Assembly (NCBI RefSeq): GCF_027912415.1
Contig: NZ_CP115175.1
Coordinates: forward strand, 2,604,001 to 2,668,000
Direction of reading: 5' to 3'
Length of the DNA stretch: 64,000 nucleotides
Source of the DNA: Homoserinibacter sp. YIM 151385
GTDB taxonomy: Bacteria; Actinomycetota; Actinomycetes; Actinomycetales; Microbacteriaceae
Shown: in pieces, positions 1 through 64,000 of the stretch
Numbering within the stretch: position 1 is the stretch's first letter
How the letters are laid out: each line of letters begins with the position of its first letter
Notes under the pieces: generated by a model
Seen by the model: only the letters and a program-made list of their open reading frames with translations
Told to the model about the DNA's origin: nothing
Databases searched by the model: none
Translations under genes and position numbers: made by a program

Positions 1-2111
1 ACCCGCCAGCCGCCCGCGCCGGCCGCATCGACCGTCGCGCCGACCGCGGAGCCCTCGAGCCCCTCGAAGGCGAGCAGCACCCCCTCGGGGTCGCCGCGCC
101 CGCGCTCGAGGAGCGCCGTCGCCACCGTGATGATCCCCGTCGTCTGCGGCACCGGGCGGCGCCGCTCGTGCTCGCGGGCGGCGCGGATGCGGCGCGCGGC
201 CGACTGCAGCTCGCCCCGCTGGGCGTCGAGCATCGCGAGGACGGTGTGCGCCATCCCGTCGCTGAGCGACTCGCCGCTCGTGAGGGAGAGCCCCAGGATC
301 TCCTCCGCATCCCGTTCGGCGCCCGGCCAGTCGCCCGTCGCGTACCCCGAGAACGCGGTCATGGCGAGCGCGAGCTGGAGCACCGGCGTCGAGCCGCTCG
401 CGCGTGCCTCCGCGACCGCCTGCGCGAACACGGCGGAGGACTCCCGGTGCTGCCCGCCGTAGAGCGCCACCTGGCCGAGCATGATGCGCGCCTCCGCGTT
501 CCCCATGGCGACGGGGCGGTCGTCGCCGGGATGGAGGAGCTCGCCGATCGCGGGACGCGGGTCGCCGAGGCCCCCGATCCACTGCGCGCCCGCGAGCAGC
601 AGTCGGCGCCGCTGCTCGTGCGCGGACTCGGCGGCCGCCTCGAGGGGGGATGCCGTGGCCGGCGCGGCGTCCGGCTCGCGTGCGGCGGCCAGCACGGCGT
701 CCGGATCGCCCGCGGCCCAGGCGAGCCCGCCCTCCACGACCGCGCGGAAGGCGGAGCCGCGTCCCGCCTCCTCGCCGAGGGCGCGGACGCGGCGGCGGGC
801 CAGGTCGAAGTCGCCGGCCACGAAGTCGAGCCCGGCGAGTGCGAGCTCCCGTCGCGGCGAGGCCGGCAGCCCCTCGAGGGCGGGGGCGAGCGACCGGGCG
901 AGCGTCTGCTCGTCGGCGAGCGTCGCGAGCTCGGCCGCCTGGAGGAGCAGCAGCGCGCGGGCGGCCGCGTCCCGTCGCACGCCGGCCGCCCGGGCGGCGT
1001 GTCGCGCGGCGAGCGCGAGCCGCCCCGCCCGCGCGGCCTCCGCCGCCGCGTCCGCGAGCTCGTCGGCGACGGCCTCGTCCGTCAGCTCCGTCGCGGCGAG
1101 GAGGTGGGTCGCGCGCCGCTCACCCTCGAACTGCTCGGCCACCGCCGCGTGGAGTGCCCGACGGCGGGCGTCGGGGAGCGCGTGCCGGATGCCCTCGCGA
1201 ATGCGGGCGGAGGCGATCCGCACCTCCCGCTGCCCGATGTCGTCGGCGAGGTCGAGGAGGCCCGTGCGCATGGCGTCGTCGAGGGACACCTCGAGGCCGG
1301 TCAGCTCGGAGATGGCGAGGACGGTCGACAGCGGCACCGCATCCCCCGCGACCGCGGCGATCGCGAGGAGGGCGCGCCCCGTGTCGCCGCAGCCGGCGAG
1401 GCGGACCTCGAGCTCCTCGGCGAAGGCGCTCGGGACGGGCAGCGAGTCCGGCACGCGCACGCGCAGCCGCGGGCCGAGCCCGTCGATGGCCGTCACGAGG
1501 TGCAGCGGGTTGCCGTCGGTGAGCTCCGTCAGGCGGGCCGCATCCGCGGGTCGCAGCCCCTCGACGCCGCGCTCGAGCGCGAGCCGCGCGACGGCCGCCC
1601 TGCCGAGCCCGTCGAGCCGGAGGACGCGGGCTCGCTCGCCGGATGTGCCGCGCGTGAGGAGGGCGTGCATCCGCCCCTGCGGCCGGCTCGCGACGACGAC
1701 GAGCACGCGCCCGTGACGCAGCCGGCGGAGCGCCCGCCAGATCGTGTCGGCGCTCGCCGCGTCGAGCTCCTGCGCGTCGTCGATCGCGATCAGGAGTGGG
1801 TGCTCCTCGGCGGCGGCGGCGCAGGCGGCGAGGAGGCCGGCCGCCGTGGCCGCGGTGTCCGCCCCCGCGCGGCGCCGCCTCGCGCCGAGCGCCGCGAGCA
1901 GCGCGTCGACGCCCGCGTTGGGGTCGCCGCCGACCTCCCGGGCCGAGAGCTCGACGATGCGCGTCTCGACGGCGCGCCCGGCGAGTCGGTCCAGCAGCCA
2001 GGTCTTGCCGCTGCCGAGCTCGCCCTCGATCACGATGACCTGCGGCTCGGCGCCGCGGGCGCGCTCCAGCGCGGCGGCGAGCCGCGACTCCTCGACCGGA
2101 CGCTGGACCAC
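1..2111 (-). CDS. STAND/MalT-like AAA ATPase regulator, C-terminus beyond the window
   Basis: The frame is open from a GTG at 2111 to base 1, so about 703 residues are visible and the C-terminus is missing. Residues 30-37 are a Walker A loop (GELGSGKT) and 105-111 a Walker B strand (LLIAIDD). The remainder is Ala/Leu/Arg-rich helical sequence like the TPR-type sensor arm of MalT/LuxR-family STAND ATPases. That family usually ends in a LuxR helix-turn-helix; here it would lie outside the window, so a DNA-binding role is inference. GGAGG sits just before the GTG, and a -10 box (TAGGGT) lies 46 bases upstream, built from the stop codon of the DUF4166 gene. The ligand is unknown. The frame choice is supported by consistent codon bias and the intact nucleotide-binding motifs. 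Confidence 0.75.
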   Translation of the reverse strand, partial: MVQRPVEESRLAAALERARGAEPQVIVIEGELGSGKTWLLDRLAGRAVETRIVELSAREVGGDPNAGVDALLAALGARRRRAGADTAATAAGLLAACAAAAEEHPLLIAIDDAQELDAASADTIWRALRRLRHGRVLVVVASRPQGRMHALLTRGTSGERARVLRLDGLGRAAVARLALERGVEGLRPADAARLTELTDGNPLHLVTAIDGLGPRLRVRVPDSLPVPSAFAEELEVRLAGCGDTGRALLAIAAVAGDAVPLSTVLAISELTGLEVSLDDAMRTGLLDLADDIGQREVRIASARIREGIRHALPDARRRALHAAVAEQFEGERRATHLLAATELTDEAVADELADAAAEAARAGRLALAARHAARAAGVRRDAAARALLLLQAAELATLADEQTLARSLAPALEGLPASPRRELALAGLDFVAGDFDLARRRVRALGEEAGRGSAFRAVVEGGLAWAAGDPDAVLAAAREPDAAPATASPLEAAAESAHEQRRRLLLAGAQWIGGLGDPRPAIGELLHPGDDRPVAMGNAEARIMLGQVALYGGQHRESSAVFAQAVAEARASGSTPVLQLALAMTAFSGYATGDWPGAERDAEEILGLSLTSGESLSDGMAHTVLAMLDAQRGELQSAARRIRAAREHERRRPVPQTTGIITVATALLERGRGDPEGVLLAFEGLEGSAVGATVDAAGAGGWR

Positions 2112-2156
2112 GGGACCTCCAGGACTGGGGGTGCGCCTGCATCCTCCCAGGGTCAG

Positions 2157-2162
2157 ACCCTA
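2157..2162 (-). promoter_or_regulatory. -10 box TAGGGT for the STAND regulator gene
   Basis: Minus-strand TAGGGT. Its first three bases are the TAG stop codon of the DUF4166 gene. Transcription would start near 2150 and leave a leader of about 40 bases ending in the GGAGG site before the GTG at 2111. No convincing -35 is visible. Confidence 0.45.
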
Positions 2163-2768
2163 GGGGATCGCGTGCTGCCGGGGCGCGATCCGGTAGTCGA
2201 AGGAGCCGGTGTAGCGGAACACCTCGCCGAGGAGCGGCGCGCGCATCCGCAGGTCGACGCGCTGTCGACCCGCCGGACCGATGCGCTCGTCGAGCTCGAC
2301 GACGGCGAGCGGCGGGAGGGGCAGGCGCAGCGGGCCGAGCCGCAGCCAGAGCCGCTCCGAGCGCATCCGCATGCCGCCGTCGACGACGTGGAGCGCGAGC
2401 CGCACCTCGAGGCCGCCGCGGCGGCCCAGCCGGTCGTGGAGCTCGCCGTCGACGACCGACATGCGGTCGAGCATGACCCGCGAGCGTCCCGGGAACTCGA
2501 AGGTGCGACGGGCGCGCAGCCCGTCGCCGTCCGGCGTGTTCGTCGTCGTGAAGGGGATGTCGCGGCCGAGCTCCGGGAACAGCACGCCCCGCCACGCGAG
2601 CCACGACCACAGCGGCCGCAGCCAGCGCACCCGCGAGCCGGCCTCCTCGTACACGCCCGTGCCGTGCCCGACGCAGCCCTCCGGCGGCGCCGAGAAGTAG
2701 GCGAGGAGGCGGGGGTCGAGCTGCGCGAAGCGCGCCCCGAGCACCCGCTGGGTCACCGACTCGGCCAT
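2160..2768 (-). CDS. DUF4166 domain-containing protein
   Basis: 202 residues with no signal peptide or membrane segment. The N-terminal part (VTQRVLGARFAQLDPRLLAYF), the GxGxY turn near residue 38 and the FTTTNTP stretch near residue 75 resemble DUF4166 proteins, which are about 200 residues in actinobacteria and are sometimes fused to saccharopine-dehydrogenase-like domains. No catalytic residues are known for the family. It is read divergently from the DUF6350 gene with a gap of 80 bases. Family assignment is from recognition of the sequence pattern, and function is unknown. Confidence 0.6.
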   Translation of the reverse strand: MAESVTQRVLGARFAQLDPRLLAYFSAPPEGCVGHGTGVYEEAGSRVRWLRPLWSWLAWRGVLFPELGRDIPFTTTNTPDGDGLRARRTFEFPGRSRVMLDRMSVVDGELHDRLGRRGGLEVRLALHVVDGGMRMRSERLWLRLGPLRLPLPPLAVVELDERIGPAGRQRVDLRMRAPLLGEVFRYTGSFDYRIAPRQHAIP

Positions 2769-2835
2769 GAGGGCATTCTGCCTGGGCGGGCGCCGGGCGA
2801 GGGCGTGCCGGGCCGGTGTGCGTCGTCCGCGCGGT

Positions 2836-2841
2836 TAGGGT
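2836..2841 (+). promoter_or_regulatory. -10 box TAGGGT for the DUF6350 gene (leaderless)
   Basis: TAGGGT ends 7 bases before the GTG at 2849, the spacing that puts the transcript 5' end on the start codon. No Shine-Dalgarno sequence is present. Confidence 0.55.
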
Positions 2842-2848
2842 CGCAACC

Positions 2849-4162
2849 GTGACCCGCCGACTCACCGTGCTCTACGCCGCCCTCGAGGCGCTGCTCGCGG
2901 TCGGCATCGGCGTCGCCATCCCTCTCGTGCCGCTCACCGTGCTGTGGGCGGCGGAGTACGGCTTCGGCCCCGACTGGGCGGTGTTCTGGCGCGCCGCCGT
3001 CGACACGTGGCTCATCGGGCACGGGGTCGATGTGACGCTGCGCCTCGACCCGGCGCTCGCCGGGGGGCTGGGCGGGGCGGCGACCGAGCCGGTCGTCGTG
3101 ACGCTGGCGGCGCTCGGCTTCGCCGTCCTGACGCTCCTGCTCGGCGTCCGCGCCGGCGGCCGCGTCGCCGAGACGGGCCACCGGCTCCTCGGGGGCGCCG
3201 TCGCGACGGCGGCCGTCGGCGTGCTCGGGCTCGCGCTCGCGTGGACGGCGGTCCACGAGGCGGCCAGGCCCTCGCTCGTGCAGGCGGGCCTGCTGCCGGC
3301 TGCGATCTTCGGCGCCGGCATCCTCATCGCGGTCCTCCGGGCGGGCCCCGAGGTCGGCCCCGATGCCCCCGGCAGCTCGCTCCGCGACTGGATCGCCGAC
3401 TGGCCGCCGCGCCTGCGCGTCGCCGTCGCGGGCGCGCTGCGTGCGGGCGCCGCCTCCGCCGCGATCGTCGTGCTCGTGTCGGCGGTGGGCGTCGCGGTGC
3501 TCGTCTTCGCCTCCTACGCGGAGATCATCCGGCTGTACGAGTCGCTCCACAGCGAGGTCGCGGGCGGGATCGCGCTGACGCTCGGGCAGCTCGCGGTCGT
3601 GCCCAACCTCGTCATCTGGGCGGCGTCGTGGGCCGTCGGGCCGGGCTTCGCGCTCGGCACGGGCTCCACGATCTCGCCGCTCGGCACGGCCGTCGGGCCC
3701 GTCCCCGCGGTGCCGATCCTCGGCGCCCTGCCCGCAGGCGAGCTCGACTACGGCTTCGCGGCCGTCCTCGTGCCGGTCGCGGCCGCCTTCCTCGCGGGCG
3801 CCTGGCTGCGGAGCGGGCTCGTCCGCCGCATCGACTCGCGGCCGGGCGCGGCCGGCTGGCTGGTCGGGACGGCAGTGGGCGGCGCGCTCGTCGGCGGCGC
3901 CATCATGGGGCTCCTCGCCTGGTGGTCGGGAGGCTCGGCCGGCCCGGGCCGGCTGGTCGAGGTGGGGCCGGACCCGCTGCTCGTCGGCGCGATCGCGGCG
4001 GGGGAGTTCGCCCTGGGCCTCGGCGCGGGGGTCGCGGCGGCGGGGGTCGGGCGGCGCTTCATCGGCGCCGACGACGGCGATGCGGCCGAGATGCCGAGCC
4101 ACGACGCCGAGCGCCGGGGCGAGCCGGCTGCGCCGCTCGGCGGCCCCGACGCGAGCCGCTAG
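2849..4162 (+). CDS. DUF6350 (PerM-like) integral membrane protein
   Basis: 437 residues with about nine hydrophobic helices across the whole length and a short acidic, polar C-terminal tail. In actinobacteria DUF6350 proteins of about 400-440 residues lie directly upstream of purN, as here, and some are annotated as cell-division protein PerM; the role is not settled. The frame could extend to a GTG at 2816, but the GTG at 2849 is preferred because a TAGGGT -10 box ends 7 bases before it and would leave the longer version without a promoter-proximal start. Its TAG stop forms part of the purN promoter. Confidence 0.8.
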
Positions 4163-4165
4163 GCT
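4160..4165 (+). promoter_or_regulatory. -10 box TAGGCT for purN (leaderless), overlapping the upstream stop codon
   Basis: The DUF6350 stop codon TAG plus GCT forms TAGGCT, which ends 6 bases before the purN GTG. This would give a leaderless purNH transcript independent of the upstream gene. Confidence 0.5.
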
Positions 4166-4171
4166 GGGGCG

Positions 4172-4759
4172 GTGCTCCGGCTGGTCGTCCTCATCTCCGG
4201 GGGCGGCTCCAACCTCCGGGCCCTCCTCGAGGCCTCCGAGGACGCCGCCTTCCCGGCCCGCGTCGTCGCCATCGGCGCCGACCGCGACGCGGAGGGCCTC
4301 GCCCACGCCGAGGAGTTCGGCATCCCCGCCTTCACGGTGCCCTTCACCGCCTACCCCGACCGCGAGTCCTGGGGTGCGGAGCTCGTCGAGCAGCTCGGCG
4401 TGTGGGAGCCGGACCTCGTCGTCCTCTCCGGCTTCATGCGCCTGCTCCCGCCCGCCGCGGTCGAGGCGCTCTCGCCGGGGCTCATCAACACGCATCCCGC
4501 CTACCTCCCGGAGTTCCCGGGGGCGCACGGCGTCCGCGACGCGATCGCGGCCGGCGTGACGCAGACGGGCGCGAGCGTCATCGTCGTGGACTCGGGCGTC
4601 GACTCGGGGCCGATCATCGCGCAGGAGCGCGTGGCCGTCCTCCCGGGCGACACCGAGTCGACCCTCCACGACCGCATCAAGCTCGTCGAGCGGCGGCTGC
4701 TCGTGCAGTCCGTCCTCGACATCGCCGACGGAACCATCGACCTGAAGGAGCTCGCGTGA
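4172..4759 (+). CDS. purN: Phosphoribosylglycinamide formyltransferase (GAR transformylase)
   Basis: 195 residues, the usual PurN length. It transfers the formyl group of 10-formyl-THF to GAR, the third step of purine synthesis. The phosphate-binding loop ISGGGSN is at residues 8-14. The catalytic residues Asn106, His108 (NTHPA) and Asp144 (VDSGVDSG) fall at the same numbers as in the E. coli enzyme. The GTG start at 4172 has no Shine-Dalgarno sequence but lies 6 bases after a -10 box. The stop overlaps the purH start by 4 bases (GTGA), so translation is coupled. Confidence 0.97.
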
Positions 4760-6351
4760 GCGGCCCCCAGCACGACCCCGCCCTGTACCGCCCCCGCGAC
4801 GTCGTCCCCATCCGGCGCGCCCTCATCTCGGTGAGCGACAAGACCGGGCTCCTCGAGCTCGCGGCGGCGCTCGCCCAGGCGGGCGTCGAGATCGTCTCGA
4901 CCGGCTCGACCGCGAAGACGATCGCGGAGGCCGGGCATCCGGTCACCGAGGTCTCGAGCGTCACCGGGTTCCCCGAGTCGCTCGACGGCCGCGTCAAGAC
5001 GCTCCACCCCGCCGTGCACGCCGGCCTCCTCGCCGACCTCCGCCTCGCCCACCACGAGGCGCAGCTCGAGGAGCTCGGCATCCGCGCCTTCGACCTCGTC
5101 GTCGTGAACCTCTACCCCTTCGTCGAGACGGTCGCCTCGGGCGCCCAGGGGGATGCCGTGGTCGAGCAGATCGACATCGGCGGCCCCGCCATGGTGCGCG
5201 CGAGCGCGAAGAACCACGCGAACGTCGCGATCGCCGTGAGCCCCGACAGCTACCCGCAGATCGTGAAGGCGCTGCAGCTCGGCGGCACGACGCTCGCGCA
5301 GCGCCGCCGCCTCGCGACCGCCGCCTTCAGCCACACCGCCGCCTACGACACGGCCGTCGCGGGCTGGTTCGCGAGCGAGGGCTGGGTCGACGGCGGCACG
5401 CCCGACACGAGCGACTTCGCCCCGACCCTCACGCTCCGCGGCGAGCTCGCGTCGTCGCTGCGCTATGGCGAGAACGCGCACCAGGCCGCCGCGCTGTACA
5501 CGACCGACACGACCGCGGGGATCGCCCAGGCGGAGCAGCTCCACGGCAAGGAGATGTCCTTCAACAACTACGTGGATGCGGATGCGGCGCTGCGGGCCGC
5601 CTACGACCACGAGGAGCCGACGGTCGCGATCATCAAGCACGCGAACCCGTGCGGCATCGCGACCGCCTCCGACATCGCGCGGGCGCATCGCAAGGCGCAC
5701 GAGTGCGACCCGGTCTCCGCCTTCGGCGGCGTCATCGCCGCGAACCGGCCCATCACGCTGGCCGCGGCGGAGTCGATCAAGGACATCTTCACGGAGGTCG
5801 TGGTCGCGCCCGACTTCGAGCCGGAGGCGCTCGCCGTCCTGCAGTCGAAGAAGAACATCCGTCTCCTCCGTCTGCCCGCCGACTTCGTGCGGCCGGCGCG
5901 CGAGGTGAAGCAGATCTCGGGCGGCCTGCTCGCCCAGGACGTCGACGCGCACTTCGCGCCGGTCTCGAGCTGGACGCTCGTCGCCGGCGAGCCCGCCGAC
6001 GAGGCGACCCTCGCCGACCTCGAGTTCGCGTGGCGCGCCTGCCGCGCCGTGAAGTCGAACGCGATCCTCCTGGCGAACGGCCGGGCGGCGGTCGGCGTCG
6101 GCATGGGCCAGGTCAACCGCGTCGACTCGTGCCGCCTCGCGGTCGAGCGGGCGGGCGAGCGCGCCGCGGGCAGCGTCGCGGCCTCGGATGCGTTCTTCCC
6201 GTTCAGCGACGGGCCGCAGATCCTGCTGGATGCGGGCGTGCGCGCGATCGTGCAGCCCGGCGGCTCGGTCCGCGACGAGGAGACCATCCAGGCCGCCCAG
6301 GCGGCCGGCGTCACGATGTACGTGACGGGGGAGCGGCACTTCTTCCACTGA
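4756..6351 (+). CDS. purH: Bifunctional AICAR formyltransferase / IMP cyclohydrolase
   Basis: 531 residues, full length. The enzyme makes the last two steps to IMP: formylation of AICAR and ring closure of FAICAR. The N-terminal MGS-like cyclohydrolase domain (about residues 18-160) shows [22 protein letters not shown] and the [10 protein letters not shown] motif. The AICARFT domain follows, with [21 protein letters not shown] and the catalytic Lys294-His295 pair in [11 protein letters not shown]. It starts with GTG inside the purN stop and forms an operon with purN. Downstream lies a convergent glycosyltransferase gene with a repeat element between. Confidence 0.97.
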
Positions 6352-6403
6352 GCGCGCTCCTCGTGCGCTCCGGGTGCGCTCCTCGACGGGCGCGGGTGTG
6401 CCG

Positions 6404-6480
6404 ATTCTCGGAGGTCCGGCCCGATCTGCGCCCGCGGGATGCGATCCGGGCGGATTCTCCGAGATGCGGTTCGGACCCCC
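6404..6480. repeat. Intergenic stem-loop repeat, copy 1, between convergent genes
   Basis: The gap between purH and the convergent glycosyltransferase holds an imperfect inverted repeat (core TCTCGGA at 6406-6412 against TCCGAGA at 6458-6464, with further pairing inward). Its right arm, 6441-6474, matches 56047-56080 closely (17 of 19 identical in the 3' half, one gap in the 5' half). The second copy also lies between convergent genes. It could be a REP-type element or a two-way terminator; there is no T-run. Confidence 0.5.
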
Positions 6481-6512
6481 GGCTGCGCGCTCCTCGATGA
6501 GCGGGGTCGCGC

Positions 6513-7652
6513 CTACAGCTCGGCGTGCAGCTGCCAGACGCGCTCGGCCGAGTCGCGCCAGCTGAAGGCCCGCGCGCGGTCGCGCCCCTGCACCCCGAGG
6601 CGCGCCCGCAGCGCGTCGTCCTCGAGCACGCCGCGGATCGCCGCCGCGAGGCGCCCCGGGTAGCCCTCGCCCGGCTCCAGCGCGACCGCGAGGCCGGCAT
6701 CCGCGGCGACCTCCGCGACGGCGGGGGCGTCGGAGTGGATGACGGGCACCCCGAAGTGCATCGCCTCGAGCACGGGCAGGCCGAAGCCCTCCGCGAGGGA
6801 GGGGAACACGAAGACCTCGGCGCGGCTCATGACGAGCGCGAGGTCCTCGTCGTCGAGGCGGCCGAGCGCGCGCACCCGGCCCTCGGGCAGGCCGGCGTCC
6901 TCCGCGACAGAGGCGACATCCACGTCCCCCCAGCCGGCGGGGCCGACGACGAGCAGCGGCAGCTCGCCCGCGGCCCCCGTCCCGAGCGCGCGGATGAGCG
7001 GCTCGAGGCCCTTGCGCGGCTCGAGCGTGCCGACGGCGAGCAGGTAGCGCTCCGGCAGGTCGAGCTCGGCGGCGCGCGCCTCCGGGTCCTCGGGCAGCAC
7101 GAGCGCGGTACCGACGGCCCCGCCGATGACGCGGATGCGGTCGCCGAAGCCGAGCAGCTCGTCGAGCTCCGCGGCGACGGCGTGGGTCGGCACGACGACG
7201 GCGTCGGCGTAGCGGTGCGCGCGCCTGATCATCGACTTGTGCCAGGAGACGCCGCGGGGCGTGAGCGTCTCGGGGTGCGTCCACGGGACGACGTCGTGGA
7301 TCGTGACGGCGACCTGCGTGTCCGGGTTCTCGACGCGGTCGTGCCGGGCGAGCGGCGCGAGCGGGCTCATGGCGTGGATGAAGCCGCGGCCGGGCAGGGC
7401 GGTGAAGCCGAGCTGCCACGCGGCCGAGAGCTCGCGCCGGGCGAGCGCGCTCTTGTGGAGGGCGCCGAGCCCGGGGAGTCGGCGCGCGATCCGCTCGTAG
7501 TCGGGCTCGGGGGAGGCGGAGACGAAACCCTCGACGACGGCGTCGCCGGGCGCGGTGTCGATGAGGGCTCGGGTGAGCTCCTCCGCGTAGCGGCCGACGC
7601 CGCCGGGCACGGGGGAGATCATCTGGTCGATGATGACGCGCAGCGTCGTCAT
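6513..7652 (-). CDS. GT4-type (GT-B fold) glycosyltransferase, rhamnose cluster
   Basis: 379 residues. The N-terminal Rossmann domain begins LRVIIDQMISPVPGGVGRY with the glycine loop that contacts the acceptor. The C-terminal domain has AVGTLEPRKGLEPLI and the donor-binding E-x7-E motif in SLAEGFGLPVLEAM. Such GT4 enzymes use nucleotide sugars, often mannose or rhamnose, on the cytoplasmic face. The ATG at 7652 overlaps the rmlD stop (ATGA), so it is the last gene of rmlB-rmlD-GT and may use dTDP-rhamnose; acceptor and donor are inferred only from context. It ends convergent with purH. Confidence 0.85.
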   Translation of the reverse strand: MTTLRVIIDQMISPVPGGVGRYAEELTRALIDTAPGDAVVEGFVSASPEPDYERIARRLPGLGALHKSALARRELSAAWQLGFTALPGRGFIHAMSPLAPLARHDRVENPDTQVAVTIHDVVPWTHPETLTPRGVSWHKSMIRRAHRYADAVVVPTHAVAAELDELLGFGDRIRVIGGAVGTALVLPEDPEARAAELDLPERYLLAVGTLEPRKGLEPLIRALGTGAAGELPLLVVGPAGWGDVDVASVAEDAGLPEGRVRALGRLDDEDLALVMSRAEVFVFPSLAEGFGLPVLEAMHFGVPVIHSDAPAVAEVAADAGLAVALEPGEGYPGRLAAAIRGVLEDDALRARLGVQGRDRARAFSWRDSAERVWQLHAEL

Positions 7653-8515
7653 GCGCGGCCTGCTTCCTGCTCGGGGGATTCCACCATGGCCTCCGCGAGC
7701 GCCTCGCGCCAGTCGCGGAGCGGCGGGATGCCGGCCGCGGCCCACGAGCCGTGGCCGAGCACGGAGTACGCGGGGCGCGGGGCGGGCGTCGGGAAGGCCT
7801 CGCTGCCGACGGGACGGACGCGGTCGGGGTCCTCCCCGTCGAGCTCGAGGACGGCGCGCGCGAGCTCGACGCGGCTCGCCGCGCCCGAGGCGGTCGCGTG
7901 GTGGACGCCGGCGGGCGCACCGGCCTCCACGAGGCGCAGGATGCCGTCCGCGACCTCCGGCGCCCAGCTCGGCTGGCCGACCTGGTCGGCGACCATGCTC
8001 AGCTCGGGGTGGCGGGCCGCGAGTCGGCGGACGAGGGCGGGGAACCCGGCGTCGCCGCCGTACAGCCAGGCGGTGCGGACGACGAGCGCCCCAGGGTGGG
8101 CGGCGCGGGCGAGCCGCTCGCCCGCGGCCTTCGTGCGCCCGTAGGCGCCGAGCGGCGCGAGCGGGGCGTCCTCGGGGTAGGGCGAGGCGGCGCGGCCGTC
8201 GAAGACGTAGTCGGTGGAGACCTGCACGAAGCGCGCTCCCGCCGACGCCGCGGCCATCGCGACGTGCTCCGCGCCGAGGGCGTTGACGGCGTGCGCCGCA
8301 GGCTCGGCGGCCTCGGCGTCGTCGACCGCCGTCCAGGCGGCCGAGTTGACGACGATGTCCGGGCGGAAGCCGGCCACGGCATCCCGCACCGCGCCGCGTG
8401 ACCGGATGTCGAGCTCGCGGGAGCCGGGGGCGCGGACCTCGTGGCCGGCCCCGGCGAGGGCTGCGGCGAGCGCGCGGCCGAGGAGGCCCGTGCCGCCCGT
8501 GACGAGCCAGCGCAT
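7649..8515 (-). CDS. rmlD: dTDP-4-dehydrorhamnose reductase
   Basis: 288 residues, SDR superfamily. It reduces dTDP-4-keto-L-rhamnose with NAD(P)H, the last step to dTDP-L-rhamnose. The nucleotide loop GGTGLLG is at residues 7-13, STDYVFDG places Thr101-Asp102-Tyr103, and the YxxxK pair is Tyr125/Lys129. The ATG overlaps the rmlB stop by one base (TGATG), and its own stop overlaps the glycosyltransferase start. Its substrate needs the RmlC 3,5-epimerase, which is not encoded in the window. Confidence 0.95.
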   Translation of the reverse strand: MRWLVTGGTGLLGRALAAALAGAGHEVRAPGSRELDIRSRGAVRDAVAGFRPDIVVNSAAWTAVDDAEAAEPAAHAVNALGAEHVAMAAASAGARFVQVSTDYVFDGRAASPYPEDAPLAPLGAYGRTKAAGERLARAAHPGALVVRTAWLYGGDAGFPALVRRLAARHPELSMVADQVGQPSWAPEVADGILRLVEAGAPAGVHHATASGAASRVELARAVLELDGEDPDRVRPVGSEAFPTPAPRPAYSVLGHGSWAAAGIPPLRDWREALAEAMVESPEQEAGRA

Positions 8516-9501
8516 CAGTCGAGCCCGGCGCGCTGCTTCAGCGGCTCCCACCAGTCGCGGCGCTCGCGATACCAGTCGACGACCGCGGCCAGCCCCTCGC
8601 GGAACCCGACGCGCGGCGCGTAGCCGAGTTCGCGCCGGATCTTCGCGATGTCGACGCTGTACCGGCGGTCGTGGCCCTTGCGGTCCTCGACGGGCTCCAC
8701 GGAGGACCAGTCGCGGCCGGTCGCCTCGAGCAGCAGCTCGGTGATCTCGCGGTTCGAGAGCTCGGTGCCGCCGCCGATGTTGTAGATCTCGCCCGCGCGC
8801 CCGCCCTGGAGCACGAGCGCGATGCCGCGCACGTGGTCGTCGACGTGCAGCCAGTCGCGCACGTTGCCGCCGTCGCCGTAGAGCGGCACCGGCCGGCCGT
8901 CGAGCAGGTTCGTCACGAACAGCGGGATGAGCTTCTCGGGGAAGTGGTACGGCCCGTAGTTGTTCGAGCAGCGGGTGATCGACACGTCGAGCCCGTGCGT
9001 GCGGTGGTAGGAGCGGGCGAGGAGGTCGCTGCCCGCCTTCGAGGCCGAGTACGGGGAGTTCGGCTCGAGCAGCTGCTCTTCCGTCCACGAGCCCTCGTCG
9101 ATCGAGCCGTACACCTCGTCGGTCGAGACGTGCACGAACCGGGGGATGCCGGCCTCGACGGCGGCGTCGAGGAGCCGCTGGGTGCCGCCGACGTTCGTGT
9201 CGACGAAGGGCGCCGCATCCCGCACGGAGCGGTCGACGTGGGACTCGGCGGCGAGGTGCAGGATCGCGTCGTGCCCGGGGAGGAGGCCGGCGAGCAGCTC
9301 TCGGTCGCGGATGTCGCCGTGCACGAAGCGGTAGCGCGGCGAGTCCTCGACGCTCGCGAGGTTGGCCGGGTTGCCCGAGTAGGTGAGGGCGTCGAGCACC
9401 GTCACCTCCGAGCCCTCGAGCCCGGGCAGCTCGTCGGCGAGGGCGCGCCGAACCAGGTTCGAGCCGATGAATCCGGCACCGCCGGTCACGAGGACGCGCA
9501 T
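8515..9501 (-). CDS. rmlB: dTDP-glucose 4,6-dehydratase
   Basis: 328 residues, extended SDR. It converts dTDP-glucose to dTDP-4-keto-6-deoxyglucose. The NAD loop GGAGFIG is at residues 7-13, and the 4,6-dehydratase signature STDEVYG gives Thr127-Asp128-Glu129 with Tyr151/Lys155 (YSASK). SISRCSNNYGPY-type and QPVPLYGDGGNVRDWL-type segments are also conserved. The ATG lies 6 bases after a TAGGAT -10 box and has no Shine-Dalgarno sequence, so the rmlB-rmlD-GT operon seems leaderless. Confidence 0.96.
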   Translation of the reverse strand: MRVLVTGGAGFIGSNLVRRALADELPGLEGSEVTVLDALTYSGNPANLASVEDSPRYRFVHGDIRDRELLAGLLPGHDAILHLAAESHVDRSVRDAAPFVDTNVGGTQRLLDAAVEAGIPRFVHVSTDEVYGSIDEGSWTEEQLLEPNSPYSASKAGSDLLARSYHRTHGLDVSITRCSNNYGPYHFPEKLIPLFVTNLLDGRPVPLYGDGGNVRDWLHVDDHVRGIALVLQGGRAGEIYNIGGGTELSNREITELLLEATGRDWSSVEPVEDRKGHDRRYSVDIAKIRRELGYAPRVGFREGLAAVVDWYRERRDWWEPLKQRAGLD

Positions 9502-9507
9502 CCGCCG

Positions 9508-9513
9508 ATCCTA
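9508..9513 (-). promoter_or_regulatory. -10 box TAGGAT for rmlB (leaderless), overlapping the marR stop codon
   Basis: Minus-strand TAGGAT made of the MarR gene TAG stop plus GAT. It ends 6 bases before the rmlB ATG. This separates the rml operon from the regulator transcribed just upstream. Confidence 0.5.
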
Positions 9514-9969
9514 GCGGCGGTGCCCGTCCGAGGGCCGAGGGCCGGTGAGGCGTCGGAGGATGTCGCGGAGCCCCTCGACCTGCTCGGGGTCGAGCACGTG
9601 CAGGACGTGACGGCCGAGCGCGTCCCGGAGCGATGCCTCCGCATCCGCCCACGCGCGCTCTCCCGCCGAGCTGATCGAGATCTCGACGCCGTTCTTCAGG
9701 CGGGTGCGCGCGACGAGCCGCTGGTCCTCCATGCGGGTGAGGAGGTGCGAGAGGCGCCCGCGGTCCCAGCCGGTGGCGGCGGCGAGGGCGTTCTGCCTCA
9801 GCGTGCCGCCCGCCGCGTGCAGGTGGATCAGGACGGTGCGTTCCGGCTCGCCGACGTCGGACGCCGCGTTCACATCGCGGATGATCGAGGCCCGGAGGTG
9901 CTCGTTGGCGTGCTTCCAGGCCAGCCAGAGCTGCACGACGTCCATCGTCGAGTCCTCGTCCCCGGTCAT
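9511..9969 (-). CDS. MarR-family transcriptional regulator
   Basis: 152 residues. Helical dimerisation ends flank a winged helix-turn-helix at about residues 45-105 (ERTVLIHLHAAGGTLRQNALA, then GWDRGRLSHLLTRMEDQRLV, then the wing TRLKNGVEISI). MarR proteins usually repress a divergent detoxification gene and release on ligand or oxidant binding. The ATG at 9969 is chosen because GAGAGGAG lies just before it; the longer upstream frame has no such site. It is divergent from the DUF2316 and aldo-keto reductase genes, with an inverted repeat in the 91-base gap. No cysteine is present, so a thiol switch is unlikely. Confidence 0.9.
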   Translation of the reverse strand: MTGDEDSTMDVVQLWLAWKHANEHLRASIIRDVNAASDVGEPERTVLIHLHAAGGTLRQNALAAATGWDRGRLSHLLTRMEDQRLVARTRLKNGVEISISSAGERAWADAEASLRDALGRHVLHVLDPEQVEGLRDILRRLTGPRPSDGHRR

Positions 9970-10000
9970 GCTCTCCTCTCGCGGAATGTCACCACGCAAC

Positions 10001-10044
10001 TGTTGCACATTCAATAGCTTGCGCGTAGTGTTGAATCCGCAACA
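10001..10044. promoter_or_regulatory. Probable MarR operator: inverted repeat between divergent genes
   Basis: TGTTGCACATTCAA (10001-10014) and TTGAATCCGCAACA (10031-10044) are inverted with 12 of 14 matches around a 16-base spacer. A second small palindrome, GCAACTGTTGC (9996-10006), overlaps the left arm. This AT-rich block is the only one in the 91-base gap between marR and the DUF2316 gene, which fits an operator controlling both directions. Confidence 0.65.
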
Positions 10045-10060
10045 GAAAGTGAGGTGGTGC

Positions 10061-10372
10061 ATGTCCCTGAACGCCGAAGAGCGTGAGCGCACCAGCCGCG
10101 AACTGCGACAGGGCCTCTCCGCCCTCGGGCTGGACCGCGTGCGGCTCGCCCGGCAGCTGGGCTGGTCCGAGGCGCGAGTGGAGTCCGTGCTCGCCGTCGA
10201 CCCCGCCTCCGACCCGGTCGACGTGTGGGAGCTGCGGGACTTCCTCGTCGAGACGGCGACGAGCCGCGGGTCGAAGCCCGCTCCGTTCACCGTCCTCACG
10301 CCCTCGGCGCGCGTGCGGGCCGGCGCGTGGTTCGCGCTCCGCCGCCCGCCCCGGTGCATCCCGGATATCTGA
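10061..10372 (+). CDS. DUF2316 family small protein
   Basis: 103 residues, with no signal peptide or membrane segment. The sequence begins MSLNAEERERTSRELR and carries a helix-turn-helix-like stretch (VRLARQLGWSEARVESVLAV, about residues 29-48) followed by DVWELRDFLVE, matching DUF2316 proteins of about 100 residues known from Firmicutes and some actinobacteria. It sits between a MarR gene and an oxidoreductase. The helical repeat suggests DNA or protein binding, but its function is unknown. The stop is 26 bases before the reductase ATG, so the two are probably cotranscribed. Confidence 0.75.
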   Translation: MSLNAEERERTSRELRQGLSALGLDRVRLARQLGWSEARVESVLAVDPASDPVDVWELRDFLVETATSRGSKPAPFTVLTPSARVRAGAWFALRRPPRCIPDI

Positions 10373-10398
10373 TCGACTCACCACCAGAGGAACCCACC

Positions 10399-11397
10399 AT
10401 GACCAGCACCTCCTTCCCCACCCGCGCATTGGGCTCGACCGGTCTCACGACCGGCGCCGTCGGCCTCGGCGCCGAGATGATGTCGAACGAGCCGCTCAGC
10501 CGCGAGACCTCCGTCGCCACGATCCGCGCCGCGCTCGACGCCGGCATGAGCCTCATCGACACCGGCGACTTCTACGGCATGGGCGACAACGAGGAGCTGA
10601 TCCGCGAGGCGCTGCGACCCGGCGACCGAGAGCGGACGATCCTGAGCGTGAAGTTCAACGGCCTCAAGGATCCGGCCGGCCGCTTCGTCGGGATCGAGGG
10701 GCGCCCCGAGCACGTCAAGAACTTCCTGACGTACTCGCTGCGCCGACTCGGCACGGACCACGTCGACATCTACCGTCCCTCCCGCCTCGCCGCCGATGTC
10801 CCGATCGAGGACACCGTCGGCGCGATCTCGGAGCTCATCGACGCCGGCTACGTTCGCCACCTCGGCCTCTCCGAGGTCGGCTCCGAGACCATCCGCCGCG
10901 CCCACGCCGTGCATCCGGTCGCCGACGTGCAGCTGGAGTACTCCGTCTTCAGCCGCGGCATCGAGCGCGACATCCTCGGCACCTGTCTCGAGCTGGGGAT
11001 CGGGATCACGGCGTACGCCGTCCTCGGCCACGGCCTGCTCACCGGCGACTTCCAGCGCGACGCCGTCGACCCCCGCTTCAAGGGCCACCTGCCGCGTTTC
11101 GACGCGGAGAACCTGCCGGCGAACCTCGCACTCGTCGACGGGCTCCGTGTCGTCGCCGAGCGACGGGGAGTCAGCGTGGCGCAGCTCGCGATCGCGTGGG
11201 AGCTGGCGAAGAGCGAGCGAATCGTCCCCCTCGTCGGCGCGCGGCGGCCGGAGCGCATCGCCCAGGCCCTCGAGGCCGCGCACCTGGTCCTCAGCGCGGA
11301 GGAGGTCGCCGAGATCGAACGCCTCGTCCCGGCCTCCGCGATCGCCGGCACCCGCTACGCGGCGCCGCTCATGGCGCTCCTCGACAGCGAGCGCTGA
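10399..11397 (+). CDS. Aldo/keto reductase family protein with the catalytic His position changed to Ser
   Basis: 332 residues, a TIM-barrel NADPH-dependent reductase fold. The family tetrad is Asp54 (LIDTGDFYG), Tyr59, Lys85 (LSVKFNG) and a His after strand 4. Here the last position reads DIYRPSRLAADVPIED, with Ser128 where family members have the His of HR. C-terminal IVPLVGARRPERIAQ is the typical NADPH 2'-phosphate site. The ATG at 10399 follows AGAGGAA. The gene is downstream of DUF2316 under the MarR operator, which suggests induction by a reactive carbonyl or xenobiotic. Activity with Ser128 is uncertain. Confidence 0.88.
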   Translation: MTSTSFPTRALGSTGLTTGAVGLGAEMMSNEPLSRETSVATIRAALDAGMSLIDTGDFYGMGDNEELIREALRPGDRERTILSVKFNGLKDPAGRFVGIEGRPEHVKNFLTYSLRRLGTDHVDIYRPSRLAADVPIEDTVGAISELIDAGYVRHLGLSEVGSETIRRAHAVHPVADVQLEYSVFSRGIERDILGTCLELGIGITAYAVLGHGLLTGDFQRDAVDPRFKGHLPRFDAENLPANLALVDGLRVVAERRGVSVAQLAIAWELAKSERIVPLVGARRPERIAQALEAAHLVLSAEEVAEIERLVPASAIAGTRYAAPLMALLDSER

Positions 11398-11446
11398 AGG
11401 CGCTCGCGCTCGGGCCGGCGACCACATCGGCGCTCCCCGCCGCCGA

Positions 11447-11452
11447 TAGGGT
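11447..11452 (+). promoter_or_regulatory. -10 box TAGGGT for rmlA (leaderless)
   Basis: TAGGGT ends 6 bases before the GTG at 11459. This favours that start over the in-frame GTG at 11453. Confidence 0.5.
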
Positions 11453-11458
11453 GTGGGT

Positions 11459-12316
11459 GTGAAGGGGATCATCCTGGCCGGGGGCACCGGCACGCGCCTG
11501 CACCCCATCACGCAGGGCATCTCGAAGCAGCTCGTGCCCGTGTATGACAAGCCGATGATCTACTACCCGCTCGCGACGCTCATGTCGGCCGGCATCCGCG
11601 AGATCCTCGTGATCACGACGCCCGGGGATCGCGCCGCCTTCGAGCGCCTGCTGGGCGACGGCTCGGGGCTCGGCATCCGCCTGGCCTACGCGGTGCAGCC
11701 CGAGCCGGAGGGCCTCGCGCAGGCCTTCCTCATCGGCGCCGACTTCATCGGCGGCGACGACGTCGCGCTCGTGCTGGGCGACAACGTCTTCCACGGCCTC
11801 GATCTCGAGGGCGCGGCCGAGGCGCCGCTCGACGGCGCGCGTATCTTCGCCTACCCGGTCTCGAACCCGAGCGCCTACGGCGTCGTCGAGTTCGACGCGG
11901 AGGGCCGGGTGCTCAGCATCGAGGAGAAGCCCGAGCACCCCCGCAGCCGCTACGTCGTGCCGGGCCTCTACTTCTACGACGCGGACGTCGTCGAGATCGC
12001 GCGCGGCATCCGTCCGAGCGCCCGCGGCGAGTACGAGATCAGCGAGGTCAACGCCACCTACCTCGCGCAGGGACGCCTCCACGTGCAGCCGCTCGATCGC
12101 GGCACCGCGTGGCTCGACACGGGCACGGTGGAGTCGATGGTCGCCGCGACCGAGTACGTCCGGGTCATCGAGGCGCGGCAGGGCCACAAGATCGGCTGCA
12201 TCGAGGAGATCGCCTGGCGGCGCGGCTGGATCGACGACGCGCGGCTGCTCGCGCACGCCGATGCACTCGCGAAGAGCGGCTACGGCGACTACCTGCGCGG
12301 GCTGCTCGACTCGTGA
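11459..12316 (+). CDS. rmlA: Glucose-1-phosphate thymidylyltransferase
   Basis: 285 residues. It makes dTDP-glucose from glucose-1-phosphate and dTTP, the entry to dTDP-rhamnose. [16 protein letters not shown] holds the nucleotide loop (residues 8-16), followed by Lys23, [17 protein letters not shown] for the metal and substrate site, and the C-terminal signature GTAWLDTGT. The GTG at 11459 gives the canonical MKGIILAGG start and sits 6 bases after a -10 box. The stop overlaps the next acyltransferase (GTGA). It is separated from rmlBD by the MarR cassette and reads away from them. Confidence 0.96.
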
Positions 12317-14415
12317 CCCGCGGCTTCCGCCCGGAGATCCAGGCACTTCGCGCGCTCGCCGTGCTCCTGGTGGTGGGCTTCCATCTCTGGCCGGAGCGCC
12401 TCTCGGGCGGCTACATCGGCGTCGACGTCTTCTTCGTCATCTCCGGCTACCTCATCACCGACCACCTCGTGCACGGGCTCGAGCGCGAGGGCAGGATCGA
12501 CGTCATCCGATTCTGGGGACGCCGCATGCGGCGTCTGCTCCCCGCGGCGCTGCTCGTGCTCCTCGTCACGCTCGCCGCGGTGCTGCTGCTCGCGCCGTCG
12601 ACCAGGGCCGCGCAGTTCGCGACCGAGATCGGCGCCGCGGCCGTCTACGCGCTGAACTGGGTCCTGGCCGCGAACGCCGTCGACTACTTCGCCGAGAGCA
12701 ACCTCGTCTCACCCGTGCAGCACTACTGGTCGCTGTCCGTGGAGGAGCAGTTCTACTTCATCTGGCCGCTGCTGCTCGTCCTCGCGGCGATCCTCGCGCG
12801 CCGTGCCGGCCGCCGGCTCCGCCCGGTGCTCGTCGCGCTGCTCGCCGTCCTCGGGGCCGCCTCCTTCGCCGTGTCGATCGTCATGACGGCGGCCGACCAG
12901 CAGTTCGCGTACTTCGCGACGCCGACCCACGTCTGGGAGTTCGCACTCGGCGGGCTGCTCGCGCTCGCCGGCGCCCGGGTGACCGCCGTCGCCGCGAGGA
13001 TGCCCGGGCTCGCCGCCGCGGCCTCCTGGGCCGGGCTGCTCGCGATCCTCGTCTCGGCGCTCGTCTTCGACGGGGCGACCGCGTTCCCGGGCTGGATCGC
13101 CGTGCTTCCCATCGGCGCCGCGGTGCTCGTGATCGCCGCCGGGATGCCGGGGACCCGGCTCTCCCCGGCCCCGCTGCTCCGCCTCCGGCCCGTGCAGTGG
13201 GTCGGCGACGTCTCCTACTCCCTCTACCTCTGGCACTGGCCGCCCATCGTGCTGCTGCCGTTCGCGCTCGGTCGCGACCTCGGCACCCTCGACAAGCTCC
13301 TCATCCTCGCCGCGGTGCTCGTGCTGGCGGGCGCGACGAAGCGCATCGTCGAGGATCCGCTCCGCGGACTCCCGCTGCTCGCCCGCGGTCGGCTCCGCTC
13401 GCTCGTCGCGGGGGCGGCGGCGAGCGCGCTCGTGCTCGGGATCGCGGCGGTCCCGGTGGCCATGGCGAGCGCGGCGACCGCCAACGCGCTCGCCTACTCG
13501 GAGGACCGCGTCGCGGCGATGCGGGCCGGCGACGCGCCCTGCTTCGGCGCCGCCGCCGCCCTGGAGGGCGCCGACTGCCCCGACTCCCACCTCGTGGACC
13601 CGCAGCTCGGCCCCTCGGCGGCCGTCGACGACTCCCAGACGGCCTGGCTGGAATGGAAGGCCGAGCGGGATCCGTTCTTCCGGCTGGACTGCGAGATGGC
13701 GACCCCGGACATCGAGGAGTGCCGCGGGGGATCGGCGCAGCCGAGCGCGACGATCGCGCTCGTCGGCGACTCCCACGTCAACCACCTGCTCCGCCCGGTC
13801 ATGGAGCTCGCCAAGGCGCACGACTGGCAGGTCCTCGAGTACATGAAGGGCTCCTGCCGGCCGACCGCGCCCGACTACGCGAGCAACGTGCCGAAGGAGC
13901 AGCGCCCGGATTGCACGCGCTGGAAGTCGGAGATCGGCGAGTTCGTCGCCGATCGCCCCGACATCGACCTCGTGGTGACCTCGGGAGCCGTGCAGGGCTA
14001 CGCGGTGCGGCCGGACGGGCCGAGCGGCGAGGCGGTCGCGGACGCCTTCGGCGCGCTCTGGACCCAGTGGCGCTCCGCGGGGATCCCGGTCCTGGCGGTG
14101 TCGGACGTCCCCCGGCCCCGGGGCCGCGACATCCCCGACTGTATCGTCGAGAGCGGCGTCGACGAGGATCCCTGCGCCATGCCGCGCGACGAGATCGTCG
14201 CGGAGGACGGCATCATGATCGCCGCGTCGCGGGCGGACGACCGCGGGATCGGCTCGATCGAGCTCTACGACCGCTTCTGCGACGCCGAGACGTGTCATTT
14301 CGTCGTCGGCGGCGTCATCACCCACAAGGACAACAACCACATGACGTCGACCTTCGCCGCCACGCTCGCGCCGGAGCTCGACGAGCGGATCCGAGCGCTC
14401 CTCGACGCGGGCTAG
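12313..14415 (+). CDS. Membrane O-acyltransferase with C-terminal SGNH domain (OafA/OatA-like), copy 1
   Basis: 700 residues. The N-terminal acyltransferase-3 domain (about 1-370, ten or eleven helices) opens [23 protein letters not shown] and includes [20 protein letters not shown] and [13 protein letters not shown]. The extracellular SGNH hydrolase-like domain has GDSH with Ser487 and the terminal D673-x-x-H676 pair (DNNHMT). In this family acetyl or other acyl groups are passed across the membrane to a sugar. The GTG overlaps the rmlA stop, so it may modify the rhamnose-containing glycan. The window has two further homologues. The TAG stop contributes to the next promoter. Confidence 0.92.
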
Positions 14416-14445
14416 CATGGGACGGCGCCGAGAGACGGCGCCGTC
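14413..14445 (+). promoter_or_regulatory. -10 box TAGCAT and adjacent 9-bp inverted repeat
   Basis: The acyltransferase stop TAG plus CAT forms a -10 box (14413-14418). Directly after it GACGGCGCC (14421-14429) and GGCGCCGTC (14437-14445) form a perfect inverted repeat with a 7-base loop, covering the expected start of transcription near 14425. It could be an operator or a hairpin at the 5' end of the leader of the next gene. Confidence 0.5.
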
Positions 14446-14462
14446 GAGCTCTCGGAGTGCCC

Positions 14463-15965
14463 ATGCCCTCGCCGATCGCGTCGCTGCGCGCGCTCCCGCG
14501 CGAGGTGCGCTGGGGTCTCCTCGGCGTCGTCGCGCTGTATCTCGCGACGGTCGCCTTCAACATCGTCGTGCTCCCCTGGCGAGGCGCCGCGGACAGCTAC
14601 GACCACATGGACTACATCTGGCAGGTGTGGAACGGGCATCTCCCGGCGCCGTACGGCCACGAGCTGCCGGGCATGAAGGAGCCGGATCCCGGCGGGACGA
14701 CCCGCCATGCGACCGCCTCGCATCCTCCGCTCTACTACCTGCTCATGGCGGGCCTGGTCGGCCCGCTCCTCGACTCGGGCGCGTGGGAGTCCGCCGTCCT
14801 CGTCACCCGGATCTTCAACGCGCTCGTCGGCCTCGCGATCCTCGGGGTCGCGGCCTGGCTCGGCTGGCGCGTCGGCGGCCGCCTGCGGGCGCCCCTCGCG
14901 ATCGCGCTCCCGGCGACGACGGTGCTCGTGACCGCGTTCATGAAGGTCGCGGGGGACAGCTACAACGACGCCTTCGCGACCCTCTGGGCCTCTGTCGTGC
15001 TCGCCTGCGCGATCGTCGCGCTGCTCGAGGGTCCGCGACGCACGCTCCTGATCGTGCTCGGCATCGCGGCGGTGCTCGGCGTCGCGACCCGCTCGACGAT
15101 CGTTGTGACCGCGGCGCTCGGCGTCATCGCCGTCATCGCCGCGTTCGTCGTCCACCGTCCGGAGTGGCGGCTGCGGCGCCGCATCGGCGTCGGCGTGGGC
15201 TACGGCGCCGCGGTGCTCGTCGCGGGCGTGGCGGCGATCGGCTGGTACTTCCTGTTCAACCTCGAGCGCTCGGGATCCTGGTTCCGCTCGCGTGTCCAGA
15301 CGGCGGTCGCCGGGCGGGAGAAGAAGTCGCTCCTCGACAACCTCTCGGATCCGGACTTCTACCTCGTCGTCCCCGGGCGCCTTCTCGGCCTCCGAGACTG
15401 GAACGGCCTGCTCCCGATCAACTTCCCGCTCTCGCTGCTCCTCTCGGCGATCTGCATCGCCGGCCTCGTGATCCTCGCCCGTCGCGCCCGCCGCGCTGCC
15501 GCGCCGGGACGCCTGCCGGTGATCCTCGTCGTCGTGCTCGCCGCGGTGCAGCTCGCCGGCCTCTACGCGATGCAGCTGCAGCACGCGACGGGCTGGGGCC
15601 TCATCAACATCCGGTACTTCCTCCCCGGGCTCCTCATCATCGGCATGGTCCTCGCGGTCGGGTCGCTGGGATACGAGCGCGCCCGAGGCTGGGTCGCGAC
15701 GGCGGTGATCGCGGTGCTCGCCGGCGCCGCCTTCGTGGACTCGGTCTGGTTCCTCAGCCGCTTCGTCGAGGACGCGACGCCGCTGAGCATCCTGCGCCGC
15801 GTCGCCGACCGGGTCGAGAAGAACGGCGTGCCGCTCGAGACGCTCCCCGTCCTCGCGGTGCTCGCGGTCGTCGCGCTCGCGGTCGTCGCCGCGGCGCTCC
15901 ACCGCGCCACGGCGCCCGCCCGGCTGCTCGAATCCGCACCCCGATCGGGGCCGGGCGAGCGCTGA
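14463..15965 (+). CDS. GT-C-type polytopic membrane protein, DUF2142/GT39-like
   Basis: 500 residues with about eleven hydrophobic helices. After the first helix the loop has ADSYDHMDYIWQVWNG, an acidic loop like the Asp-containing loop of GT-C transferases, and then ASHPPLYYLLMAGLV, a motif seen in lipid-linked sugar transferases (HPPLYY). GT-C enzymes take sugars from polyprenyl-phosphate carriers on the outer face. No characterised relative was recognised, so donor and acceptor are unknown. ATG at 14463 follows CGGAG. A short leader containing a hairpin separates it from the acyltransferase. Confidence 0.7.
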   Translation: MPSPIASLRALPREVRWGLLGVVALYLATVAFNIVVLPWRGAADSYDHMDYIWQVWNGHLPAPYGHELPGMKEPDPGGTTRHATASHPPLYYLLMAGLVGPLLDSGAWESAVLVTRIFNALVGLAILGVAAWLGWRVGGRLRAPLAIALPATTVLVTAFMKVAGDSYNDAFATLWASVVLACAIVALLEGPRRTLLIVLGIAAVLGVATRSTIVVTAALGVIAVIAAFVVHRPEWRLRRRIGVGVGYGAAVLVAGVAAIGWYFLFNLERSGSWFRSRVQTAVAGREKKSLLDNLSDPDFYLVVPGRLLGLRDWNGLLPINFPLSLLLSAICIAGLVILARRARRAAAPGRLPVILVVVLAAVQLAGLYAMQLQHATGWGLINIRYFLPGLLIIGMVLAVGSLGYERARGWVATAVIAVLAGAAFVDSVWFLSRFVEDATPLSILRRVADRVEKNGVPLETLPVLAVLAVVALAVVAAALHRATAPARLLESAPRSGPGER

Positions 15966-15976
15966 GGCCGCCCGGG

Positions 15977-16031
15977 TATGCTGTCGTGGTCCGACCGACG
16001 AGCGGCGCCGCCGATTCCGGTCGACCACGAC
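15977..16031 (+). promoter_or_regulatory. -10 box TATGCT and long-range inverted repeat upstream of the nitroreductase-like gene
   Basis: TATGCT (15977-15982) is followed at once by GTCGTGGTC (15983-15991), repeated in inverse as GACCACGAC at 16023-16031. The 31-base loop is GC-rich and itself folds. A leader of about 78 bases separates the expected start of transcription from the TTG at 16067. Either an operator or a structured leader is possible. Confidence 0.45.
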
Positions 16032-16066
16032 TCCCGCCACCCACACCTTCGTAGACGGAGACCAGC

Positions 16067-17149
16067 TTGCTCGGCCGACTGAAGCGCATCGCCAAGAACC
16101 TGCTCGCGATCACCTGGATCCGGAACGCCTACGAGGTGTTCAACCGGGTGTTCCTGGAGAGCTTCGGCTCGAGCCGCATCCTCGCGCACATCTACTACTT
16201 CTTCTCCTTCGTCACCTTCAACCGCGAGCAGGCCGGCGTCCTCCGCGGTCGCCGCGACTACTACCGCAACAAGAAGAAGCACCGCCTCACGCACGTCGAG
16301 CTGCGCCGCAACATCCACCGGCTCGAGAAGGGCATCATCATGCTCCCGCGCCGCGACGTGTTCGCGCGCGACTACATCACGGAGACGATCGAGTTCTACG
16401 CACAGGCGGTCGAGCAGTGCCAGGTGGCGCCCGGCACGATGGATCAGAGCGAGATGGACTGGGCGCACGACGTGCTCGTCGAGTACTTCCGGGTGAACAC
16501 CGGGACCGCCCCCGCGGTGGATGCCGCCCGCGCCCGCTTCGAGGCGCTCGGCTACGGCGCCGAGTCGACCGGCAAGATCCCCTACGTCAAGAAGCAGCTC
16601 TCCGACATCTCGTACGCGCAGTTCGAGGAGCTCGCGATGCAGCGCCGCTCGGTGCGCTGGTTCGAGCAGAAGCCCGTCCCGCGCGAGCTCATGGATCAGG
16701 CGCTCCTCATCGGCCGCCAGGCGCCGACCGCCTGCAACCGACTGCCCTACGAGTTCCGCGTCTTCGACGATCCGGAGATGGTGAAGACGGTCGCGGGCCT
16801 GCCCTTCGGCTCGGCCGGCTATGCGCACAACATCCCCTCGATCGTCGTCGTGGTCGGCAAGCTCGAGAGCTACTTCAGCCCGCGCGACCGCCACGCGATC
16901 TACGTCGACTCCTCGCTCGCGGCGATGTCGTTCATGTTCGCGCTCGAGACGCTCGGCCTCAGCTCGAGCGTCATCAACTGGCCCGACTTCGAGCCGCTCG
17001 AGGCGAAGATGCAGAAGACCCTGGGGCTCGGCGTCTCCGATCGCGTCGTCATGCTCATCGCGGTCGGGTACGCGCACCCCGAGGGCCTCGTGCCGTTCTC
17101 GCAGAAGAAGGAGCTCGGCACCTTCCGCAGCTACAACCGCCTCGCCTGA
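16067..17149 (+). CDS. Nitroreductase-fold protein of surface-polysaccharide clusters
   Basis: 360 residues. The N-terminal part (1-120) is basic and helical and includes HRLEKGIIMLPRR. The C-terminal part (about 185-360) is a nitroreductase-like FMN fold beginning QRRSVRWFEQKPV, with RQAPTACNRLPYEFRVF and SSLAAMSFMFALETLGLSSSVINWP. Proteins of this architecture occur beside polysaccharide pyruvyl transferases, one of which is encoded 6 kb downstream, but no reaction has been assigned to them. Start is TTG at 16067, preceded by GACGGAGACC. No signal peptide is seen, so it is probably cytoplasmic. Confidence 0.75.
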   Translation: MLGRLKRIAKNLLAITWIRNAYEVFNRVFLESFGSSRILAHIYYFFSFVTFNREQAGVLRGRRDYYRNKKKHRLTHVELRRNIHRLEKGIIMLPRRDVFARDYITETIEFYAQAVEQCQVAPGTMDQSEMDWAHDVLVEYFRVNTGTAPAVDAARARFEALGYGAESTGKIPYVKKQLSDISYAQFEELAMQRRSVRWFEQKPVPRELMDQALLIGRQAPTACNRLPYEFRVFDDPEMVKTVAGLPFGSAGYAHNIPSIVVVVGKLESYFSPRDRHAIYVDSSLAAMSFMFALETLGLSSSVINWPDFEPLEAKMQKTLGLGVSDRVVMLIAVGYAHPEGLVPFSQKKELGTFRSYNRLA

Positions 17150-17249
17150 GAAAGCCCTCATCCGACGCGCCGAAGTTGTCAAGCCCGTTGGAATCGGCTG
17201 GCAAGTTTGAGAGAGTTGCCTCGTTCGGGTGACAGAACGGGGGAGTCCT
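17150..17249 (+). other. Intergenic region with an AT-rich promoter-like block
   Basis: Between the nitroreductase-like gene and the CHAP gene, bases 17176-17215 are markedly lower in GC and include TTGTCA (a possible -35) and a short GGCAA/TTGCC inverted repeat (17200-17220). No clear -10 was identified. The region ends in the GGGGAG ribosome-binding site at 17240-17245. Confidence 0.35.
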
Positions 17250-18509
17250 ATGCGCGATCGAAGGATGACGGGGTCGACAGCGGCCGATGTGGAGACGAGC
17301 GTCTCCGACGCGAGGCCGTCGACGGGAGCCGGCCGCCGCCATCGGCACGCGCTGCTCGGCGGAGTCGGCGCGCTCGCGATCGGGCTCTCGCTCATGGTCG
17401 CGGCCCCGGCGCAGGCGGCGCCGACGCCCCAGCTCACGATCACGACGCAGCAGACCGAGATCCGCAAGGGCGAGGCGCCGCGGCTGTCCGGCACCGTGAA
17501 GCTGAGCGGGAAGGCCCTCTCGGGCGTCACGGTGACGATCCAGACCCGCCTCACGACGAAGTGGAGCACCGCGATCACCGCGAAGACGAACTCGAAGGGC
17601 GTCTTCGTCACGAACGTCCAGCGGGTGAAGCGCGCCGACATCCGCGCGTACCTCGGCGCGAGCTCGAAGTGGGCCTCGGCCGCCTCGGAGCCCGTCTCCG
17701 TCGAGCTGACGGAGGCGCCCCAGACGCTCGAGCAGAAGCAGGAGCTCCTCGCCGCGCAGCTCGGCGCCGCGACCTCGAAGCTCATGACCGGGACCTCCAA
17801 GAAGGGCGTCAAGATCCGCTGGCAGCGCTACTCGAGCGGCTACCTCCTCGAGCGCAACACCGGCAGCGGCAAGGAGCGCACCTGGTACATCTCGGCCAAG
17901 TTCGCGGAGCCGTACCGCAAGGCGGGCTCGGCGCTCAGCACGCTCGGGGTGCCCACGCAGGACCCGCAGTGCGGCCTGCTCGACACCGGCTGCATGCAGG
18001 AGTTCGACGGCGGCGTGATGTACCGCAACCCGAAGGGCAAGGCGACGACCACCGCCAACGCGACCCTCTGGACCGGCAACGTCGCGAGCACGAAGATGAT
18101 CGCCGTCGAGCGCACCCAGCTCGGCTACGTCGAGCCCGGATTCCGCATCAACAAGTACACGAGCTGGAGCGGCTACCGCGTCGCGTGGTGCGCCATGTTC
18201 CAGACCTGGGCCGGCTTCGCCGGAGGCGAGTCGCAGGCGGTCCCGAACGCGAAGAACTTCGACCAGTTCAAGGCGCTCGCGCGCCAGCGCGGGCTGTCGA
18301 AGGGCAAGCCGAAGACGGGAGCGGTCGTGTTCCTCGCCTTCGGCGGCGGGAACGTCGCGACCCACGCCGGCATCGTCACCAAGGTGAACTCGAACGGCAC
18401 CATCGACACGCTCGAGGGCAACGTGACCCAGGCGAACGGCTCGCGGAAGGTCGTCGCCAAGACGCGGCCGACCACGATGGTCACCGCCTGGTTCATGCCC
18501 AAGGAGTAG
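17250..18509 (+). CDS. Secreted CHAP-domain peptidoglycan hydrolase
   Basis: 419 residues. A basic N-region, a hydrophobic helix (about 36-53) and PAQAA give a signal peptide cleaved near residue 57. Next comes a bacterial Ig-like domain (about 58-150), then an LGFP-like stretch (SALSTLGVPTQDPQ near 235) and a C-terminal CHAP domain with catalytic Cys314 (RVAWCAMF) and His372 (ATHAGIV). CHAP enzymes cut peptide bonds in the cell wall. ATG at 17250 is preferred over GTG 17229 because GGGGAG lies 4 bases before it. Its place in a polysaccharide cluster suggests local wall opening or anchoring. Confidence 0.88.
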   Translation: MRDRRMTGSTAADVETSVSDARPSTGAGRRHRHALLGGVGALAIGLSLMVAAPAQAAPTPQLTITTQQTEIRKGEAPRLSGTVKLSGKALSGVTVTIQTRLTTKWSTAITAKTNSKGVFVTNVQRVKRADIRAYLGASSKWASAASEPVSVELTEAPQTLEQKQELLAAQLGAATSKLMTGTSKKGVKIRWQRYSSGYLLERNTGSGKERTWYISAKFAEPYRKAGSALSTLGVPTQDPQCGLLDTGCMQEFDGGVMYRNPKGKATTTANATLWTGNVASTKMIAVERTQLGYVEPGFRINKYTSWSGYRVAWCAMFQTWAGFAGGESQAVPNAKNFDQFKALARQRGLSKGKPKTGAVVFLAFGGGNVATHAGIVTKVNSNGTIDTLEGNVTQANGSRKVVAKTRPTTMVTAWFMPKE

Positions 18510-18516
18510 GCGGGGG

Positions 18517-19143
18517 ATGGACGGGTCCGCCGTCACCCCGGAGCTCATCGTCCGCGCGGTGCTCGAGCTCGGCCTGCTGCTCGCCGTGCTTGCGCACCTC
18601 CTCGTCGCGACCGATCTGCGGCGGCGTCTGTACCCCCTGGGGGCGGGCGCCGTCGCGGTGCTCTGGGTGTTCGTGTTCGCCTGGGGCGCCGTGCAGGCCG
18701 TGGACCGCTGGCAGTACGACTACCCCGGCCAGCCCTCCTTCGTGCCGCTCACGCGCTTCGCGATGTACCAGGCGCAGCTGCCGGAGTCGGTGGAGGACAG
18801 CTACCTCTGGTCGGCGCGCGACGCCGGAGGCGAGGAGCTGCCGCTGAACTTCGCCGACGAGTTCGAGACCATCGGCCTGCCGCCCATGTCGACGCGCATG
18901 CGGGTGCTGCTCGACGAGGCGAGGGGCGAGGACGCGGGGGAGCGCGAGCGCGCCGCCGCCGAGCTCGACCTCTGGGCGGCGGGCGTCGCCGCGGCGCTCG
19001 AGGATCGCGGCGAGTCCGCGGCGGAGATCGGCTTCTCGCGCGTCACCGGCACGCCGGCCGCGCCCGAGGTCGAGCTCGTGCGGTCCTGGGCCGTCGTCGC
19101 GGGTGCGGCCGAGCCGCGCGAGGACGAGGCGGCGGCACCGTGA
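18517..19143 (+). CDS. Small membrane-anchored protein paired with the HTTM protein
   Basis: 208 residues. Two hydrophobic segments (about 11-30 and 41-60) are followed by a polar region that carries VPLTRFAMYQAQLPES and GLPPMSTRMR, then a helical acidic tail. I do not recognise a named family with certainty; PLTRFxMY-type motifs are seen in short partner proteins that precede HTTM genes. The stop overlaps the start of the HTTM gene (GTGA), and the gene begins 7 bases after the CHAP stop, so the two form a translationally coupled pair. Function unknown. Confidence 0.65.
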   Translation: MDGSAVTPELIVRAVLELGLLLAVLAHLLVATDLRRRLYPLGAGAVAVLWVFVFAWGAVQAVDRWQYDYPGQPSFVPLTRFAMYQAQLPESVEDSYLWSARDAGGEELPLNFADEFETIGLPPMSTRMRVLLDEARGEDAGERERAAAELDLWAAGVAAALEDRGESAAEIGFSRVTGTPAAPEVELVRSWAVVAGAAEPREDEAAAP

Positions 19144-20132
19144 TCGCCCGCCTCCGCGCCGCCCTCGGCGCCATCCGACTCCACGAGTCCGCGACCGCCG
19201 AGTCGCTCGCGGCCGGCCGCATCCTCGTGCTCGCGATCTGGATCGTGTTCCTCGCGCAGGATCCCGTCTTCTCGCTGCTGCACCTGCCGATCGAGCTGTT
19301 CCAGCCCTACGGGGTGTTCCGGCTCGCGCCGGACGGCGTCTGGGCGGCGCTGCTCACGCCGGCCGGGCTCTGGTCGCTCAAGGGCGGCGCGATCGCGCTC
19401 GCGGCCTGGGCGCTGCTCGGCCTCCGCGGCGCCCGCGGCGCGGCCCTCGCGCTCGTCGCCGTCGGGCTGCTCTACCTCGAGGTGAAGAAGGGCTTCGGCG
19501 GGCACTGGGATCACCGCGAGCTCACCCTCGTCTACGTCACGGGCGTGCTCGCGCTCACGCCGGCCTGGGATGCGCTCGCCCTCCGGCGGGGGCCCGCGCC
19601 GGCCCGACGAGCCGGCGCCCACCGGGCGGGGCTCCTCGCGGTCTCGCTCGTCGTCGTCATCCAGTACCTCTTCATCGGCATCGCGCGCCTCGCCATCGGC
19701 GCCCCGGGCGTGTTCCTCGGGGGCACGCTCCAGAACTGGATCGAGAACCGCAACCTCCGCCCGAATCCCTACGGCTTCGACCTCGGCACGCTGTTCCTCG
19801 ACCCGGTCTGGGCGGTGCCCCTCGACCTGCTCTTCCTCGGCGGCACGCTGCTCGAGGTGGGCGCCGTGCTCGTGCTCTTCCTGCGGCCGGGCTGGCTCAA
19901 GCTCGCGCTCGTGGTCGGCTTCCTCGTCTTCCACCTGTCGATCTTCGTGCTCATGAACGTGTCCTTCGCCGAGAACATGGTGCTCGTCCTCCTCTTCTTC
20001 GACCTCGCGGCGCCGCTGCGGGCGATCCGGCGCGCCCGGGCGATCGAGCGGCCCGCCGACCCGGTGCGGCCCGAGCCCGAGCCCGCCGGGCGCCGCGGCG
20101 CGCTCGCGGCCTGGTTCGCGGGGCCCTCGTGA
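19140..20132 (+). CDS. HTTM-like polytopic membrane protein
   Basis: 330 residues with about seven to eight helices. The loop KKGFGGHWDHRELTLVYVTG matches the conserved His/Asp-rich loop of HTTM proteins, bacterial relatives of the vitamin-K-dependent gamma-glutamyl carboxylase membrane domain. QNWIENRNLRPNPYGFD and a C-terminal FAENMVLVLLFFDLA follow. The soluble carboxylase part is absent, and biochemical roles of standalone HTTM proteins are unknown. GTG at 19140 overlaps the partner gene stop, and its own stop overlaps the next acyltransferase start, so three genes are coupled in series. Confidence 0.75.
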   Translation: MIARLRAALGAIRLHESATAESLAAGRILVLAIWIVFLAQDPVFSLLHLPIELFQPYGVFRLAPDGVWAALLTPAGLWSLKGGAIALAAWALLGLRGARGAALALVAVGLLYLEVKKGFGGHWDHRELTLVYVTGVLALTPAWDALALRRGPAPARRAGAHRAGLLAVSLVVVIQYLFIGIARLAIGAPGVFLGGTLQNWIENRNLRPNPYGFDLGTLFLDPVWAVPLDLLFLGGTLLEVGAVLVLFLRPGWLKLALVVGFLVFHLSIFVLMNVSFAENMVLVLLFFDLAAPLRAIRRARAIERPADPVRPEPEPAGRRGALAAWFAGPS

Positions 20133-22276
20133 GCGGCGCGAGCGCGACGGCGCCCGTCTCGGGTCGCGAGCTGCGGCCCGAGATCCAGGCGCTCCGGGCG
20201 GCGGCCGTGCTCGGCGTCGTCGTCTTCCACCTCTGGCCCGCGCGCCTCCCGGGCGGCTACGCGGGCGTCGACGTGTTCTTCGCCATCTCCGGCTTCCTCA
20301 TCACGGCGCACCTGCTGCGCGAGCTCGAGGCGAGCGGCCGGATCTCCCTGAGCCGCTTCTACGCGCGCCGCATCCGGCGACTCCTCCCCGCCGCCATGCT
20401 CGTGCTCGCCGTGAGCCTCGTCGGCGTGCTCGCGCTGAGCCCGGAGGGCCAGCGCCGGGATTTCGCGATCGAGATCGGCGCGAGCGCGGTCTACGTCGTG
20501 AACTGGGTGCTCGCGGCGAACGCGGTGGACTACTTCGCGGTCGAGCAGGACGCCTCGCCCGTGCAGCACTACTGGTCGCTCTCGGTCGAGGAGCAGTTCT
20601 ACCTGGTCTGGCCGGTGCTGCTCGTGCTCGCGACCCTGCTCGCCGGCGCGGCCCTGCGCCGCCGCCGCGCCGCCTGGGCCATCGCGATCGGCCTCGTCGC
20701 GGTGGGCGGGCTCGTCGCCTCGGTCCTCATGACGGAGGCCTCCCCGAGCTTCGCCTACTTCGCGACGCCGACCCACGCCTGGGAGTTCGCGCTCGGCGGG
20801 CTGCTCGCGCTCGCGGGCGGACGCGTGCTCGGCCGCGCCGGGCCACGGCTGCGCGGCGTGCTCTCCTGGATCGGGCTCGCCGCGATCCTCGCCGCCTTCC
20901 TGCTCTTCACGGGCGAGACGCCCTTCCCGGGCTGGGTCGCGCTGCTGCCGGTCGGCGGCGCCGTGCTCGTCATCGCGGCCGGGGCGCCCGACTCGCGGCT
21001 CGCGCCGACACGGCTCATGCGCCTGCGCCCCGTCGCGTTCCTCGGCGACGTCTCGTACTCGCTCTACCTCTGGCACTGGCCGCTGATCGTCTTCGCGCCC
21101 GCGCTGCTCGGCCGCGAGCCCGGCCTGCTCGAGAAGCTCGGCCTCCTGCTCGCCTCCGTGCTGCTCGCCTGGCTCACGCGCGTGGCGGTCGAGCGGCCGG
21201 TCATCCGCGGTCGCGTCTGGTCGCTGCGCCGCATGAGCTTCGGGCTCGCGGCCGTCACCTCGCTCGCGCTCCTCGCGGGCTGCGTCGCGGTCGTCTCGGA
21301 CGTCGATCGCCGCGCCGCCGCGGCGCAGGCGCAACTCGAGGAGGAGCTCGAGGCGGCCGCGACCCCGACGCCGAGCGCCGACCACGAGGCGCCGCCGCGC
21401 TCCTGTCTCGGCGCCGCCGCGCTGCCCGCGCCCGAGGACTGCGAGTACCGGCTCGCGGTCGACCCCGCGATCGGCGCCGATCCCGACGGCCTGGTCCTGC
21501 CGCCCCTCGACGGGGGCGACGTGGCGGGCGCCGCGCCCGTGGTGCACGAGTGCGAGGAGCTCGGCGATCAGGAGACGCGCTGCACGATCGGCAGCACCGA
21601 GCCGGATGCCGTGCTCGCGGTCGTCGGCGACTCGCACGCCGAGATGTACCTGCCCGCGCTCACGGGCCTGCTCGCGGAGCGGAACTGGCAGATCCGCAGC
21701 TACACGAAGCGCTCCTGCCCCGCCATCGACGCGGGCTGGACGGCGCCCGACGACGTGACCTACAAGGAGAACTCGCCCGCCTGCCGCGACTGGCGCGACG
21801 AGGTGCTCGGGCTCGTCGCCGCCGACGAGGAGATCGGCGCCGTCGCGGTCGCGAGCTACACGCGCCGCTGGGGCAAGACGGCCGATGCCGCCGACCGGCG
21901 GGCGCTCGTCGACGCGCTCGCGGACACCTGGGGCGGCCTCGCGGCCGCCGGCAAGGGCGTCGTCGTGCTCGGCGACGCCCCCGTCACGGCGACCGGCCGC
22001 GTGCAGCGCTGCATCGCGGAGGGCGACCCCGCCGACGACTGCTCGCTCGCGCGCGCGGCGGCGCTCGCAGCCGACCCGGCGCTTGAGTCCGTCGCCGGGC
22101 TCCAGGCCGACCGCGTGCTCGCCTTCGACCCCGCGGACGGCTTCTGCGACGCCGCGCGCTGCTACGTCGTCGCGGGCGGGCTCGTCGCCTACCTCGACTC
22201 GCACCACCTCACCGAGGCGTACGCGCGGACCCTCGCGCCGCTCCTCGCGCCGCTCGTCGACGAGGCGATGGCATAG
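20129..22276 (+). CDS. Membrane O-acyltransferase with C-terminal SGNH domain, copy 2
   Basis: 715 residues, the same architecture as the protein at 12313-14415: acyltransferase-3 membrane domain (about 13-400) with [36 protein letters not shown] and LYLWHWPLIVF. It is followed by a coiled linker rich in Ala/Glu and an SGNH domain with Ser502 (VVGDSHAEMY) and the D690-x-x-H693 pair (DSHHLT). Paired cysteines in the outer domain suggest disulphides. The GTG overlaps the HTTM stop. The two copies are clear paralogues and probably act on different positions of the same glycan. The TAG stop forms part of the next -10 box. Confidence 0.92.
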   Translation: MSGASATAPVSGRELRPEIQALRAAAVLGVVVFHLWPARLPGGYAGVDVFFAISGFLITAHLLRELEASGRISLSRFYARRIRRLLPAAMLVLAVSLVGVLALSPEGQRRDFAIEIGASAVYVVNWVLAANAVDYFAVEQDASPVQHYWSLSVEEQFYLVWPVLLVLATLLAGAALRRRRAAWAIAIGLVAVGGLVASVLMTEASPSFAYFATPTHAWEFALGGLLALAGGRVLGRAGPRLRGVLSWIGLAAILAAFLLFTGETPFPGWVALLPVGGAVLVIAAGAPDSRLAPTRLMRLRPVAFLGDVSYSLYLWHWPLIVFAPALLGREPGLLEKLGLLLASVLLAWLTRVAVERPVIRGRVWSLRRMSFGLAAVTSLALLAGCVAVVSDVDRRAAAAQAQLEEELEAAATPTPSADHEAPPRSCLGAAALPAPEDCEYRLAVDPAIGADPDGLVLPPLDGGDVAGAAPVVHECEELGDQETRCTIGSTEPDAVLAVVGDSHAEMYLPALTGLLAERNWQIRSYTKRSCPAIDAGWTAPDDVTYKENSPACRDWRDEVLGLVAADEEIGAVAVASYTRRWGKTADAADRRALVDALADTWGGLAAAGKGVVVLGDAPVTATGRVQRCIAEGDPADDCSLARAAALAADPALESVAGLQADRVLAFDPADGFCDAARCYVVAGGLVAYLDSHHLTEAYARTLAPLLAPLVDEAMA

Positions 22277-22279
22277 AAT
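22274..22279 (+). promoter_or_regulatory. -10 box TAGAAT overlapping the acyltransferase stop codon
   Basis: Stop TAG plus AAT gives TAGAAT. It would start a transcript near 22286 with a leader of about 40 bases carrying CTGGAG before the TTG at 22328. Confidence 0.5.
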
Positions 22280-22327
22280 CCCCAGGGCCGGCATTCCGGT
22301 CCTCCCGCCACCTGGAGCACCGACGAC

Positions 22328-23305
22328 TTGAAGCGACTCTCGCCCCGCGCCCGCAAGGTCCTGCGGTACTCCGTGACCGCGATCGTCATCGTGGTGGTCG
22401 GGATCCTCTTCGGCCGCGCGCTCGCCGAGAACTGGGCGCAGGTGCAGGAGGCGCGCCTCCGCTTCTCCTGGCTCATGGTGCTCGCCGTGCTCGCCTTCGC
22501 GGTCGCGGTGCCGCTCTCGGGCCTGCTCTGGGGCTCGATCGTGAACCGGCTCTCGCCCGGCCCCCGCGCGCACGTCGGCGAATCGATCGCGGTGCACTGC
22601 GCCTCCTGGCTGCTGAAGTACATCCCCGGCCAGGTCGGCTCGCTCGTCAACAAGGTGCTCTGGGGGCAGCGCAAGGGGCTCGGCCGCACGCTCGTCGGCA
22701 TCACCTTCATCTACGAGAACGTCTTCATGGTGCTCGCGGCGATCGTGCCGAGCGTCGTGATCCTCATGGTGAGCCTCGGCGCCGAGATCATCGGGGCGAA
22801 CATCGGCACGCTCATCCTGCCGCTCGTCGCGATCGTGCCGCTGCTGCTCATCTCGAACCGCTGGGTGTTCCGCCGCCTCCTCGCGCCCGTCGCGCGCCGA
22901 GCCTTCAAGCAGGAGCTGCCGCCGGAGTACTTCCTCACGACCCCGCAGACCCTCCGGTACCAGCTGCTCTTCGTCGGACCCCGCCTGCTCAACGGCCTCG
23001 GCTTCGTCCTCGTCGTCGCCTCGATCACGGACGTCGAGCCGGGCGCCTGGATCCCGCTCGCGGCCGCCTACATGCTCGCCGGCGCGGCTGGGATCCTCGC
23101 GATCCTCGTGCCGAGCGGGCTCGGGGTCCGCGAGGCCGTCATCGTGCTCTTCGCGGCGCAGTACATGCCGCTCGCCCAGGCGATCGTCGCCTCGCTGCTC
23201 GCCCGCCTGCTGTCCACCATCGCGGACGCCGTCGTCGCGCTCGTCTACGTCGCGCTCCGCCACACCATGCCCAGAGATCCGCTCGAGGAGAAGGCACCCG
23301 CATGA
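22328..23305 (+). CDS. LPG-synthase-TM (flippase-like) membrane protein
   Basis: 325 residues with about seven to eight helices. KYIPGQVGSLVNKVLWGQRKG and PSGLGVREAVIVLFAA match the conserved segments of the lysylphosphatidylglycerol synthase TM / UPF0104 family, whose members in polysaccharide loci are proposed to move lipid-linked sugars across the membrane. It begins with TTG at 22328 after CTGGAG. The stop overlaps the pyruvyl transferase start (ATGA). The pairing suggests it handles a pyruvylated lipid-linked intermediate, which is inference. Confidence 0.85.
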   Translation: MKRLSPRARKVLRYSVTAIVIVVVGILFGRALAENWAQVQEARLRFSWLMVLAVLAFAVAVPLSGLLWGSIVNRLSPGPRAHVGESIAVHCASWLLKYIPGQVGSLVNKVLWGQRKGLGRTLVGITFIYENVFMVLAAIVPSVVILMVSLGAEIIGANIGTLILPLVAIVPLLLISNRWVFRRLLAPVARRAFKQELPPEYFLTTPQTLRYQLLFVGPRLLNGLGFVLVVASITDVEPGAWIPLAAAYMLAGAAGILAILVPSGLGVREAVIVLFAAQYMPLAQAIVASLLARLLSTIADAVVALVYVALRHTMPRDPLEEKAPA

Positions 23306-24540
23306 CCAAGACCCCGCACATCACCGTGATCGGCTCCGCCCTGTCGGGCAACAAGGGAGCCTCGGCGATGCTCGAGAGCTCCATCCAGACGCTCGGCGAG
23401 CGCCTCCCCGGCGTCCGCTTCACGCTGCTGAGCATGTACCCGGGCGAGGACCGCAAGCAGAACAGGTACCCCAACCTGGAGATCGTCGCGGCGAACCCGA
23501 AGCAGCTCGGCATCACGATCAACTCGCTCGCGCTGCTCTACCGCATCCTGCCGCCGCTTCGCCCCCTGCTGCGCCGCAGCTCGAAGGCGATCAGGGCGCT
23601 CGCCTCGAGCCAGGCGCTGCTCGACCAGGGCGGCATCACCTTCACGGACGGCCGCGAGAAGTTCCTGCTCTACAACGTCGCCTCGATCCTGCCCGCGATC
23701 AACGTCGGCACGCCCGTCTTCAAGTGCGCCCAGGCGGTCGGGCCGTTCACGAACCCCGTCAACCGCCGGGCGGCGAAGGCCTTCCTCCCGAAGGCCTCGA
23801 CGCTCGTGACGCGCGGCAGCATCACGCACGGCTTCGCGGAGAAGCTGGGGCTCAAGAACCTCTACGCCGGCGCCGACTACGCCTTCTCGCTCGAGCTCGA
23901 CGGCACCGAGGAGGCGGCCGCGGCGAAGCACTTCGAGCTGGGCTTCTTCGAGGGCGAGGAGGACGTCGTCGGCCTGTCGCCGAGCGTCGTCCTGCAGAAG
24001 AAGGTCGACGAGCGCGGCGGCGACTACACCGGCCAGATGGTCGCCTTCATCGACGCCATGACGGCGGCCGGCCGCAAGGTGCTCCTCGTGCCGCACAGCG
24101 TGCGCACCGGCACCGACAAGACGCACAACAACGACCTCCCGCTCTGCCGCGAGATCTTCCGCCGCGCCGCCGACAAGAGCCAGGTGCTCTTCCTCGACCG
24201 CGAGCTCGACTCGCAGGTGCTGCGCTATCTCATCGGCCGCTGCGACCTCTTCGTCGCGAGCCGCTTCCACGCCATGGTCTCCTCGCTCGCCATGTCGGTG
24301 CCGACCCTCGTGATCGGCTGGAGCCACAAGTACAAGGAGGTCCTGGAGATGTTCGAGCTCGAGGACCGCGCCTTCGGCCACGACAAGCTCGAGCCGGCCT
24401 ACCTCCTCGAGCGCTTCGAGGAGCTCGCGGCCGAGCGGGAGGCGGATGCGGCGAAGCTCGCGGCGCACCTGCCCGAGGTCAAGGCCCGCTCGCTCGCGCA
24501 GGCCGACCTGATCGCGGAGCTCGTGAGGTCCCGCCTCTGA
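23302..24540 (+). CDS. Polysaccharide pyruvyl transferase family protein
   Basis: 412 residues. It has the family start ITVIGSALSGNKGASAMLES, QGGITFTDGR, SPSVVLQKK and the C-terminal SRFHAMVSSLAMSVPTLVIG with His323, followed by GWSHKYKEVL. These enzymes add ketal-linked pyruvate from phosphoenolpyruvate to sugars of surface polymers. The ATG overlaps the flippase-like gene stop by 4 bases. Downstream is a convergent GT2 gene 34 bases away. Confidence 0.9.
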   Translation: MTKTPHITVIGSALSGNKGASAMLESSIQTLGERLPGVRFTLLSMYPGEDRKQNRYPNLEIVAANPKQLGITINSLALLYRILPPLRPLLRRSSKAIRALASSQALLDQGGITFTDGREKFLLYNVASILPAINVGTPVFKCAQAVGPFTNPVNRRAAKAFLPKASTLVTRGSITHGFAEKLGLKNLYAGADYAFSLELDGTEEAAAAKHFELGFFEGEEDVVGLSPSVVLQKKVDERGGDYTGQMVAFIDAMTAAGRKVLLVPHSVRTGTDKTHNNDLPLCREIFRRAADKSQVLFLDRELDSQVLRYLIGRCDLFVASRFHAMVSSLAMSVPTLVIGWSHKYKEVLEMFELEDRAFGHDKLEPAYLLERFEELAAEREADAAKLAAHLPEVKARSLAQADLIAELVRSRL

Positions 24541-24574
24541 GCTCCTCGTCCGCCCGTCGCGACCGGCGGCTCGC

Positions 24575-25459
24575 CTAGAGCGGGCCGCGGTCGTGGCGGC
24601 GGCGGCCGCGCAGCTCCCAGGCGAGCCGCAGGCGCAGGCCGGCCCTGATCGCGAGCCGCACGGGCGCGAGCCACCATTCGGGATGCTTGCGCGCGATGTA
24701 GCGGTAGGCGCTCTCGTGGTGCGCGCGCAGCGTGCGGCCGGGGCTCTTGCGCGCCGTCGTCGCGCCGATGTGGACGACCCGCGCCGAGGGCACGTAGAGG
24801 TTCACCCAGCCGGCCTCGCCGAGCTTGCGACCGAGATCCACATCCTCGAAGTACATGAAGTAGCTGTCGTCGAACCCGCCGACGGCGTCGTAGGCCTCGC
24901 GCCGGATGAGGAGGCAGGCGCCCGAGAGCCAGCCGGTCGGCACCTGCTCGCCGCGGGCGACGACGTCGTCCTGCCGGTAGCGGGCCGTCCAGGGGTTGCC
25001 CCGCCAGAGGTTGGCGAAGAGGGCATGGCCGATGCCGGTGCGGAAGGAGGGCAGCTCGCGCGCCGAGGGGTAGGGCGTGCCGGCCTCGTCGACGATGAGC
25101 GGGCCGGCCGAGCCGACCCGCTCGCCCGCCTCGGCGGCGTCGACCAGCCGGTCGAGGCTGCCGGGGCCGAAGCGGCTGTCGGGATTGACGACCATGATCC
25201 AGGCGGCGTCGCCCGCGTGCGCCGCGACCGCCGCGTTGACGGCGCCGCCGTAGCCGAGGTTCGCGCCGTTCTCCTGCACCACGACCTCGGGGAAGTCGGC
25301 GCGCGTGCGCTCGATCGAGCCGTCGGTCGAGCCGTTGTCCGAGACGACGACGCGCACGGGGCCCGCCCCGGCCTCGGGGATGCCGGCCAGCAGGCCAGGG
25401 AGCACGTCGCCCGAGGAGTAGCTGACGGTGACGACGAGCACCTCGCCGCGCCCGCTCAT
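24575..25459 (-). CDS. GT2 glycosyltransferase, rhamnosyltransferase-like
   Basis: 294 residues, GT-A fold. VVTVSYSSGDVLPGLL starts the nucleotide domain, SDNGSTDGSIE follows, the metal site is VNPDSRFG, and FDDSYFMYFEDVDLGRKLGEAGW is the acceptor/catalytic ED motif typical of WbbL-type rhamnosyltransferases. The donor could be dTDP-rhamnose, but this is context-based. The ATG at 25459 overlaps the stop of the GT4 gene upstream (ATGA). C-terminal residues after 230 are basic and may lie on the membrane. Confidence 0.87.
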   Translation of the reverse strand: MSGRGEVLVVTVSYSSGDVLPGLLAGIPEAGAGPVRVVVSDNGSTDGSIERTRADFPEVVVQENGANLGYGGAVNAAVAAHAGDAAWIMVVNPDSRFGPGSLDRLVDAAEAGERVGSAGPLIVDEAGTPYPSARELPSFRTGIGHALFANLWRGNPWTARYRQDDVVARGEQVPTGWLSGACLLIRREAYDAVGGFDDSYFMYFEDVDLGRKLGEAGWVNLYVPSARVVHIGATTARKSPGRTLRAHHESAYRYIARKHPEWWLAPVRLAIRAGLRLRLAWELRGRRRHDRGPL

Positions 25460-26589
25460 CGCGCCCCCTCCGCCGCGAGCCGGAAGGCGCGTGCGTGCGC
25501 CTCCGCGCTCGCGGCCCAGGTGAACTCCGCGGCCCGCGGCGGCCCGGCGGCGGCGAGGCGCTCGCGCAGCGCGGGGTCCTCGAGCAGACGGCGCAGTGCC
25601 CCCTCGATCTGCGCGGACCCCGTGCCCGTGTACTCGACCGCGTCGCCGCCGACCTCCGGGAGGGCGAGCTCGCGCGTCGTGAGCACGGGGGCGCCGCAGG
25701 CCATGGCCTCGAGCACGGGGAGGCCGAAGCCCTCGCCGAGGCTCGGGTAGGCGAACACCGTGGCGCCGCCGAGCAGCGGGGGCAGCTGCTCGATCGGCAG
25801 GTAGCCGAGGAGTCGGACGTCGACGTCGGCCGGCAGGGCGGCGACGAGCGCCCCCGTCTCCTCGTCCCAGCCGGGCGCGCCCGCGATGACGAGCGCGGGG
25901 CGCAGCGCCGCCGGCAGCGCGGCGACCGCCCGCACGAGGGCCGCGACGTTCTTGCGCGGCTCGACCGTGCCGAGGAAGGCGATCCACCGCTCGGGGAGCC
26001 CGAGCGACTCGCGCAGCGCGGCCGTCTCGGCGGCGCTCGGCCGGCGGAACCGCTCGAGGTCGACGCCGTGGAAGGCGACGACCTCGTGCGCGGGGCGGCG
26101 CCCGACGTGGCGGGCGACCTCCTCGGCGGTCGCGGCGCTCGGTGCGACCGCGACGGCCGCGCGGCGCACCGCGAGCCGAATCCAGGACCGGAAGAAGCGC
26201 CGCTTGAGCGGCGAGTGCAGCTCGGGGTGGGAGAAGAAGGTCGCGTCGTGCAGGGTGACGACGACGGGCACGGGGGAGCGCAGCGGCAGCGTGTAGTGCG
26301 GCGAGTGGATGACCTCGGCGCCGACGCGGCGCGCGAGGCCGGGGAGGCCGAGCTGCTCCCAGAGCAGGCGCAGCGGTCGGGCCGACCAGCGGGCTCGGAG
26401 CGCGAGGATCCGGGAGGCGGGCGCCGCCGCCCGGAGCCGCTCGCGGTCGTGCGACTGGCCCACGATCACGAGCTCGACATCGTCTCGCGCGTCGAGCTCG
26501 CCCGCGAGCTGATGCACGTACCGCCCCACCCCGCCCAGATCGCGAGGGATCGCCGTGGCGTCGAGCAGGACTCGGACTGCTTTCGTCAA
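25456..26589 (-). CDS. GT4-type glycosyltransferase
   Basis: 377 residues, GT-B fold. VLLDATAIPRDLGGVGRYVHQL is the N-terminal glycine loop, HSPHYTLPLRSPVPVVVTLHDATFF follows, and the C-terminal domain has FLGTVEPRKNVAAL and the E-x7-E donor site EGFGLPVLEAM. TTG at 26589 is preferred: it begins directly before the first strand, while the longer frame (from 26670) would run through the divergent promoter of the GT-C gene. A GATAAT box lies on the minus strand just upstream (26628-26633). It forms a two-gene operon with the GT2 gene. Confidence 0.85.
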   Translation of the reverse strand: MTKAVRVLLDATAIPRDLGGVGRYVHQLAGELDARDDVELVIVGQSHDRERLRAAAPASRILALRARWSARPLRLLWEQLGLPGLARRVGAEVIHSPHYTLPLRSPVPVVVTLHDATFFSHPELHSPLKRRFFRSWIRLAVRRAAVAVAPSAATAEEVARHVGRRPAHEVVAFHGVDLERFRRPSAAETAALRESLGLPERWIAFLGTVEPRKNVAALVRAVAALPAALRPALVIAGAPGWDEETGALVAALPADVDVRLLGYLPIEQLPPLLGGATVFAYPSLGEGFGLPVLEAMACGAPVLTTRELALPEVGGDAVEYTGTGSAQIEGALRRLLEDPALRERLAAAGPPRAAEFTWAASAEAHARAFRLAAEGAR

Positions 26590-26624
26590 CGCGGCGCCTC
26601 GAGTTCCCTGGATTTCCGAACGGC

Positions 26625-26630
26625 TACCAT
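26625..26630 (+). promoter_or_regulatory. -10 box TACCAT for the GT-C triplet (leaderless), in a 47-bp divergent gap
   Basis: TACCAT ends 6 bases before the GTG at 26637. The complementary strand of the same AT-rich block holds GATAAT (26628-26633) for the divergent GT4 gene, so the two promoters overlap back to back. Confidence 0.5.
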
Positions 26631-26636
26631 TATCGG

Positions 26637-28391
26637 GTGCCAGCGCCCGAGAACTCAAAGACGCCGACACCCTCCAGGACCGCGCTGCGGCTCGGAACCG
26701 CCGCCGCCGCGGTCCTCGCGATCGCCGCGACCGCGATCCACCTCTGGATGGCGTCGACGGCGTCCATCCCCGTGCTGTGGACCGACGAGCTCGGCTACCT
26801 CGCGAACGCGCAGATCCTCTCGGGGGTCGGCGAGCCGCGCGACCTCGCCGGGCGCGGCTACTACGTGGGGTGGGCGCTGCTGCTCGTGCCGCTCTGGTGG
26901 ATCACCAACGATCTCGAGCTGCTGTACCGCATCGCGGTCGGGATCTCGGCGGTGCTCGGCATCGCGGTCATGCTGCCCTCCGCGCTCATCGCGCGCCGCA
27001 TGGGGCTCGGCTGGCGCTGGAGCGTCGCGCTCGCCGCGGTCGTCTCGCTCGCGCCGGCGCGCACCTCGATGTCGAGCTTCGCCCTCGCCGAGAACCTGCT
27101 CACGCTGCTCATCGCCTTCACGGTGCTCGCGGCCATGCGCTTCGGCGCGAGCCGCAGTCTGCGCGACGGCGTCCTGCTCGGTGCGGCGGCCGCCGCCGTC
27201 TTCGTGACGCACGGCCGCGCCGTGCCGATCGCGATCGCCGTGGGCCTCTGGCTCCTCTGGGAGCTGCGGCGCCACTGGCGGGCGGCGCTCGCGGGCGGCG
27301 TCGTGCTCGCGGCGATGAGCGCGGGCGGCTTCCTGCTCTACCGCTGGACGATCTCCTTCCTCTACCCGCCGAGCGCGGACCGCGAGGCCACCGGCATCGA
27401 CCGCATCTTCTTCTCGCCGCCCGCCGCCGTCGTGACGAGCGGCACGGGCCAGGTCTGGTACGAGTTCGCGGCCTGGGGCGGGCTCTGCGTGCTCGGCGGC
27501 ATCCTGCTCGGCCGCGGGGTGATCCGCGAGCTCCGGGCACGCGAGGTCGGGGTCTCCATCGTGAGCGCGGTCGCCCTCATCGGCGTCTTCGTCGTGAGCG
27601 CGACCTGGGTCTCGCGCGTCGTCGCGGCGGGGCGCGACCGCCTCGACATCTACAGCTACGGCCGCTACCTCGAGTCCTACGGCGTGCTGCTCGCGCTCTT
27701 CGGCCTCATCCTGCTCGTGAAGGGGATCTCCTGGCGTGCCGGCATCACGGCGATCGCCGCCTCGGTCGTCATCTCGGCGGTCTTCTTCCTCTTCATCGCG
27801 CCGCAGGCGCCGCTCGACGGCATCCTGTTCTGGGGCGCCACGAGCGTGCCCGGCCTGCTGCAGTATCCCTGGCCGAACACCTCGAGCCGGCTCGTGCCGC
27901 CCTGGCCGTGGGCGGGCGGGTTCGCGATGGCCGCCATCGTGGCGACCGTGCTGCTGCGCAAGCGGCCCCAGATCGTCGTCGCGGTCGCCGCGATCTTCTT
28001 CGCCGCGAGCTCGGTCGTCGCGGGCGTCCGCACGCTCGACCCCTACTTCGCCGGCTTCCGCGCCTCCTTCGGGCTGCGCGAGGAGCTGCACGAGCTCGTG
28101 GACCACACCGTCGCGTTCGACACGGACGGCATGAACGAGCCGGGCATGGTGCGCGACGCGGTCAGTCGCAACGCCTACCAGTACTGGACCTCGCCGCGCG
28201 CCTCGGAGGTCTTCGACAGCGACGAGGGCATCCCCGACGTCGAGCTCGTGATCGCCCGCAAGGAGTGGGCGAACGGCGAGGCCGCCGGCGCCCGCAAGCT
28301 CGCGGACGACACGGGCCTCTTCGACAACGCGCTCTGGGTCATGCCCGGCGCCCTCCAGGACGAGCTGGATGCCCGTGGCCGTCTCGGCTGA
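26637..28391 (+). CDS. GT-C-like polytopic membrane protein, tandem paralogue 1
   Basis: 584 residues with about twelve helices and a soluble C-terminal region of about 130 residues. The first outer loop has VLWTDELGYLANAQILSGVG, an Asp-Glu loop like the catalytic loop of GT-C enzymes, followed by YYVGWALLLVPLWW. VFVTHGRAVP and DIYSYGRYLESYG are shared with the next two genes. The C-terminal region ends SRNAYQYWTSPRASEVFDSDEG and LFDNALWVMPG. I know no characterised relative; a polyprenyl-linked sugar transferase is the best guess. GTG start is leaderless. Confidence 0.75.
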   Translation: MPAPENSKTPTPSRTALRLGTAAAAVLAIAATAIHLWMASTASIPVLWTDELGYLANAQILSGVGEPRDLAGRGYYVGWALLLVPLWWITNDLELLYRIAVGISAVLGIAVMLPSALIARRMGLGWRWSVALAAVVSLAPARTSMSSFALAENLLTLLIAFTVLAAMRFGASRSLRDGVLLGAAAAAVFVTHGRAVPIAIAVGLWLLWELRRHWRAALAGGVVLAAMSAGGFLLYRWTISFLYPPSADREATGIDRIFFSPPAAVVTSGTGQVWYEFAAWGGLCVLGGILLGRGVIRELRAREVGVSIVSAVALIGVFVVSATWVSRVVAAGRDRLDIYSYGRYLESYGVLLALFGLILLVKGISWRAGITAIAASVVISAVFFLFIAPQAPLDGILFWGATSVPGLLQYPWPNTSSRLVPPWPWAGGFAMAAIVATVLLRKRPQIVVAVAAIFFAASSVVAGVRTLDPYFAGFRASFGLREELHELVDHTVAFDTDGMNEPGMVRDAVSRNAYQYWTSPRASEVFDSDEGIPDVELVIARKEWANGEAAGARKLADDTGLFDNALWVMPGALQDELDARGRLG

Positions 28392-30171
28392 GCCGGTGCG
28401 CGCGACGCGCATCACGGGCGGCGCGCCCGCGACCCGTGCCGCCTGGGCGGCGGCGGCGGTCGCCGTCGTCGTCGCGACGGCCGCCAACATCTGGGTGGCG
28501 TGGGGATCGACGATCCCCGTGTTCTACACGGACGAGGTCGGCTACGTCGCCAACGCGCAGCTGCTCTCGGGCATCGGCGCCCCGCGCGACTTCTCGGCGA
28601 GCTCGTACTACCTCGGCTGGTCGGTGCTGCTCGTCCCGTTCTGGTGGATCCTCCAGGACCCCGAGCACGTCTACCGTGCCGCCGTCGCCGGCTCCGTGGC
28701 GTGCGGCGTGCTCGTCATCTGGCCGCTCGCCGCACTCGGCCGCCGCCTCGGGATGGCCATGCCCTGGGCGATCGTCGCGGCGGCCGCGGTCTCGGTCGCG
28801 CCGGGTCACCTCGTCATGTCGAACTTCGGCCTCGCGGAGAACTTCATCACCCTGCTCGTGGCGACGGCCGCGATCCTGGCCGTCCGCTTCGCCGAGTCGC
28901 CGAGCGCCATCCGGGCGGCGCTCCTCGCGGCCACCGGCGCCTACCTCGTCGTGACGCACGCGAGGACCGCTCCCGTCGTCCTCGTGACGGTGCTCTGGAT
29001 CGTCGTCGTGGCGCGGCGGCGCTGGCGGGTGTCGCTCGCGGGCGTCGCGGCGGCCGCCGCCGTCGCCGTCCCGGGCTTCCTCGCCTACAACGCGCTCGTG
29101 CCGCAGATGTACAGCGCCGCGAGCAACCGCGAGGAGCGCGGGCTGACCCGTCTGCTGCAGCTCGACCCGCTCGGGGCCCTCACGGCGTTCGTCGGCCAGA
29201 GCTGGTACGTCTTCGCGGCATGGTACGCCGTGGGTCTGCTCGGCCTCGTCGTGGTCGTCGCGCTCGCGATCGGGGAGTGGCGCGGTCGGCGCGGGCCGCG
29301 GATCGGGCCGGCGACGTGGGGGCTCGCCGCCTTCGCGGGGGTGCTCGCCTTCAGCGTGATCTGGGTCGCGACGCCGATCGCGCGCGACGACCCGCGCTTC
29401 GACCTCTACGCCTACGGCCGCTACCTCGACGTCGCGCTCGCGGTGCTCGCCATGGTGGGCATCGCCGCGGCCGTCCGCTCGGCGCGGCGGGCGACCGCGC
29501 TCGCCTTCGGCGCCGCCGCGCTCGGCATCACGGCCCTGTTCCTCCTCGTGGTGCGGCCGCAGGTGCCGCGCGAGGGCTGGTGGGGCCCCAACAGCGTGCC
29601 GGGCCTGATCCAGTGGAGCTGGCCCAACATCCATGGGGCGTCGGAGCCGCCGTGGATCGTCGCGAGCCTCGCGGGGCTCGCCGCCGTGCTGCTCATCGCC
29701 CTCTCCTGGCTCCTGCTGCCGGCGCGCCGCCGTGCGGCGGTCGTCGCGAGCGGGATGCTGCTCGTCATGCTCGCGAGCGGGATCGCGGCCGAGGTCCGCA
29801 CGATCCGGCCGAGCTTCGACCCCTGGTACACCTCCTTCACGCTCCGGCACGACGTCGAGCGAACGCTCGAGGCGCATCCCGACGCGAGCCTCAGCTTCGA
29901 CCGGCGGAACCTCTCCGACACGCTCGGCGGGGTCGACACCGTGAGCCGCAACGCGTACCAGTTCTTCCTCTCGCCCCGAGCACTCCCCGTCTTCGACAGC
30001 GACGACGAGGCGCCCGAGTCGGAGCTCGTGATCAGCCGCGGCGACTGGCCGCTCGGCGAGGAGCTCGGGGCGCGCGTGGTCGCGCGCGACACGGGGATGT
30101 TCGACAACACCCTCTGGGTGATGCCGGGCGACCTCCAGGACGAGCTCGAGGCCGCGGGCGAGCTCGAGTGA
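28369..30171 (+). CDS. GT-C-like polytopic membrane protein, tandem paralogue 2
   Basis: 600 residues, homologous over its length to the preceding gene: VFYTDEVGYVANAQLLSGIG in the first loop, LVVTHARTAPVV, DLYAYGRYLDVAL, then SRNAYQFFLSPRALPVFDSDDE and MFDNTLWVMPG at the C-terminus. The Asp-Glu pair in the first loop is kept. ATG at 28369 lies 23 bases inside the preceding gene, and a GTG six bases later is also possible. The stop overlaps the third paralogue (GTGA). The three genes appear to be one coupled operon and arose by tandem duplication. Confidence 0.77.
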   Translation: MPVAVSAEPVRATRITGGAPATRAAWAAAAVAVVVATAANIWVAWGSTIPVFYTDEVGYVANAQLLSGIGAPRDFSASSYYLGWSVLLVPFWWILQDPEHVYRAAVAGSVACGVLVIWPLAALGRRLGMAMPWAIVAAAAVSVAPGHLVMSNFGLAENFITLLVATAAILAVRFAESPSAIRAALLAATGAYLVVTHARTAPVVLVTVLWIVVVARRRWRVSLAGVAAAAAVAVPGFLAYNALVPQMYSAASNREERGLTRLLQLDPLGALTAFVGQSWYVFAAWYAVGLLGLVVVVALAIGEWRGRRGPRIGPATWGLAAFAGVLAFSVIWVATPIARDDPRFDLYAYGRYLDVALAVLAMVGIAAAVRSARRATALAFGAAALGITALFLLVVRPQVPREGWWGPNSVPGLIQWSWPNIHGASEPPWIVASLAGLAAVLLIALSWLLLPARRRAAVVASGMLLVMLASGIAAEVRTIRPSFDPWYTSFTLRHDVERTLEAHPDASLSFDRRNLSDTLGGVDTVSRNAYQFFLSPRALPVFDSDDEAPESELVISRGDWPLGEELGARVVARDTGMFDNTLWVMPGDLQDELEAAGELE

Positions 30172-31898
30172 TCCGCGCGAGGCGGCTGCCGCTCCTCGAG
30201 CTCGGCGCCGTCCTGCTCGTCGTCGCCGCGAACGTCTTCACCGCCTGGGGCGCGGTCGTCCCCCTCTACTGGCAGGACGAGGCCGGCTACCTCGGCGCCT
30301 CGCAGGTGCTCGCGGGCGTCGGCGAGGCGCCGAGCCTGAGCGGCCGCCCGTACTCGATCGGCTTCGCGCTCCTCATCGCGCCGCTGTGGTGGATCGTCGA
30401 CTCCGGCCGCGAGGTCTACCTCGGCGCGATCGCCGTCTCGACCGCCTGCGGGGTGCTCACGGTGCTGCCGCTCGCCGCGATCGCCAGACGGCTCGGCCTC
30501 CGGCGGCCGTGGGCCGTGCCGGCCGCCGCGGCGATCGCGCTCGCCCCCGCCCGCACGATCGCCTCCGACTTCGCGACGCCCGAGAACCTGCTCACGCTCC
30601 TCGTCGCGCTCCTGCTGCTCGCGGGGCTGCGCTACCGGGCGCGGCCGAGCGCGGGCCGTGCGGCGCTGCTCGGGGCGCTCGCCGCCGCCGCCTTCGTCGT
30701 GCACGGCCGCGCGGTGCCGCTGCTCATCGCGACCGCGCTCTGGATGCTGTGGGAGCTGCGCCGGCATCCTCGCGCCGCGCTGGCGGGGCTCGCGAGCTCG
30801 ATCGGCCTCGCGGCCGCGGGGTTCGCGCTGTATCGCGCCGTCGTCGCCCAGCTCTACGTCTCGGCGAGCTCGCGCGAGGACTCGGGCATCGCGCGCCTGC
30901 TCGGCGCCGACCCCCACGCCGTGCTGCTCTCGGGCCTCGGCCAGCTCTGGTACCTCGTGTTCGCCTGGATCGGCCTCACGGTGCTCGGCGCGATCCCGCT
31001 CCTCGCCCGCCTGCGCCGGGAGCTCGCGGTCCGGCGCCCGGGGATCGCGGTCTGGGGCGCGCTCGCGCTGCTCGGGACGGCGGTCGTCTCGGTCACCTAC
31101 ATCGCCGATGCGATCCGCCGCGATGTCGGGCGGATCGACATCTACAGCTACGGCCGCTACCTCGACCCCGTCGTCGTGCCGCTCGCGCTCCTCGGGCTCG
31201 TGCTGGTGCTCCGCGGCGCGAGCCGGCGGCGGATCGCGGCGGCGATCGTCGCGACGGCCGCCACGGCGCTCGCCTGGTTCGCGCTCGTCTGGCCGCAGCT
31301 GCCGAGCACCGGCAACCAGCACTGGTTCCCGATCAACATCATGGGGACCCTGCAGTTCCCCTGGCGCGGCACGACCTGGCTGCCGGCCGCGCCCTGGCTC
31401 TACATGAGCGCGGCCGTGCTCGCGGCGCTCGTCGTCGTGCTCCTGCTCCGCCGCCGGCCGGCCGTGCTGCTCGCGATGCTCATGGCGGTCATGCTCGCCT
31501 CCACCGCGATCGCGGAGCTGCGGATCGTGCGCCCCTTCTTCTCGGGCTGGAACGGCTCCTACTCGCTCGCGCAGCGCATCCTCGACGACCCGCGGCTCGA
31601 GGGGCAGGCGCTCGCCTTCGACACGGAGGGCCTCCGCGAGGAGCGCGACAGCGCGAGCCGGAACGCCTTCCAGGTGCTGCTCGCGCCGCGCGCCGTCGAG
31701 GTCTTCGACTCCTCCGAGGCGCCGCCGCCCGCGGAGCTCGTGCTCGCGCGCGAGACGTGGCCGGAGGGCGAGCGGCTCGGCGCCGTGCGCATCGACCTCG
31801 ACGAGGGCGTCTTCGACACGGGCCTCTGGGTGCTGCCGGGGCCGCTGCTCGAGCGGCTCGAGGCGACGGGCCGGGAGGACGCTCAGGGCGGTCGGTGA
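30168..31898 (+). CDS. GT-C-like polytopic membrane protein, tandem paralogue 3
   Basis: 576 residues. It shares VPLYWQDEAGYLGASQVLAG (Asp-Glu loop), VVHGRAVPLLIA, DIYSYGRYLDPVV and the C-terminal SRNAFQVLLAPRAVEVFDSSE with its two neighbours. GTG at 30168 overlaps the stop of paralogue 2. The basic N-terminus followed by a single helix orients the acidic loop outside. Divergence of the loop residues after Asp-Glu from copies 1 and 2 suggests each enzyme serves a different linkage, but no substrate can be deduced. Confidence 0.75.
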   Translation: MIRARRLPLLELGAVLLVVAANVFTAWGAVVPLYWQDEAGYLGASQVLAGVGEAPSLSGRPYSIGFALLIAPLWWIVDSGREVYLGAIAVSTACGVLTVLPLAAIARRLGLRRPWAVPAAAAIALAPARTIASDFATPENLLTLLVALLLLAGLRYRARPSAGRAALLGALAAAAFVVHGRAVPLLIATALWMLWELRRHPRAALAGLASSIGLAAAGFALYRAVVAQLYVSASSREDSGIARLLGADPHAVLLSGLGQLWYLVFAWIGLTVLGAIPLLARLRRELAVRRPGIAVWGALALLGTAVVSVTYIADAIRRDVGRIDIYSYGRYLDPVVVPLALLGLVLVLRGASRRRIAAAIVATAATALAWFALVWPQLPSTGNQHWFPINIMGTLQFPWRGTTWLPAAPWLYMSAAVLAALVVVLLLRRRPAVLLAMLMAVMLASTAIAELRIVRPFFSGWNGSYSLAQRILDDPRLEGQALAFDTEGLREERDSASRNAFQVLLAPRAVEVFDSSEAPPPAELVLARETWPEGERLGAVRIDLDEGVFDTGLWVLPGPLLERLEATGREDAQGGR

Positions 31899-31907
31899 CG
31901 ACGGGCC

Positions 31908-31913
31908 TAGGAT
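31908..31913 (+). promoter_or_regulatory. -10 box TAGGAT for the first small coiled-coil gene (leaderless)
   Basis: TAGGAT ends 7 bases before the GTG at 31921. The in-frame ATG at 31912 overlaps the box itself and is therefore a poor start. Confidence 0.55.
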
Positions 31914-31920
31914 GTCGGGC

Positions 31921-32145
31921 GTGACCGAGAAGGATCAGGAGCCCTCGTCAGAGGAGCTCGCCGCACGCGTGGCGGAGCTCGAGACGCGGATCCACGAATA
32001 CCACCGCACCGAGCTGAGCCGCTGGGCGGACGCCGTCCTCGAGGCGCAGAACCTGTCGAACGAGGTCATGGCGATGCGCGCGACCGTCTCCTGGCGGGTG
32101 ACGGCGCCCCTGCGGGTGGTGCGGACGCGGCAGCTGCGCTCGTGA
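31921..32145 (+). CDS. Small coiled-coil protein with SWRVTAPLR tail, set A
   Basis: 74 residues. An acidic start is followed by heptad-like helix (SEELAARVAELETRIHEYHR, about residues 9-28), NLSNEVMAM, and a basic end SWRVTAPLRVVRTRQLRS. SWRxTAPLR-type motifs are known near the N-termini of large glycosyltransferases and methyltransferases of surface glycans, after coiled coils; here the segment is a separate protein. It overlaps the following GT-B gene by 4 bases (GTGA) and has its own leaderless promoter. A homologous small gene heads the second GT set at 41132. An adaptor or membrane-proximal oligomerisation role is a guess. Confidence 0.72.
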   Translation: MTEKDQEPSSEELAARVAELETRIHEYHRTELSRWADAVLEAQNLSNEVMAMRATVSWRVTAPLRVVRTRQLRS

Positions 32146-33671
32146 GCGCGACGATGGAGTCCGTCGTCGGCGAGCCGACCGCGGATCGCCTCGCCGAGCG
32201 CGAGCGGCTGCTCACGGCCCAGGCGCAGCGACTCGCGACGGCGGCCGGCGCGATCGGCGTCGACGTCGATCCCGGGCTCGGCGACGCGCGCGACCGCTCG
32301 ATCGCGGCTCTCGGCCCGCTCGCCGCGGCGGTGAGCGAGGAGCGCGACGACGCCCACCTCTGGCTGCTCTTCGCCGCGATGTCGGGCGGCTTCCCCGGCG
32401 TCGGCGACATGGAGGCCGCGATCCGCATGCGCGATCGCATGTCGCGCGACGAGTTCTTCGACTGGTTCATCGCCGCGAGCGCGCTCCCCGCGACCTGGGG
32501 CGGCACGGCCTTCAGCGAGCTCTCGGTCGTCGCCGATCGCGTGCTCGTCGACGTGAACAGCTGCGCCCGCTCGGATCGGCACACCGGCATCCAGCGCGTC
32601 GAGCGCGAGACGCTGCCGCTCTGGTCGCGCGATCACGGCGTCGAGCTCGTCGCCTGGACGGTGCGCTCGGGCATCTACCGCGAGCTGCGCGAGGCGGAGA
32701 CCGAGCGCGTCCTCGAGTGGGCGGGCGGGGGAGGGGGCTCGAGCCACCTCGACGAGCGCGCCGACGAGGGGCTCAAGCTCGTCGTGCCGTGGCGCACGAC
32801 CCTCGTGCTGCCCGAGGTCGCCGACTCGCGGCAGTCCTCGCGCCTCGAGGCGCTCGCCCGCTACTCCGGCACCCGCGTCGCGATGATCGGCTACGACGTC
32901 ATCCCGCTCACGAGCCCCGAGCTGCTGCCGCGCGAGACGGGCCGCGACTTCCTCGACTACCTCGGCGTCGTCCGCGGTGCGAGCGCCATCGCGGGCATCA
33001 GCCGCTCCGCGACCGAGGAGTTCGCGGGCTACGTCGACGCGCTCGGTGCGGAGGACGGCCCCGAGCTGGTGACCTGCGAGCTGCCGGCCGCGCTGCCGGC
33101 GGCCGCCCCGACGGAGGAGGCGGCCCGCACCGAGGCCGCCGTCGTGCTCTGCGTCGGCAGCCACGAGCCGCGCAAGAACCACGGCGCCGTGCTCCACGCG
33201 GCCGAGCGGCTCTGGCGCGAGGGGGCCGACTTCGAGCTCTGGTTCTTCGGCGGCCACGGCTGGGGCACCGACTTCGACGAGCTCGTGGATCGCGCGAAGA
33301 AGCGCGGGCGGCGGGTGCGCGTCGAGCGCGCCGTCTCGGACCGCATCCTGTGGGAGGCCCTCCGCGACGCCCGCTTCACGGTCTTCCCCTCGCTCCACGA
33401 GGGCTACGGCCTGCCCGTCGCCGAGTCGCTCGCCTTCGGCACCCCCGTCATCACCACCGACTACGGCTCGACCCGCGAGATCGCCGAGCGCGGCGGCTGC
33501 CTGCTCGTCGACCCGCGCTCGGATGACGAGCTGCACGACGCCATGCGCCGCCTCCTCCTCGACGACGAGGAGCTCGGCCGCCTCTCCGCGGAGGCCTCCC
33601 GCATCGAGGTGCGCACCTGGGAGCAGTACGCCGACGAGCTCTGGAGGGCGCTGGTGCCGGATGTCGCGTGA
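32142..33671 (+). CDS. GT4-type glycosyltransferase with helical N-terminal domain, set A
   Basis: 509 residues. An N-terminal helical domain (about 1-125) is followed by the GT-B fold starting RVLVDVNSCARSDRHTGIQR, where THTGIQRV-type sequence replaces the usual glycine loop. The C-terminal domain has CVGSHEPRKNHGAVLHAAER and the E-x7-E donor motif HEGYGLPVAES. The homologues at 41407 and 42912 share the helical domain and the TGIQR/TGVQR motif. The GTG overlaps the stop of the small coiled-coil gene. Donor and linkage are unknown; GDP-deoxyhexose from the neighbouring gmd genes is possible. Confidence 0.85.
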   Translation: MSATMESVVGEPTADRLAERERLLTAQAQRLATAAGAIGVDVDPGLGDARDRSIAALGPLAAAVSEERDDAHLWLLFAAMSGGFPGVGDMEAAIRMRDRMSRDEFFDWFIAASALPATWGGTAFSELSVVADRVLVDVNSCARSDRHTGIQRVERETLPLWSRDHGVELVAWTVRSGIYRELREAETERVLEWAGGGGGSSHLDERADEGLKLVVPWRTTLVLPEVADSRQSSRLEALARYSGTRVAMIGYDVIPLTSPELLPRETGRDFLDYLGVVRGASAIAGISRSATEEFAGYVDALGAEDGPELVTCELPAALPAAAPTEEAARTEAAVVLCVGSHEPRKNHGAVLHAAERLWREGADFELWFFGGHGWGTDFDELVDRAKKRGRRVRVERAVSDRILWEALRDARFTVFPSLHEGYGLPVAESLAFGTPVITTDYGSTREIAERGGCLLVDPRSDDELHDAMRRLLLDDEELGRLSAEASRIEVRTWEQYADELWRALVPDVA

Positions 33672-34671
33672 GCTCCCCGCCCGCGCCCGGCTCGCGGCGC
33701 TGACGCCCCGCCGTCGCCGCGCGCTCGGCGCCCGCAGCCGGCTCCTGCTCGAGGCGGTCGGCCGCCCCGTGAGCCGACCCGCCCTCGGCGCGCTGCTCTC
33801 GGCGCTCGAGGCGCTCGACGAGTCCGAGCTCTGGCTCGCGCTCGCGGTGCTGCACGCCGAGCTGCCGACCCCGAGCCAGGTGCGCCGCCTGCGCCGCTCG
33901 CGCGAGCTCGACGGCGGCTGGGGCGCGCTCGACCAGCTGCTCGAGGACGCGCCGCGGCGCCGCGGCGAGCGCGGTGCGCCCGTCCCCGTCCGCGTCGTCA
34001 GCGACGTCGTCCTCATGGACGTCACCGGCCTCCTCCCCGGCGACTCCGTCGCCCCCGGCCTCGGCGCCGCCCGCCAGCTCGCGCGCGCCTGGAGCCGCGA
34101 GGCCGGCATCCTGCCGGTCGCCTGGGGCGGCTCGCGGCGGCGGCTCCGCGAGCTCGAGGACGAGGAGCGGCGCGCCATCGGGCTCGCCGCGCCGGCCGGC
34201 CGCCTGCTCGGCGCGACCGAGACGGCGCTCGTGCCGCACCGCGCCGCCTACCTGCTCGTGGGAGCCGTGCAGCTGCCCCGCTCCGCCGAGCGGATCATCG
34301 CACTCGGCGAGTCGAGCGCGAACCGCAGCGGCTCGGTCGGCTACGGCCTCGGCCCGCTGCTGCGGGCGGAGGAGCACCCCCCGCAGAAGGGCGAGGCGCG
34401 CTTCTCCTGGCACCTCGCCGCGCAGCGCTCGCTCGAGCGGCTCGTCGTCCTCGGCGACGGCGACACCCGCGAGTACGAGGGCTGGCGCCGGATGCTCTCC
34501 GCCGTCGGCCGCCCCGGGCCCGAGCTCCACGGCTTCGCCCTCCCCGCCGACGCCGCGGGTGTCGCGGGCAGCATCACCGCCCCCGGCTCCTCCGCCGCAT
34601 GGCTCGCGCTCGCGGGCGACGCGGGCGCGGTCCTGGGCCTCGCGGGCGGCCGCACCGCGGCGGCCCCCTAG
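33661..34671 (+). CDS. Half glycosyltransferase: GT-B paralogue lacking the C-terminal donor domain
   Basis: 336 residues. Its helical N-terminus (ESELWLALAVLHAELPTPSQ) and first Rossmann domain align with the protein at 42912-44342: VVLMDVTGLLP against VLVDVHDT, and EYEGWRRMLSAVGRPGPELH against EYRGWRAMLPAAGIPGPEVV. The sequence then stops shortly after. The TGIQR motif, the SHEPRKN loop and the E-x7-E donor site are all missing, and no remnant of them follows before gmd. The frame is intact with normal codon use, so it looks like a maintained pseudoenzyme or subunit, not decay. It overlaps the preceding GT gene by 11 bases. The TAG stop forms part of the gmd -10 box. Confidence 0.75.
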   Translation: MSRELPARARLAALTPRRRRALGARSRLLLEAVGRPVSRPALGALLSALEALDESELWLALAVLHAELPTPSQVRRLRRSRELDGGWGALDQLLEDAPRRRGERGAPVPVRVVSDVVLMDVTGLLPGDSVAPGLGAARQLARAWSREAGILPVAWGGSRRRLRELEDEERRAIGLAAPAGRLLGATETALVPHRAAYLLVGAVQLPRSAERIIALGESSANRSGSVGYGLGPLLRAEEHPPQKGEARFSWHLAAQRSLERLVVLGDGDTREYEGWRRMLSAVGRPGPELHGFALPADAAGVAGSITAPGSSAAWLALAGDAGAVLGLAGGRTAAAP

Positions 34672-34674
34672 AAT
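34669..34674 (+). promoter_or_regulatory. -10 box TAGAAT for gmd, overlapping the half-GT stop codon
   Basis: Stop TAG plus AAT. The leader of about 28 bases contains CAGGGAG before the ATG at 34710. Confidence 0.5.
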
Positions 34675-34709
34675 CGTCTGCGGACCACGCCACCCACGTC
34701 AGGGAGATC

Positions 34710-35693
34710 ATGACTCGCGCGCTCATCACCGGTGTCACCGGCCAGGACGGCTACTACCTCAGCAAGCTGCTGCTCGAGAAGGGCTACGAGGTGTACGGCC
34801 TCGTGCGCGGCCAGAACAACCCCAAGATCGAGTTCCTCAAGCGGGAGCTGCCCGAGGTGAGGATCCTCACGGGCGACCTGCTCGACACCTCGAGCCTCAT
34901 CCGCGCCCTCGGCGCCGCGCAGCCCGACGAGTTCTACAACCTCGGCGCCATCAGCTTCGTCGCGTACTCGTGGGAGAACGCCTCGCTCACGAGCGATGTC
35001 ACGGGCAAGGGCGTGCTCAACGCGCTCGAGGCCGTCCGCCTCCACGCGGGCGACGACGTCGCGAAGGTGAAGTTCTACCAGGCGTCGAGCTCCGAGATGT
35101 TCGGCAAGGTCCAGCAGGTGCCCCAGTCGGAGGAGACCCTCCTCTGGCCCCGATCGCCCTACGGCGTCGCGAAGGTCTTCGGGCACTACATGACGATCAA
35201 CTACCGCGAGTCCTACGGCATGCACGCCTCGAGCGGCATCCTGTTCAACCACGAGTCGCCCATGCGCGGGCCGGAGTTCGTGACCCGCAAGATCAGCCTC
35301 GCGGTCGCCCGCATCGCGGCGGGCCTGCAGGATCAGATCTCGCTCGGCAACCTCGACGCGAAGCGCGACTGGGGCTTCGCGGGCGACTACGTCGACGCCA
35401 TGTGGCGGATGCTGCAGCAGCCCGAGGGCGACGACTACGTCGTGTCGACGAACGAGACGCACTCGGTGCGCGAGTACCTCGACATCGCCTTCTCGCACGT
35501 CGGCATCGAGGACTGGGAGCGGCACGTCTACCAGGACCCGCAGTTCTTCCGCCCCGCGGAGGTCGACCTCCTCATCGGCGACTCCACGAAGGCTCGCGAG
35601 CAGCTCGGCTGGGAGCCGAAGGTCAGCTTCCCCGAGCTCGTGCGCATGATGGTCGACGCGGACGTCGCACGCGTGCGCGAGCAGACGAAGTAG
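34710..35693 (+). CDS. gmd: GDP-mannose 4,6-dehydratase, copy 1
   Basis: 327 residues. It makes GDP-4-keto-6-deoxy-D-mannose from GDP-mannose. [16 protein letters not shown] is the NADP loop, [13 protein letters not shown] follows, and the catalytic residues are Ser127 and Glu129 (SSSEMFG) with Tyr151/Lys155 (SPYGVAK). E. coli Gmd has Thr132 at the position of Ser127. [17 protein letters not shown] is the GMD signature. The start is ATG after AGGGAG. GDP-mannose would come from the manA and phosphomannomutase genes at the right end. A second copy follows 10 bases downstream. Confidence 0.92.
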
Positions 35694-35703
35694 CCCGCGC
35701 GTC

Positions 35704-36675
35704 GTGCCCGTCGCGCTCCTCACCGGCATCACCGGGCAGACCGGGGGCTACCTCGCCGAGCAGCTGATCGGCGCGGGCTGGACGGTGCACGGCGTCGTCC
35801 GCGACGCCGACGAGGCGGCGCCCTCGCTCGCCGCGCGCTCGCCGCAGGCCCTCCTGCACTCGGGCGACCTCGGCGACGGGGCGCGCATGCGGGCGATCGT
35901 CGACGAGACCGAGCCGGATGCGGTCTTCAACCTCGGCGGCATCAGCTCGGTCGCCTACTCCTGGGCGCACCCGGAGGAGACGGCGCGCATCACGGGGCTC
36001 GGCGTCGCCGCGATCCTGGATGCGGGTCTCGCCCTCCAGGACCGCCTCGGCCGCCGCGTCGCGGTCGTGCAGGCCTCGAGCGCGGAGATCTTCGGCGACG
36101 CGGCCGAGGTGCCGCAGCGCGAGTCGACGCCCGTGCGGCCGGTCAACCCCTACGGCGCCGCGAAGGCCTTCGCGCACCACCTCGTCGGGGTGTACCGGGG
36201 TCGCGGCCTCGCGGCCTCCGCGTGCATCCTCTACAACCACGAGTCGCCGCGTCGTCCGGAGGCCTTCGTGACGCGCAAGATCACGGCGGGCGCCGCCCGC
36301 ATCGCGCGCGGCGAGCAGGAGTCGCTCTCGCTCGGCAACCTCGACGCGGTGCGCGACTGGGGCTGGGCGCCCGACTACGCGGATGCGCTCCGGCGCGCCG
36401 CGGAGACGGACACGCCGGGCGACTTCGTCGTCGCGACGGGCGAGGCGCACACCGTGCGCGACTTCGTCGACGCGGCCTTCCGCGCCGCCGGCATCCCGGC
36501 GTGGCATCCCCTCGTGCACCTCGATCCCGCCTTCGCCCGACCCGCCGACGCCGCGGCGCTCGTGGGCGACGCGAGCCGGGCCCGCGAGGTGCTCGGCTGG
36601 GCGCCGACGCGCAGCTTCGACGAGACCGTCGCCGCCATGGTCGACGCGGATCTCGGCGAATCCCCGGCGAACTGA
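35704..36675 (+). CDS. GDP-mannose 4,6-dehydratase-like protein, copy 2
   Basis: 323 residues. It has the same SDR plan: [16 protein letters not shown] (Asp of the usual GQDG replaced by Thr), [14 protein letters not shown], Ser126 and Glu128 (SSAEIFG), Tyr150/Lys154 (NPYGAAK) and [17 protein letters not shown]. The signature is that of GMD and not of the Rmd reductase, although a shift of activity after duplication is possible. GTG at 35704 has no strong ribosome-binding site and the gene is only 10 bases after gmd, so it is probably cotranscribed. Its product, if it is a GMD, duplicates copy 1. Confidence 0.82.
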
Positions 36676-36686
36676 CACCTTTTTCG

Positions 36687-36692
36687 TACACT
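36687..36692 (+). promoter_or_regulatory. -10 box TACACT for the secreted three-module protein
   Basis: TACACT follows a short T-rich run (36680-36684). Transcription would start near 36700 and give a leader of about 60 bases to the ATG at 36763, which is preceded by GGGGGA. Confidence 0.5.
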
Positions 36693-36762
36693 GGGGACAT
36701 CCGTGCGCCGACGGGAGGCGCTCAGCCGCGCGCGCACGGTGCTGATGAAGGGGGACGCAGCC

Positions 36763-38937
36763 ATGGGGATCGACCTGAGACGCGAGGGCCGACGCCGGAG
36801 CATCGGACGGGTGCCGCTCGTCGGCGCCGTGCTCGCCGCGCTGCTCGGCGGACTGCTGCTCGCCGTCGTGCCGACGCCCGCCGCACCGTCCGCGCAGGCG
36901 GTCGACAACTCGGGCTTCGACCCGGGCTTCATCATCAGCGACGACGTGTTCTTCGACGACTCGACGATGTCCGCCTCGGCGATCAAGGCCTTCTTCAAGG
37001 CGAAGGATCCGAGCTGCCGCAGCACCTCGAGCCTGACGTGCCTCAGCGACTACGTCGAGACCTCGCGCAGCCGCGCCGCGAACTCCAACTGCTCCGCCAT
37101 CACGGGCAAGAAGGAGAGCGCCGCGAGCATCCTGTACCGGGTGGCGAAGGCCTGCGACATCAACCCGCAGGTGCTGCTCGTGCTCCTCCAGAAGGAGCAG
37201 GGCTTCATCACCGGCGGCCCGCGCTCGAGCCTCATCTACCGCAAGGCGATGGGCTACGGCTGCCCGGACACCGCCTCGTGCGACGCGAAGTACTACGGCT
37301 TCTTCAACCAGGTCTACAGCTCCGCCTGGCAGTACCAGCGCTACGCGGAGGCGCCGCAGAACTTCAACCACCAGGCGGGCCGCAACAACGCCGTCCGGTT
37401 CCACCCCAACGCGAGCTGCGGCAGCTCGACCGTCTACATCCGCAACCAGGCGACGGCGGGGCTCTACAACTACACGCCGTACCAGCCCAACGCGGCCGCG
37501 CTCGCGGCGGGCTCCGGCACCGGCAACAGCTGCTCCTCCTACGGCAACCGCAACTTCTGGCGGTTCTTCACGAGCTGGTTCGGCAACCCCGCCAACCTGC
37601 TGAAGAACGCGGGCTTCGAGGCCTCCAGCTCGGGCTGGGGATCCGGCGTCAAGACGGTGGGCCTCGCGCGCAAGAAGAGCTCCGCGAGCGCCGAGAGCGG
37701 CGCCTGGTACCTCTCGACGAGCACCGCCAAGAAGGGCTCCTCGCTGCGCCAGACGGTCAAGCGCACCTCGCGCGCCGGCGAGGTCTACACGGCCTCCGTC
37801 TGGGTGAAGTCGCGCAGCTCGAGCACGCCGTTCCGCACCGTGCTCAAGCTCACGGCGACGGGCGGAAGGTCGGAGTCGGCGCGGGCCGAGGCGACCGTCG
37901 GCCCCGAGTGGACGCAGCTGCAGGTCTCGCTGCCGGTGACGCGCACGCACACCGCCTTCGTCTTCGACCTCTACGAGATGACGACGGGCGTGAGCCTCGC
38001 GGTCGACTCGGCGCTGCTCGCGGAGGGGGAGGGCGAGCCCTCGCGCGCCGCGATCGGCCTGAAGTCCGCCGGATTCGAGGGCTCGCAGAGCGGCTGGTCG
38101 ACGACGAGCTCGGCGGTCACGACGGGTGTCCGCACCAAGCTCGCCGAGTGGCCGGCCTCGCAGGGCAGCTCCTTCCTCCTCGCCAAGACGACGAAGGCGG
38201 GCGGCACGGTCCAGCAGGACGTCGCCTACCCGGTCGAGGCGGGTCGCTCCTACACCGCGAGCATCATGCTGCGGACCAGCGGCTCGGCGCCCTTCGCGGG
38301 GGCGCTCGTGCTCCGCGGCACGGGCGGCGCCGGGGTGGACTCGGCGCGCACCGATTTCGAGGTCGATGGCGAATGGAGCCGTCAGCAGGTCACGTTCACG
38401 GCGACCCGCTCGGATCTGCGCGGCCTGCGCTTCGAGGTGCGGCTCAACACGACCGGCGCGTACCTGCACATGGACGATGTGCGGCTCTCTTCGAACCTCG
38501 CGGCCGACACCGGCTTCGAGCGCAGCGCGCTCGGCGGCTGGACGACCGGCTCCGGCGACCTCGCCCTCCGCTACCGCGTCGGCGGCGCGACGCACCCCGA
38601 TATCCCGGACGACGAGGTCTCGCTGCTCGCGAAGCGCCGCTCGGACTCGGTCGCCTCGCTGCGCGCGCCGGTCGATCGGAAGCTGTCGGTCGGCGAGACC
38701 TACGACGCCTCGATCCTCGTGCGCTCGACGGGCGGGGATGTGAACGGGTCGCTCCGGATCTGGGGCCTCGGCGCCTCGAGCGAGCACGGCTCGCAGGGCT
38801 TCACGGCGGATGGCGACTGGCAGCTCGTCGAGACGAGCTACACGCCGACCGTCGCCGGCCAGACCTCGCTGCGCGTCGAGCTCTATCTCAACACGGTCGG
38901 CGGCGAGCTCGAGGTCGACGGGCTCTGGCTGCGCTGA
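36763..38937 (+). CDS. Secreted protein with lysozyme-like domain and three carbohydrate-binding-like modules
   Basis: 724 residues. The signal peptide ends near residue 46 (PSAQA|VDNSG). Residues 50-275 form a cysteine-containing domain (ISDDVFFDDSTMSASAIKAF, ILYRVAKACDINPQVLLVLLQKEQGF) that resembles glucosaminidase/lysozyme-like helices, with LQKEQG offering the Glu. Three homologous beta-rich modules follow (about 277-420, 427-575, 577-724). Each opens with a xGFExxxxGW signature (NAGFEASSSGW, SAGFEGSQSGW, DTGFERSALGGW) like CenC-type carbohydrate-binding domains. ATG 36763 is preferred over GTG 36703 for its ribosome-binding site and compact signal peptide. It is likely a surface protein that cuts or binds wall glycan. 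Confidence 0.78.
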   Translation: MGIDLRREGRRRSIGRVPLVGAVLAALLGGLLLAVVPTPAAPSAQAVDNSGFDPGFIISDDVFFDDSTMSASAIKAFFKAKDPSCRSTSSLTCLSDYVETSRSRAANSNCSAITGKKESAASILYRVAKACDINPQVLLVLLQKEQGFITGGPRSSLIYRKAMGYGCPDTASCDAKYYGFFNQVYSSAWQYQRYAEAPQNFNHQAGRNNAVRFHPNASCGSSTVYIRNQATAGLYNYTPYQPNAAALAAGSGTGNSCSSYGNRNFWRFFTSWFGNPANLLKNAGFEASSSGWGSGVKTVGLARKKSSASAESGAWYLSTSTAKKGSSLRQTVKRTSRAGEVYTASVWVKSRSSSTPFRTVLKLTATGGRSESARAEATVGPEWTQLQVSLPVTRTHTAFVFDLYEMTTGVSLAVDSALLAEGEGEPSRAAIGLKSAGFEGSQSGWSTTSSAVTTGVRTKLAEWPASQGSSFLLAKTTKAGGTVQQDVAYPVEAGRSYTASIMLRTSGSAPFAGALVLRGTGGAGVDSARTDFEVDGEWSRQQVTFTATRSDLRGLRFEVRLNTTGAYLHMDDVRLSSNLAADTGFERSALGGWTTGSGDLALRYRVGGATHPDIPDDEVSLLAKRRSDSVASLRAPVDRKLSVGETYDASILVRSTGGDVNGSLRIWGLGASSEHGSQGFTADGDWQLVETSYTPTVAGQTSLRVELYLNTVGGELEVDGLWLR

Positions 38938-38964
38938 TCGAGCGGGGCTGAGCCGCCCGGCGCC

Positions 38965-41073
38965 TCAGTCGCGGGCGGCGCCGTCGAGCGGCTCGGCGTG
39001 GCGGGGGCACTCGCCCACGGGAAGCCCGGCCGCCTCGACGCGCCAGGCGTCGACCGCGAAGGGCACCTCGTCCCAGCCCGCCCCGACCGGCTGGTGCAGT
39101 AGCGCGATCGCGCCCTCGGCGCCGCCGAGCGACTCGGCCGGGATGCCGTCCTCCGCCAGCCGCTCGGGCAGCGGCACGCCCGAGCCGCGGAGCTCGAGCA
39201 CCGTCGCGACGCCGGCGCCGGGCCGGCAGGCGAGGTAGTCGGCGATCGTCCGCGCGTCGAGCACCTCGTCGGGCGCGAAGTTGTCGCGGTGCTGGCCGCT
39301 GTTCACGACGTCGAGCGCGAAGGTGCGCCGCAGCGGCACGGCGAACGCCATCCAGGTGTTGGGGAAGCCGAAGTCGGCGACCTCGCGGCCGTCCGAGCTC
39401 GACCAGAGCACGGGCTCGTCGCGGTCGGCGACGAGCGCGTCCAGCTCCTGCGTGAAGGCCACCGCGCCGTCCATCTCGGTGCGCTGCAGCTGCACGACGA
39501 GTCCGGTCGCGGTGAGCGCCGTCGCGATCGCGACCGCGGCGGCCGCGGCGGTCGCCGCGAGCCGCGGCAGGCGCCGCCAGGGCACGAGCGCGAGGCCGAG
39601 CGCCGAGACGACGATCATGGCGGGCAGCGCCTCGCTCACGATGTAGCGATCCCAGTAGAGGTAGAAGCTGTGCTCGCGGGCGAGCAGCAGGCGCACCGTG
39701 TGGAGCGCGATGAAGACGAGCGTGGAGCCGCCGAGCAGCGCGACCGCGAGCGCCGTCGCCCCGTCGCGCAGCCGCAGCACCGCGACGAGCCCCGCCGCCA
39801 TGCCCGCGACGAGCCAGAGGCCCGTGCGGAGGAGGATCTGCGCCGTCTCGGTGCCGACGACGAGGCACGCCGCGACGCCGAGCACGAGCGCGCCCGCGAG
39901 GAGGGCGCCCGAGACGGTCGCGCCGCGACCGGCGGCGGGCCCGGCTGCCGGCTGCGTGGATCCCGCCGCGCCCCGCGGCGCTCCGCGTCGGAGCGCGAGC
40001 AGCGCGAGCGCGGCCGTCGGCACCAGGATGACGGCGGCCGAGGCGAGGCCGGGCTCGAGCAGCGTCAGCCGCTCGAGCAGGTCGACGACCGGCCCCGGCG
40101 CGAGCCCCGTGATCTGGGTGTCGACGAAGTAGCGCGGGATCTCGCCGATGCCGTACCAGTAGCCGGCGCCCGCCCCCGCGATCGTCGCGGCGAGGGTGAG
40201 GAGGGCGCCCGGCACGAGGGGCCGCCAGGCGCGCACGACGAGCGCGAGCACGAGCACCGCGATCACCGGGACGACGAGCAGGATGCCGGAGCCGCGCAGC
40301 AGGGAGAGGCCGAGCACGACGACCGCCTGCGCGGCGGCCGCGCCCGCCGCCGCGCGCCCGCCCGAGCGCAGGGTCTGGTGCGCGAGCTGCGCCCAGAGCA
40401 GGAACAGCGGCGCGTTGAGCGCCTCGCTGCTCGGGAACACGGCGTACCAGACGAGGTGCGGGTGCACGGCCGCGACCGCGGTCGCCGCGAGCGCCATCCC
40501 CGCCCCGCCGCCGAGCCGCTGCACGAGCCGGGCGGTCGTCGTGAGCGTCGCGATCCCGCAGACGGCGACGACCGCGGTCGTGTGCGCGATGCCGAAGGCG
40601 GCGGAGGACAGGCCGAGGAGCACGGGGAGCAGCGGCGGCCAGCTCGCCGAGAACTCGCCCGTGCGCGCGAGCTCGTTCGCCCAGTTGACGTAGGCGCCCA
40701 TGTCGCCGATCCACGGCAGGAACTCGACCTCGCGCAGGCGCATGAGCACGGCGACGGCGGCGAGCAGCGCCCAGGCGGCGAGCAGGATCCGGGCGCGGGG
40801 GAGCGGGGCGCCGCGGAGGCCGTGCCGCCGGAGGCGGAGGACGCCGATCACGGCGGCGGCGAGCCAGCCGGCGATCGCGAGCCCCGCACCGTGCGCGCCC
40901 AGCCAGATCCACATGGTCGCCCCGAGGGCCGCCGCGAGCAGACCCCACGGCAGCGCGTCCGCGAGCAGGGCGACCGGCCCCTCGTCGCGGCGGCGCAGCG
41001 CAGCGGCCGGGGCGAGGCCGAGGGCGAGCGCGGCGAGGGCGCTGATCGCCACGAGGGCGGCGGTCTCGAGCAC
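38965..41073 (-). CDS. Large GT-C-like polytopic membrane protein
   Basis: 702 residues with about thirteen to fourteen helices and a soluble C-terminal part (about 540-702). The first outer loop has EVEFLPWIGDMGAYVNWANE, an acidic loop in the GT-C position, followed by WPPLLPVLLGLSSAAFG and VWYAVFPSSEALNAPLF. GT-C enzymes use polyprenyl-phosphate sugars outside the membrane. The GTG at 41073 is chosen because GGAGG lies 6 bases before it and the membrane protein begins there; longer frames read through the divergent small gene. It is transcribed from a promoter that shares bases with that gene. Confidence 0.75.
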   Translation of the reverse strand: MLETAALVAISALAALALGLAPAAALRRRDEGPVALLADALPWGLLAAALGATMWIWLGAHGAGLAIAGWLAAAVIGVLRLRRHGLRGAPLPRARILLAAWALLAAVAVLMRLREVEFLPWIGDMGAYVNWANELARTGEFSASWPPLLPVLLGLSSAAFGIAHTTAVVAVCGIATLTTTARLVQRLGGGAGMALAATAVAAVHPHLVWYAVFPSSEALNAPLFLLWAQLAHQTLRSGGRAAAGAAAAQAVVVLGLSLLRGSGILLVVPVIAVLVLALVVRAWRPLVPGALLTLAATIAGAGAGYWYGIGEIPRYFVDTQITGLAPGPVVDLLERLTLLEPGLASAAVILVPTAALALLALRRGAPRGAAGSTQPAAGPAAGRGATVSGALLAGALVLGVAACLVVGTETAQILLRTGLWLVAGMAAGLVAVLRLRDGATALAVALLGGSTLVFIALHTVRLLLAREHSFYLYWDRYIVSEALPAMIVVSALGLALVPWRRLPRLAATAAAAAVAIATALTATGLVVQLQRTEMDGAVAFTQELDALVADRDEPVLWSSSDGREVADFGFPNTWMAFAVPLRRTFALDVVNSGQHRDNFAPDEVLDARTIADYLACRPGAGVATVLELRGSGVPLPERLAEDGIPAESLGGAEGAIALLHQPVGAGWDEVPFAVDAWRVEAAGLPVGECPRHAEPLDGAARD

Positions 41074-41119
41074 GGCGGCCCTCCTGCGGTGCGAGCGGAC
41101 CCGGTCGGATGCGCTCTCG

Positions 41120-41126
41120 TAGGATA
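41120..41126. promoter_or_regulatory. Shared two-way -10 element (TAGGAT forward, TATCCT reverse)
   Basis: The seven bases TAGGATA give TAGGAT on the plus strand (41120-41125), ending 6 bases before the GTG at 41132, and TATCCT on the minus strand (41121-41126), upstream of the GT-C gene with a leader of about 40 bases. Five bases serve both boxes. Confidence 0.5.
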
Positions 41127-41131
41127 TCGGG

Positions 41132-41410
41132 GTGACTGCCGCCGACGAGCCCACGCACGACGAGCGCGACGCCGAGATCTCGGCGCTCCGCGCCGAGCTG
41201 CGCAGGGCACAGGACCAGCAGGTCGAGCGCTGGCTGCATCTCGTGCGACACGGCGAGGTCGTGCCCGCCTCGATCGAGCGCTCCCTCTCCTGGCGGCTCA
41301 CGCGGCCGGTGCGGCTCGCGCAGACCGCCGCCGGCGTCCTCCGCCGCGAGGGGCCGAACAAGTTCTGGGCGATCGTCCGCTCCCGTCTGCGCCGGCTGGT
41401 GCGCCGGTGA
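41132..41410 (+). CDS. Small coiled-coil protein with SWRLTRPVR tail, set B
   Basis: 92 residues. Helical heptads (DERDAEISALRAELRRAQDQ, about residues 10-29) precede SLSWRLTRPVRLAQ and a basic end FWAIVRSRLRRLVRR. It shares the layout (acidic start, coiled coil, SWRxTxPxR, basic tail), leaderless start and 4-base overlap into a GT-B gene with the protein at 31921. The basic amphipathic tail could touch the membrane. Function is unknown; an adaptor for the following glycosyltransferases is an inference from position. Confidence 0.75.
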   Translation: MTAADEPTHDERDAEISALRAELRRAQDQQVERWLHLVRHGEVVPASIERSLSWRLTRPVRLAQTAAGVLRREGPNKFWAIVRSRLRRLVRR

Positions 41411-42915
41411 GCGCGGCTCCGGCCGCGGCGGTCGCCGGGGACGGAGTCGTCGGCACGCCCGCCGAGGCGCTGCGCGCCCGGCTCCTCGCGGTCGCGCCGC
41501 ACCTCCTCCCGGCCGGCGAGCCGGTGCCCGAGGGCGGGCCCGGGTCGCTGCTCGCGAGGCTCGCGGATGCCGTCGCCGCCGAGCCGACGGGCGCGCGCCT
41601 GTGGGTGCTCGCGAGCGCGGCGGCGGCCGCCTACCCCACCTCGGAGGAGCTCGAGGGGCTCCGCCGCGCGCTCGAGCTCGCGGCGCCCGGCGAGCGGCTC
41701 GGCGCCGTGCTCACGGCCGTGGCGCCCGCCGCGGCGTCCGTGCGCGGCGGCCTCGTCACGGCGGAGGCCGTCGAGCTCGCACTCGTCGACGTCGACTTCT
41801 GCGCGACGAACGCGCACAACACCGGCATCCAGCGCGTCGTCCGCAACACCGTCAAGCACTGGCCGGCCGAGGCGGTCGAGCTCGCCGCCTGGGCGCCCGA
41901 CGGCAGCGGCTACCGCCGCCTCACGCCCGCGCAGCGCGAGCTCGCGACGGCCTGGCGCTCCGGCATGGACTCCGTGCGCGCCGACACCTCGGACGCGCCC
42001 CTGCTCATCCCCGTCGGCGGCGCCGTGCTCATCCCCGAGGTGCCGGGCCGCGACCGCATCCCGCGTCTCGCCGCGATCGCCGAGCACTCGCCCGCGCGCG
42101 TCGGCCTGATCGGCTACGACGCGATCCCCATCGTGAGCGCCGAGACGGTGAGCGACGAGGAGTCCGACCGCTTCGCGCACTACCTCGCGATCGTGAAGCA
42201 CGCGGATGCGGTCTCCTGCATCAGCGAGACGACGGCCGAGGAGTTCCGCGGCTTCGGCGCGGCGCTCGCGGCGCAGGGGCTGTCGGCGCCAGACGTCGTG
42301 GCGCAGCCGCTGCCCGCCGTGCCGCCCGTGCCGCTCGATCCCGGGGCCGCCGCGCCGGGGCCGCCGCGCGAGCGCCCGCTCGTGCTCATGGTCGGCAGCG
42401 TCGAGCCGCGCAAGAACCAGGAGGGCGTGCTCAGCGCCGCCCGCATCCTCTGGGGCGAGGGGCTCGACTTCGAGCTGCGCTTCATCGGGGGCGGCACGGC
42501 GTGGTACCTGCACCGCCTCCGCGCGCTCCTCGCGCCGCTGCGCGCGCCCGGACGGCACGTCGAGCTGCTCGTCGGCGCGCCCGACGAGCTCGTGCAGGCC
42601 TCCTATCGCGACGCGCGAGTCGTCGCCTTCCCCTCGCTGCAGGAGGGCTACGGCCTCCCCGTCGCGGAGGCGCTCGCGACCGGCACGCCCGTCGTGACCA
42701 GCGCCTACGGCAGCACGGCCGAGATCGCCGCGGCCGGCGGCTGCCTCGTGGTCGACCCGCGCGACGACGACGCGATCGCCGCCGCGCTGCGCGCCGTCCT
42801 CGTCGACGAGGAGGTGCACGCCCGGCTGCTCGCGGAGACGGGCGCGCGCCCGGCCGGCAGCTGGGCGGCCTACGCCGCCGAGGTCTGGTCCGAGCTCGCG
42901 GGGGCCGCCCGATGA
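41407..42915 (+). CDS. GT4-type glycosyltransferase with helical N-terminal domain, set B first
   Basis: 502 residues. A helical N-terminal region (1-125, ARLWVLASAAAAAYPTSEEL) is followed by LALVDVDFCATNAHNTGIQR at the start of the GT-B fold. The C-terminal half has MVGSVEPRKNQEGVLSAARI and the donor motif QEGYGLPVAEALATGTPV, both glutamates present. It is homologous to the enzymes at 32142 and 42912. GTG at 41407 overlaps the coiled-coil gene stop, and the ATG of the next GT overlaps its own stop (ATGA). Substrates are not predictable. Confidence 0.85.
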   Translation: MSAAPAAAVAGDGVVGTPAEALRARLLAVAPHLLPAGEPVPEGGPGSLLARLADAVAAEPTGARLWVLASAAAAAYPTSEELEGLRRALELAAPGERLGAVLTAVAPAAASVRGGLVTAEAVELALVDVDFCATNAHNTGIQRVVRNTVKHWPAEAVELAAWAPDGSGYRRLTPAQRELATAWRSGMDSVRADTSDAPLLIPVGGAVLIPEVPGRDRIPRLAAIAEHSPARVGLIGYDAIPIVSAETVSDEESDRFAHYLAIVKHADAVSCISETTAEEFRGFGAALAAQGLSAPDVVAQPLPAVPPVPLDPGAAAPGPPRERPLVLMVGSVEPRKNQEGVLSAARILWGEGLDFELRFIGGGTAWYLHRLRALLAPLRAPGRHVELLVGAPDELVQASYRDARVVAFPSLQEGYGLPVAEALATGTPVVTSAYGSTAEIAAAGGCLVVDPRDDDAIAAALRAVLVDEEVHARLLAETGARPAGSWAAYAAEVWSELAGAAR

Positions 42916-44342
42916 GCGCCCGCTCCCTCGGCACGGGCACCGCCGCGCTCGTGCGCGCGCTGCTGCCCGGGGAGGAGCCCGCCGGCACCGACGCGGCGCG
43001 ACTCGAGCAGCTCGCGGCCGCCCTCCCGCAGCCCGACGCCGCGCAGTCCTGGCTGCTCCTCGCGGTGCTCGACCGCCGCCTCCCGCGCTCGGAGGAGGTC
43101 GACGCCTTCCGCCGCCAGGCCCGCCACGACGGCCTCCGTGCCGCTGCCGCCACCGTGCTGGCGGGCCGCCGCCATCCCGCGCGCTGGCTGGATCCGCCCG
43201 TCCAGGTCCTCGCGGACGCCGTGCTCGTCGACGTGCACGACACCGCGAGCTCGACGCTCGCGACGGGCGTGCAGCGCCTCGCGCGCGCGATCGGCGACCG
43301 CTGGCTCGAGCGGGGCGTGCAGCTCGTCGGCTGGAACAGCGCCCGCTCGGCCCTCGTCCGCGTCGATCACGGCGCCTGGCGGGAGGGCCGCCGCCGCGGC
43401 GCCCTCGGCCGTGCGCCCGTCGTGCCCTGGGGCGGCGCCTACGTCCTCACCGAGGTGGTCGGCGAGGGCGAGCGGAGCGCCCGGATCCAGGCGCTCGCCC
43501 GCTGCTCGGGTGCCCGGACGATGCTCGTCGGCGCCGACGCGATCCCGCTCACGGCCGCCGAGACGACCGGCTCGCGGATGCCGGGCGTCTTCGCGAAGTA
43601 CCTCGCGGCCGCGGCGCACATGGACGTCGTCGCCGCCATCTCGGGCGCGGCGGCGGCGGAGTACCGCGGCTGGCGCGCGATGCTGCCGGCCGCCGGCATC
43701 CCCGGTCCGGAGGTCGTCGAGGTGCCGATCGCGGAGGAGCTCGGCGAGCTCGATCCCTCGGCGCGCTTCCCGGCCGAGCTGCGGTTCGTCGTGCACGACG
43801 AGGAGGGCGCCCTCCCGCTCGTGCTCTGCGTCGGCAGCCACGAGCCGCGCAAGAACCACCAGGCCGTGCTGCACGCGGCAGAGCTGCTCTGGCGCGAGGG
43901 GCGGCGCTTCTCGCTCGCCTTCGTCGGAGGCAACGCCTGGCGCTCGGAGGCCTTCCGCGCCCGGCTGCTCGAGCTGCGCGAGGCCGGACGACCCGTCGCG
44001 GCGCACCGCGGCGTGCCCGACGCGGAGCTGCGCTGGGCCTACCGCCTCGCACGCCTCACGGTCTTCCCCTCGCTCGACGAGGGCTTCGGGCTCCCCGTCG
44101 CGGAGTCGCTCGCGGCCGGCACGCCCGTCGTCACGACGCGCTACGGCAGCACCGCCGAGATCGCGGCGGAGGGCGGCTGCGTGCTCGTCGACCCGCGCGA
44201 CGACCGCGACCTCGCGGCCGGCATCCGGGGCCTCCTCGCCGACGACGCCCTCCTCGCGCGCCTGCGCACCGAGGCGGCCGCCCGCCCGCCTCGCACGTGG
44301 GACGACTACGCGCTCCGCCTCTGGTCGACCCTCATGCCGTAG
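42912..44342 (+). CDS. GT4-type glycosyltransferase with helical N-terminal domain, set B second
   Basis: 476 residues. It has the same plan: helical N-terminus (AQSWLLLAVLDRRLPRSEEV), VLVDVHDTASSTLATGVQR, EVVGEGERSARIQAL, CVGSHEPRKNHQAVLHAAEL and the E-x7-E motif DEGFGLPVAES. It is the closest relative in the window of the half glycosyltransferase at 33661. The ATG overlaps the preceding GT stop. The TAG stop is part of the -10 box for the ABC transporter genes, so set B is its own transcription unit. Confidence 0.85.
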   Translation: MSARSLGTGTAALVRALLPGEEPAGTDAARLEQLAAALPQPDAAQSWLLLAVLDRRLPRSEEVDAFRRQARHDGLRAAAATVLAGRRHPARWLDPPVQVLADAVLVDVHDTASSTLATGVQRLARAIGDRWLERGVQLVGWNSARSALVRVDHGAWREGRRRGALGRAPVVPWGGAYVLTEVVGEGERSARIQALARCSGARTMLVGADAIPLTAAETTGSRMPGVFAKYLAAAAHMDVVAAISGAAAAEYRGWRAMLPAAGIPGPEVVEVPIAEELGELDPSARFPAELRFVVHDEEGALPLVLCVGSHEPRKNHQAVLHAAELLWREGRRFSLAFVGGNAWRSEAFRARLLELREAGRPVAAHRGVPDAELRWAYRLARLTVFPSLDEGFGLPVAESLAAGTPVVTTRYGSTAEIAAEGGCVLVDPRDDRDLAAGIRGLLADDALLARLRTEAAARPPRTWDDYALRLWSTLMP

Positions 44343-44345
44343 ACT
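44340..44345 (+). promoter_or_regulatory. -10 box TAGACT for wzm-wzt, overlapping the GT stop codon
   Basis: Stop TAG plus ACT. The leader of about 55 bases ends in TCTGGAG before the TTG at 44407. Confidence 0.5.
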
Positions 44346-44406
44346 GTCCGCGCCCCGCGATCCGCCTGCGCCGCGTCGATCGCCCCCTCATCTCTGGAGT
44401 GCCCGA

Positions 44407-45357
44407 TTGGTCGACATCGCGCGTGAACGCGCCGCACGACTCGCGGCGCTGCCACTGGAGCGCATCGGCGGCTCGTACCAGAGCTTCCTCAAGGGCACGC
44501 GGCACGCCGTCCGCGACCTCCTCGGCCACCGCGAGCTGCTCGGCCTCCTCGTGCGCCGCGAGCTCAAGGCGCGCTACAAGGACTCCGCCCTCGGCTTCCT
44601 GTGGACCCTCATCCGGCCCATCGTGATGCTCCTCATCTACTACTTCGCGATCGGGTACTTCCTCGGCGCGCAGCGGCAGATCCCGATGTTCGCGATCTTC
44701 GTGTTCGCGGGCCTCACCCTGTGGGGGCTGTGGAGCGAGGTGCTCACCGCCGGCACCATGTCGATCCTCACCAACGCCGGCCTGATCAAGAAGGTCTACG
44801 TCCCGCGCGAGCTCTTCCCGCTCGCCGCCGTCGGCTCCGCGCTCGTCAACTTCGGCATCCAGATGATCGTCCTCATCGGCGCGATGGTCGTGTTCGGGCA
44901 GTTCGTCTTCACCTGGGACCTGCTCTACCTGCTGCCCGGCACGCTCGTGATCCTCGTGCTCGCGACCGCGTTCTCGCTCCTGCTCTCGGCGCTCAACGTC
45001 TACCTGCGCGACGTGCAGTACCTCGTCGAGGTCTCCGTGCTCATGCTCTTCTGGGCCTCGCCGATCGTGTACTCGTACCAGATGGTCCACGAGGCGCTCA
45101 AGGGCAACTGGATCGAGCAGCTCTACCTCGCGAACCCGATCACGGTGTCGATCCTCGCCTTCCAGAAGGCGGCCTGGCTGCCCGGTCCGAGCGTGCAGAC
45201 GCAGCTCTCCGAGGACATGGGCATCGACCCCGCGACCTTCATGCCCGCCGACCTCGACCTCCGGCTCGCGATCATGGGCATCGTCTCGCTGCTGTTCCTC
45301 TGGTTCTCGCACCGCGTCTTCCTGCGCCTGCAGGGGAACTTCGCGCAGGAGATCTGA
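44407..45357 (+). CDS. wzm: Polysaccharide ABC transporter permease (Wzm/TagG type)
   Basis: 316 residues, ABC-2 fold with six helices. The N-terminal amphipathic segment ending LVRRELKARYKDSALGFLWT is the typical gate helix, followed by LIRPIVMLLIYYFAIGYFLG and VYVPRELFPLAAVGSALVNF. The family exports undecaprenyl-linked O-antigen or teichoic-acid chains. TTG at 44407 follows CTGGAG. The stop overlaps the ATPase start by one base (TGATG), so subunits are coupled. The presence of Wzm/Wzt implies ABC-dependent export for at least one glycan of the locus. Confidence 0.92.
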   Translation: MVDIARERAARLAALPLERIGGSYQSFLKGTRHAVRDLLGHRELLGLLVRRELKARYKDSALGFLWTLIRPIVMLLIYYFAIGYFLGAQRQIPMFAIFVFAGLTLWGLWSEVLTAGTMSILTNAGLIKKVYVPRELFPLAAVGSALVNFGIQMIVLIGAMVVFGQFVFTWDLLYLLPGTLVILVLATAFSLLLSALNVYLRDVQYLVEVSVLMLFWASPIVYSYQMVHEALKGNWIEQLYLANPITVSILAFQKAAWLPGPSVQTQLSEDMGIDPATFMPADLDLRLAIMGIVSLLFLWFSHRVFLRLQGNFAQEI

Positions 45358-46136
45358 TGAGCGAGACCGCCGCCGCACCCGGGGCCGCCGCCGAGCAGGG
45401 CGAGGCGCCCGTCGTCGTGCGCATCCAGGGCGTCACGAAGCGCTTCGTGATCCGCAAGGACAAGTCGCTCAAGGAGCGGCTCGTGAACTTCACGCGCTCC
45501 TCCCGGCACAAGGAGGACTTCACGGCGCTCAACGACGTGACCGTCGACATCCGCGCGGGGGAGACGGTCGGGCTGGTCGGCCACAACGGCTCCGGCAAGT
45601 CGACGCTGCTCAAGACGATCGGCGGCATCATCCAGCCCTCCGCCGGCACCGTCGAGCGCCGCGGGCAGCTCGCCGCCCTCCTCGAGCTCGGCGCCGGCTT
45701 CCATCCCGATCTCACCGGCCGCGAGAACATCTACCTCAACGGCTCGATCCTCGGCCTCTCGAAGGAGACGATCGACGGCTACTTCGACTCGATCGTCGAC
45801 TTCAGCGAGATCCGCGACTTCATCGACACCCAGGTGAAGTTCTACTCCTCGGGCATGTACGTGCGGCTCGCCTTCGCGATCGCCGTGCACGTCGACCCCG
45901 ACATCCTGCTCGTCGACGAGGTGCTCGCCGTCGGCGACGAGCCCTTCCAGCGCAAGTGCATGGAGAAGATCCGCCAGTTCCAGGCGGAGGGGCGCACCAT
46001 CGTCCTCGTCTCGCACGGCGCCGAGCAGATCCGCGACGTCTGCGACCGCGTCGTCGTCCTCAAGCGCGGCAACGTCGTCTTCGACGGCGACGTCGAACCC
46101 GGCATCCACGCCCTCATCGAGAGCTTCGAGAGCTAG
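45357..46136 (+). CDS. wzt: Polysaccharide ABC transporter ATPase (Wzt/TagH type, no C-terminal binding domain)
   Basis: 259 residues. Walker A is GHNGSGKST at 75-83, the signature YSSGMYVRLAFA begins at 163, and Walker B DILLVDE is at 182-188 with the H-loop LVSHGAEQI. The segment IRKDKSLKERLVNF between the first strands is typical of Wzt/TagH. The protein ends at about residue 259, so the carbohydrate-binding C-terminal domain found in some Wzt proteins is absent; such short forms usually act without reading the chain end. The ATG overlaps the permease stop. Confidence 0.92.
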   Translation: MSETAAAPGAAAEQGEAPVVVRIQGVTKRFVIRKDKSLKERLVNFTRSSRHKEDFTALNDVTVDIRAGETVGLVGHNGSGKSTLLKTIGGIIQPSAGTVERRGQLAALLELGAGFHPDLTGRENIYLNGSILGLSKETIDGYFDSIVDFSEIRDFIDTQVKFYSSGMYVRLAFAIAVHVDPDILLVDEVLAVGDEPFQRKCMEKIRQFQAEGRTIVLVSHGAEQIRDVCDRVVVLKRGNVVFDGDVEPGIHALIESFES

Positions 46137-46189
46137 CCGGCCGCGCGCCGCCAGCACTCGCCAGACCCACACCTGCGACAGGAGAGAAC

Positions 46190-47497
46190 ATGAAGGTCTT
46201 CATCCAGATCCCCTGCCTCAACGAGGAGACCACGCTCCCCGCGGTCCTCGAGAGCATCCCGAAGGAGATCGAGGGCGTCGACGAGCTCGAGATCCTCATC
46301 GTCGACGACGGCTCCAGCGACCGCACGGTCGAGGTGGCGAAGTCCTACGGCGTCACCCACTTCGTGCACCACACGCGCAACCAGGGGCTCGCGCGCTCCT
46401 TCCGCGACGGCGTCCACTACGCGCTCGCGCACGGCGCCGACATCGTCGTGAACACCGACGGCGACAACCAGTACCCGCAGGACCGCATCCCCGACCTCAT
46501 CGCGCCGCTCCTCCGCGGCGAGGCGGACATCGCGATCGGCGACCGCCAGACCCAGAAGATCGCGCACTTCTCGCCGCTCAAGAAGCTCCTCCAGCGCTTC
46601 GGCAGCCAGGTCGTGAACATCGCGGCCGACACGAAGCTGCCGGATGCCGCGAGCGGCTTCCGCGCGTACTCGAAGGAGGCGCTGCTCCGCCTCAACGTCC
46701 TCACGCAGTTCAGCTACTGCATGGAGACGATCATCCAGGCCGGCAACAAGCGGATGAAGATCGCGAGCGTCGCGGTCGAGACGAACGCGAAGACGCGCGA
46801 GTCGCGCCTGTTCAGCAGCATGCCGGAGCACATGTACAAGTCGGCGCAGGCGATCCTGCGCAGCTACATCATGTTCAAGCCCTTCGCGTTCTTCGCGGTG
46901 GTCGCGGCGGTGCTCTTCGTCGGCGCGCTCATCCCCTTCGTGCGCTACCTCCTCCTCGCCGCCTTCTGGCCGGAGCTCACGAGCGGCAACGTCCAGTCGC
47001 TGCTGCTCGGCACCGGCCTCCTGATCGCCTCCATCCTCTCGGTCGCGCTCGGCGTGCTCGCCGACCTGCAGCGCACGAACCGCATCCTCATGGAGGAGCA
47101 GCTCGAGCGCATCAAGGAGATGCAGTACGGCTTCCGGCCGAACGAGTTCATCTCCGAGCCCGAGGTCGCGGCGGCCGCTCCCGCGGCGCCCGCTGCGGTG
47201 TCGAAGGCCGCGCCCGCGAAGGCCGCGCCCGCGAAGGCCGCGCCCGCGAAGGCGAAGGCCGCGAAGGCGCCGTCAGCCGCCTCCTCGTCCGCGACGACGA
47301 CGGCCGCGCGCACGACGGCCTCGAAGGCGGCCGCGTCGACGCGGACCGCGGCGGCGCGCACCGCCGCGGCACGCACGTCCGCGGCGCCGGCGGCGAAGTC
47401 CGCCGCGAAGCCGACGACGGCGAAGTCCGCCGCGAAGCCGACGGCCGCGAAGCCCGCCGCCTCGCGCAACCGCGCCGCCAAGCCCTCGGGCGAGTAG
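46190..47497 (+). CDS. GT2 polyprenyl-phosphate-type glycosyltransferase with Ala/Lys-rich tail
   Basis: 435 residues. A GT-A domain (1-215) has IQIPCLNEETTLPAVLESIP, VDDGSSD and the metal motif Asp90-Gly-Asp92 (NTDGDNQYP). Two helices (about 226-250 and 265-290) follow, as in DPM1-like and GtrB-like enzymes that load polyprenyl phosphate. Residues 322-435 form a low-complexity tail of Ala, Lys, Pro, Ser and Thr (AAPAKAAPAKAAPAKAKAAK) like histone H1 tails. It would face the cytoplasm. ATG follows CAGGAGAGAAC. It lies 53 bases after wzt and could supply lipid-linked sugar to the GT-C proteins, which is inference. Confidence 0.85.
   Translation: MKVFIQIPCLNEETTLPAVLESIPKEIEGVDELEILIVDDGSSDRTVEVAKSYGVTHFVHHTRNQGLARSFRDGVHYALAHGADIVVNTDGDNQYPQDRIPDLIAPLLRGEADIAIGDRQTQKIAHFSPLKKLLQRFGSQVVNIAADTKLPDAASGFRAYSKEALLRLNVLTQFSYCMETIIQAGNKRMKIASVAVETNAKTRESRLFSSMPEHMYKSAQAILRSYIMFKPFAFFAVVAAVLFVGALIPFVRYLLLAAFWPELTSGNVQSLLLGTGLLIASILSVALGVLADLQRTNRILMEEQLERIKEMQYGFRPNEFISEPEVAAAAPAAPAAVSKAAPAKAAPAKAAPAKAKAAKAPSAASSSATTTAARTTASKAAASTRTAAARTAAARTSAAPAAKSAAKPTTAKSAAKPTAAKPAASRNRAAKPSGE
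47203..47247 (+). repeat. Three perfect 15-bp tandem repeats coding KAAPA
   Basis: Unit GAAGGCCGCGCCCGC occurs three times in a row inside the Ala/Lys tail of the GT2 gene. A looser 24-base repeat coding KSAAKPT follows near 47394-47445. Both are in-frame, so copy number can change without breaking the gene. Confidence 0.75.
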
Positions 47498-47516
47498 CGC
47501 GGCACCACCCGGCGGC

Positions 47517-48788
47517 TCAGCCGAGCCGCTGCCGCCAGGAGCGCTTGCGCGCGGCCGTGACGCAGGCCAGCACGGCGAGCAGGAGGCCGCCGTCGCTGAG
47601 CACGAAGCTCTCGGCGAGGCTCGTCGCGGCGAGGAGCGCGAGCGTCAGCGCCGGCCAGACGTGCACCGTGCTGCGGAACTCGCTCGCCACCAGCCAGGCG
47701 CGGACGAAGCCCAGCCCGAGCGCGATGACGAGCAGCGCCGTGCCGACCAGGCCGATCTGGAACCACGCGTCGTAGAGCGCGTTGAGCGCCGCGCCCGCCT
47801 GGCCGCCGTCGTGCGAGCGGATCGTGGAGAAGGGGAACAGCTCGACCGGCCAGACCCCGACCCAGCCCCAGCCCTCGACCGCGTGCACGTCGATGAGCGC
47901 CCGCAGCTGGGCCCAGCGCTCGAGGCGCGTCTCGAGGTCGGAGCTCGCGTTGAAGAGGTCGATCACCCGGCTGCGGAGCAGCCACACGACGGCGCCCGCG
48001 ATGAGCGCCGCCGCGAGGAGCACCGGCTGCGCGATCGTGCGGCGCTCGGGGGTCGTGCGGCGCAGCGCGACGAGCGCGAGCCCGAGCACCCCGATCCCGA
48101 GCAGCACCAGGACCGTGACGGGTGAGCGCGCGAGCAGGATCGTGCCGAGGGCGAGCGAGAGCGATCCGACGCTCACGCCCCGCCGCACCGATCGGGTGCG
48201 CCACTCGATCCAGAAGGTCAGCACCCCGAGGCCCGCGAGGAAGCACAGCTCGTTGCGCGTGCCCGAGATGCCCGTGATGGGGCCGCCCTGGGCGAGGTTG
48301 CCGGCGATGCCGATGAAGGTGAAGGGCACGTCGAAGATGAGGCCGCTCATCGCCTCGAGCACGATCGAGACGACGAGGATCGCGCGCAGGGCGTCGCCGG
48401 CGGCGCGGACGATCTGGATGAGGTCTCGGGAGAGCGCGATGTAGAGCGCGAGCAGCGCCATGGCGAGCGCCGCCGCGACCCCGCCGATGCTCGCCCAGGT
48501 GTACTCGCTCCACACGACGCTGAGCGAGATCCAGCCGAGGAGCGCGAGGAGCGAGATCGGCAGCACGCCCGACCACTGGATCTCCTCGCCCTGCCCGATG
48601 ATCGAGAGCACGGCGATCACGAGCAGCGAGCCGATGACCGCGATCCAGCCGGGCAGCCCGAGCGTCGTGCGCACGGCGTCGGGTGCGAGCGCGACGCCGA
48701 GGATCACGACCGTGAGCGCCTGGCGCAGCCGGGGCGCGGCCGCGAGCTCGACCGCGAGGCGGCCGATGCCGCTCGAGCCGCGGCTCAC
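47517..48788 (-). CDS. O-antigen-ligase/polymerase-like membrane protein, copy 1
   Basis: 423 residues with about eleven to twelve helices. The large outer loop has GISGTRNELCFLAGLG before it and, further on, HAVEGWGWVGVWP and AYDAWFQIGLVG-like sequence, matching the Wzy/WaaL (PF04932) signature in which a conserved Arg/His loop contacts the lipid carrier. The GTG at 48788 overlaps the stop of the paralogue upstream (GTGA). It ends 19 bases before the convergent GT2 gene. It may join the finished chain to its anchor or polymerise repeat units. Confidence 0.82.
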   Translation of the reverse strand: MSRGSSGIGRLAVELAAAPRLRQALTVVILGVALAPDAVRTTLGLPGWIAVIGSLLVIAVLSIIGQGEEIQWSGVLPISLLALLGWISLSVVWSEYTWASIGGVAAALAMALLALYIALSRDLIQIVRAAGDALRAILVVSIVLEAMSGLIFDVPFTFIGIAGNLAQGGPITGISGTRNELCFLAGLGVLTFWIEWRTRSVRRGVSVGSLSLALGTILLARSPVTVLVLLGIGVLGLALVALRRTTPERRTIAQPVLLAAALIAGAVVWLLRSRVIDLFNASSDLETRLERWAQLRALIDVHAVEGWGWVGVWPVELFPFSTIRSHDGGQAGAALNALYDAWFQIGLVGTALLVIALGLGFVRAWLVASEFRSTVHVWPALTLALLAATSLAESFVLSDGGLLLAVLACVTAARKRSWRQRLG

Positions 48789-50143
48789 GTGCAGGCCTCC
48801 CCGGCGGCGGATCCGGCGGATCCGGCGGGGCTCGCGGGGGCGGCATCCGGGCCGGCCGGCCGCGCCGGCAGCAGCTGGACGCCGAGGATCACGAGCAGCA
48901 GCAGGCCGCCCTCGACGAGGATGCGGCTCTCGGCGATGCTCTGGACGGCGAGCGCCGCGAGCACGAGCAGCGGCAGGAGCTCGAGCGCGCCGGGACGGGC
49001 CGGGGCCGCGCCCGCTGCCGGGGCCGCCGCGGCCTCCCCGCGCGGTCCGACCGCGAGCCGCACGGCCCGCGCGATCGCCGTGACGAGCACCGCCCCGAAG
49101 GCGAGCACGCCCCCGATGCCGAGCTGGAACCAGAGGTCGAGCCACGCGTCGTGGGCCTGCAGGTAGCGGACGCCGTCGATGATCGCGAGCTCGTCGAAGG
49201 GCGCGACCCACGGCGGCCAGTAGCCGACCCAGCCCCAGCCGAGCACCGGCCGCTGCAGCGCCAGGTCGACGACGGCCGCCCAGATGTCGAGTCGGCCGGT
49301 GAGGTCGGGGCTGCGGCCGAGCAGTCCCGCGATCGTCTCGCGCAGGGCGACGCCGGTGCCGGCCGCCGCGACGAGGCCGAGGCCGGTCGCGACGCCGAGC
49401 GCGATCCGGCCGCGTCCGCCGAGCCGGCGGGCGAGCAGCACGAGCGCGAGCACGACCGCGACGGCGAGCGCCGCGACGATCACCGTCGAGGAGCGGGTGA
49501 GCAGGAGGCAGGCGGCCGCGGCGACGAGTCCCGCCGCATCCCACCCGCGACCGGCGCGCCGGACTGCGAGCCGGATCCCGAGCACGATGAGCGCGAGGAG
49601 CGCGAGCATGCCGAGCAGGTTGCTGTTGCCGACCAGGCCCTGGATGCGGCCGCCCTCGAGCAGCAGCGCCCGCGACCACATGAAGGCCTTCGGCACCCCC
49701 TCCGGGTAGTCGGTCCAGAGCGGGAACACGGGCTGCCGGACGACGATCGCGACGACCGCCTCGAAGGCGAGACTGCCGAGCATGAGGATGCGGAGCACGA
49801 TCGCGAGCAGGTCGAGCAGCTCGGCGCGCGACGTGGTGGTGGCGATGAGTGATCCGATCGCGACGGGCGCGACCAGCAGCAGCACGCCGAGCGCCGTGGC
49901 GCCCGGGTACGCCGACCACGCGGTCGAGGCGGCCGCGAGCCCCGCGAACAGCGCGAGGGGGATGGGGATGCGGCGCAGGTCCGCGCGCAGCGCGACGGCC
50001 ATCCAGATCCCGGCGGCGACGAGGAGGCCCACGAGGACGCCCCAGCCGGCCCAGCCGAGCGTGTACCGCCACACGTCGCCCGCGAGGGCCGTGAACAGCG
50101 CGACGGCGATGTAGGGCGCGCGGAGTCGTGCGGCCCTCGTCAT
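48785..50143 (-). CDS. O-antigen-ligase/polymerase-like membrane protein, copy 2
   Basis: 452 residues with about eleven helices. GRIQGLVGNSNLLGMLALLA (NSN motif), DLTGRLDIWAAVVDLALQRP, PVLGWGWVGYWPPWVAPF and QAHDAWLDLWFQLG match the O-antigen ligase family; the His after QA is the conserved one. It is a paralogue of the downstream gene. ATG at 50143 lies 7 bases after TAGTCT and lacks a ribosome-binding site, so the two-gene operon is leaderless. Two such proteins in one operon suggest one polymerase and one ligase, but sequence alone does not tell which. Confidence 0.84.
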   Translation of the reverse strand: MTRAARLRAPYIAVALFTALAGDVWRYTLGWAGWGVLVGLLVAAGIWMAVALRADLRRIPIPLALFAGLAAASTAWSAYPGATALGVLLLVAPVAIGSLIATTTSRAELLDLLAIVLRILMLGSLAFEAVVAIVVRQPVFPLWTDYPEGVPKAFMWSRALLLEGGRIQGLVGNSNLLGMLALLALIVLGIRLAVRRAGRGWDAAGLVAAAACLLLTRSSTVIVAALAVAVVLALVLLARRLGGRGRIALGVATGLGLVAAAGTGVALRETIAGLLGRSPDLTGRLDIWAAVVDLALQRPVLGWGWVGYWPPWVAPFDELAIIDGVRYLQAHDAWLDLWFQLGIGGVLAFGAVLVTAIARAVRLAVGPRGEAAAAPAAGAAPARPGALELLPLLVLAALAVQSIAESRILVEGGLLLLVILGVQLLPARPAGPDAAPASPAGSAGSAAGEACT

Positions 50144-50150
50144 GCGCTCA

Positions 50151-50156
50151 AGACTA
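50151..50156 (-). promoter_or_regulatory. -10 box TAGTCT for the ligase-like pair (leaderless)
   Basis: Minus-strand TAGTCT ending 7 bases before the ATG at 50143. Confidence 0.5.
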
Positions 50157-50187
50157 GTGCTGGCGCCCTGCGCGCCCGGCGGGCGGG

Positions 50188-52230
50188 TCAGCGGGCGAGC
50201 TCGCGCTCGAGCGCGGGCGCGAGCGCCGGGGCGAGGGACGCCGTGAAGCTCGCCGAGAGGTGGTGCTCGTCCGTGTACGCGAGGGTCGAGCCGATGATCG
50301 CCGGGCACAGCTCGGGGGTGCACATCCAGTCGCTCAGGTCGACGAAGCCCTGCCCGGCCGCCGCGCTCGCCGCGCGCTCCGCCCGCACGACCGGCTCGTT
50401 CACGGCGTCCGACCGCGGGGCGGCGCAGGCGAGCGCGTCGTCGAGGGAGGCCGAGAGGCAGGGGAGCGGGCTCGTCGGGAACGAGGGGGTCTCGGCGATC
50501 GTGAGGACGCGGGATGCCGCCGGCAGCCGCTCGAGCGTGGAGGCGAGGGCGCCGGTCCAGATCTCCTCGACGCGCTCCGGGGAGCGGTCGTCGCGGCCGA
50601 CGTGGTTCGCGAGCACGACGAGATCCGGCGCGAGCCGCGCGATCTCCTCGACCGCCGCGCCGCGCCAGGCGGCGCAGGAGCGGTTCGTCGCGCCCGACCA
50701 GAGCTTCTCGCTCTCGATCGAGCGGCATCCCGACTTCGTGAGCGACACGAGCCGCACGTCCTGCCCGGCGAGCGCGGCCTCGACGCCCGGGAACCAGCGG
50801 CCGGCGTGCGAGTCGCCGAAGACGACGACCGTCCGCGCGGCGTCCTCGGGGCCGGTCGAGCAGACGAGGAGCTCCGAGCCGGCGCGGCTCTGCTGGCAGC
50901 CGCGGCGGTAGAGGGACCCGGTGTCGGCCTCGGCGTCGGCGAGTCGCGGGGTGAGGGTGCTCGGCACGAACGCCGTCGCGAGCGGCGGCGACTGCGGGGG
51001 GCTCGCGGCGAGCGGCCGGCCCGCATCGAGCGGCATCGCGGCGATCGCGGGGGCCGAGATCCCGACCCCGCCCGCGAGCACGGCGATCGCGGCCGCCGCG
51101 GCGGCGAGCGTCCGGCGCGGGCGCCAGCGGCCGATGCGCGAGCGCGCCGAGGTCGGCACCTCGACGAGCCGGTGCAGCAGCCAGGCCAGCGGCACGGCGG
51201 CGAGCGCGAGCAGCCAGGGCGCCCAGCCGGGGAGCGGCTGCGCGAGTCCCGCGCGCTCCTGCGCGAGCACGAGCAGCGGCCAGTGCACGAGGTAGAGGGC
51301 GTAGGAGCGCTCGCCCACCCAGCCGGCCGGTCGCCGCGCGAGGACGAGGCGCGCATCCCCCGCCGCCGGCGCCGAGCCGGACCAGAGCAGCACGGCGGTC
51401 GCGAGCACCGGCACGAGCGTGAGCGGGCCGGGATGCGCGCCGAGCCCCTCGGGGACGGCGGGGCCGCCGAGCAGGAGGGCGGAGGCGGCGACGAGCGCGA
51501 GCGAGCCCCAGCCGAGCGCGGCGCGGGCGTGCGCCGGGATCCGCGGCGCGTGCGCGGCGAGCGCCGCCGCGAGGGTGCCGAGCGCGAGCTCCCAGGCGCG
51601 GGTCGGGAGCGAGAAGAACGCGACCGGGCTGCCGGCGCCGACGAGGAGCATCGCCGCGAAGGAGAGCACCGTGAGGAGGCCGATCCCGGCGCCGATCAGC
51701 ACCGCCCGGCGGCCCGCCCGACCGCCCGCGAGGCGCACCGCGAGCGCCGCGAACCCGACGAGCAGGAGCGGCCAGAGCAGGTAGAACTGCTCCTCGACCC
51801 CGAGCGACCACAGGTGCTGGAGCGGCGAGGGCGCGGTCTCGCCCAGGTAGTCGGTCTGCTCGATCGCGAAGCGGAGGTTCGCCGCCGAGAGCGTCGACCA
51901 CAGCGCGTCCTCGAGGATCGCGGGGAGCCGCAGCGGCGGCGCGAGCAGCCCGGCGCCCGCGACGGTCGCGAGGATCACGACGAGCGCGGCCGGCAGGATC
52001 CGGCGGGCGCGTCGACCGTAGAAGGAGAGGAGGTCGACGCGGCCGCGCTCGCGGAGCGCGTCGAGCAGCTGGCCGCCGATGAGGAAGCCTGAGATGACGA
52101 AGAAGACGTCGACGCCGAGGTAGCCCCCGGGCAGCCAGGGCGCGCCCGCGTGGAAGACGAGCACGAGCAGCACCGCGAGCGCCCGGAGCCCCTGGATGTC
52201 GGGCCGGAAGCCCGCCCGCGCCGCCGTCAT
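50188..52230 (-). CDS. Membrane O-acyltransferase with C-terminal SGNH domain, copy 3
   Basis: 680 residues. The acyltransferase-3 membrane domain (about 1-400) starts [20 protein letters not shown] and includes SPLQHLWSLGVEEQFYLLWP and YALYLVHWPLLVLA. The outer SGNH domain has VVFGDSHAGRWFPG and the terminal DEHHLS (Asp-x-x-His). It is more distant from copies 1 and 2 than they are from each other, as seen in the PTRAWELALG and HLWSL variants. ATG at 52230 lies 7 bases after TAGCGT. It lies just upstream of the ligase pair on the same strand. Confidence 0.92.
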   Translation of the reverse strand: MTAARAGFRPDIQGLRALAVLLVLVFHAGAPWLPGGYLGVDVFFVISGFLIGGQLLDALRERGRVDLLSFYGRRARRILPAALVVILATVAGAGLLAPPLRLPAILEDALWSTLSAANLRFAIEQTDYLGETAPSPLQHLWSLGVEEQFYLLWPLLLVGFAALAVRLAGGRAGRRAVLIGAGIGLLTVLSFAAMLLVGAGSPVAFFSLPTRAWELALGTLAAALAAHAPRIPAHARAALGWGSLALVAASALLLGGPAVPEGLGAHPGPLTLVPVLATAVLLWSGSAPAAGDARLVLARRPAGWVGERSYALYLVHWPLLVLAQERAGLAQPLPGWAPWLLALAAVPLAWLLHRLVEVPTSARSRIGRWRPRRTLAAAAAAIAVLAGGVGISAPAIAAMPLDAGRPLAASPPQSPPLATAFVPSTLTPRLADAEADTGSLYRRGCQQSRAGSELLVCSTGPEDAARTVVVFGDSHAGRWFPGVEAALAGQDVRLVSLTKSGCRSIESEKLWSGATNRSCAAWRGAAVEEIARLAPDLVVLANHVGRDDRSPERVEEIWTGALASTLERLPAASRVLTIAETPSFPTSPLPCLSASLDDALACAAPRSDAVNEPVVRAERAASAAAGQGFVDLSDWMCTPELCPAIIGSTLAYTDEHHLSASFTASLAPALAPALERELAR

Positions 52231-52237
52231 CCGCGTG

Positions 52238-52243
52238 ACGCTA
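52238..52243 (-). promoter_or_regulatory. -10 box TAGCGT for acyltransferase copy 3 (leaderless)
   Basis: Minus-strand TAGCGT ending 7 bases before the ATG at 52230. Confidence 0.5.
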
Positions 52244-52280
52244 CGCGCTCCCGGTGACCACGAGGTGAACGCCCCTGCGT

Positions 52281-52350
52281 CCAGAGACATGTCTCCTGCC
52301 CCGCAGACCCCGCAGCATCGGCCTCTGCGCGGCAAGAGACATGTCTCTGG
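52281..52350. repeat. Large inverted repeat, 26-bp arms, each with an AGAGACATGTCTC palindrome
   Basis: Arms 52281-52306 and 52325-52350 are complementary at 24 of 26 positions around an 18-base loop. Each arm contains its own perfect palindrome: GAGACATGTCTC (52284-52295) and AGAGACATGTCTCT (52335-52348), with centres 52 bases apart. It lies 32 bases after the acyl-CoA dehydrogenase stop and before the promoter of acyltransferase copy 3. It could end transcription as a strong hairpin, or be a paired operator. Confidence 0.75.
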
Positions 52351-52381
52351 GGCGGCGGTGGCGGCGGAGGCGGGCGGCGGC

Positions 52382-53560
52382 CTAGACGAACGCGGCCGTG
52401 CCGGTGACCGCCCGACCCACGATGAGCGTGTTCATCTCGCGGGTGCCCTCGTAGGAGTACAGCGCCTCCGCGTCCGCGAAGGCCCGGGCCGCCCCGTAGT
52501 CGAGGACGATGCCGTTGCCGCCCATCGCCTCGCGGGCCCACGCGACCGTCTCCCGCATCCGGCTCGTCGCGTAGGCCTTCGCGAGCGCCGCGTGCTCGTC
52601 GGCCTGGACGCCCTCGTCGAGCATCTCGGAGACGCGCGTGCACATCGCGATCGAGGCGGTGATGTTGCCGAGCATGCGCGCGAGAAGGTCCTGCACGAGC
52701 TGGTGGGAGGCGATCGGCTTGCCGAACTGGACGCGCTCGCCCGCGTAGCGCAGCGCCGCCTCGTAGGCGCCGATCGAGTTGCCGACGGCCGCCCAGGCGA
52801 CCTCGGCGCGTGTCAGCCGCAGCACGGCGGCCGTGTCGCGGAAGCTGTTCGCGCGCTGCAGCCGCATCGACTCGGGAACGCGCACGCCCTCCATCCGGAT
52901 GTCGGCGTTCTGCACGATGCGCAGCGACTGCTTGCGCTCGATCTTCGTCGCCGACCAGCCGGGGGCGTCGGTGCGGACGAGGAAGCCCTTCACCTGGCCG
53001 TCCTCCGCCGACTTCGCCCAGATGACGACGACGTCCGCGAAGGTCGCGTTGCCGATCCAGCGCTTCTCGCCGTCGAGGATCCAGTCGTCGCCGTCGCGCC
53101 GGGCGACGGTGCGCAGACCCTGCGCGCTGTCGGAGCCGGAGAGCGGCTCGGTGAGGCCGAAGGCGCCCAGCACCTCGCCGCGCGCCATCGGCGGCAGCCA
53201 CTCGGCGCGCTGCTCGGGGGAGCCGGCGACGCCGATCGCGCCCATCGCGAGGCCGTTCTGCACGCCGACGTAGGTCGCGATGCTCGCATCGACCCGCGCG
53301 AGCTCGAGCGCGACCCAGCCGCGGTAGAGGGCCGAGTTCTCGAAGGCGGCGGTCTCCTCCCACTGCATGCCGAAGACGGGGTGGCGGTGGAAGGCGGGGA
53401 GCAGCTGGTGCGGGAACTCGGCGCGCTCCCAGGCCTCGTCGACCACCGGGCGGACCTCGGCATCCAGCCAGTCGCGGAGCGCCGCGAGGGCGTCCTGCTC
53501 GTGGGGGCGCAGCTTCGCCTCGAAGCCGTAGAAGTCGCTGGCGAGGGGGGTGAGGGGCAT
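52382..53560 (-). CDS. Acyl-CoA dehydrogenase (glutaryl-CoA dehydrogenase-like)
   Basis: 392 residues, full length for the family. It oxidises an acyl-CoA with FAD and passes electrons to ETF. FGLTEPLSGSDSAQGLRTVA and KRWIGNATFADVVVIWAKS are the FAD and substrate region, KPIASHQLVQDLLARML follows, and the catalytic base is the Glu of LYSYEGTREMNTLIVGRA near residue 373. The sequence order and the YEGT motif resemble glutaryl-CoA dehydrogenases, but chain-length preference cannot be read safely. ATG at 53560 follows CGGAGT. It is divergent from the lipoprotein gene. Confidence 0.93.
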   Translation of the reverse strand: MPLTPLASDFYGFEAKLRPHEQDALAALRDWLDAEVRPVVDEAWERAEFPHQLLPAFHRHPVFGMQWEETAAFENSALYRGWVALELARVDASIATYVGVQNGLAMGAIGVAGSPEQRAEWLPPMARGEVLGAFGLTEPLSGSDSAQGLRTVARRDGDDWILDGEKRWIGNATFADVVVIWAKSAEDGQVKGFLVRTDAPGWSATKIERKQSLRIVQNADIRMEGVRVPESMRLQRANSFRDTAAVLRLTRAEVAWAAVGNSIGAYEAALRYAGERVQFGKPIASHQLVQDLLARMLGNITASIAMCTRVSEMLDEGVQADEHAALAKAYATSRMRETVAWAREAMGGNGIVLDYGAARAFADAEALYSYEGTREMNTLIVGRAVTGTAAFV

Positions 53561-53754
53561 GCGGGACTCCGTCGTCGTGTCGTGGATGCGGGGAGCCTAC
53601 GCAGGCCGGGCCGCGGGGGCGAGCGGCTTGGGGATCGGGCACAGCGTGTGCGGCGGCGTCGCGCCGCGGCTTGTCGGAGATCTGCAATCGGCGGTGACCG
53701 GATCGTGATGCGGCGGTGACCGGGTCGAGACCGGCGCATCTCTAGGCTTCGGGC
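53561..53754. other. Divergent intergenic region with 13-bp direct repeats
   Basis: CGGCGGTGACCGG occurs at 53689-53701 and 53711-53723, 22 bases apart, upstream of the lipoprotein -10 box TAGGCT (53743-53748), which ends 6 bases before its ATG. TCGGAGATCTGC at 53674-53685 is the reverse complement of 56057-56068 in the convergent-gene repeat. The direct repeats sit on one face of the helix about two turns apart, in the position of an activator or repressor site. Confidence 0.5.
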
Positions 53755-54837
53755 ATGCGCCTCCGCTCCCGTGCCCTCGCCGCGGCCGCCCTCGCCGCCG
53801 CCCTCGCGCTGCTCGCAGGCTGCGCGCCTCAGCCGGTGCCGGAGCCCGCGCCGAGCGCGAGCGCCGAGCCGGCGCCCAGCGCCGATCCCGTCGCCGACCG
53901 GCCCCGATCGCTCGGCGGCCTGGACTGCGCGGCGCTGCTCGGCGCCGGCACGATCGCGGCCGTCTCGTCGCAGGCGGAGGCGGCCCGCGACTCCTCCGTC
54001 CTCGCCTGGAGCGCCGTCGCCGCCCGCATCCAGCAGTCGGGGGGCCTGCTCTGCGAGTGGAGCTCGATGGCGCTCGCGACCGAGCTGCACGATCGGATCC
54101 AGGTCGGGGCGATGCCGGATGCGGCGGCCGAGTACGAGCAGGCGGCCGCCCACCCCGAGCTGCGCGCCGATGCCCGCGACGAGCACGGCGACAGCTCCTT
54201 CGCCGCCTGTTCCGAGGACGGCGGGCGGGCCCTCTGCGCCGGCAGCGTGCTCGTCGGGACGACCTGGGCGGACATCCGGCTCTCGCTCGCCGACGCCGAC
54301 GGCGCGGCCTCGCTGTTCGACGACGCGATGGGCGAGGTCGCCGCGGCGCTCGCCGGCGCCGGCGCCCCCGCCGACTGGACCCCGGCCGAGACCGCCGTCG
54401 ACGGCGCGCTCCTCTGCGAGTCCCCGGCCGCGGCCGAGCGGATGTCCGCGATCCTCGACGGCGAGGCGCAGCAGGTGGGCAGCGGCGCCGAGGGCGAGTT
54501 CTTCCCCGTCTCGCGCCAGCGGGTCGACTGGGCGGAGTGCGGCTGGCAGGTGCCCGGCGATCCCGGCTTCCTCAGGCTCGCGCTCCTGGCGGGCGGCGCC
54601 TGGTGGGCGGAGGAGGTCATCGCCGACCCCGGTGCGAGCGCCGCCGTCGGCGACGAGAGCGCCGTCGAGGTGACCGGCGCGGAGGCCGCCGCCCTCGCCT
54701 GCGGTGCGGGCTCCTGCTGGGGCCGGATCGCGGTCGACGGCTCGACCGTGCTCGTGACGGGCGACGCCGTCGGCGAGGACCGCGAGGCCTTCACGGGGGT
54801 GCTCGAGCAGCTCGCCGCGTCCCTCCTGGAGGGCTGA
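53755..54837 (+). CDS. Lipoprotein of unknown function
   Basis: 360 residues. The signal ends in a lipobox LLAGC (Cys near residue 23), followed by a Pro/Ala/Ser-rich spacer (residues 25-50) and a globular part with five or more cysteines that probably pair outside (LDCAALL, LLCEWSS, FAACSED, LCAGSV, LLCESP). The globular half appears to hold two similar subdomains, each with a DCA/LCE start and a WAD/WAE turn. No family was recognised. Leaderless start. It is 18 bases upstream of manA, which has its own -10 box. Confidence 0.75.
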   Translation: MRLRSRALAAAALAAALALLAGCAPQPVPEPAPSASAEPAPSADPVADRPRSLGGLDCAALLGAGTIAAVSSQAEAARDSSVLAWSAVAARIQQSGGLLCEWSSMALATELHDRIQVGAMPDAAAEYEQAAAHPELRADARDEHGDSSFAACSEDGGRALCAGSVLVGTTWADIRLSLADADGAASLFDDAMGEVAAALAGAGAPADWTPAETAVDGALLCESPAAAERMSAILDGEAQQVGSGAEGEFFPVSRQRVDWAECGWQVPGDPGFLRLALLAGGAWWAEEVIADPGASAAVGDESAVEVTGAEAAALACGAGSCWGRIAVDGSTVLVTGDAVGEDREAFTGVLEQLAASLLEG

Positions 54838-54842
54838 GCGGC

Positions 54843-54848
54843 TAGCGT
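54843..54848 (+). promoter_or_regulatory. -10 box TAGCGT for manA (leaderless)
   Basis: TAGCGT ends 7 bases before the ATG at 54856. Confidence 0.5.
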
Positions 54849-54855
54849 TGGGCGC

Positions 54856-55983
54856 ATGCTCCTCGGCATCCAGAACACGCCCCGCGACTACGCCTGGGGA
54901 TCCACCACCGCGATCCCGGAGCTGCTCGGCACCCCGGTGACGGGCGCCCCGCAGGCTGAGCTCTGGCTCGGCGCGCACCCCGGCTCGCCCGCACGCGTCG
55001 TCGAGCGGCCCGAGCGCACCCTCCTCGACGTGGTCGAGGGGCGGCTGCCGTTCCTGCTCAAGGTGCTCGCGGCAGGCTCGCCGCTCTCGCTGCAGGCGCA
55101 CCCGACGCCGGCGCAGGCGGAGGCCGGCTTCGCGCGCGAGGAGGCGGCCGGCGTCCCCGTCGACGCGCCGCACCGCAACTACAAGGACGCCTTCCACAAG
55201 CCGGAGCTCATCTACGCGCTCTCGGAGCCCTTCCGCGCGCTCTGCGGCTTCCGCTCCGTCGAGCGGACGCGCGCTGTGCTCGCCGCGGTCGAGCAGGATC
55301 CGCGGATCGCGCCGCTCCTCGAGCGCCTCGTCGACGACAGCTCGCTGCGCGGCGTCTTCGAGTGGCTCATCACCCGCGGCGAGGGCGTCGACGAGCTCGT
55401 CGCGGCGGTCGTCGAGGCGGCCGCGGATGCGGAGGGCCCCAGCTGGGAGACGGTCCGCCTCCTCGCCGAGCACTACCCGGGGGATCCGGGCATCGCGATC
55501 TCGCTGCTCGTCAACACGGTGTCGCTGCGTCGCGGCGAGGTGCTGTACCTGCCGGCCGGCAACATCCACGCCTACCTCGACGGGCTCGGCATCGAGCTCA
55601 TGGCCGCGTCCGACAACGTGCTGCGCGGGGGGCTCACCCCGAAGCACGTCGACGTGCCGGAGCTGCTCGAGGTGCTCGACTTCCGCCCTCTGCCGGTGCC
55701 GTACCTCGCCCCCGCGCTCCCGCACCCGGGGGTGCGGGTGTTCCGCCCCGACGTGCCCGACTTCGAGCTGACGGTCGTCGACTCGGAGGCGCTCGAGAGC
55801 GGGGTCGAGCTGCCGCTCGCGGGCCCGGCGATCGCGCTCGCCGTCGAGGGGCGTGTGGAGCTCGAGGGCGGGGATGCCGTGCTCGAGCGCGGGGATGCCG
55901 TCTTCATCGCCGAGCAGGACACGCTCCGCCTCGCGGGCGAGGGCCTCGTGTTCCTCGCCTCGACGCGCGCCGCCCTCGGCTGA
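54856..55983 (+). CDS. manA: Mannose-6-phosphate isomerase, class I
   Basis: 375 residues, zinc-dependent cupin isomerase. It interconverts fructose-6-P and mannose-6-P, feeding GDP-mannose and hence the gmd enzymes at 34.7-36.7 kb. NTPRDYAWGS is the class I start. Zinc ligands are Gln80 and His82 (LQAHPT), Glu117 (HKPELIYAL) and His238 (AGNIHAYL). ELMAASDNVLRGGLTPKH and DVPELLEVLDF are conserved. Leaderless ATG. It converges with the GlxA-type regulator, with a repeat element between. Confidence 0.95.
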   Translation: MLLGIQNTPRDYAWGSTTAIPELLGTPVTGAPQAELWLGAHPGSPARVVERPERTLLDVVEGRLPFLLKVLAAGSPLSLQAHPTPAQAEAGFAREEAAGVPVDAPHRNYKDAFHKPELIYALSEPFRALCGFRSVERTRAVLAAVEQDPRIAPLLERLVDDSSLRGVFEWLITRGEGVDELVAAVVEAAADAEGPSWETVRLLAEHYPGDPGIAISLLVNTVSLRRGEVLYLPAGNIHAYLDGLGIELMAASDNVLRGGLTPKHVDVPELLEVLDFRPLPVPYLAPALPHPGVRVFRPDVPDFELTVVDSEALESGVELPLAGPAIALAVEGRVELEGGDAVLERGDAVFIAEQDTLRLAGEGLVFLASTRAALG

Positions 55984-56010
55984 GCGCGGACTCCGCTCGC
56001 GGCGGCCGCG

Positions 56011-56080
56011 GAGTCGGAGAATCCAGGCCGACGACGCCGTTCCGGTGCCGATCCCGGCAGATCTCCGAGACGCGGTACGG
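56011..56080. repeat. Intergenic stem-loop repeat, copy 2, between convergent genes
   Basis: TCGGAGA (56014-56020) and TCTCCGA (56062-56068) form the outer stem. The right arm 56047-56080 matches 6441-6474 near purH. Like copy 1, it sits between the 3' ends of convergent genes. Confidence 0.5.
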
Positions 56081-56106
56081 CTCCGCCCGCCTCGGAGCGG
56101 GCGGGC

Positions 56107-57060
56107 TCAGCTCGCCGCGCGATCCCCGAAGGTCCGACGGTAGGCGGTCGGGGTCGTCTGCAGCACCTTGAGGAAGTGGTGCCGCATGACGGCGGCGCTG
56201 CCGAAGCCGCTGCGCTGCGCGACCACCTCGAGCCCCTCGTCCCCGCCCTCGAGCAGCCCCTGCGCGCGCACGATCCGCTGACGGTTGAGCCAGGCGGCGG
56301 GCGTCGTGCCGAGCTCGGCGCGGAAGCGGCGGGCGAAGGTGCGGGAGGACATGAGCGCCTTCCGCGCCAGCTCGTCGACGCTGAGGTCGCGGTCGAGGTG
56401 CTCGAGCATCCAGTCGACGACCTCGGCGAGCGAGTCGGCGCGGCGCTCGGGCACGGGGGAGGCGATGTACTGCGCCTGCCCGCCGTCGCGCTGCGGCGGC
56501 ACGACCATGCGCCGGGCGACGACGTTCGCGGCGGCGGCGCCGTGCTCGACGCGCACGAGGTGGAGCGCGGCGTCGATGCCGGAGGCGGTGCCGGCGGAGG
56601 TGATCACCTTGCGGTCCTCGACGAAGAGGACGTCGCAGTCGACCGCCGCCCGCGGGTACTCGTCGGCGAGGCGGTCGGTGTACATCCAGTGCGTGGTGGC
56701 GCGGCGTCCGTCGAGGATGCCGGCCTCGCCGAGCACGAAGGCCCCGCTGCAGACGCTGAGGATCCAGGCGCCGCGTGCCTCGGCGTCGCGGAGGACCTGG
56801 AGGTAGCGCTCGTCGACGCCGCCGATGCGGTGCGCGGGCACCGCGACGAGGTCGGCGTCGGCGCAGACGGAGAGGTCCTGGTCGATGTCCATGGTGAAGC
56901 CGAGGCTCGTCTCGACGGGGCCGGGGTCGGCGGTCGCGAGATGGAAGTCGAAGCGCGGGCCGCCCGACTCGCTGCGGTCGACGCCGAAGACCTCGCAGAC
57001 GACGCCGAACTCGAAGGGGGCGGTGCCGGGGAGCACGAGCGCGACGACCTTCTTCAGCAT
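56107..57060 (-). CDS. GlxA-family transcriptional regulator (DJ-1/PfpI domain plus AraC helix-turn-helix)
   Basis: 317 residues. The N-terminal DJ-1/PfpI-like domain (about 1-185) has the nucleophile-elbow sequence ILSVCSGAFVLGEAGILDG and VITSAGTASGIDAALHLV. The C-terminal AraC domain (about 215-315) has LSVDELARKALMSSRTFARR and a second helix-turn-helix QRSGFGSAAVMRHHFLK. GlxA-type regulators sense small metabolites such as glycine betaine or amino-acid derivatives. AAGGAGG precedes the ATG. It is divergent from a tiny leaderless reading frame and galE, with an 11-bp inverted repeat in the gap. Confidence 0.92.
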   Translation of the reverse strand: MLKKVVALVLPGTAPFEFGVVCEVFGVDRSESGGPRFDFHLATADPGPVETSLGFTMDIDQDLSVCADADLVAVPAHRIGGVDERYLQVLRDAEARGAWILSVCSGAFVLGEAGILDGRRATTHWMYTDRLADEYPRAAVDCDVLFVEDRKVITSAGTASGIDAALHLVRVEHGAAAANVVARRMVVPPQRDGGQAQYIASPVPERRADSLAEVVDWMLEHLDRDLSVDELARKALMSSRTFARRFRAELGTTPAAWLNRQRIVRAQGLLEGGDEGLEVVAQRSGFGSAAVMRHHFLKVLQTTPTAYRRTFGDRAAS

Positions 57061-57071
57061 GGAAACCTCCT

Positions 57072-57106
57072 TGGCAGGATCGTGTCGATCGCTGGCGATC
57101 CTGCCA
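57072..57106. promoter_or_regulatory. 11-bp perfect inverted repeat, probable autoregulatory operator
   Basis: TGGCAGGATCG (57072-57082) and CGATCCTGCCA (57096-57106) with a 13-base spacer. On the minus strand TTGCGA and CAGGAT spaced 17 bases apart give a promoter whose -10 falls in one arm, so binding would block the regulator's own transcription. Confidence 0.6.
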
Positions 57107-57130
57107 CTCGTGGCGGGAAATCGCAATCCG

Positions 57131-57136
57131 TAGATT
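57131..57136 (+). promoter_or_regulatory. -10 box TAGATT for a leaderless micro reading frame
   Basis: TAGATT ends 7 bases before the ATG at 57144, the same geometry as the other leaderless genes here. Confidence 0.4.
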
Positions 57137-57143
57137 CTCTGCC

Positions 57144-57221
57144 ATGAGCATCGTCATCGACGGCCAGGGCCCCGCCCGCCTCCGCCGCGACCGGCTGCCC
57201 GGCGCCCAGTTCTGGCGCTGA
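57144..57221 (+). CDS. Putative 25-residue leaderless micro-protein
   Basis: The frame from ATG 57144 to TGA 57221 codes a basic peptide starting MSIVIDGQGPARLRR and ending AQFWR. It has a well-placed -10 box, high-GC codon use like its neighbours, and lies between a GlxA-type regulator and galE. It may be a real short protein, an upstream peptide for galE, or the surviving 5' end of a lost gene that was controlled by the regulator. No homologue is recognised. Confidence 0.35.
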   Translation: MSIVIDGQGPARLRRDRLPGAQFWR

Positions 57222-57237
57222 CCCCCGCAGGCCCCGC

Positions 57238-57243
57238 TAGCGT
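57238..57243 (+). promoter_or_regulatory. -10 box TAGCGT for galE (leaderless)
   Basis: TAGCGT ends 6 bases before the ATG at 57250. Confidence 0.5.
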
Positions 57244-57249
57244 GGAGCC

Positions 57250-58221
57250 ATGACCTGGCTTGTCACCGGCGGCGCCGGCTACATCGGGGCGCACGTCGTC
57301 CGCGCCCTCCGCGACGAGGGCCTCGGCGCCGTCGTCGTCGACGACCTCTCCACCGGCCGCGAGGACTTCGTCCCGCGCGGGACCCCGTTCGTCCGCGGCT
57401 CCATCCTGGACGGCGCGCTGCTCGAGCGGGCGATCGACGAGCACGACGTGACGGGCGTCATCCACGTCGCGGGCTTCAAGTACGCGGGCGTCTCGGTCGA
57501 GCGGCCGCTCCACACCTACGAGCAGAACGTCACGGGCACCGCCGTCCTCCTCGCGGCGATGGCCGACCGCGGCGTCGACCGCATCGTGTTCTCCTCGAGC
57601 GCGGCCGTCTACGGCACGCCGGACGTCGACCTCGTCACGGAGGACACGCCGAAGGCCCCGGCCTCGCCCTACGGCGAGTCGAAGCTCGTCGGCGAGTGGC
57701 TGCTCCGCGATCAGGGGGTCGCGGCGGGGCTCCGCCACACGAGCCTGCGCTACTTCAACGTCGTCGGCTCGGCGACGCCGGAGGTGCTCGACCTGAGCCC
57801 GCACAACCTGTTCCCCCTGGTCTTCGAGGCGCTCGTCGCGGGGCGCACGCCGCAGATCAACGGCGACGACTATCCGACGCCCGACGGCACCAACGTCCGC
57901 GACTACCTCCACGTCGCCGACCTCGCGCTCGCGCACGTCGCGGCCGCGCGGCGGCTGGATGCGGGGGAGGCGATCGAGCCCGCGTACAACCTGGGCAGCG
58001 GCGACGGCGTCTCGGTGCGGGAGATCATGGCCGCCGTGGCGCGCGTGACCGGCATCGGCTTCGAGCCGTCCATCGCGCCGCGCCGGCCCGGCGATCCCGC
58101 CCGCATCGTCGCCTCGGGCGAGCTCGCGGCCCGCGACCTCGGCTGGGCGATGCGCCACTCCCTCGAGGACATGGTGCGCTCGGCCTGGGATGCGCGTCGC
58201 GGCGCGTCGCAACCCTCCTGA
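57250..58221 (+). CDS. galE: UDP-glucose 4-epimerase
   Basis: 323 residues, extended SDR. It interconverts UDP-glucose and UDP-galactose. The NAD loop GGAGYIG is at 7-13, HVAGFKYAGVSVERP is the conserved loop, Ser115-117 lead FSSSAAVYG, and Tyr141/Lys145 form YGESK. RYFNVVGSA and GTNVRDYLHVADLA complete the GalE pattern. The start is leaderless. In this position it can supply UDP-Gal to the locus. WhiB follows 112 bases downstream under its own promoter. Confidence 0.93.
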   Translation: MTWLVTGGAGYIGAHVVRALRDEGLGAVVVDDLSTGREDFVPRGTPFVRGSILDGALLERAIDEHDVTGVIHVAGFKYAGVSVERPLHTYEQNVTGTAVLLAAMADRGVDRIVFSSSAAVYGTPDVDLVTEDTPKAPASPYGESKLVGEWLLRDQGVAAGLRHTSLRYFNVVGSATPEVLDLSPHNLFPLVFEALVAGRTPQINGDDYPTPDGTNVRDYLHVADLALAHVAAARRLDAGEAIEPAYNLGSGDGVSVREIMAAVARVTGIGFEPSIAPRRPGDPARIVASGELAARDLGWAMRHSLEDMVRSAWDARRGASQPS

Positions 58222-58248
58222 GCCGATCGAGGGTTTATTAAGCGCGAC

Positions 58249-58304
58249 TTGACGTGAGCGAATTACACCGGTGTAATTGACCCCAGCGCGACGGCCGGTC
58301 GCGC
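58249..58304 (+). promoter_or_regulatory. whiB promoter with overlapping 18-bp palindrome and leader hairpin
   Basis: TTGACG (58249-58254), a 17-base spacer and TGTAAT (58272-58277) form a strong -35/-10 promoter, the only textbook one in the window. The perfect palindrome AATTACACCGGTGTAATT (58261-58278) covers the spacer and the -10. GCGCGAC (58286-58292) and GTCGCGC (58298-58304) form a hairpin at the start of the transcript. A repressor, possibly the WhiB protein itself, is the likely reader. Confidence 0.75.
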
Positions 58305-58333
58305 GGGGGACAGCAAGACCGAAGGAGCGGCCG

Positions 58334-58660
58334 ATGAGCACCGAGTACCGCCCGTCAGTCCCCGACGACTGGTTCGTCGATCCCGTCAAGCTCGGCATGC
58401 CCGGCATCCGCCCGCAGCTCGCCGAGGACGACGAGAACGAGCTCGCCTGGCAGTCGGACTCCCTCTGCGCGCAGACCGACCCCGAGGCCTTCTTCCCCGA
58501 GAAGGGCGGCTCCACCCGCGACGCGAAGCGCATCTGCGCCTCGTGCGAGGTCCGCAGCCAGTGCCTCGAGTACGCGCTCGAGAACGACGAGCGCTTCGGC
58601 ATCTGGGGCGGGCTCTCCGAGCGCGAGCGCCGCAAGCTCCGCCGCAGCCGCACGGCCTGA
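58334..58660 (+). CDS. whiB: WhiB-family [4Fe-4S] transcriptional regulator, WhiB2/WhmD-like
   Basis: 108 residues. Cluster cysteines are Cys45, Cys68, Cys71 and Cys77 (C-x22-C-x2-C-x5-C), followed by the GIWGG turn (89-93) and the basic tail RERRKLRRSR that binds DNA. WhiB proteins act with the housekeeping sigma factor. WhiB2/WhmD is linked to septation and cell division in mycobacteria. The neighbourhood with DUF3499 and phosphomannomutase supports the WhiB2 assignment. AAGGAG precedes the ATG. The promoter carries a palindrome suited to autoregulation. Confidence 0.93.
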   Translation: MSTEYRPSVPDDWFVDPVKLGMPGIRPQLAEDDENELAWQSDSLCAQTDPEAFFPEKGGSTRDAKRICASCEVRSQCLEYALENDERFGIWGGLSERERRKLRRSRTA

Positions 58661-58749
58661 TTCACCGCCCACCGCGCGCGATGGCCCCCGAACGGGCCGC
58701 GATCCCGCAGCTGTCGCGTGTCCTCACCCGGCCTCCGGCGAGGCGCGCC

Positions 58750-58755
58750 TAGCCT
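58750..58755 (+). promoter_or_regulatory. -10 box TAGCCT for the GT2-membrane fusion (leaderless)
   Basis: TAGCCT ends 7 bases before the ATG at 58763. This start is preferred over the frame's earlier GTG at 58718. Confidence 0.5.
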
Positions 58756-58762
58756 CGACACG

Positions 58763-61594
58763 ATGCAGCCCCGAGTCACCGCGATCCTCATCGCGCGAAA
58801 CGGCGACGCGCAGCTCGAGCGTTCCCTCGCGCAGCTCGCCGCGCAGACCCGACCCGTCGACCGCCTCATCCTCGTGGACGCGGGCTCGGCGGGCGACACG
58901 GGCCGCATCCACCGCGCGGCGGGCGTCGAGCACGTCGTGAAGGCCGGTGCGACGCCGTACGGCGAGGCGCTCGAGCTCGGGATGCGCGCGCTGCCGGCGA
59001 GCGAGGGCCCCTCCGAATGGCTGTGGCTGCTCGCGCACGACACCGCGCCCGAGCCGGACGCGCTCGAGCGGCTCCTCGCCGCCGTCGAGGTCGCGCCCTC
59101 CGTCGCGATCGCGGGGCCGAAGCTCGTCGACTGGCGGGACCGGGCGCTCATCCGCTCCTACGGCATCAGCATCTCGGGCTCGGGCGAGACGGTCCCGCTC
59201 GCCGAGGACGAGCTCGACCAGTCGCAGCACGACGTCGACGGCGACGTCATGGCGGTCGAGACCCAGGGCATGCTCGTGCGACGCCACGTGATCGAGGCGC
59301 TCGGCGGGCTCGATCAGGGACTGCCCTCGACGGATGCCGGCCTCGACCTCTCGATCCGGGCGCGGCTCGCGGGCCACCGCGTGGTCCGCGTCGCGAGCTC
59401 GCGCGTCGCGGTCGCCGCGGCGCCCGTCGACTTCGGCCGCCGCCGCCCCGCCTCGACGGCCGTCCGCCGCCGGGTCGCGCGCGCCGCGCAGCTCCACCGC
59501 CGCTTCGTGTATGCGGGCGGCGGGGCGCTCCTGTGGATCTGGCTCTCGCTCGTGCCGCTCGCGATCGGCCGGAGCGTCCTCCACCTCCTCGCGAAGCGTC
59601 CGACGGCCGTCGGCGGCGAGTTCCGCGCCGCCTTCGCGGCGGCCTTCGTGCCGAACGGGGTGGGACCCGCGCGCCGCCGCCTCCGCGCGCAGCGCTCGGT
59701 CGGCTGGGGCGCGCTCGCGAGCCTCCGCGTGCCGCGCGAGGAGGTGCGCGAGCGTGCCGCCACCCGGCGCGACCGGGAGGCGGCGCGCCGCGGCGAGGAC
59801 GAGGTGATCGTCCGCGCGGAGTTCCTCACGGGCGGCGGCATCTGGGTCGTCGTCGCCGCGGGGCTCATCGGGATCGCCCTCCTGCACCGGCTGCTCGGGA
59901 CGGAGGCGCTCTTCGGCGGCGCGGCCCTCCCGCTCACCTCCGACATCGGCGCGCTCTGGTCGCGTCTCGGGCTCGGGTGGCGGGATGTCGGGACGGGCTT
60001 CATCGGCGCCGCCGACCCCTTCGCGCTCGTGCTCGCCGTCCTCGGCTCGCTCACGTTCTGGGCGCCCTCCCTCTCGCTCGTGCTGCTCTTCCTCGCGGCC
60101 ATGCCGCTCGCGGCGCTCGGCGCCTGGTGGCTCGCGACCCGCCTCAGCGAGCGCGCCTGGCCGCCCGCGGTCGCGGCGCTGCTCTGGGCGCTCTCGCCCG
60201 CGCTCCTCGTCTCGCTCGGCGAGGGCCGCATCCCGGCCGTGATCGCGCACGTGCTGCTCCCGTGGCTCGTGCTCGCGGCGCTCGAGGGCGCCCGCTCCTG
60301 GAGCGCGGCCGCGACCGCCGCCCTCCTCTTCGCGGGCGTCACCGCCAGCGCGCCGTCGCTCGCGCCCGCCCTGCTCGTCGCGTGGCTCGTCTGGCTCTTC
60401 GCCCGGCCCCGCGCCGCGCTGCGCATCGTCGGCATCCCGATCCCCGCGGCCGTGCTCTTCGCGCCGCTCGTCGTGCAGCAGCTCGCGCGCGGCAACCCGC
60501 TGGGGCTCCTCGCGGACCCCGGCGCGACGGTCGCCTTCCCGGACGCCGAGGGCTGGCTCCTCGCGCTCGGCTCGCCGGACGGTGCCCTGCTCGGCTGGCC
60601 CGCGCTGCTCGCGGGGCTCGGCGCGGAGCCCGGCACGGCCCTCCTCGTGGCGGCGGCCCTCACGGCCCCGCTCGCGCTGCTCGCGATCGCGGGCGGCTTC
60701 GCGGCGGGCGTCCGCGCGGCGGTCGCGGTCGGCCTCGGCGCGCTCGGCCTCGCGACCGCGGTGGCGGCCTCCCGGCTCCTCCTCGCGGCGGACGGCGCGC
60801 AGGCGGTCGCGATCTGGCCCGCCCCCGGGCTCTCGCTGCTCCAGCTGGGCCTCGTCGCGGCGGCGGTGCTCGCCCTCGACCGGCTCCGCCGCGGCCGCGT
60901 CGCGCTCGGCGTGCTCGCGATCGTCGCGAGCGCGGGGCTCGTCGCGCCCGTCGTCGGCGCGGGCCTCCTCGACCGGCAGCCGCTCCGCGGCGGCGACGGC
61001 GTCACGCTCCCGGCCCTCGTGAGCGCGGAGGCGGCCCAGGCGCCCTGGCTCGCGACCCTCGTGCTCACGCCGCAGTCGGACGGTTCGCTCGCGGCGCGCC
61101 TCGAGCGCGGGGAGGGCACGACCCTCGACGACACCTCGACGCTCGCCTCGACCCGCGTCGAGCTGAGCGAGGATGCGGAGGGCCTCGCCGAGCTCGCGGG
61201 CAACCTCGCCTCGCGCTCGGGCTACGACCCGGTGCCGGCGATGCGCGAGCTCGGCCTCGAGTACGTGCTCCTGCCGGCCGCGGACGAGGGCGCGAGCGGG
61301 GAGGCGCGCGCCGTCCGCACCCGCACCTCGCAGGCGCTCGACGCGACCTCCGCCCTCCAGCCCATCGGCAACACGCCGTCGGGTCGGCTCTGGCGGTATC
61401 CGGAGCCGGCCGAGCCGCGCGACATCCCCGGGCTCGGCACGACGGGGGCGGTGATCCTGCTCGTGCAGGGGGTCGTGCTCGTGGCCGCTGCGCTGCTCGC
61501 GGTGCCGACCGGGCGCCGCCGCCGCGTCGTGTCGCCCGACCCGCTGCCCGGCGACGAGCGGGCCGACACCTTCGACGAGGACGAGCATGAGTGA
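58763..61594 (+). CDS. GT2 glycosyltransferase fused to a large membrane domain
   Basis: 943 residues. Residues 1-240 are a GT-A domain: VTAILIARNGDAQLERSLAQ, LVDAGSAGDTGRI, LLAHDTAPEPDALERLL at the metal position and ETQGMLVRRHVIEALGGLD. A helix near 255-280, a basic cytoplasmic stretch, about ten helices (365-760), an outer domain (about 770-895) and a last helix follow. Its place between WhiB2 and DUF5719 is conserved in Microbacteriaceae-type genomes. Acceptor unknown; a cell-envelope polymer is likely. The stop overlaps the DUF5719 start by 8 bases. Confidence 0.85.
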   Translation: MQPRVTAILIARNGDAQLERSLAQLAAQTRPVDRLILVDAGSAGDTGRIHRAAGVEHVVKAGATPYGEALELGMRALPASEGPSEWLWLLAHDTAPEPDALERLLAAVEVAPSVAIAGPKLVDWRDRALIRSYGISISGSGETVPLAEDELDQSQHDVDGDVMAVETQGMLVRRHVIEALGGLDQGLPSTDAGLDLSIRARLAGHRVVRVASSRVAVAAAPVDFGRRRPASTAVRRRVARAAQLHRRFVYAGGGALLWIWLSLVPLAIGRSVLHLLAKRPTAVGGEFRAAFAAAFVPNGVGPARRRLRAQRSVGWGALASLRVPREEVRERAATRRDREAARRGEDEVIVRAEFLTGGGIWVVVAAGLIGIALLHRLLGTEALFGGAALPLTSDIGALWSRLGLGWRDVGTGFIGAADPFALVLAVLGSLTFWAPSLSLVLLFLAAMPLAALGAWWLATRLSERAWPPAVAALLWALSPALLVSLGEGRIPAVIAHVLLPWLVLAALEGARSWSAAATAALLFAGVTASAPSLAPALLVAWLVWLFARPRAALRIVGIPIPAAVLFAPLVVQQLARGNPLGLLADPGATVAFPDAEGWLLALGSPDGALLGWPALLAGLGAEPGTALLVAAALTAPLALLAIAGGFAAGVRAAVAVGLGALGLATAVAASRLLLAADGAQAVAIWPAPGLSLLQLGLVAAAVLALDRLRRGRVALGVLAIVASAGLVAPVVGAGLLDRQPLRGGDGVTLPALVSAEAAQAPWLATLVLTPQSDGSLAARLERGEGTTLDDTSTLASTRVELSEDAEGLAELAGNLASRSGYDPVPAMRELGLEYVLLPAADEGASGEARAVRTRTSQALDATSALQPIGNTPSGRLWRYPEPAEPRDIPGLGTTGAVILLVQGVVLVAAALLAVPTGRRRRVVSPDPLPGDERADTFDEDEHE

Positions 61595-63239
61595 GCGCGA
61601 TCCGGAGATCCCGGAGACCCCCGACGCCCCGGGGAGCCCGGATGCCCCGGAGCGCCCGGACGCCCCGGAGAGCCCGGACGCCCCCGAGCCCGCGGTCGAG
61701 GCCTCCTCGCCCGCTGCGACCGACGTCGAGTCCGCCGTCCGCGATCGCGAGGAGTCGGCCCGCGCCGCCCGTGCGGCGGCCGGCCGGGCCGCGCGCCTCG
61801 GGCTCCGCCTGGTCGGCGGCGCCGCCGGCGCCGGCGCCCTCGCCCTCGTGGTGCTCGCGGCCGGCCTCCTCCCGCTGCCTGAGCTCCGCGCCGAGCCGGT
61901 CGGCGAGGAGATCGTGCCCGTCGCGGCTCCCCAGCAGCGGGTCTGCACGGGGTCCGCGCTCCGGCTCGGCGACGAGAGCGGGCAGGATGCGGGCACGGCG
62001 AGCCCCATCGGACGGCCCGCGGCCGACGACGCGGCCGAGGGCGGCCAGCTCGAGCGCCGGGCGCTCGGCGGGGGCGGCCCGAGCTCGCCCCAGCTCCTCA
62101 GCCTCGACGCCGGCGCGGACGCGCTCCTCTCGGGCGCCCAGTCGCAGGAGGTCGAGTCCTCCGACATCGACGGCCTCGCGGCCTCGGCCTGCGGCGAGCC
62201 CACGAGCTCCGCCTGGATCGCGGCGGGCGCCACGACGGTCGGCCGCACGAGCCTCCTCGTGCTCGACAACCCCACCGAGGTCGAGGCGACCGTCGACCTG
62301 CGCATCTGGGGCGAGGCCGGCGAGGTGAGCGCGGCGGGGCTGCGCGGGATCGTCGTCGCCCCAGGCGACCGCCGCGTCCTCCCGCTCGCGGGCTTCGCGC
62401 GCGACGTGGCCTCGCCGGTCCTGCACGTGCAGGCGAGCGGCGGGCAGGTCGTCCCGGTCCTCCAGCAGTCGACGCTCCGCGCCGTCGACCCCGGCGGCCT
62501 CGAGGTCACGGGCGAGTCCACCGCCCCCGCGACCGAGCAGGTCATCCCCGGCATCGCGGTCGCCGCCGTCGAGTCGACGCAGCGCGCCCTCGGGCGCGAC
62601 GGCTACGACGACCTCGAGACGGTCGTGCGGATCGGCGTCCCCGGCGACGAGGATGCGACCGTGCAGCTCTCGGTGCTCCCCGTCGAGGGCTCGGACGGCG
62701 TCGTCGGCGACGGCGAGGGCGGCGGCGCGGGCGGCAGCGCGTCCCAGATCGAGGTCCGGGCGGGCACGACGCTCGACGTGCCGCTCGAGGAGCTCGGCTC
62801 CGGCCGCTACACGGTCGCGCTCAGCTCGGACCAGCCCATCGTCGCGGGGGCCCGCTCCGCGACCGCGACCGCGGTCGCCTCGGGGGACGCCCTCGCGGCA
62901 CCCGTGAGCGACTTCGCGTGGTTCCCCGCCGCGGCGCCCCTCGAGGGCCCCGTCCTCGTGACGGCGGCCGACGGCCCGGCGCCCGTGCTCGTCCTCGACA
63001 GCCGCGACGCCGAGCCCCGCACGGTCACGCTGACCGATCGCGAGACGGGCGAGGAGCAGCAGGTCGAGGTCCCGGCCGGCGGCTCGGCCATGCGCTCCCT
63101 GGCCCCGGGCGGCGGCGTCCTCCTCGCGGATGCGGACGGCATCCGCGCCTCGGTCGCGCTCGTCGGGGACGGCCGGATCGCGGCCTACGCCGTGAGCCCC
63201 GCCAACCCGGTCTCGGGGCCGATCGTCATCCGGCCCTGA
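61587..63239 (+). CDS. DUF5719 family membrane-anchored extracellular protein
   Basis: 550 residues. A Pro/Asp/Glu/Ser-rich N-terminal stretch of six-residue repeats (PDAPES-like, residues 10-35) is followed by one helix (about 70-95). A beta-rich outer region contains TTVGRTSLLVLDNPTEVEAT, GIVVAPGDRRVLPLAGFA and repeated APGxxxxxPL turns. This matches DUF5719 proteins encoded next to the GT2 fusion in related actinobacteria; the role is unknown but a partner of that enzyme at the cell surface is likely. The ATG lies in the GT2 stop region. Confidence 0.82.
   Translation: MSERDPEIPETPDAPGSPDAPERPDAPESPDAPEPAVEASSPAATDVESAVRDREESARAARAAAGRAARLGLRLVGGAAGAGALALVVLAAGLLPLPELRAEPVGEEIVPVAAPQQRVCTGSALRLGDESGQDAGTASPIGRPAADDAAEGGQLERRALGGGGPSSPQLLSLDAGADALLSGAQSQEVESSDIDGLAASACGEPTSSAWIAAGATTVGRTSLLVLDNPTEVEATVDLRIWGEAGEVSAAGLRGIVVAPGDRRVLPLAGFARDVASPVLHVQASGGQVVPVLQQSTLRAVDPGGLEVTGESTAPATEQVIPGIAVAAVESTQRALGRDGYDDLETVVRIGVPGDEDATVQLSVLPVEGSDGVVGDGEGGGAGGSASQIEVRAGTTLDVPLEELGSGRYTVALSSDQPIVAGARSATATAVASGDALAAPVSDFAWFPAAAPLEGPVLVTAADGPAPVLVLDSRDAEPRTVTLTDRETGEEQQVEVPAGGSAMRSLAPGGGVLLADADGIRASVALVGDGRIAAYAVSPANPVSGPIVIRP
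61622..61692 (+). repeat. 18-bp in-frame tandem repeats coding PDAPxS/R
   Basis: Four imperfect copies of an 18-base unit at the start of DUF5719 (coding PDAPGS, PDAPER, PDAPES, PDAPEP). They give a charged, flexible cytoplasmic tail before the membrane helix. Confidence 0.6.
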
Positions 63240-63247
63240 GCCGCGGC

Positions 63248-63691
63248 TCAGAAGTGGCGGTACCGCTCCGGCGCGATGTCCCACGGGTCGCGGCCGAGGA
63301 GCTCGGCGACGGCGCGGAACACGCAGCTCTCGATGTAGGAGCGGCGGTGCCACTCGTCGTCGCGGTGCAGGTGCGCCATGCGCTCGATCGGCACGCGGTA
63401 GAGCACGACGCGGCGCTCACGGCGGCTCACCCGCCAGCGGTCGACCCCGTGCGCCGCCGGATCGCCGCCGGGGAGCCCCGCGACCTCGAAGCTCACGCCC
63501 TGCAGCTCGGCGGGCCAGATCTCGCGCACGTAGTCGGCGGCGGCGGCCACGCAGGAGTCGAAGAAGCCGGGGCGGCTCCGCAGGGAGGGGAGCTGGGGCC
63601 CCGTGACGGCCGAGCGCATCCCGCGCCCGTGCCGCTCTCGGCGCCCCGAGCGGTCGCGCACCTCGGGGCGTCGGCGCGGGGGTCGGGGCAT
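63248..63691 (-). CDS. Zincin-like metallopeptidase-family protein without HExxH
   Basis: 147 residues. WRVSRRERRVVLYRVPIERM and YIESCVFRAVAELLGRDPWD follow the pattern of the small metallopeptidase-family proteins encoded beside DUF3499 and WhiB2 in actinobacteria. The usual helix HExxH is not present; the nearest His-rich run is LHRDDEWHRRS. It is therefore likely to lack protease activity. ATG at 63691 lies 6 bases after TAGACT, so it is leaderless. It is divergent from DUF3499 and converges with DUF5719. Confidence 0.72.
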   Translation of the reverse strand: MPRPPRRRPEVRDRSGRRERHGRGMRSAVTGPQLPSLRSRPGFFDSCVAAAADYVREIWPAELQGVSFEVAGLPGGDPAAHGVDRWRVSRRERRVVLYRVPIERMAHLHRDDEWHRRSYIESCVFRAVAELLGRDPWDIAPERYRHF

Positions 63692-63697
63692 GCGCCG

Positions 63698-63703
63698 AGT
63701 CTA
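63698..63703 (-). promoter_or_regulatory. -10 box TAGACT for the zincin-like gene (leaderless)
   Basis: Minus-strand TAGACT ending 6 bases before the ATG at 63691. A plus-strand TAGGCT (63717-63722) just beside it serves the DUF3499 gene with a leader of about four bases. Confidence 0.5.
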
Positions 63704-63732
63704 GGGCCGCTCGGGCTAGGCTTGCCGTCGAG

Positions 63733-63948
63733 ATGAGCGCGAGACCGTGCAGCAAGGTGGCCTGCTCCGAGCAGGCCGTGGCGACGCTGACCTACGTCTA
63801 CGCCGACTCGATGGCGGTCCTCGGGCCGCTCAGCGTCCGTCACGAACCCCACAGCTACGACCTCTGCGCCAAGCACGCCGAGCGCCTCGCCCCGCCGAAG
63901 GGGTGGAGCGTCATCCGGCACGTGATCGCGGGAGACCCGGGAAACTGA
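63733..63948 (+). CDS. DUF3499 family small Cys/His protein
   Basis: 71 residues. Cys6, Cys11, Cys45 and His48 (C-x4-C and C-x2-H) could bind a zinc ion. The sequence SARPCSKVACSEQAVATLTY and SYDLCAKHAERLAPPKGW is that of DUF3499, which in actinobacteria lies immediately upstream of phosphomannomutase, as here. Function unknown. The next gene starts 10 bases downstream. Confidence 0.92.
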   Translation: MSARPCSKVACSEQAVATLTYVYADSMAVLGPLSVRHEPHSYDLCAKHAERLAPPKGWSVIRHVIAGDPGN

Positions 63949-63958
63949 GAGGCATCAC

Positions 63959-64000
63959 ATGAGCGCCGCCGAATCGCTTCACCAGATCGTCAAGGCCTAC
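63959..64000 (+). CDS. manB: Phosphomannomutase, N-terminal fragment cut by the window
   Basis: Only 14 codons are visible (MSAAESLHQIVKAY). LxxIVKAYDVRG is the usual start of actinobacterial phosphomannomutases, and the position after DUF3499 matches. GAGAGGC precedes the ATG. The enzyme would convert mannose-6-P from ManA to mannose-1-P for GDP-mannose. Confidence 0.75.
   Translation, partial: MSAAESLHQIVKAY

Follow-up and report, generated by a model that had tools for sequence, protein, structure and literature searches.

Stop codons and TAGNNT hexamers at seven gene borders

The window (the whole 64,000-nucleotide stretch of DNA analysed here) contains seven TAGNNT hexamers, each at the position and on the strand proposed in a sequence-only reading of this DNA (Table 1). 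With genes called by a codon-likelihood caller that uses no promoter signal, the TAG of every hexamer is exactly the stop of a called gene, and the next gene lies on the same strand, as had been claimed. Judged by their geometry the sites very probably fall into two classes, comprising two leaderless promoters and five candidate leadered promoters. At 4160 and 9508 the first T of TANNNT is at -12 and 6 nt separate the box from the start codon, which agrees with the report that TANNNT ~12 bp upstream of the start is a mark of leaderless genes (PMC3160421). The other five sites lie outside this distance: the box is 41-67 nt from the start, 38-64 nt separate stop and start (48 nt between the DUF4166 stop and gene 3-2111), and each downstream gene has its own Shine-Dalgarno-like site.

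Table 1. Features at the seven borders at which a TAG stop is part of a TAGNNT hexamer
Feature	Position	Strand	Assignment
TAGGGT	2157-2162	-	Stop of DUF4166 gene (2160-2768); candidate leadered -10 box for 3-2111
GGAGG	2116-2120	-	Shine-Dalgarno-like, in predicted leader of 3-2111
DUF6350 gene	2849-4162	+	PF19877; upstream of purN
TAGGCT	4160-4165	+	Stop of DUF6350 gene; predicted leaderless -10 box of purN (GTG at 4172)
purN	4172-4759	+	Phosphoribosylglycinamide formyltransferase (TIGR00639); predicted leaderless
rmlB-like gene	8515-9501	-	NDP-sugar dehydratase/epimerase family; predicted leaderless
TAGGAT	9508-9513	-	Stop of MarR-type gene; predicted leaderless -10 box of rmlB-like gene (ATG at 9501)
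MarR gene	9511-9969	-	MarR-family regulator
TAGCAT	14413-14418	+	Stop of acyltransferase-SGNH gene (12313-14415); candidate leadered -10 box for 14463-15965
GGAG	14454-14457	+	Shine-Dalgarno-like, before 14463-15965
TAGAAT	22274-22279	+	Stop of acyltransferase-SGNH gene (20129-22276); candidate leadered -10 box for LPG_synthase_TM gene (TTG at 22328)
GGAG	22314-22317	+	Shine-Dalgarno-like, before LPG_synthase_TM gene
TAGAAT	34669-34674	+	Stop of 33661-34671; candidate leadered -10 box for GDP-mannose dehydratase-like gene (ATG at 34710)
GGGAG	34702-34706	+	Shine-Dalgarno-like, before GDP-mannose dehydratase-like gene
TAGACT	44340-44345	+	Stop of glycosyltransferase gene (42912-44342); candidate leadered -10 box for ABC-2 permease gene (TTG at 44407)
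GGAG	44396-44399	+	Shine-Dalgarno-like, before ABC-2 permease gene

The estimate that about fourteen genes end in TAG, half of them followed by NNT, proved accurate: 14 of the 48 genes whose neighbour was usable end in TAG, 7 of these stops are TAG-NNT, and all 7 fall among the 11 TAG stops whose next gene is on the same strand and at least 6 nt away. The proportion of 7/14 exceeds both an assumed T frequency of 12.8% (P = 0.0008; T is 13.2% of the window's plus strand) and the TAG rate of a genome sample (38/277, P = 0.0013), both being post hoc values from the window in which the pattern was discovered.

TAGNNT stops and TANNNT boxes beyond the window

An independent sample of 1.2 Mb of this genome, with the window excluded, was therefore the basis for assessing the claimed excess over base composition. 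In its literal form, with all contexts pooled, the claim fails, as TAG-NNT occurs at 38/277 (13.7%) and T makes up 13.6% of the sample. It could be argued from this equality that the T after TAG-NN reflects base composition and that the seven hits had simply been picked. The pooled value, however, averages an excess before same-strand genes with a deficit before convergent ones: where a same-strand gene follows at a distance of 6 nt or more, T is the sixth base at 33/129 TAG stops, against only 3/87 where the next gene is convergent (Fisher P = 9e-6) and 32/313 for TGA stops at same-strand borders (P = 9e-5). The excess peaks at a stop-start distance of 9-10 nt (14/18, compared with 19/111 at other distances of at least 6 nt). 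These orientation and spacing controls lead us to reject chance, which we consider very improbable, and the part of the claim that concerns same-strand borders stands. The notion that a sixth-base T aids release-factor termination or blocks readthrough, irrespective of any promoter, is the least probable of all, as it has nothing in its favour except the excess itself, which is missing before convergent genes and concentrated at leaderless spacing. A second excess is evident at 20-80 nt (12/42 versus 12/133 for TGA at the same distances, P = 0.003). At distances of at least 11 nt TAG stops exceed TGA stops only modestly in this respect (19/105 versus 31/304, P = 0.04), and T is raised at +4 as well (17/105). 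It should be emphasized that the window is an upward outlier, with 7/11 against 33/129 elsewhere (P = 0.009).

The proposal that the hexamers are -10 boxes is supported by the orientation bias of TANNNT, whose density in promoter orientation (445 in 74.4 kb) is 5.7 times that of a control pool of convergent gaps and same-strand gaps read in reverse (98 in 93.4 kb). The same comparison gives 18 versus 0 for TAGAAT, 16 versus 0 for TAGCAT and 14 versus 0 for TAGGAT; such enrichment is what is expected of a housekeeping (SigA/RpoD) -10 hexamer, and a sigma factor of this genome matches RpoD models. In the sample and window combined TANNNT begins at -12 in 132 and at -13 in 49 of 1162 called starts (181/1162), whereas the positions between -50 and -15 have 0-10 each, and across the whole genome TAGNNT-N6-ATG occurs 172 times against 10 for the reversed pattern. 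A Shine-Dalgarno-like site precedes only 15/181 of the box genes but 575/981 of the others, as expected of leaderless genes. Together, the excess outside the window, the spacing peak at 9-10 nt and the scarcity of Shine-Dalgarno sites make it very probable that all seven hexamers act as -10 boxes, two of them in leaderless and five in leadered promoters.

The -35 element has the consensus TTGACA, and the best match to it at 16-19 bp was no better for TAGNNT stops than for controls. TANNNT promoters of Mycobacterium tuberculosis show no -35 motif (PMC3898074), and thus a missing -35 does not exclude SigA/RpoD membership here. The absent signal is as expected of TANNNT promoters, yet it is not positive evidence.

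Proposed capture of upstream stops by the promoter

A same-strand gene lies upstream of 94 leaderless boxes; its stop falls exactly on the box in 17 of these, and no upstream stop is found in the 3 nt flanking the box on each side. Of the frames that reach a leaderless box, 17/21 end on it in frame (17/20 for TAG/TAA boxes), more than the one third predicted by a purely passive model, so that selection on frame must be assumed. Reading past TAG/TAA boxes in frame 1 or frame 2 meets the next stop after a median of 152 or 484 nt, respectively (142 boxes); these long out-of-frame runs fit the 17/21 in-frame ends. The idea that TAG boxes are commoner behind an upstream reading frame was rejected, since G is the third base in 74/94 boxes with a same-strand upstream gene and in 61/87 others (P = 0.23). 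The third-base G is thus independent of an upstream frame and looks like a promoter preference. Further out, the 66 TAGNNT boxes 20-90 nt before a start comprise 17 on the stop, 47 after it and 2 inside the upstream gene, a proportion (17/66) that is not separable from that of TAGNNV at the same distances (38/63 on the stop) because a TAG close to the end of a gene is in many cases the stop of that gene anyway.

The purN border was followed in relatives, using the best 80 of 534 passing loci and two from a separate genome search; one of these 82 was incomplete and dropped. The box is kept at -12/-13 in all 81 usable relatives. The stop state of the DUF6350 gene was assigned by two methods, one using the reading frame of the top DUF6350 match and the other codon likelihood; they agree in 69/81 (12 set aside), and in these 69 the stop is on the box in 28, before it in 37 and past it in 4. 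The DUF6350 match alone gives 29 on, 39 before, 12 past and 1 none, and codon likelihood alone 33, 40, 4 and 4, respectively, for the 81. At least 12 changes of state map to a PurN tree. A box that is conserved while the stop comes and goes argues that the promoter came first and that the stop is opportunistic.

We therefore favour, with a probability of about 0.83, the explanation that the hexamers are housekeeping sigma -10 boxes of the downstream genes and that upstream stops are captured by the promoter. TANNNT, here mostly TAGNNT, would serve as the -10 box of the downstream gene, and promoter activity and the transcription start points are what we infer beyond the observed positions, statistics, spacing, scarcity of Shine-Dalgarno sites at box genes and retention of the purN box where the stop is lost. 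An upstream frame that reaches the promoter would end at the box if TAG is in its frame, stop codons being scarce outside TA-rich boxes at 73-74% GC. In either of the other two frames translation would mostly continue deep into the next gene, and selection is expected to act against this; such is the presumed selective reason for the in-frame ends. At the two leaderless sites promoter geometry would set the stop-to-start distance at 9-10 nt, and at the other five the transcript driven by the box would have a conventional leader carrying a Shine-Dalgarno-like site.

Shared hexamers do, as had been suggested, compact operon borders, in that the gene borders are shortened. The accompanying suggestion, that sharing couples the end of translation to a promoter covered by terminating ribosomes, is unsupported, as terminating ribosomes sit on RNA and not on promoter DNA, and the purN box is conserved among relatives in which the stop varies. 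A hexamer could nevertheless be selected for three roles, namely -10 melting, termination on a read-through message and provision of a 9-10 nt gap permitting reinitiation, so that the downstream gene has leaderless and coupled polycistronic modes. This would account for 17/21 in-frame ends instead of one third, and the gap itself follows from a leaderless -10-to-start spacing fixed at 6-7 nt; we regard this triple role as a long shot. Functional coupling more broadly, in which the shared hexamer ties the upstream end to downstream expression, for example through reinitiation on read-through mRNA by ribosomes that have terminated 9-10 nt ahead of a leaderless start, is likewise improbable. The distance is 9 or 10 in 16/42 same-strand TAGNNT cases (sample and window), and in-frame ends exceed one third both here and in six other genomes (8/13 leaderless boxes). 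However, the purN stop is off the retained box in 41/69 relatives, the five leadered sites have long stop-to-start gaps and Shine-Dalgarno-like sites of their own, and the leaderless pairs, MarR/rmlB and DUF6350/purN, have no obvious common function.

If promoter capture is correct, promoters rather than release factors would set part of TAG usage in GC-rich, leaderless-rich genomes; of the 277 TAG stops outside the window, 33 are TAGNNT and stand 6 nt or more ahead of a gene on the same strand. For annotation, a gene border with the pattern TAGNNT-N6/7-start would be a useful flag for an internal promoter, so that the same-strand genes flanking it would not have to belong to a single operon.

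Known systems and distribution

Leaderless TANNNT promoters are already known, and sharing of a -10 box with a stop as a genome-wide trait was not found in the titles and abstract openings of the literature searched. The 'TA-led' leaderless genes of high-GC Actinobacteria (PMC3160421; PMC3898074) have motif, spacing, few Shine-Dalgarno sites and a lack of -35 in common with the present boxes and fit two of the seven sites directly, but these papers appear to describe the promoter alone and 'stop codon' is absent from both main texts. When stops overlap Shine-Dalgarno sites (PMC2784483) the stop is likewise a downstream expression signal, and stop usage shifts at certain gene spacings. That, however, is an RNA signal for translation, whereas the present sites would act in the DNA, as part of a promoter, and few leaderless box genes have a Shine-Dalgarno site. 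Indeed, 14/17 leaderless shared boxes have no Shine-Dalgarno-like site, and the other three, all TAGGAT, score by AGGA only, which at 9508 is part of the box. The 4-nt ATGA start/stop overlaps are attributed to ease of origin, the start codon giving three of four bases (PMC12548453); the economy is the same, most of one signal being already present in the other, but there two translation signals are joined and here a promoter and a stop. TANNNT is depleted in all frames of M. tuberculosis coding sequence (PMC10653884), so reading frames would not often be expected to extend beyond a box; gene ends, the subject of the present analysis, are not treated in the account of that depletion.

Other borders were inspected by eye at the best loci (rmlB 30/30, ABC-2 30/30, GMD-like 24/30 and LPG_synthase_TM 7/21 fetched). 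Many had a -10-like box without stop sharing, by impression and not by formal count, and many rmlB loci had such a box farther upstream with a leader. Two rmlB relatives (L160 and L172) have TAGACT at -12, and one LPG_synthase_TM relative (L250) again has TAGAAT, all scored as stops too. In six comparison genomes (five 200-kb samples and one of 151 kb) the trend had the same direction but was weaker and not significant (same-strand 30/152, convergent 6/62, P = 0.11), and shared boxes were 0/17 in G001, of the same genus.

A caller-free phase test based on G/C third positions, run on 120 family genomes with results taken from G000, G001 and G002, gave 52/32/42 for phases 0/1/2 in this genome (G000; reversed-pattern controls 17/5/22), and G001 (35/36/44) and G002 (32/32/37) have no phase-0 excess. 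Of the hits in the sample and window 40/46 are not shared boxes, 42/46 are at a called start and one place can score in more than one phase, so that the power of the test is low; even so, it lends no support to an in-frame enrichment in relatives. In a scan of 60 genomes across the phylum many were near or under 1:1 by the crude reversed-pattern control, and the forward excess was strong in others (172/10 in G000, 210/74 in G129, 99/11 in G134, 138/34 in G149, 33/4 in G145 and 74/19 in G127), which points to a lineage-dependent trait.

Stop codons and hexamers at same-strand gene borders

In the source genome, which forms one contig of 2.88 Mb, genes were called by a method that scores codon likelihood, adds a slight bonus for Shine-Dalgarno sites and has no term for promoters. 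Called genes total 96% of the window (GC 74.4%) and 92% of a 1.2 Mb sample outside it (60 stretches, 1125 usable gene ends). The sequence-only reading had identified seven TAGNNT hexamers as TAG stops that double as the -10 box of the next unit; as stops before same-strand genes they are real, since 7/7 coincide with called TAG stops followed by a same-strand gene (at 9, 9, 38, 47, 48, 51 and 64 nt) and the excess recurs outside the window. There, T is the sixth base at 33/129 TAG stops lying at least 6 nt before a same-strand gene, at 3/87 lying as far before a convergent gene, and at 32/313 TGA stops before a same-strand gene. When all contexts are pooled, TAG-NNT is no more frequent (38/277) than base composition predicts, so that the refuting condition named in the sequence-only reading does, taken literally, apply, and the same-strand effect is visible through stratification alone.

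Outside the window, TAG-NNT occurred at 14/18 stops that lie 9-10 nt from the next start, and at 12/42 between 20 and 80 nt, compared with 12/133 for TGA (P = 0.003). At distances of at least 11 nt the count was 19/105, against 3/87 before convergent genes (P = 0.0013) and 31/304 for TGA (P = 0.04). The same 105 stops have T 17 times at +4, 9 times at +5, 6-8 times at +7 to +9 and 11-13 times at +10 to +14, indicating that the long-distance excess is not peculiar to +6. In the genome sample, genes of overlapping convergent pairs end mostly in TAG (36/56 gene ends), the others in TGA (19) or TAA (1). The palindrome CTAG may explain this, as a 4-nt tail-to-tail overlap there places TAG on both strands.

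The hexamers as probable promoter elements

In high-GC Actinobacteria, TANNNT before the start codon is known to mark leaderless promoters (PMC3160421, PMC3898074), and, judged from sequence, the boxes of the source genome are this signature. In the sample plus window TANNNT begins at -12 or -13 in 181/1162 starts. A Shine-Dalgarno-like site accompanies 15/181 of these box genes versus 575/981 genes without a box, the caller's bonus applying to both alike. The boxes read TAG in 135/181 cases, a share about the same where an upstream same-strand gene is absent. Counts of TANNNT between genes, 445 in 74.4 kb read in promoter orientation and 98 in 93.4 kb of control, amount to a 5.7-fold enrichment. 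The five sites other than those of purN and the rmlB-like gene read TAGAAT (twice), TAGACT, TAGCAT and TAGGGT; each hexamer is enriched in promoter orientation, and GGAG, GGGAG or GGAGG precedes each start. They sit at distances where TAGA[AC]T is also found (of 48 lying no more than 150 nt from a start, 27 are 20-79 nt and 16 are 10-19 nt before it).

Shared hexamers and neighbouring features (window positions unless a locus handle is given)
Feature	Position	Strand	Remark
TAGNNT	2157-2162	-	
TAGNNT, purN site	4160-4165	+	predicted leaderless kind
TAGNNT, rmlB-like site	9508-9513	-	predicted leaderless kind
TAGNNT	14413-14418		
TAGNNT	22274-22279		
TAGNNT	34669-34674		
TAGNNT	44340-44345		
DUF6350 gene and adjacent purN	2849-4759		
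Acyltransferase-3 + SGNH fusion gene	12313-14415		ended by TAGNNT box
Acyltransferase-3 + SGNH fusion gene	20129-22276		ended by TAGNNT box; within 10 kb of the other
Gene flanking shared box	14463-15965		no Pfam match at 0.001
Gene flanking shared box	33661-34671		no Pfam match at 0.001
Adjacent GDP-mannose dehydratase-like genes	34710-36675		46% identical over matched part
TAGAAT gene stop	L027:3845-3850		shortly upstream of tRNA-like sequence

Origin of the coincidence

Leaderless boxes that have a gene upstream on the same strand number 94, those of the window among them; the stop falls exactly on the box in 17, the gene ends earlier in 73 and runs past in 4. The upstream genes of the 17 have at least 100 codons in 16 cases, and coding scores are weak in two (13 and 30; threshold 12). 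A frame not ending on a TAG or TAA box would continue for 152 or 484 nt (medians), making in-frame capture the cheap outcome. Most likely, the promoter box came first and the upstream frame was then captured, stopping in-frame at the box's TAG.

The one deeply sampled junction is purN, with 81 usable relatives, mostly Microbacteriaceae by name, located by PurN and drawn from the best 80 of 534 loci plus two more. In this selection the box is kept in 81/81 (70 at -12, 11 at -13). In the 69 relatives where two methods give the same category, 28 upstream genes end on the box, 37 short of it and 4 beyond it. A quick PurN tree of these 69 and the window implies at least 12 changes of stop state. 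On this comparison of sequences, the constrained element at purN is the predicted promoter and the variable one the stop. DUF6350 is matched by tblastn within 80/81 usable purN loci, a tally of presence in the locus rather than of adjacency; a few of the matches end far from purN.

The evidence does not support a functional link of termination with transcription start; a link by reinitiation is conceivable, though unlikely, at the leaderless sites. The proposed covering of the box by terminating ribosomes is unsupported, as these sit on RNA and would not cover a -10 box in DNA. Sharing of a stop with a -10 box was not found described in the open-access papers searched.

Stop sharing in other genomes

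Six other genomes (five of the same family, one of these of the same genus, and one of the same order; GC 51-72%) have leaderless boxes at 6-22% of starts, and dependence on GC was not demonstrable across them. Their boxes are shared with stops in 0/17, 2/12, 0/12, 2/15, 3/12 and 1/5 cases, or 8/73 overall versus 17/94 in the source genome (P = 0.27), and TAG-NNT occurs at 30/152 same-strand versus 6/62 convergent stops (P = 0.11). Thus, sharing exists elsewhere but looks weaker than in the source genome. Side-by-side GDP-mannose dehydratase-like genes recur in several genomes of the family.

Four genomes from other families of the phylum (G134, G149, G145 and G127) apparently represent further lineages rich in leaderless TAG boxes, TAGNNT-N6-ATG being about 4 to 9 times commoner than the reversed pattern, and 17 times in the source genome. 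In locus L027 the TAGAAT gene stop, shortly followed by a tRNA-like sequence, may at the same time be part of the promoter of a putative tRNA.
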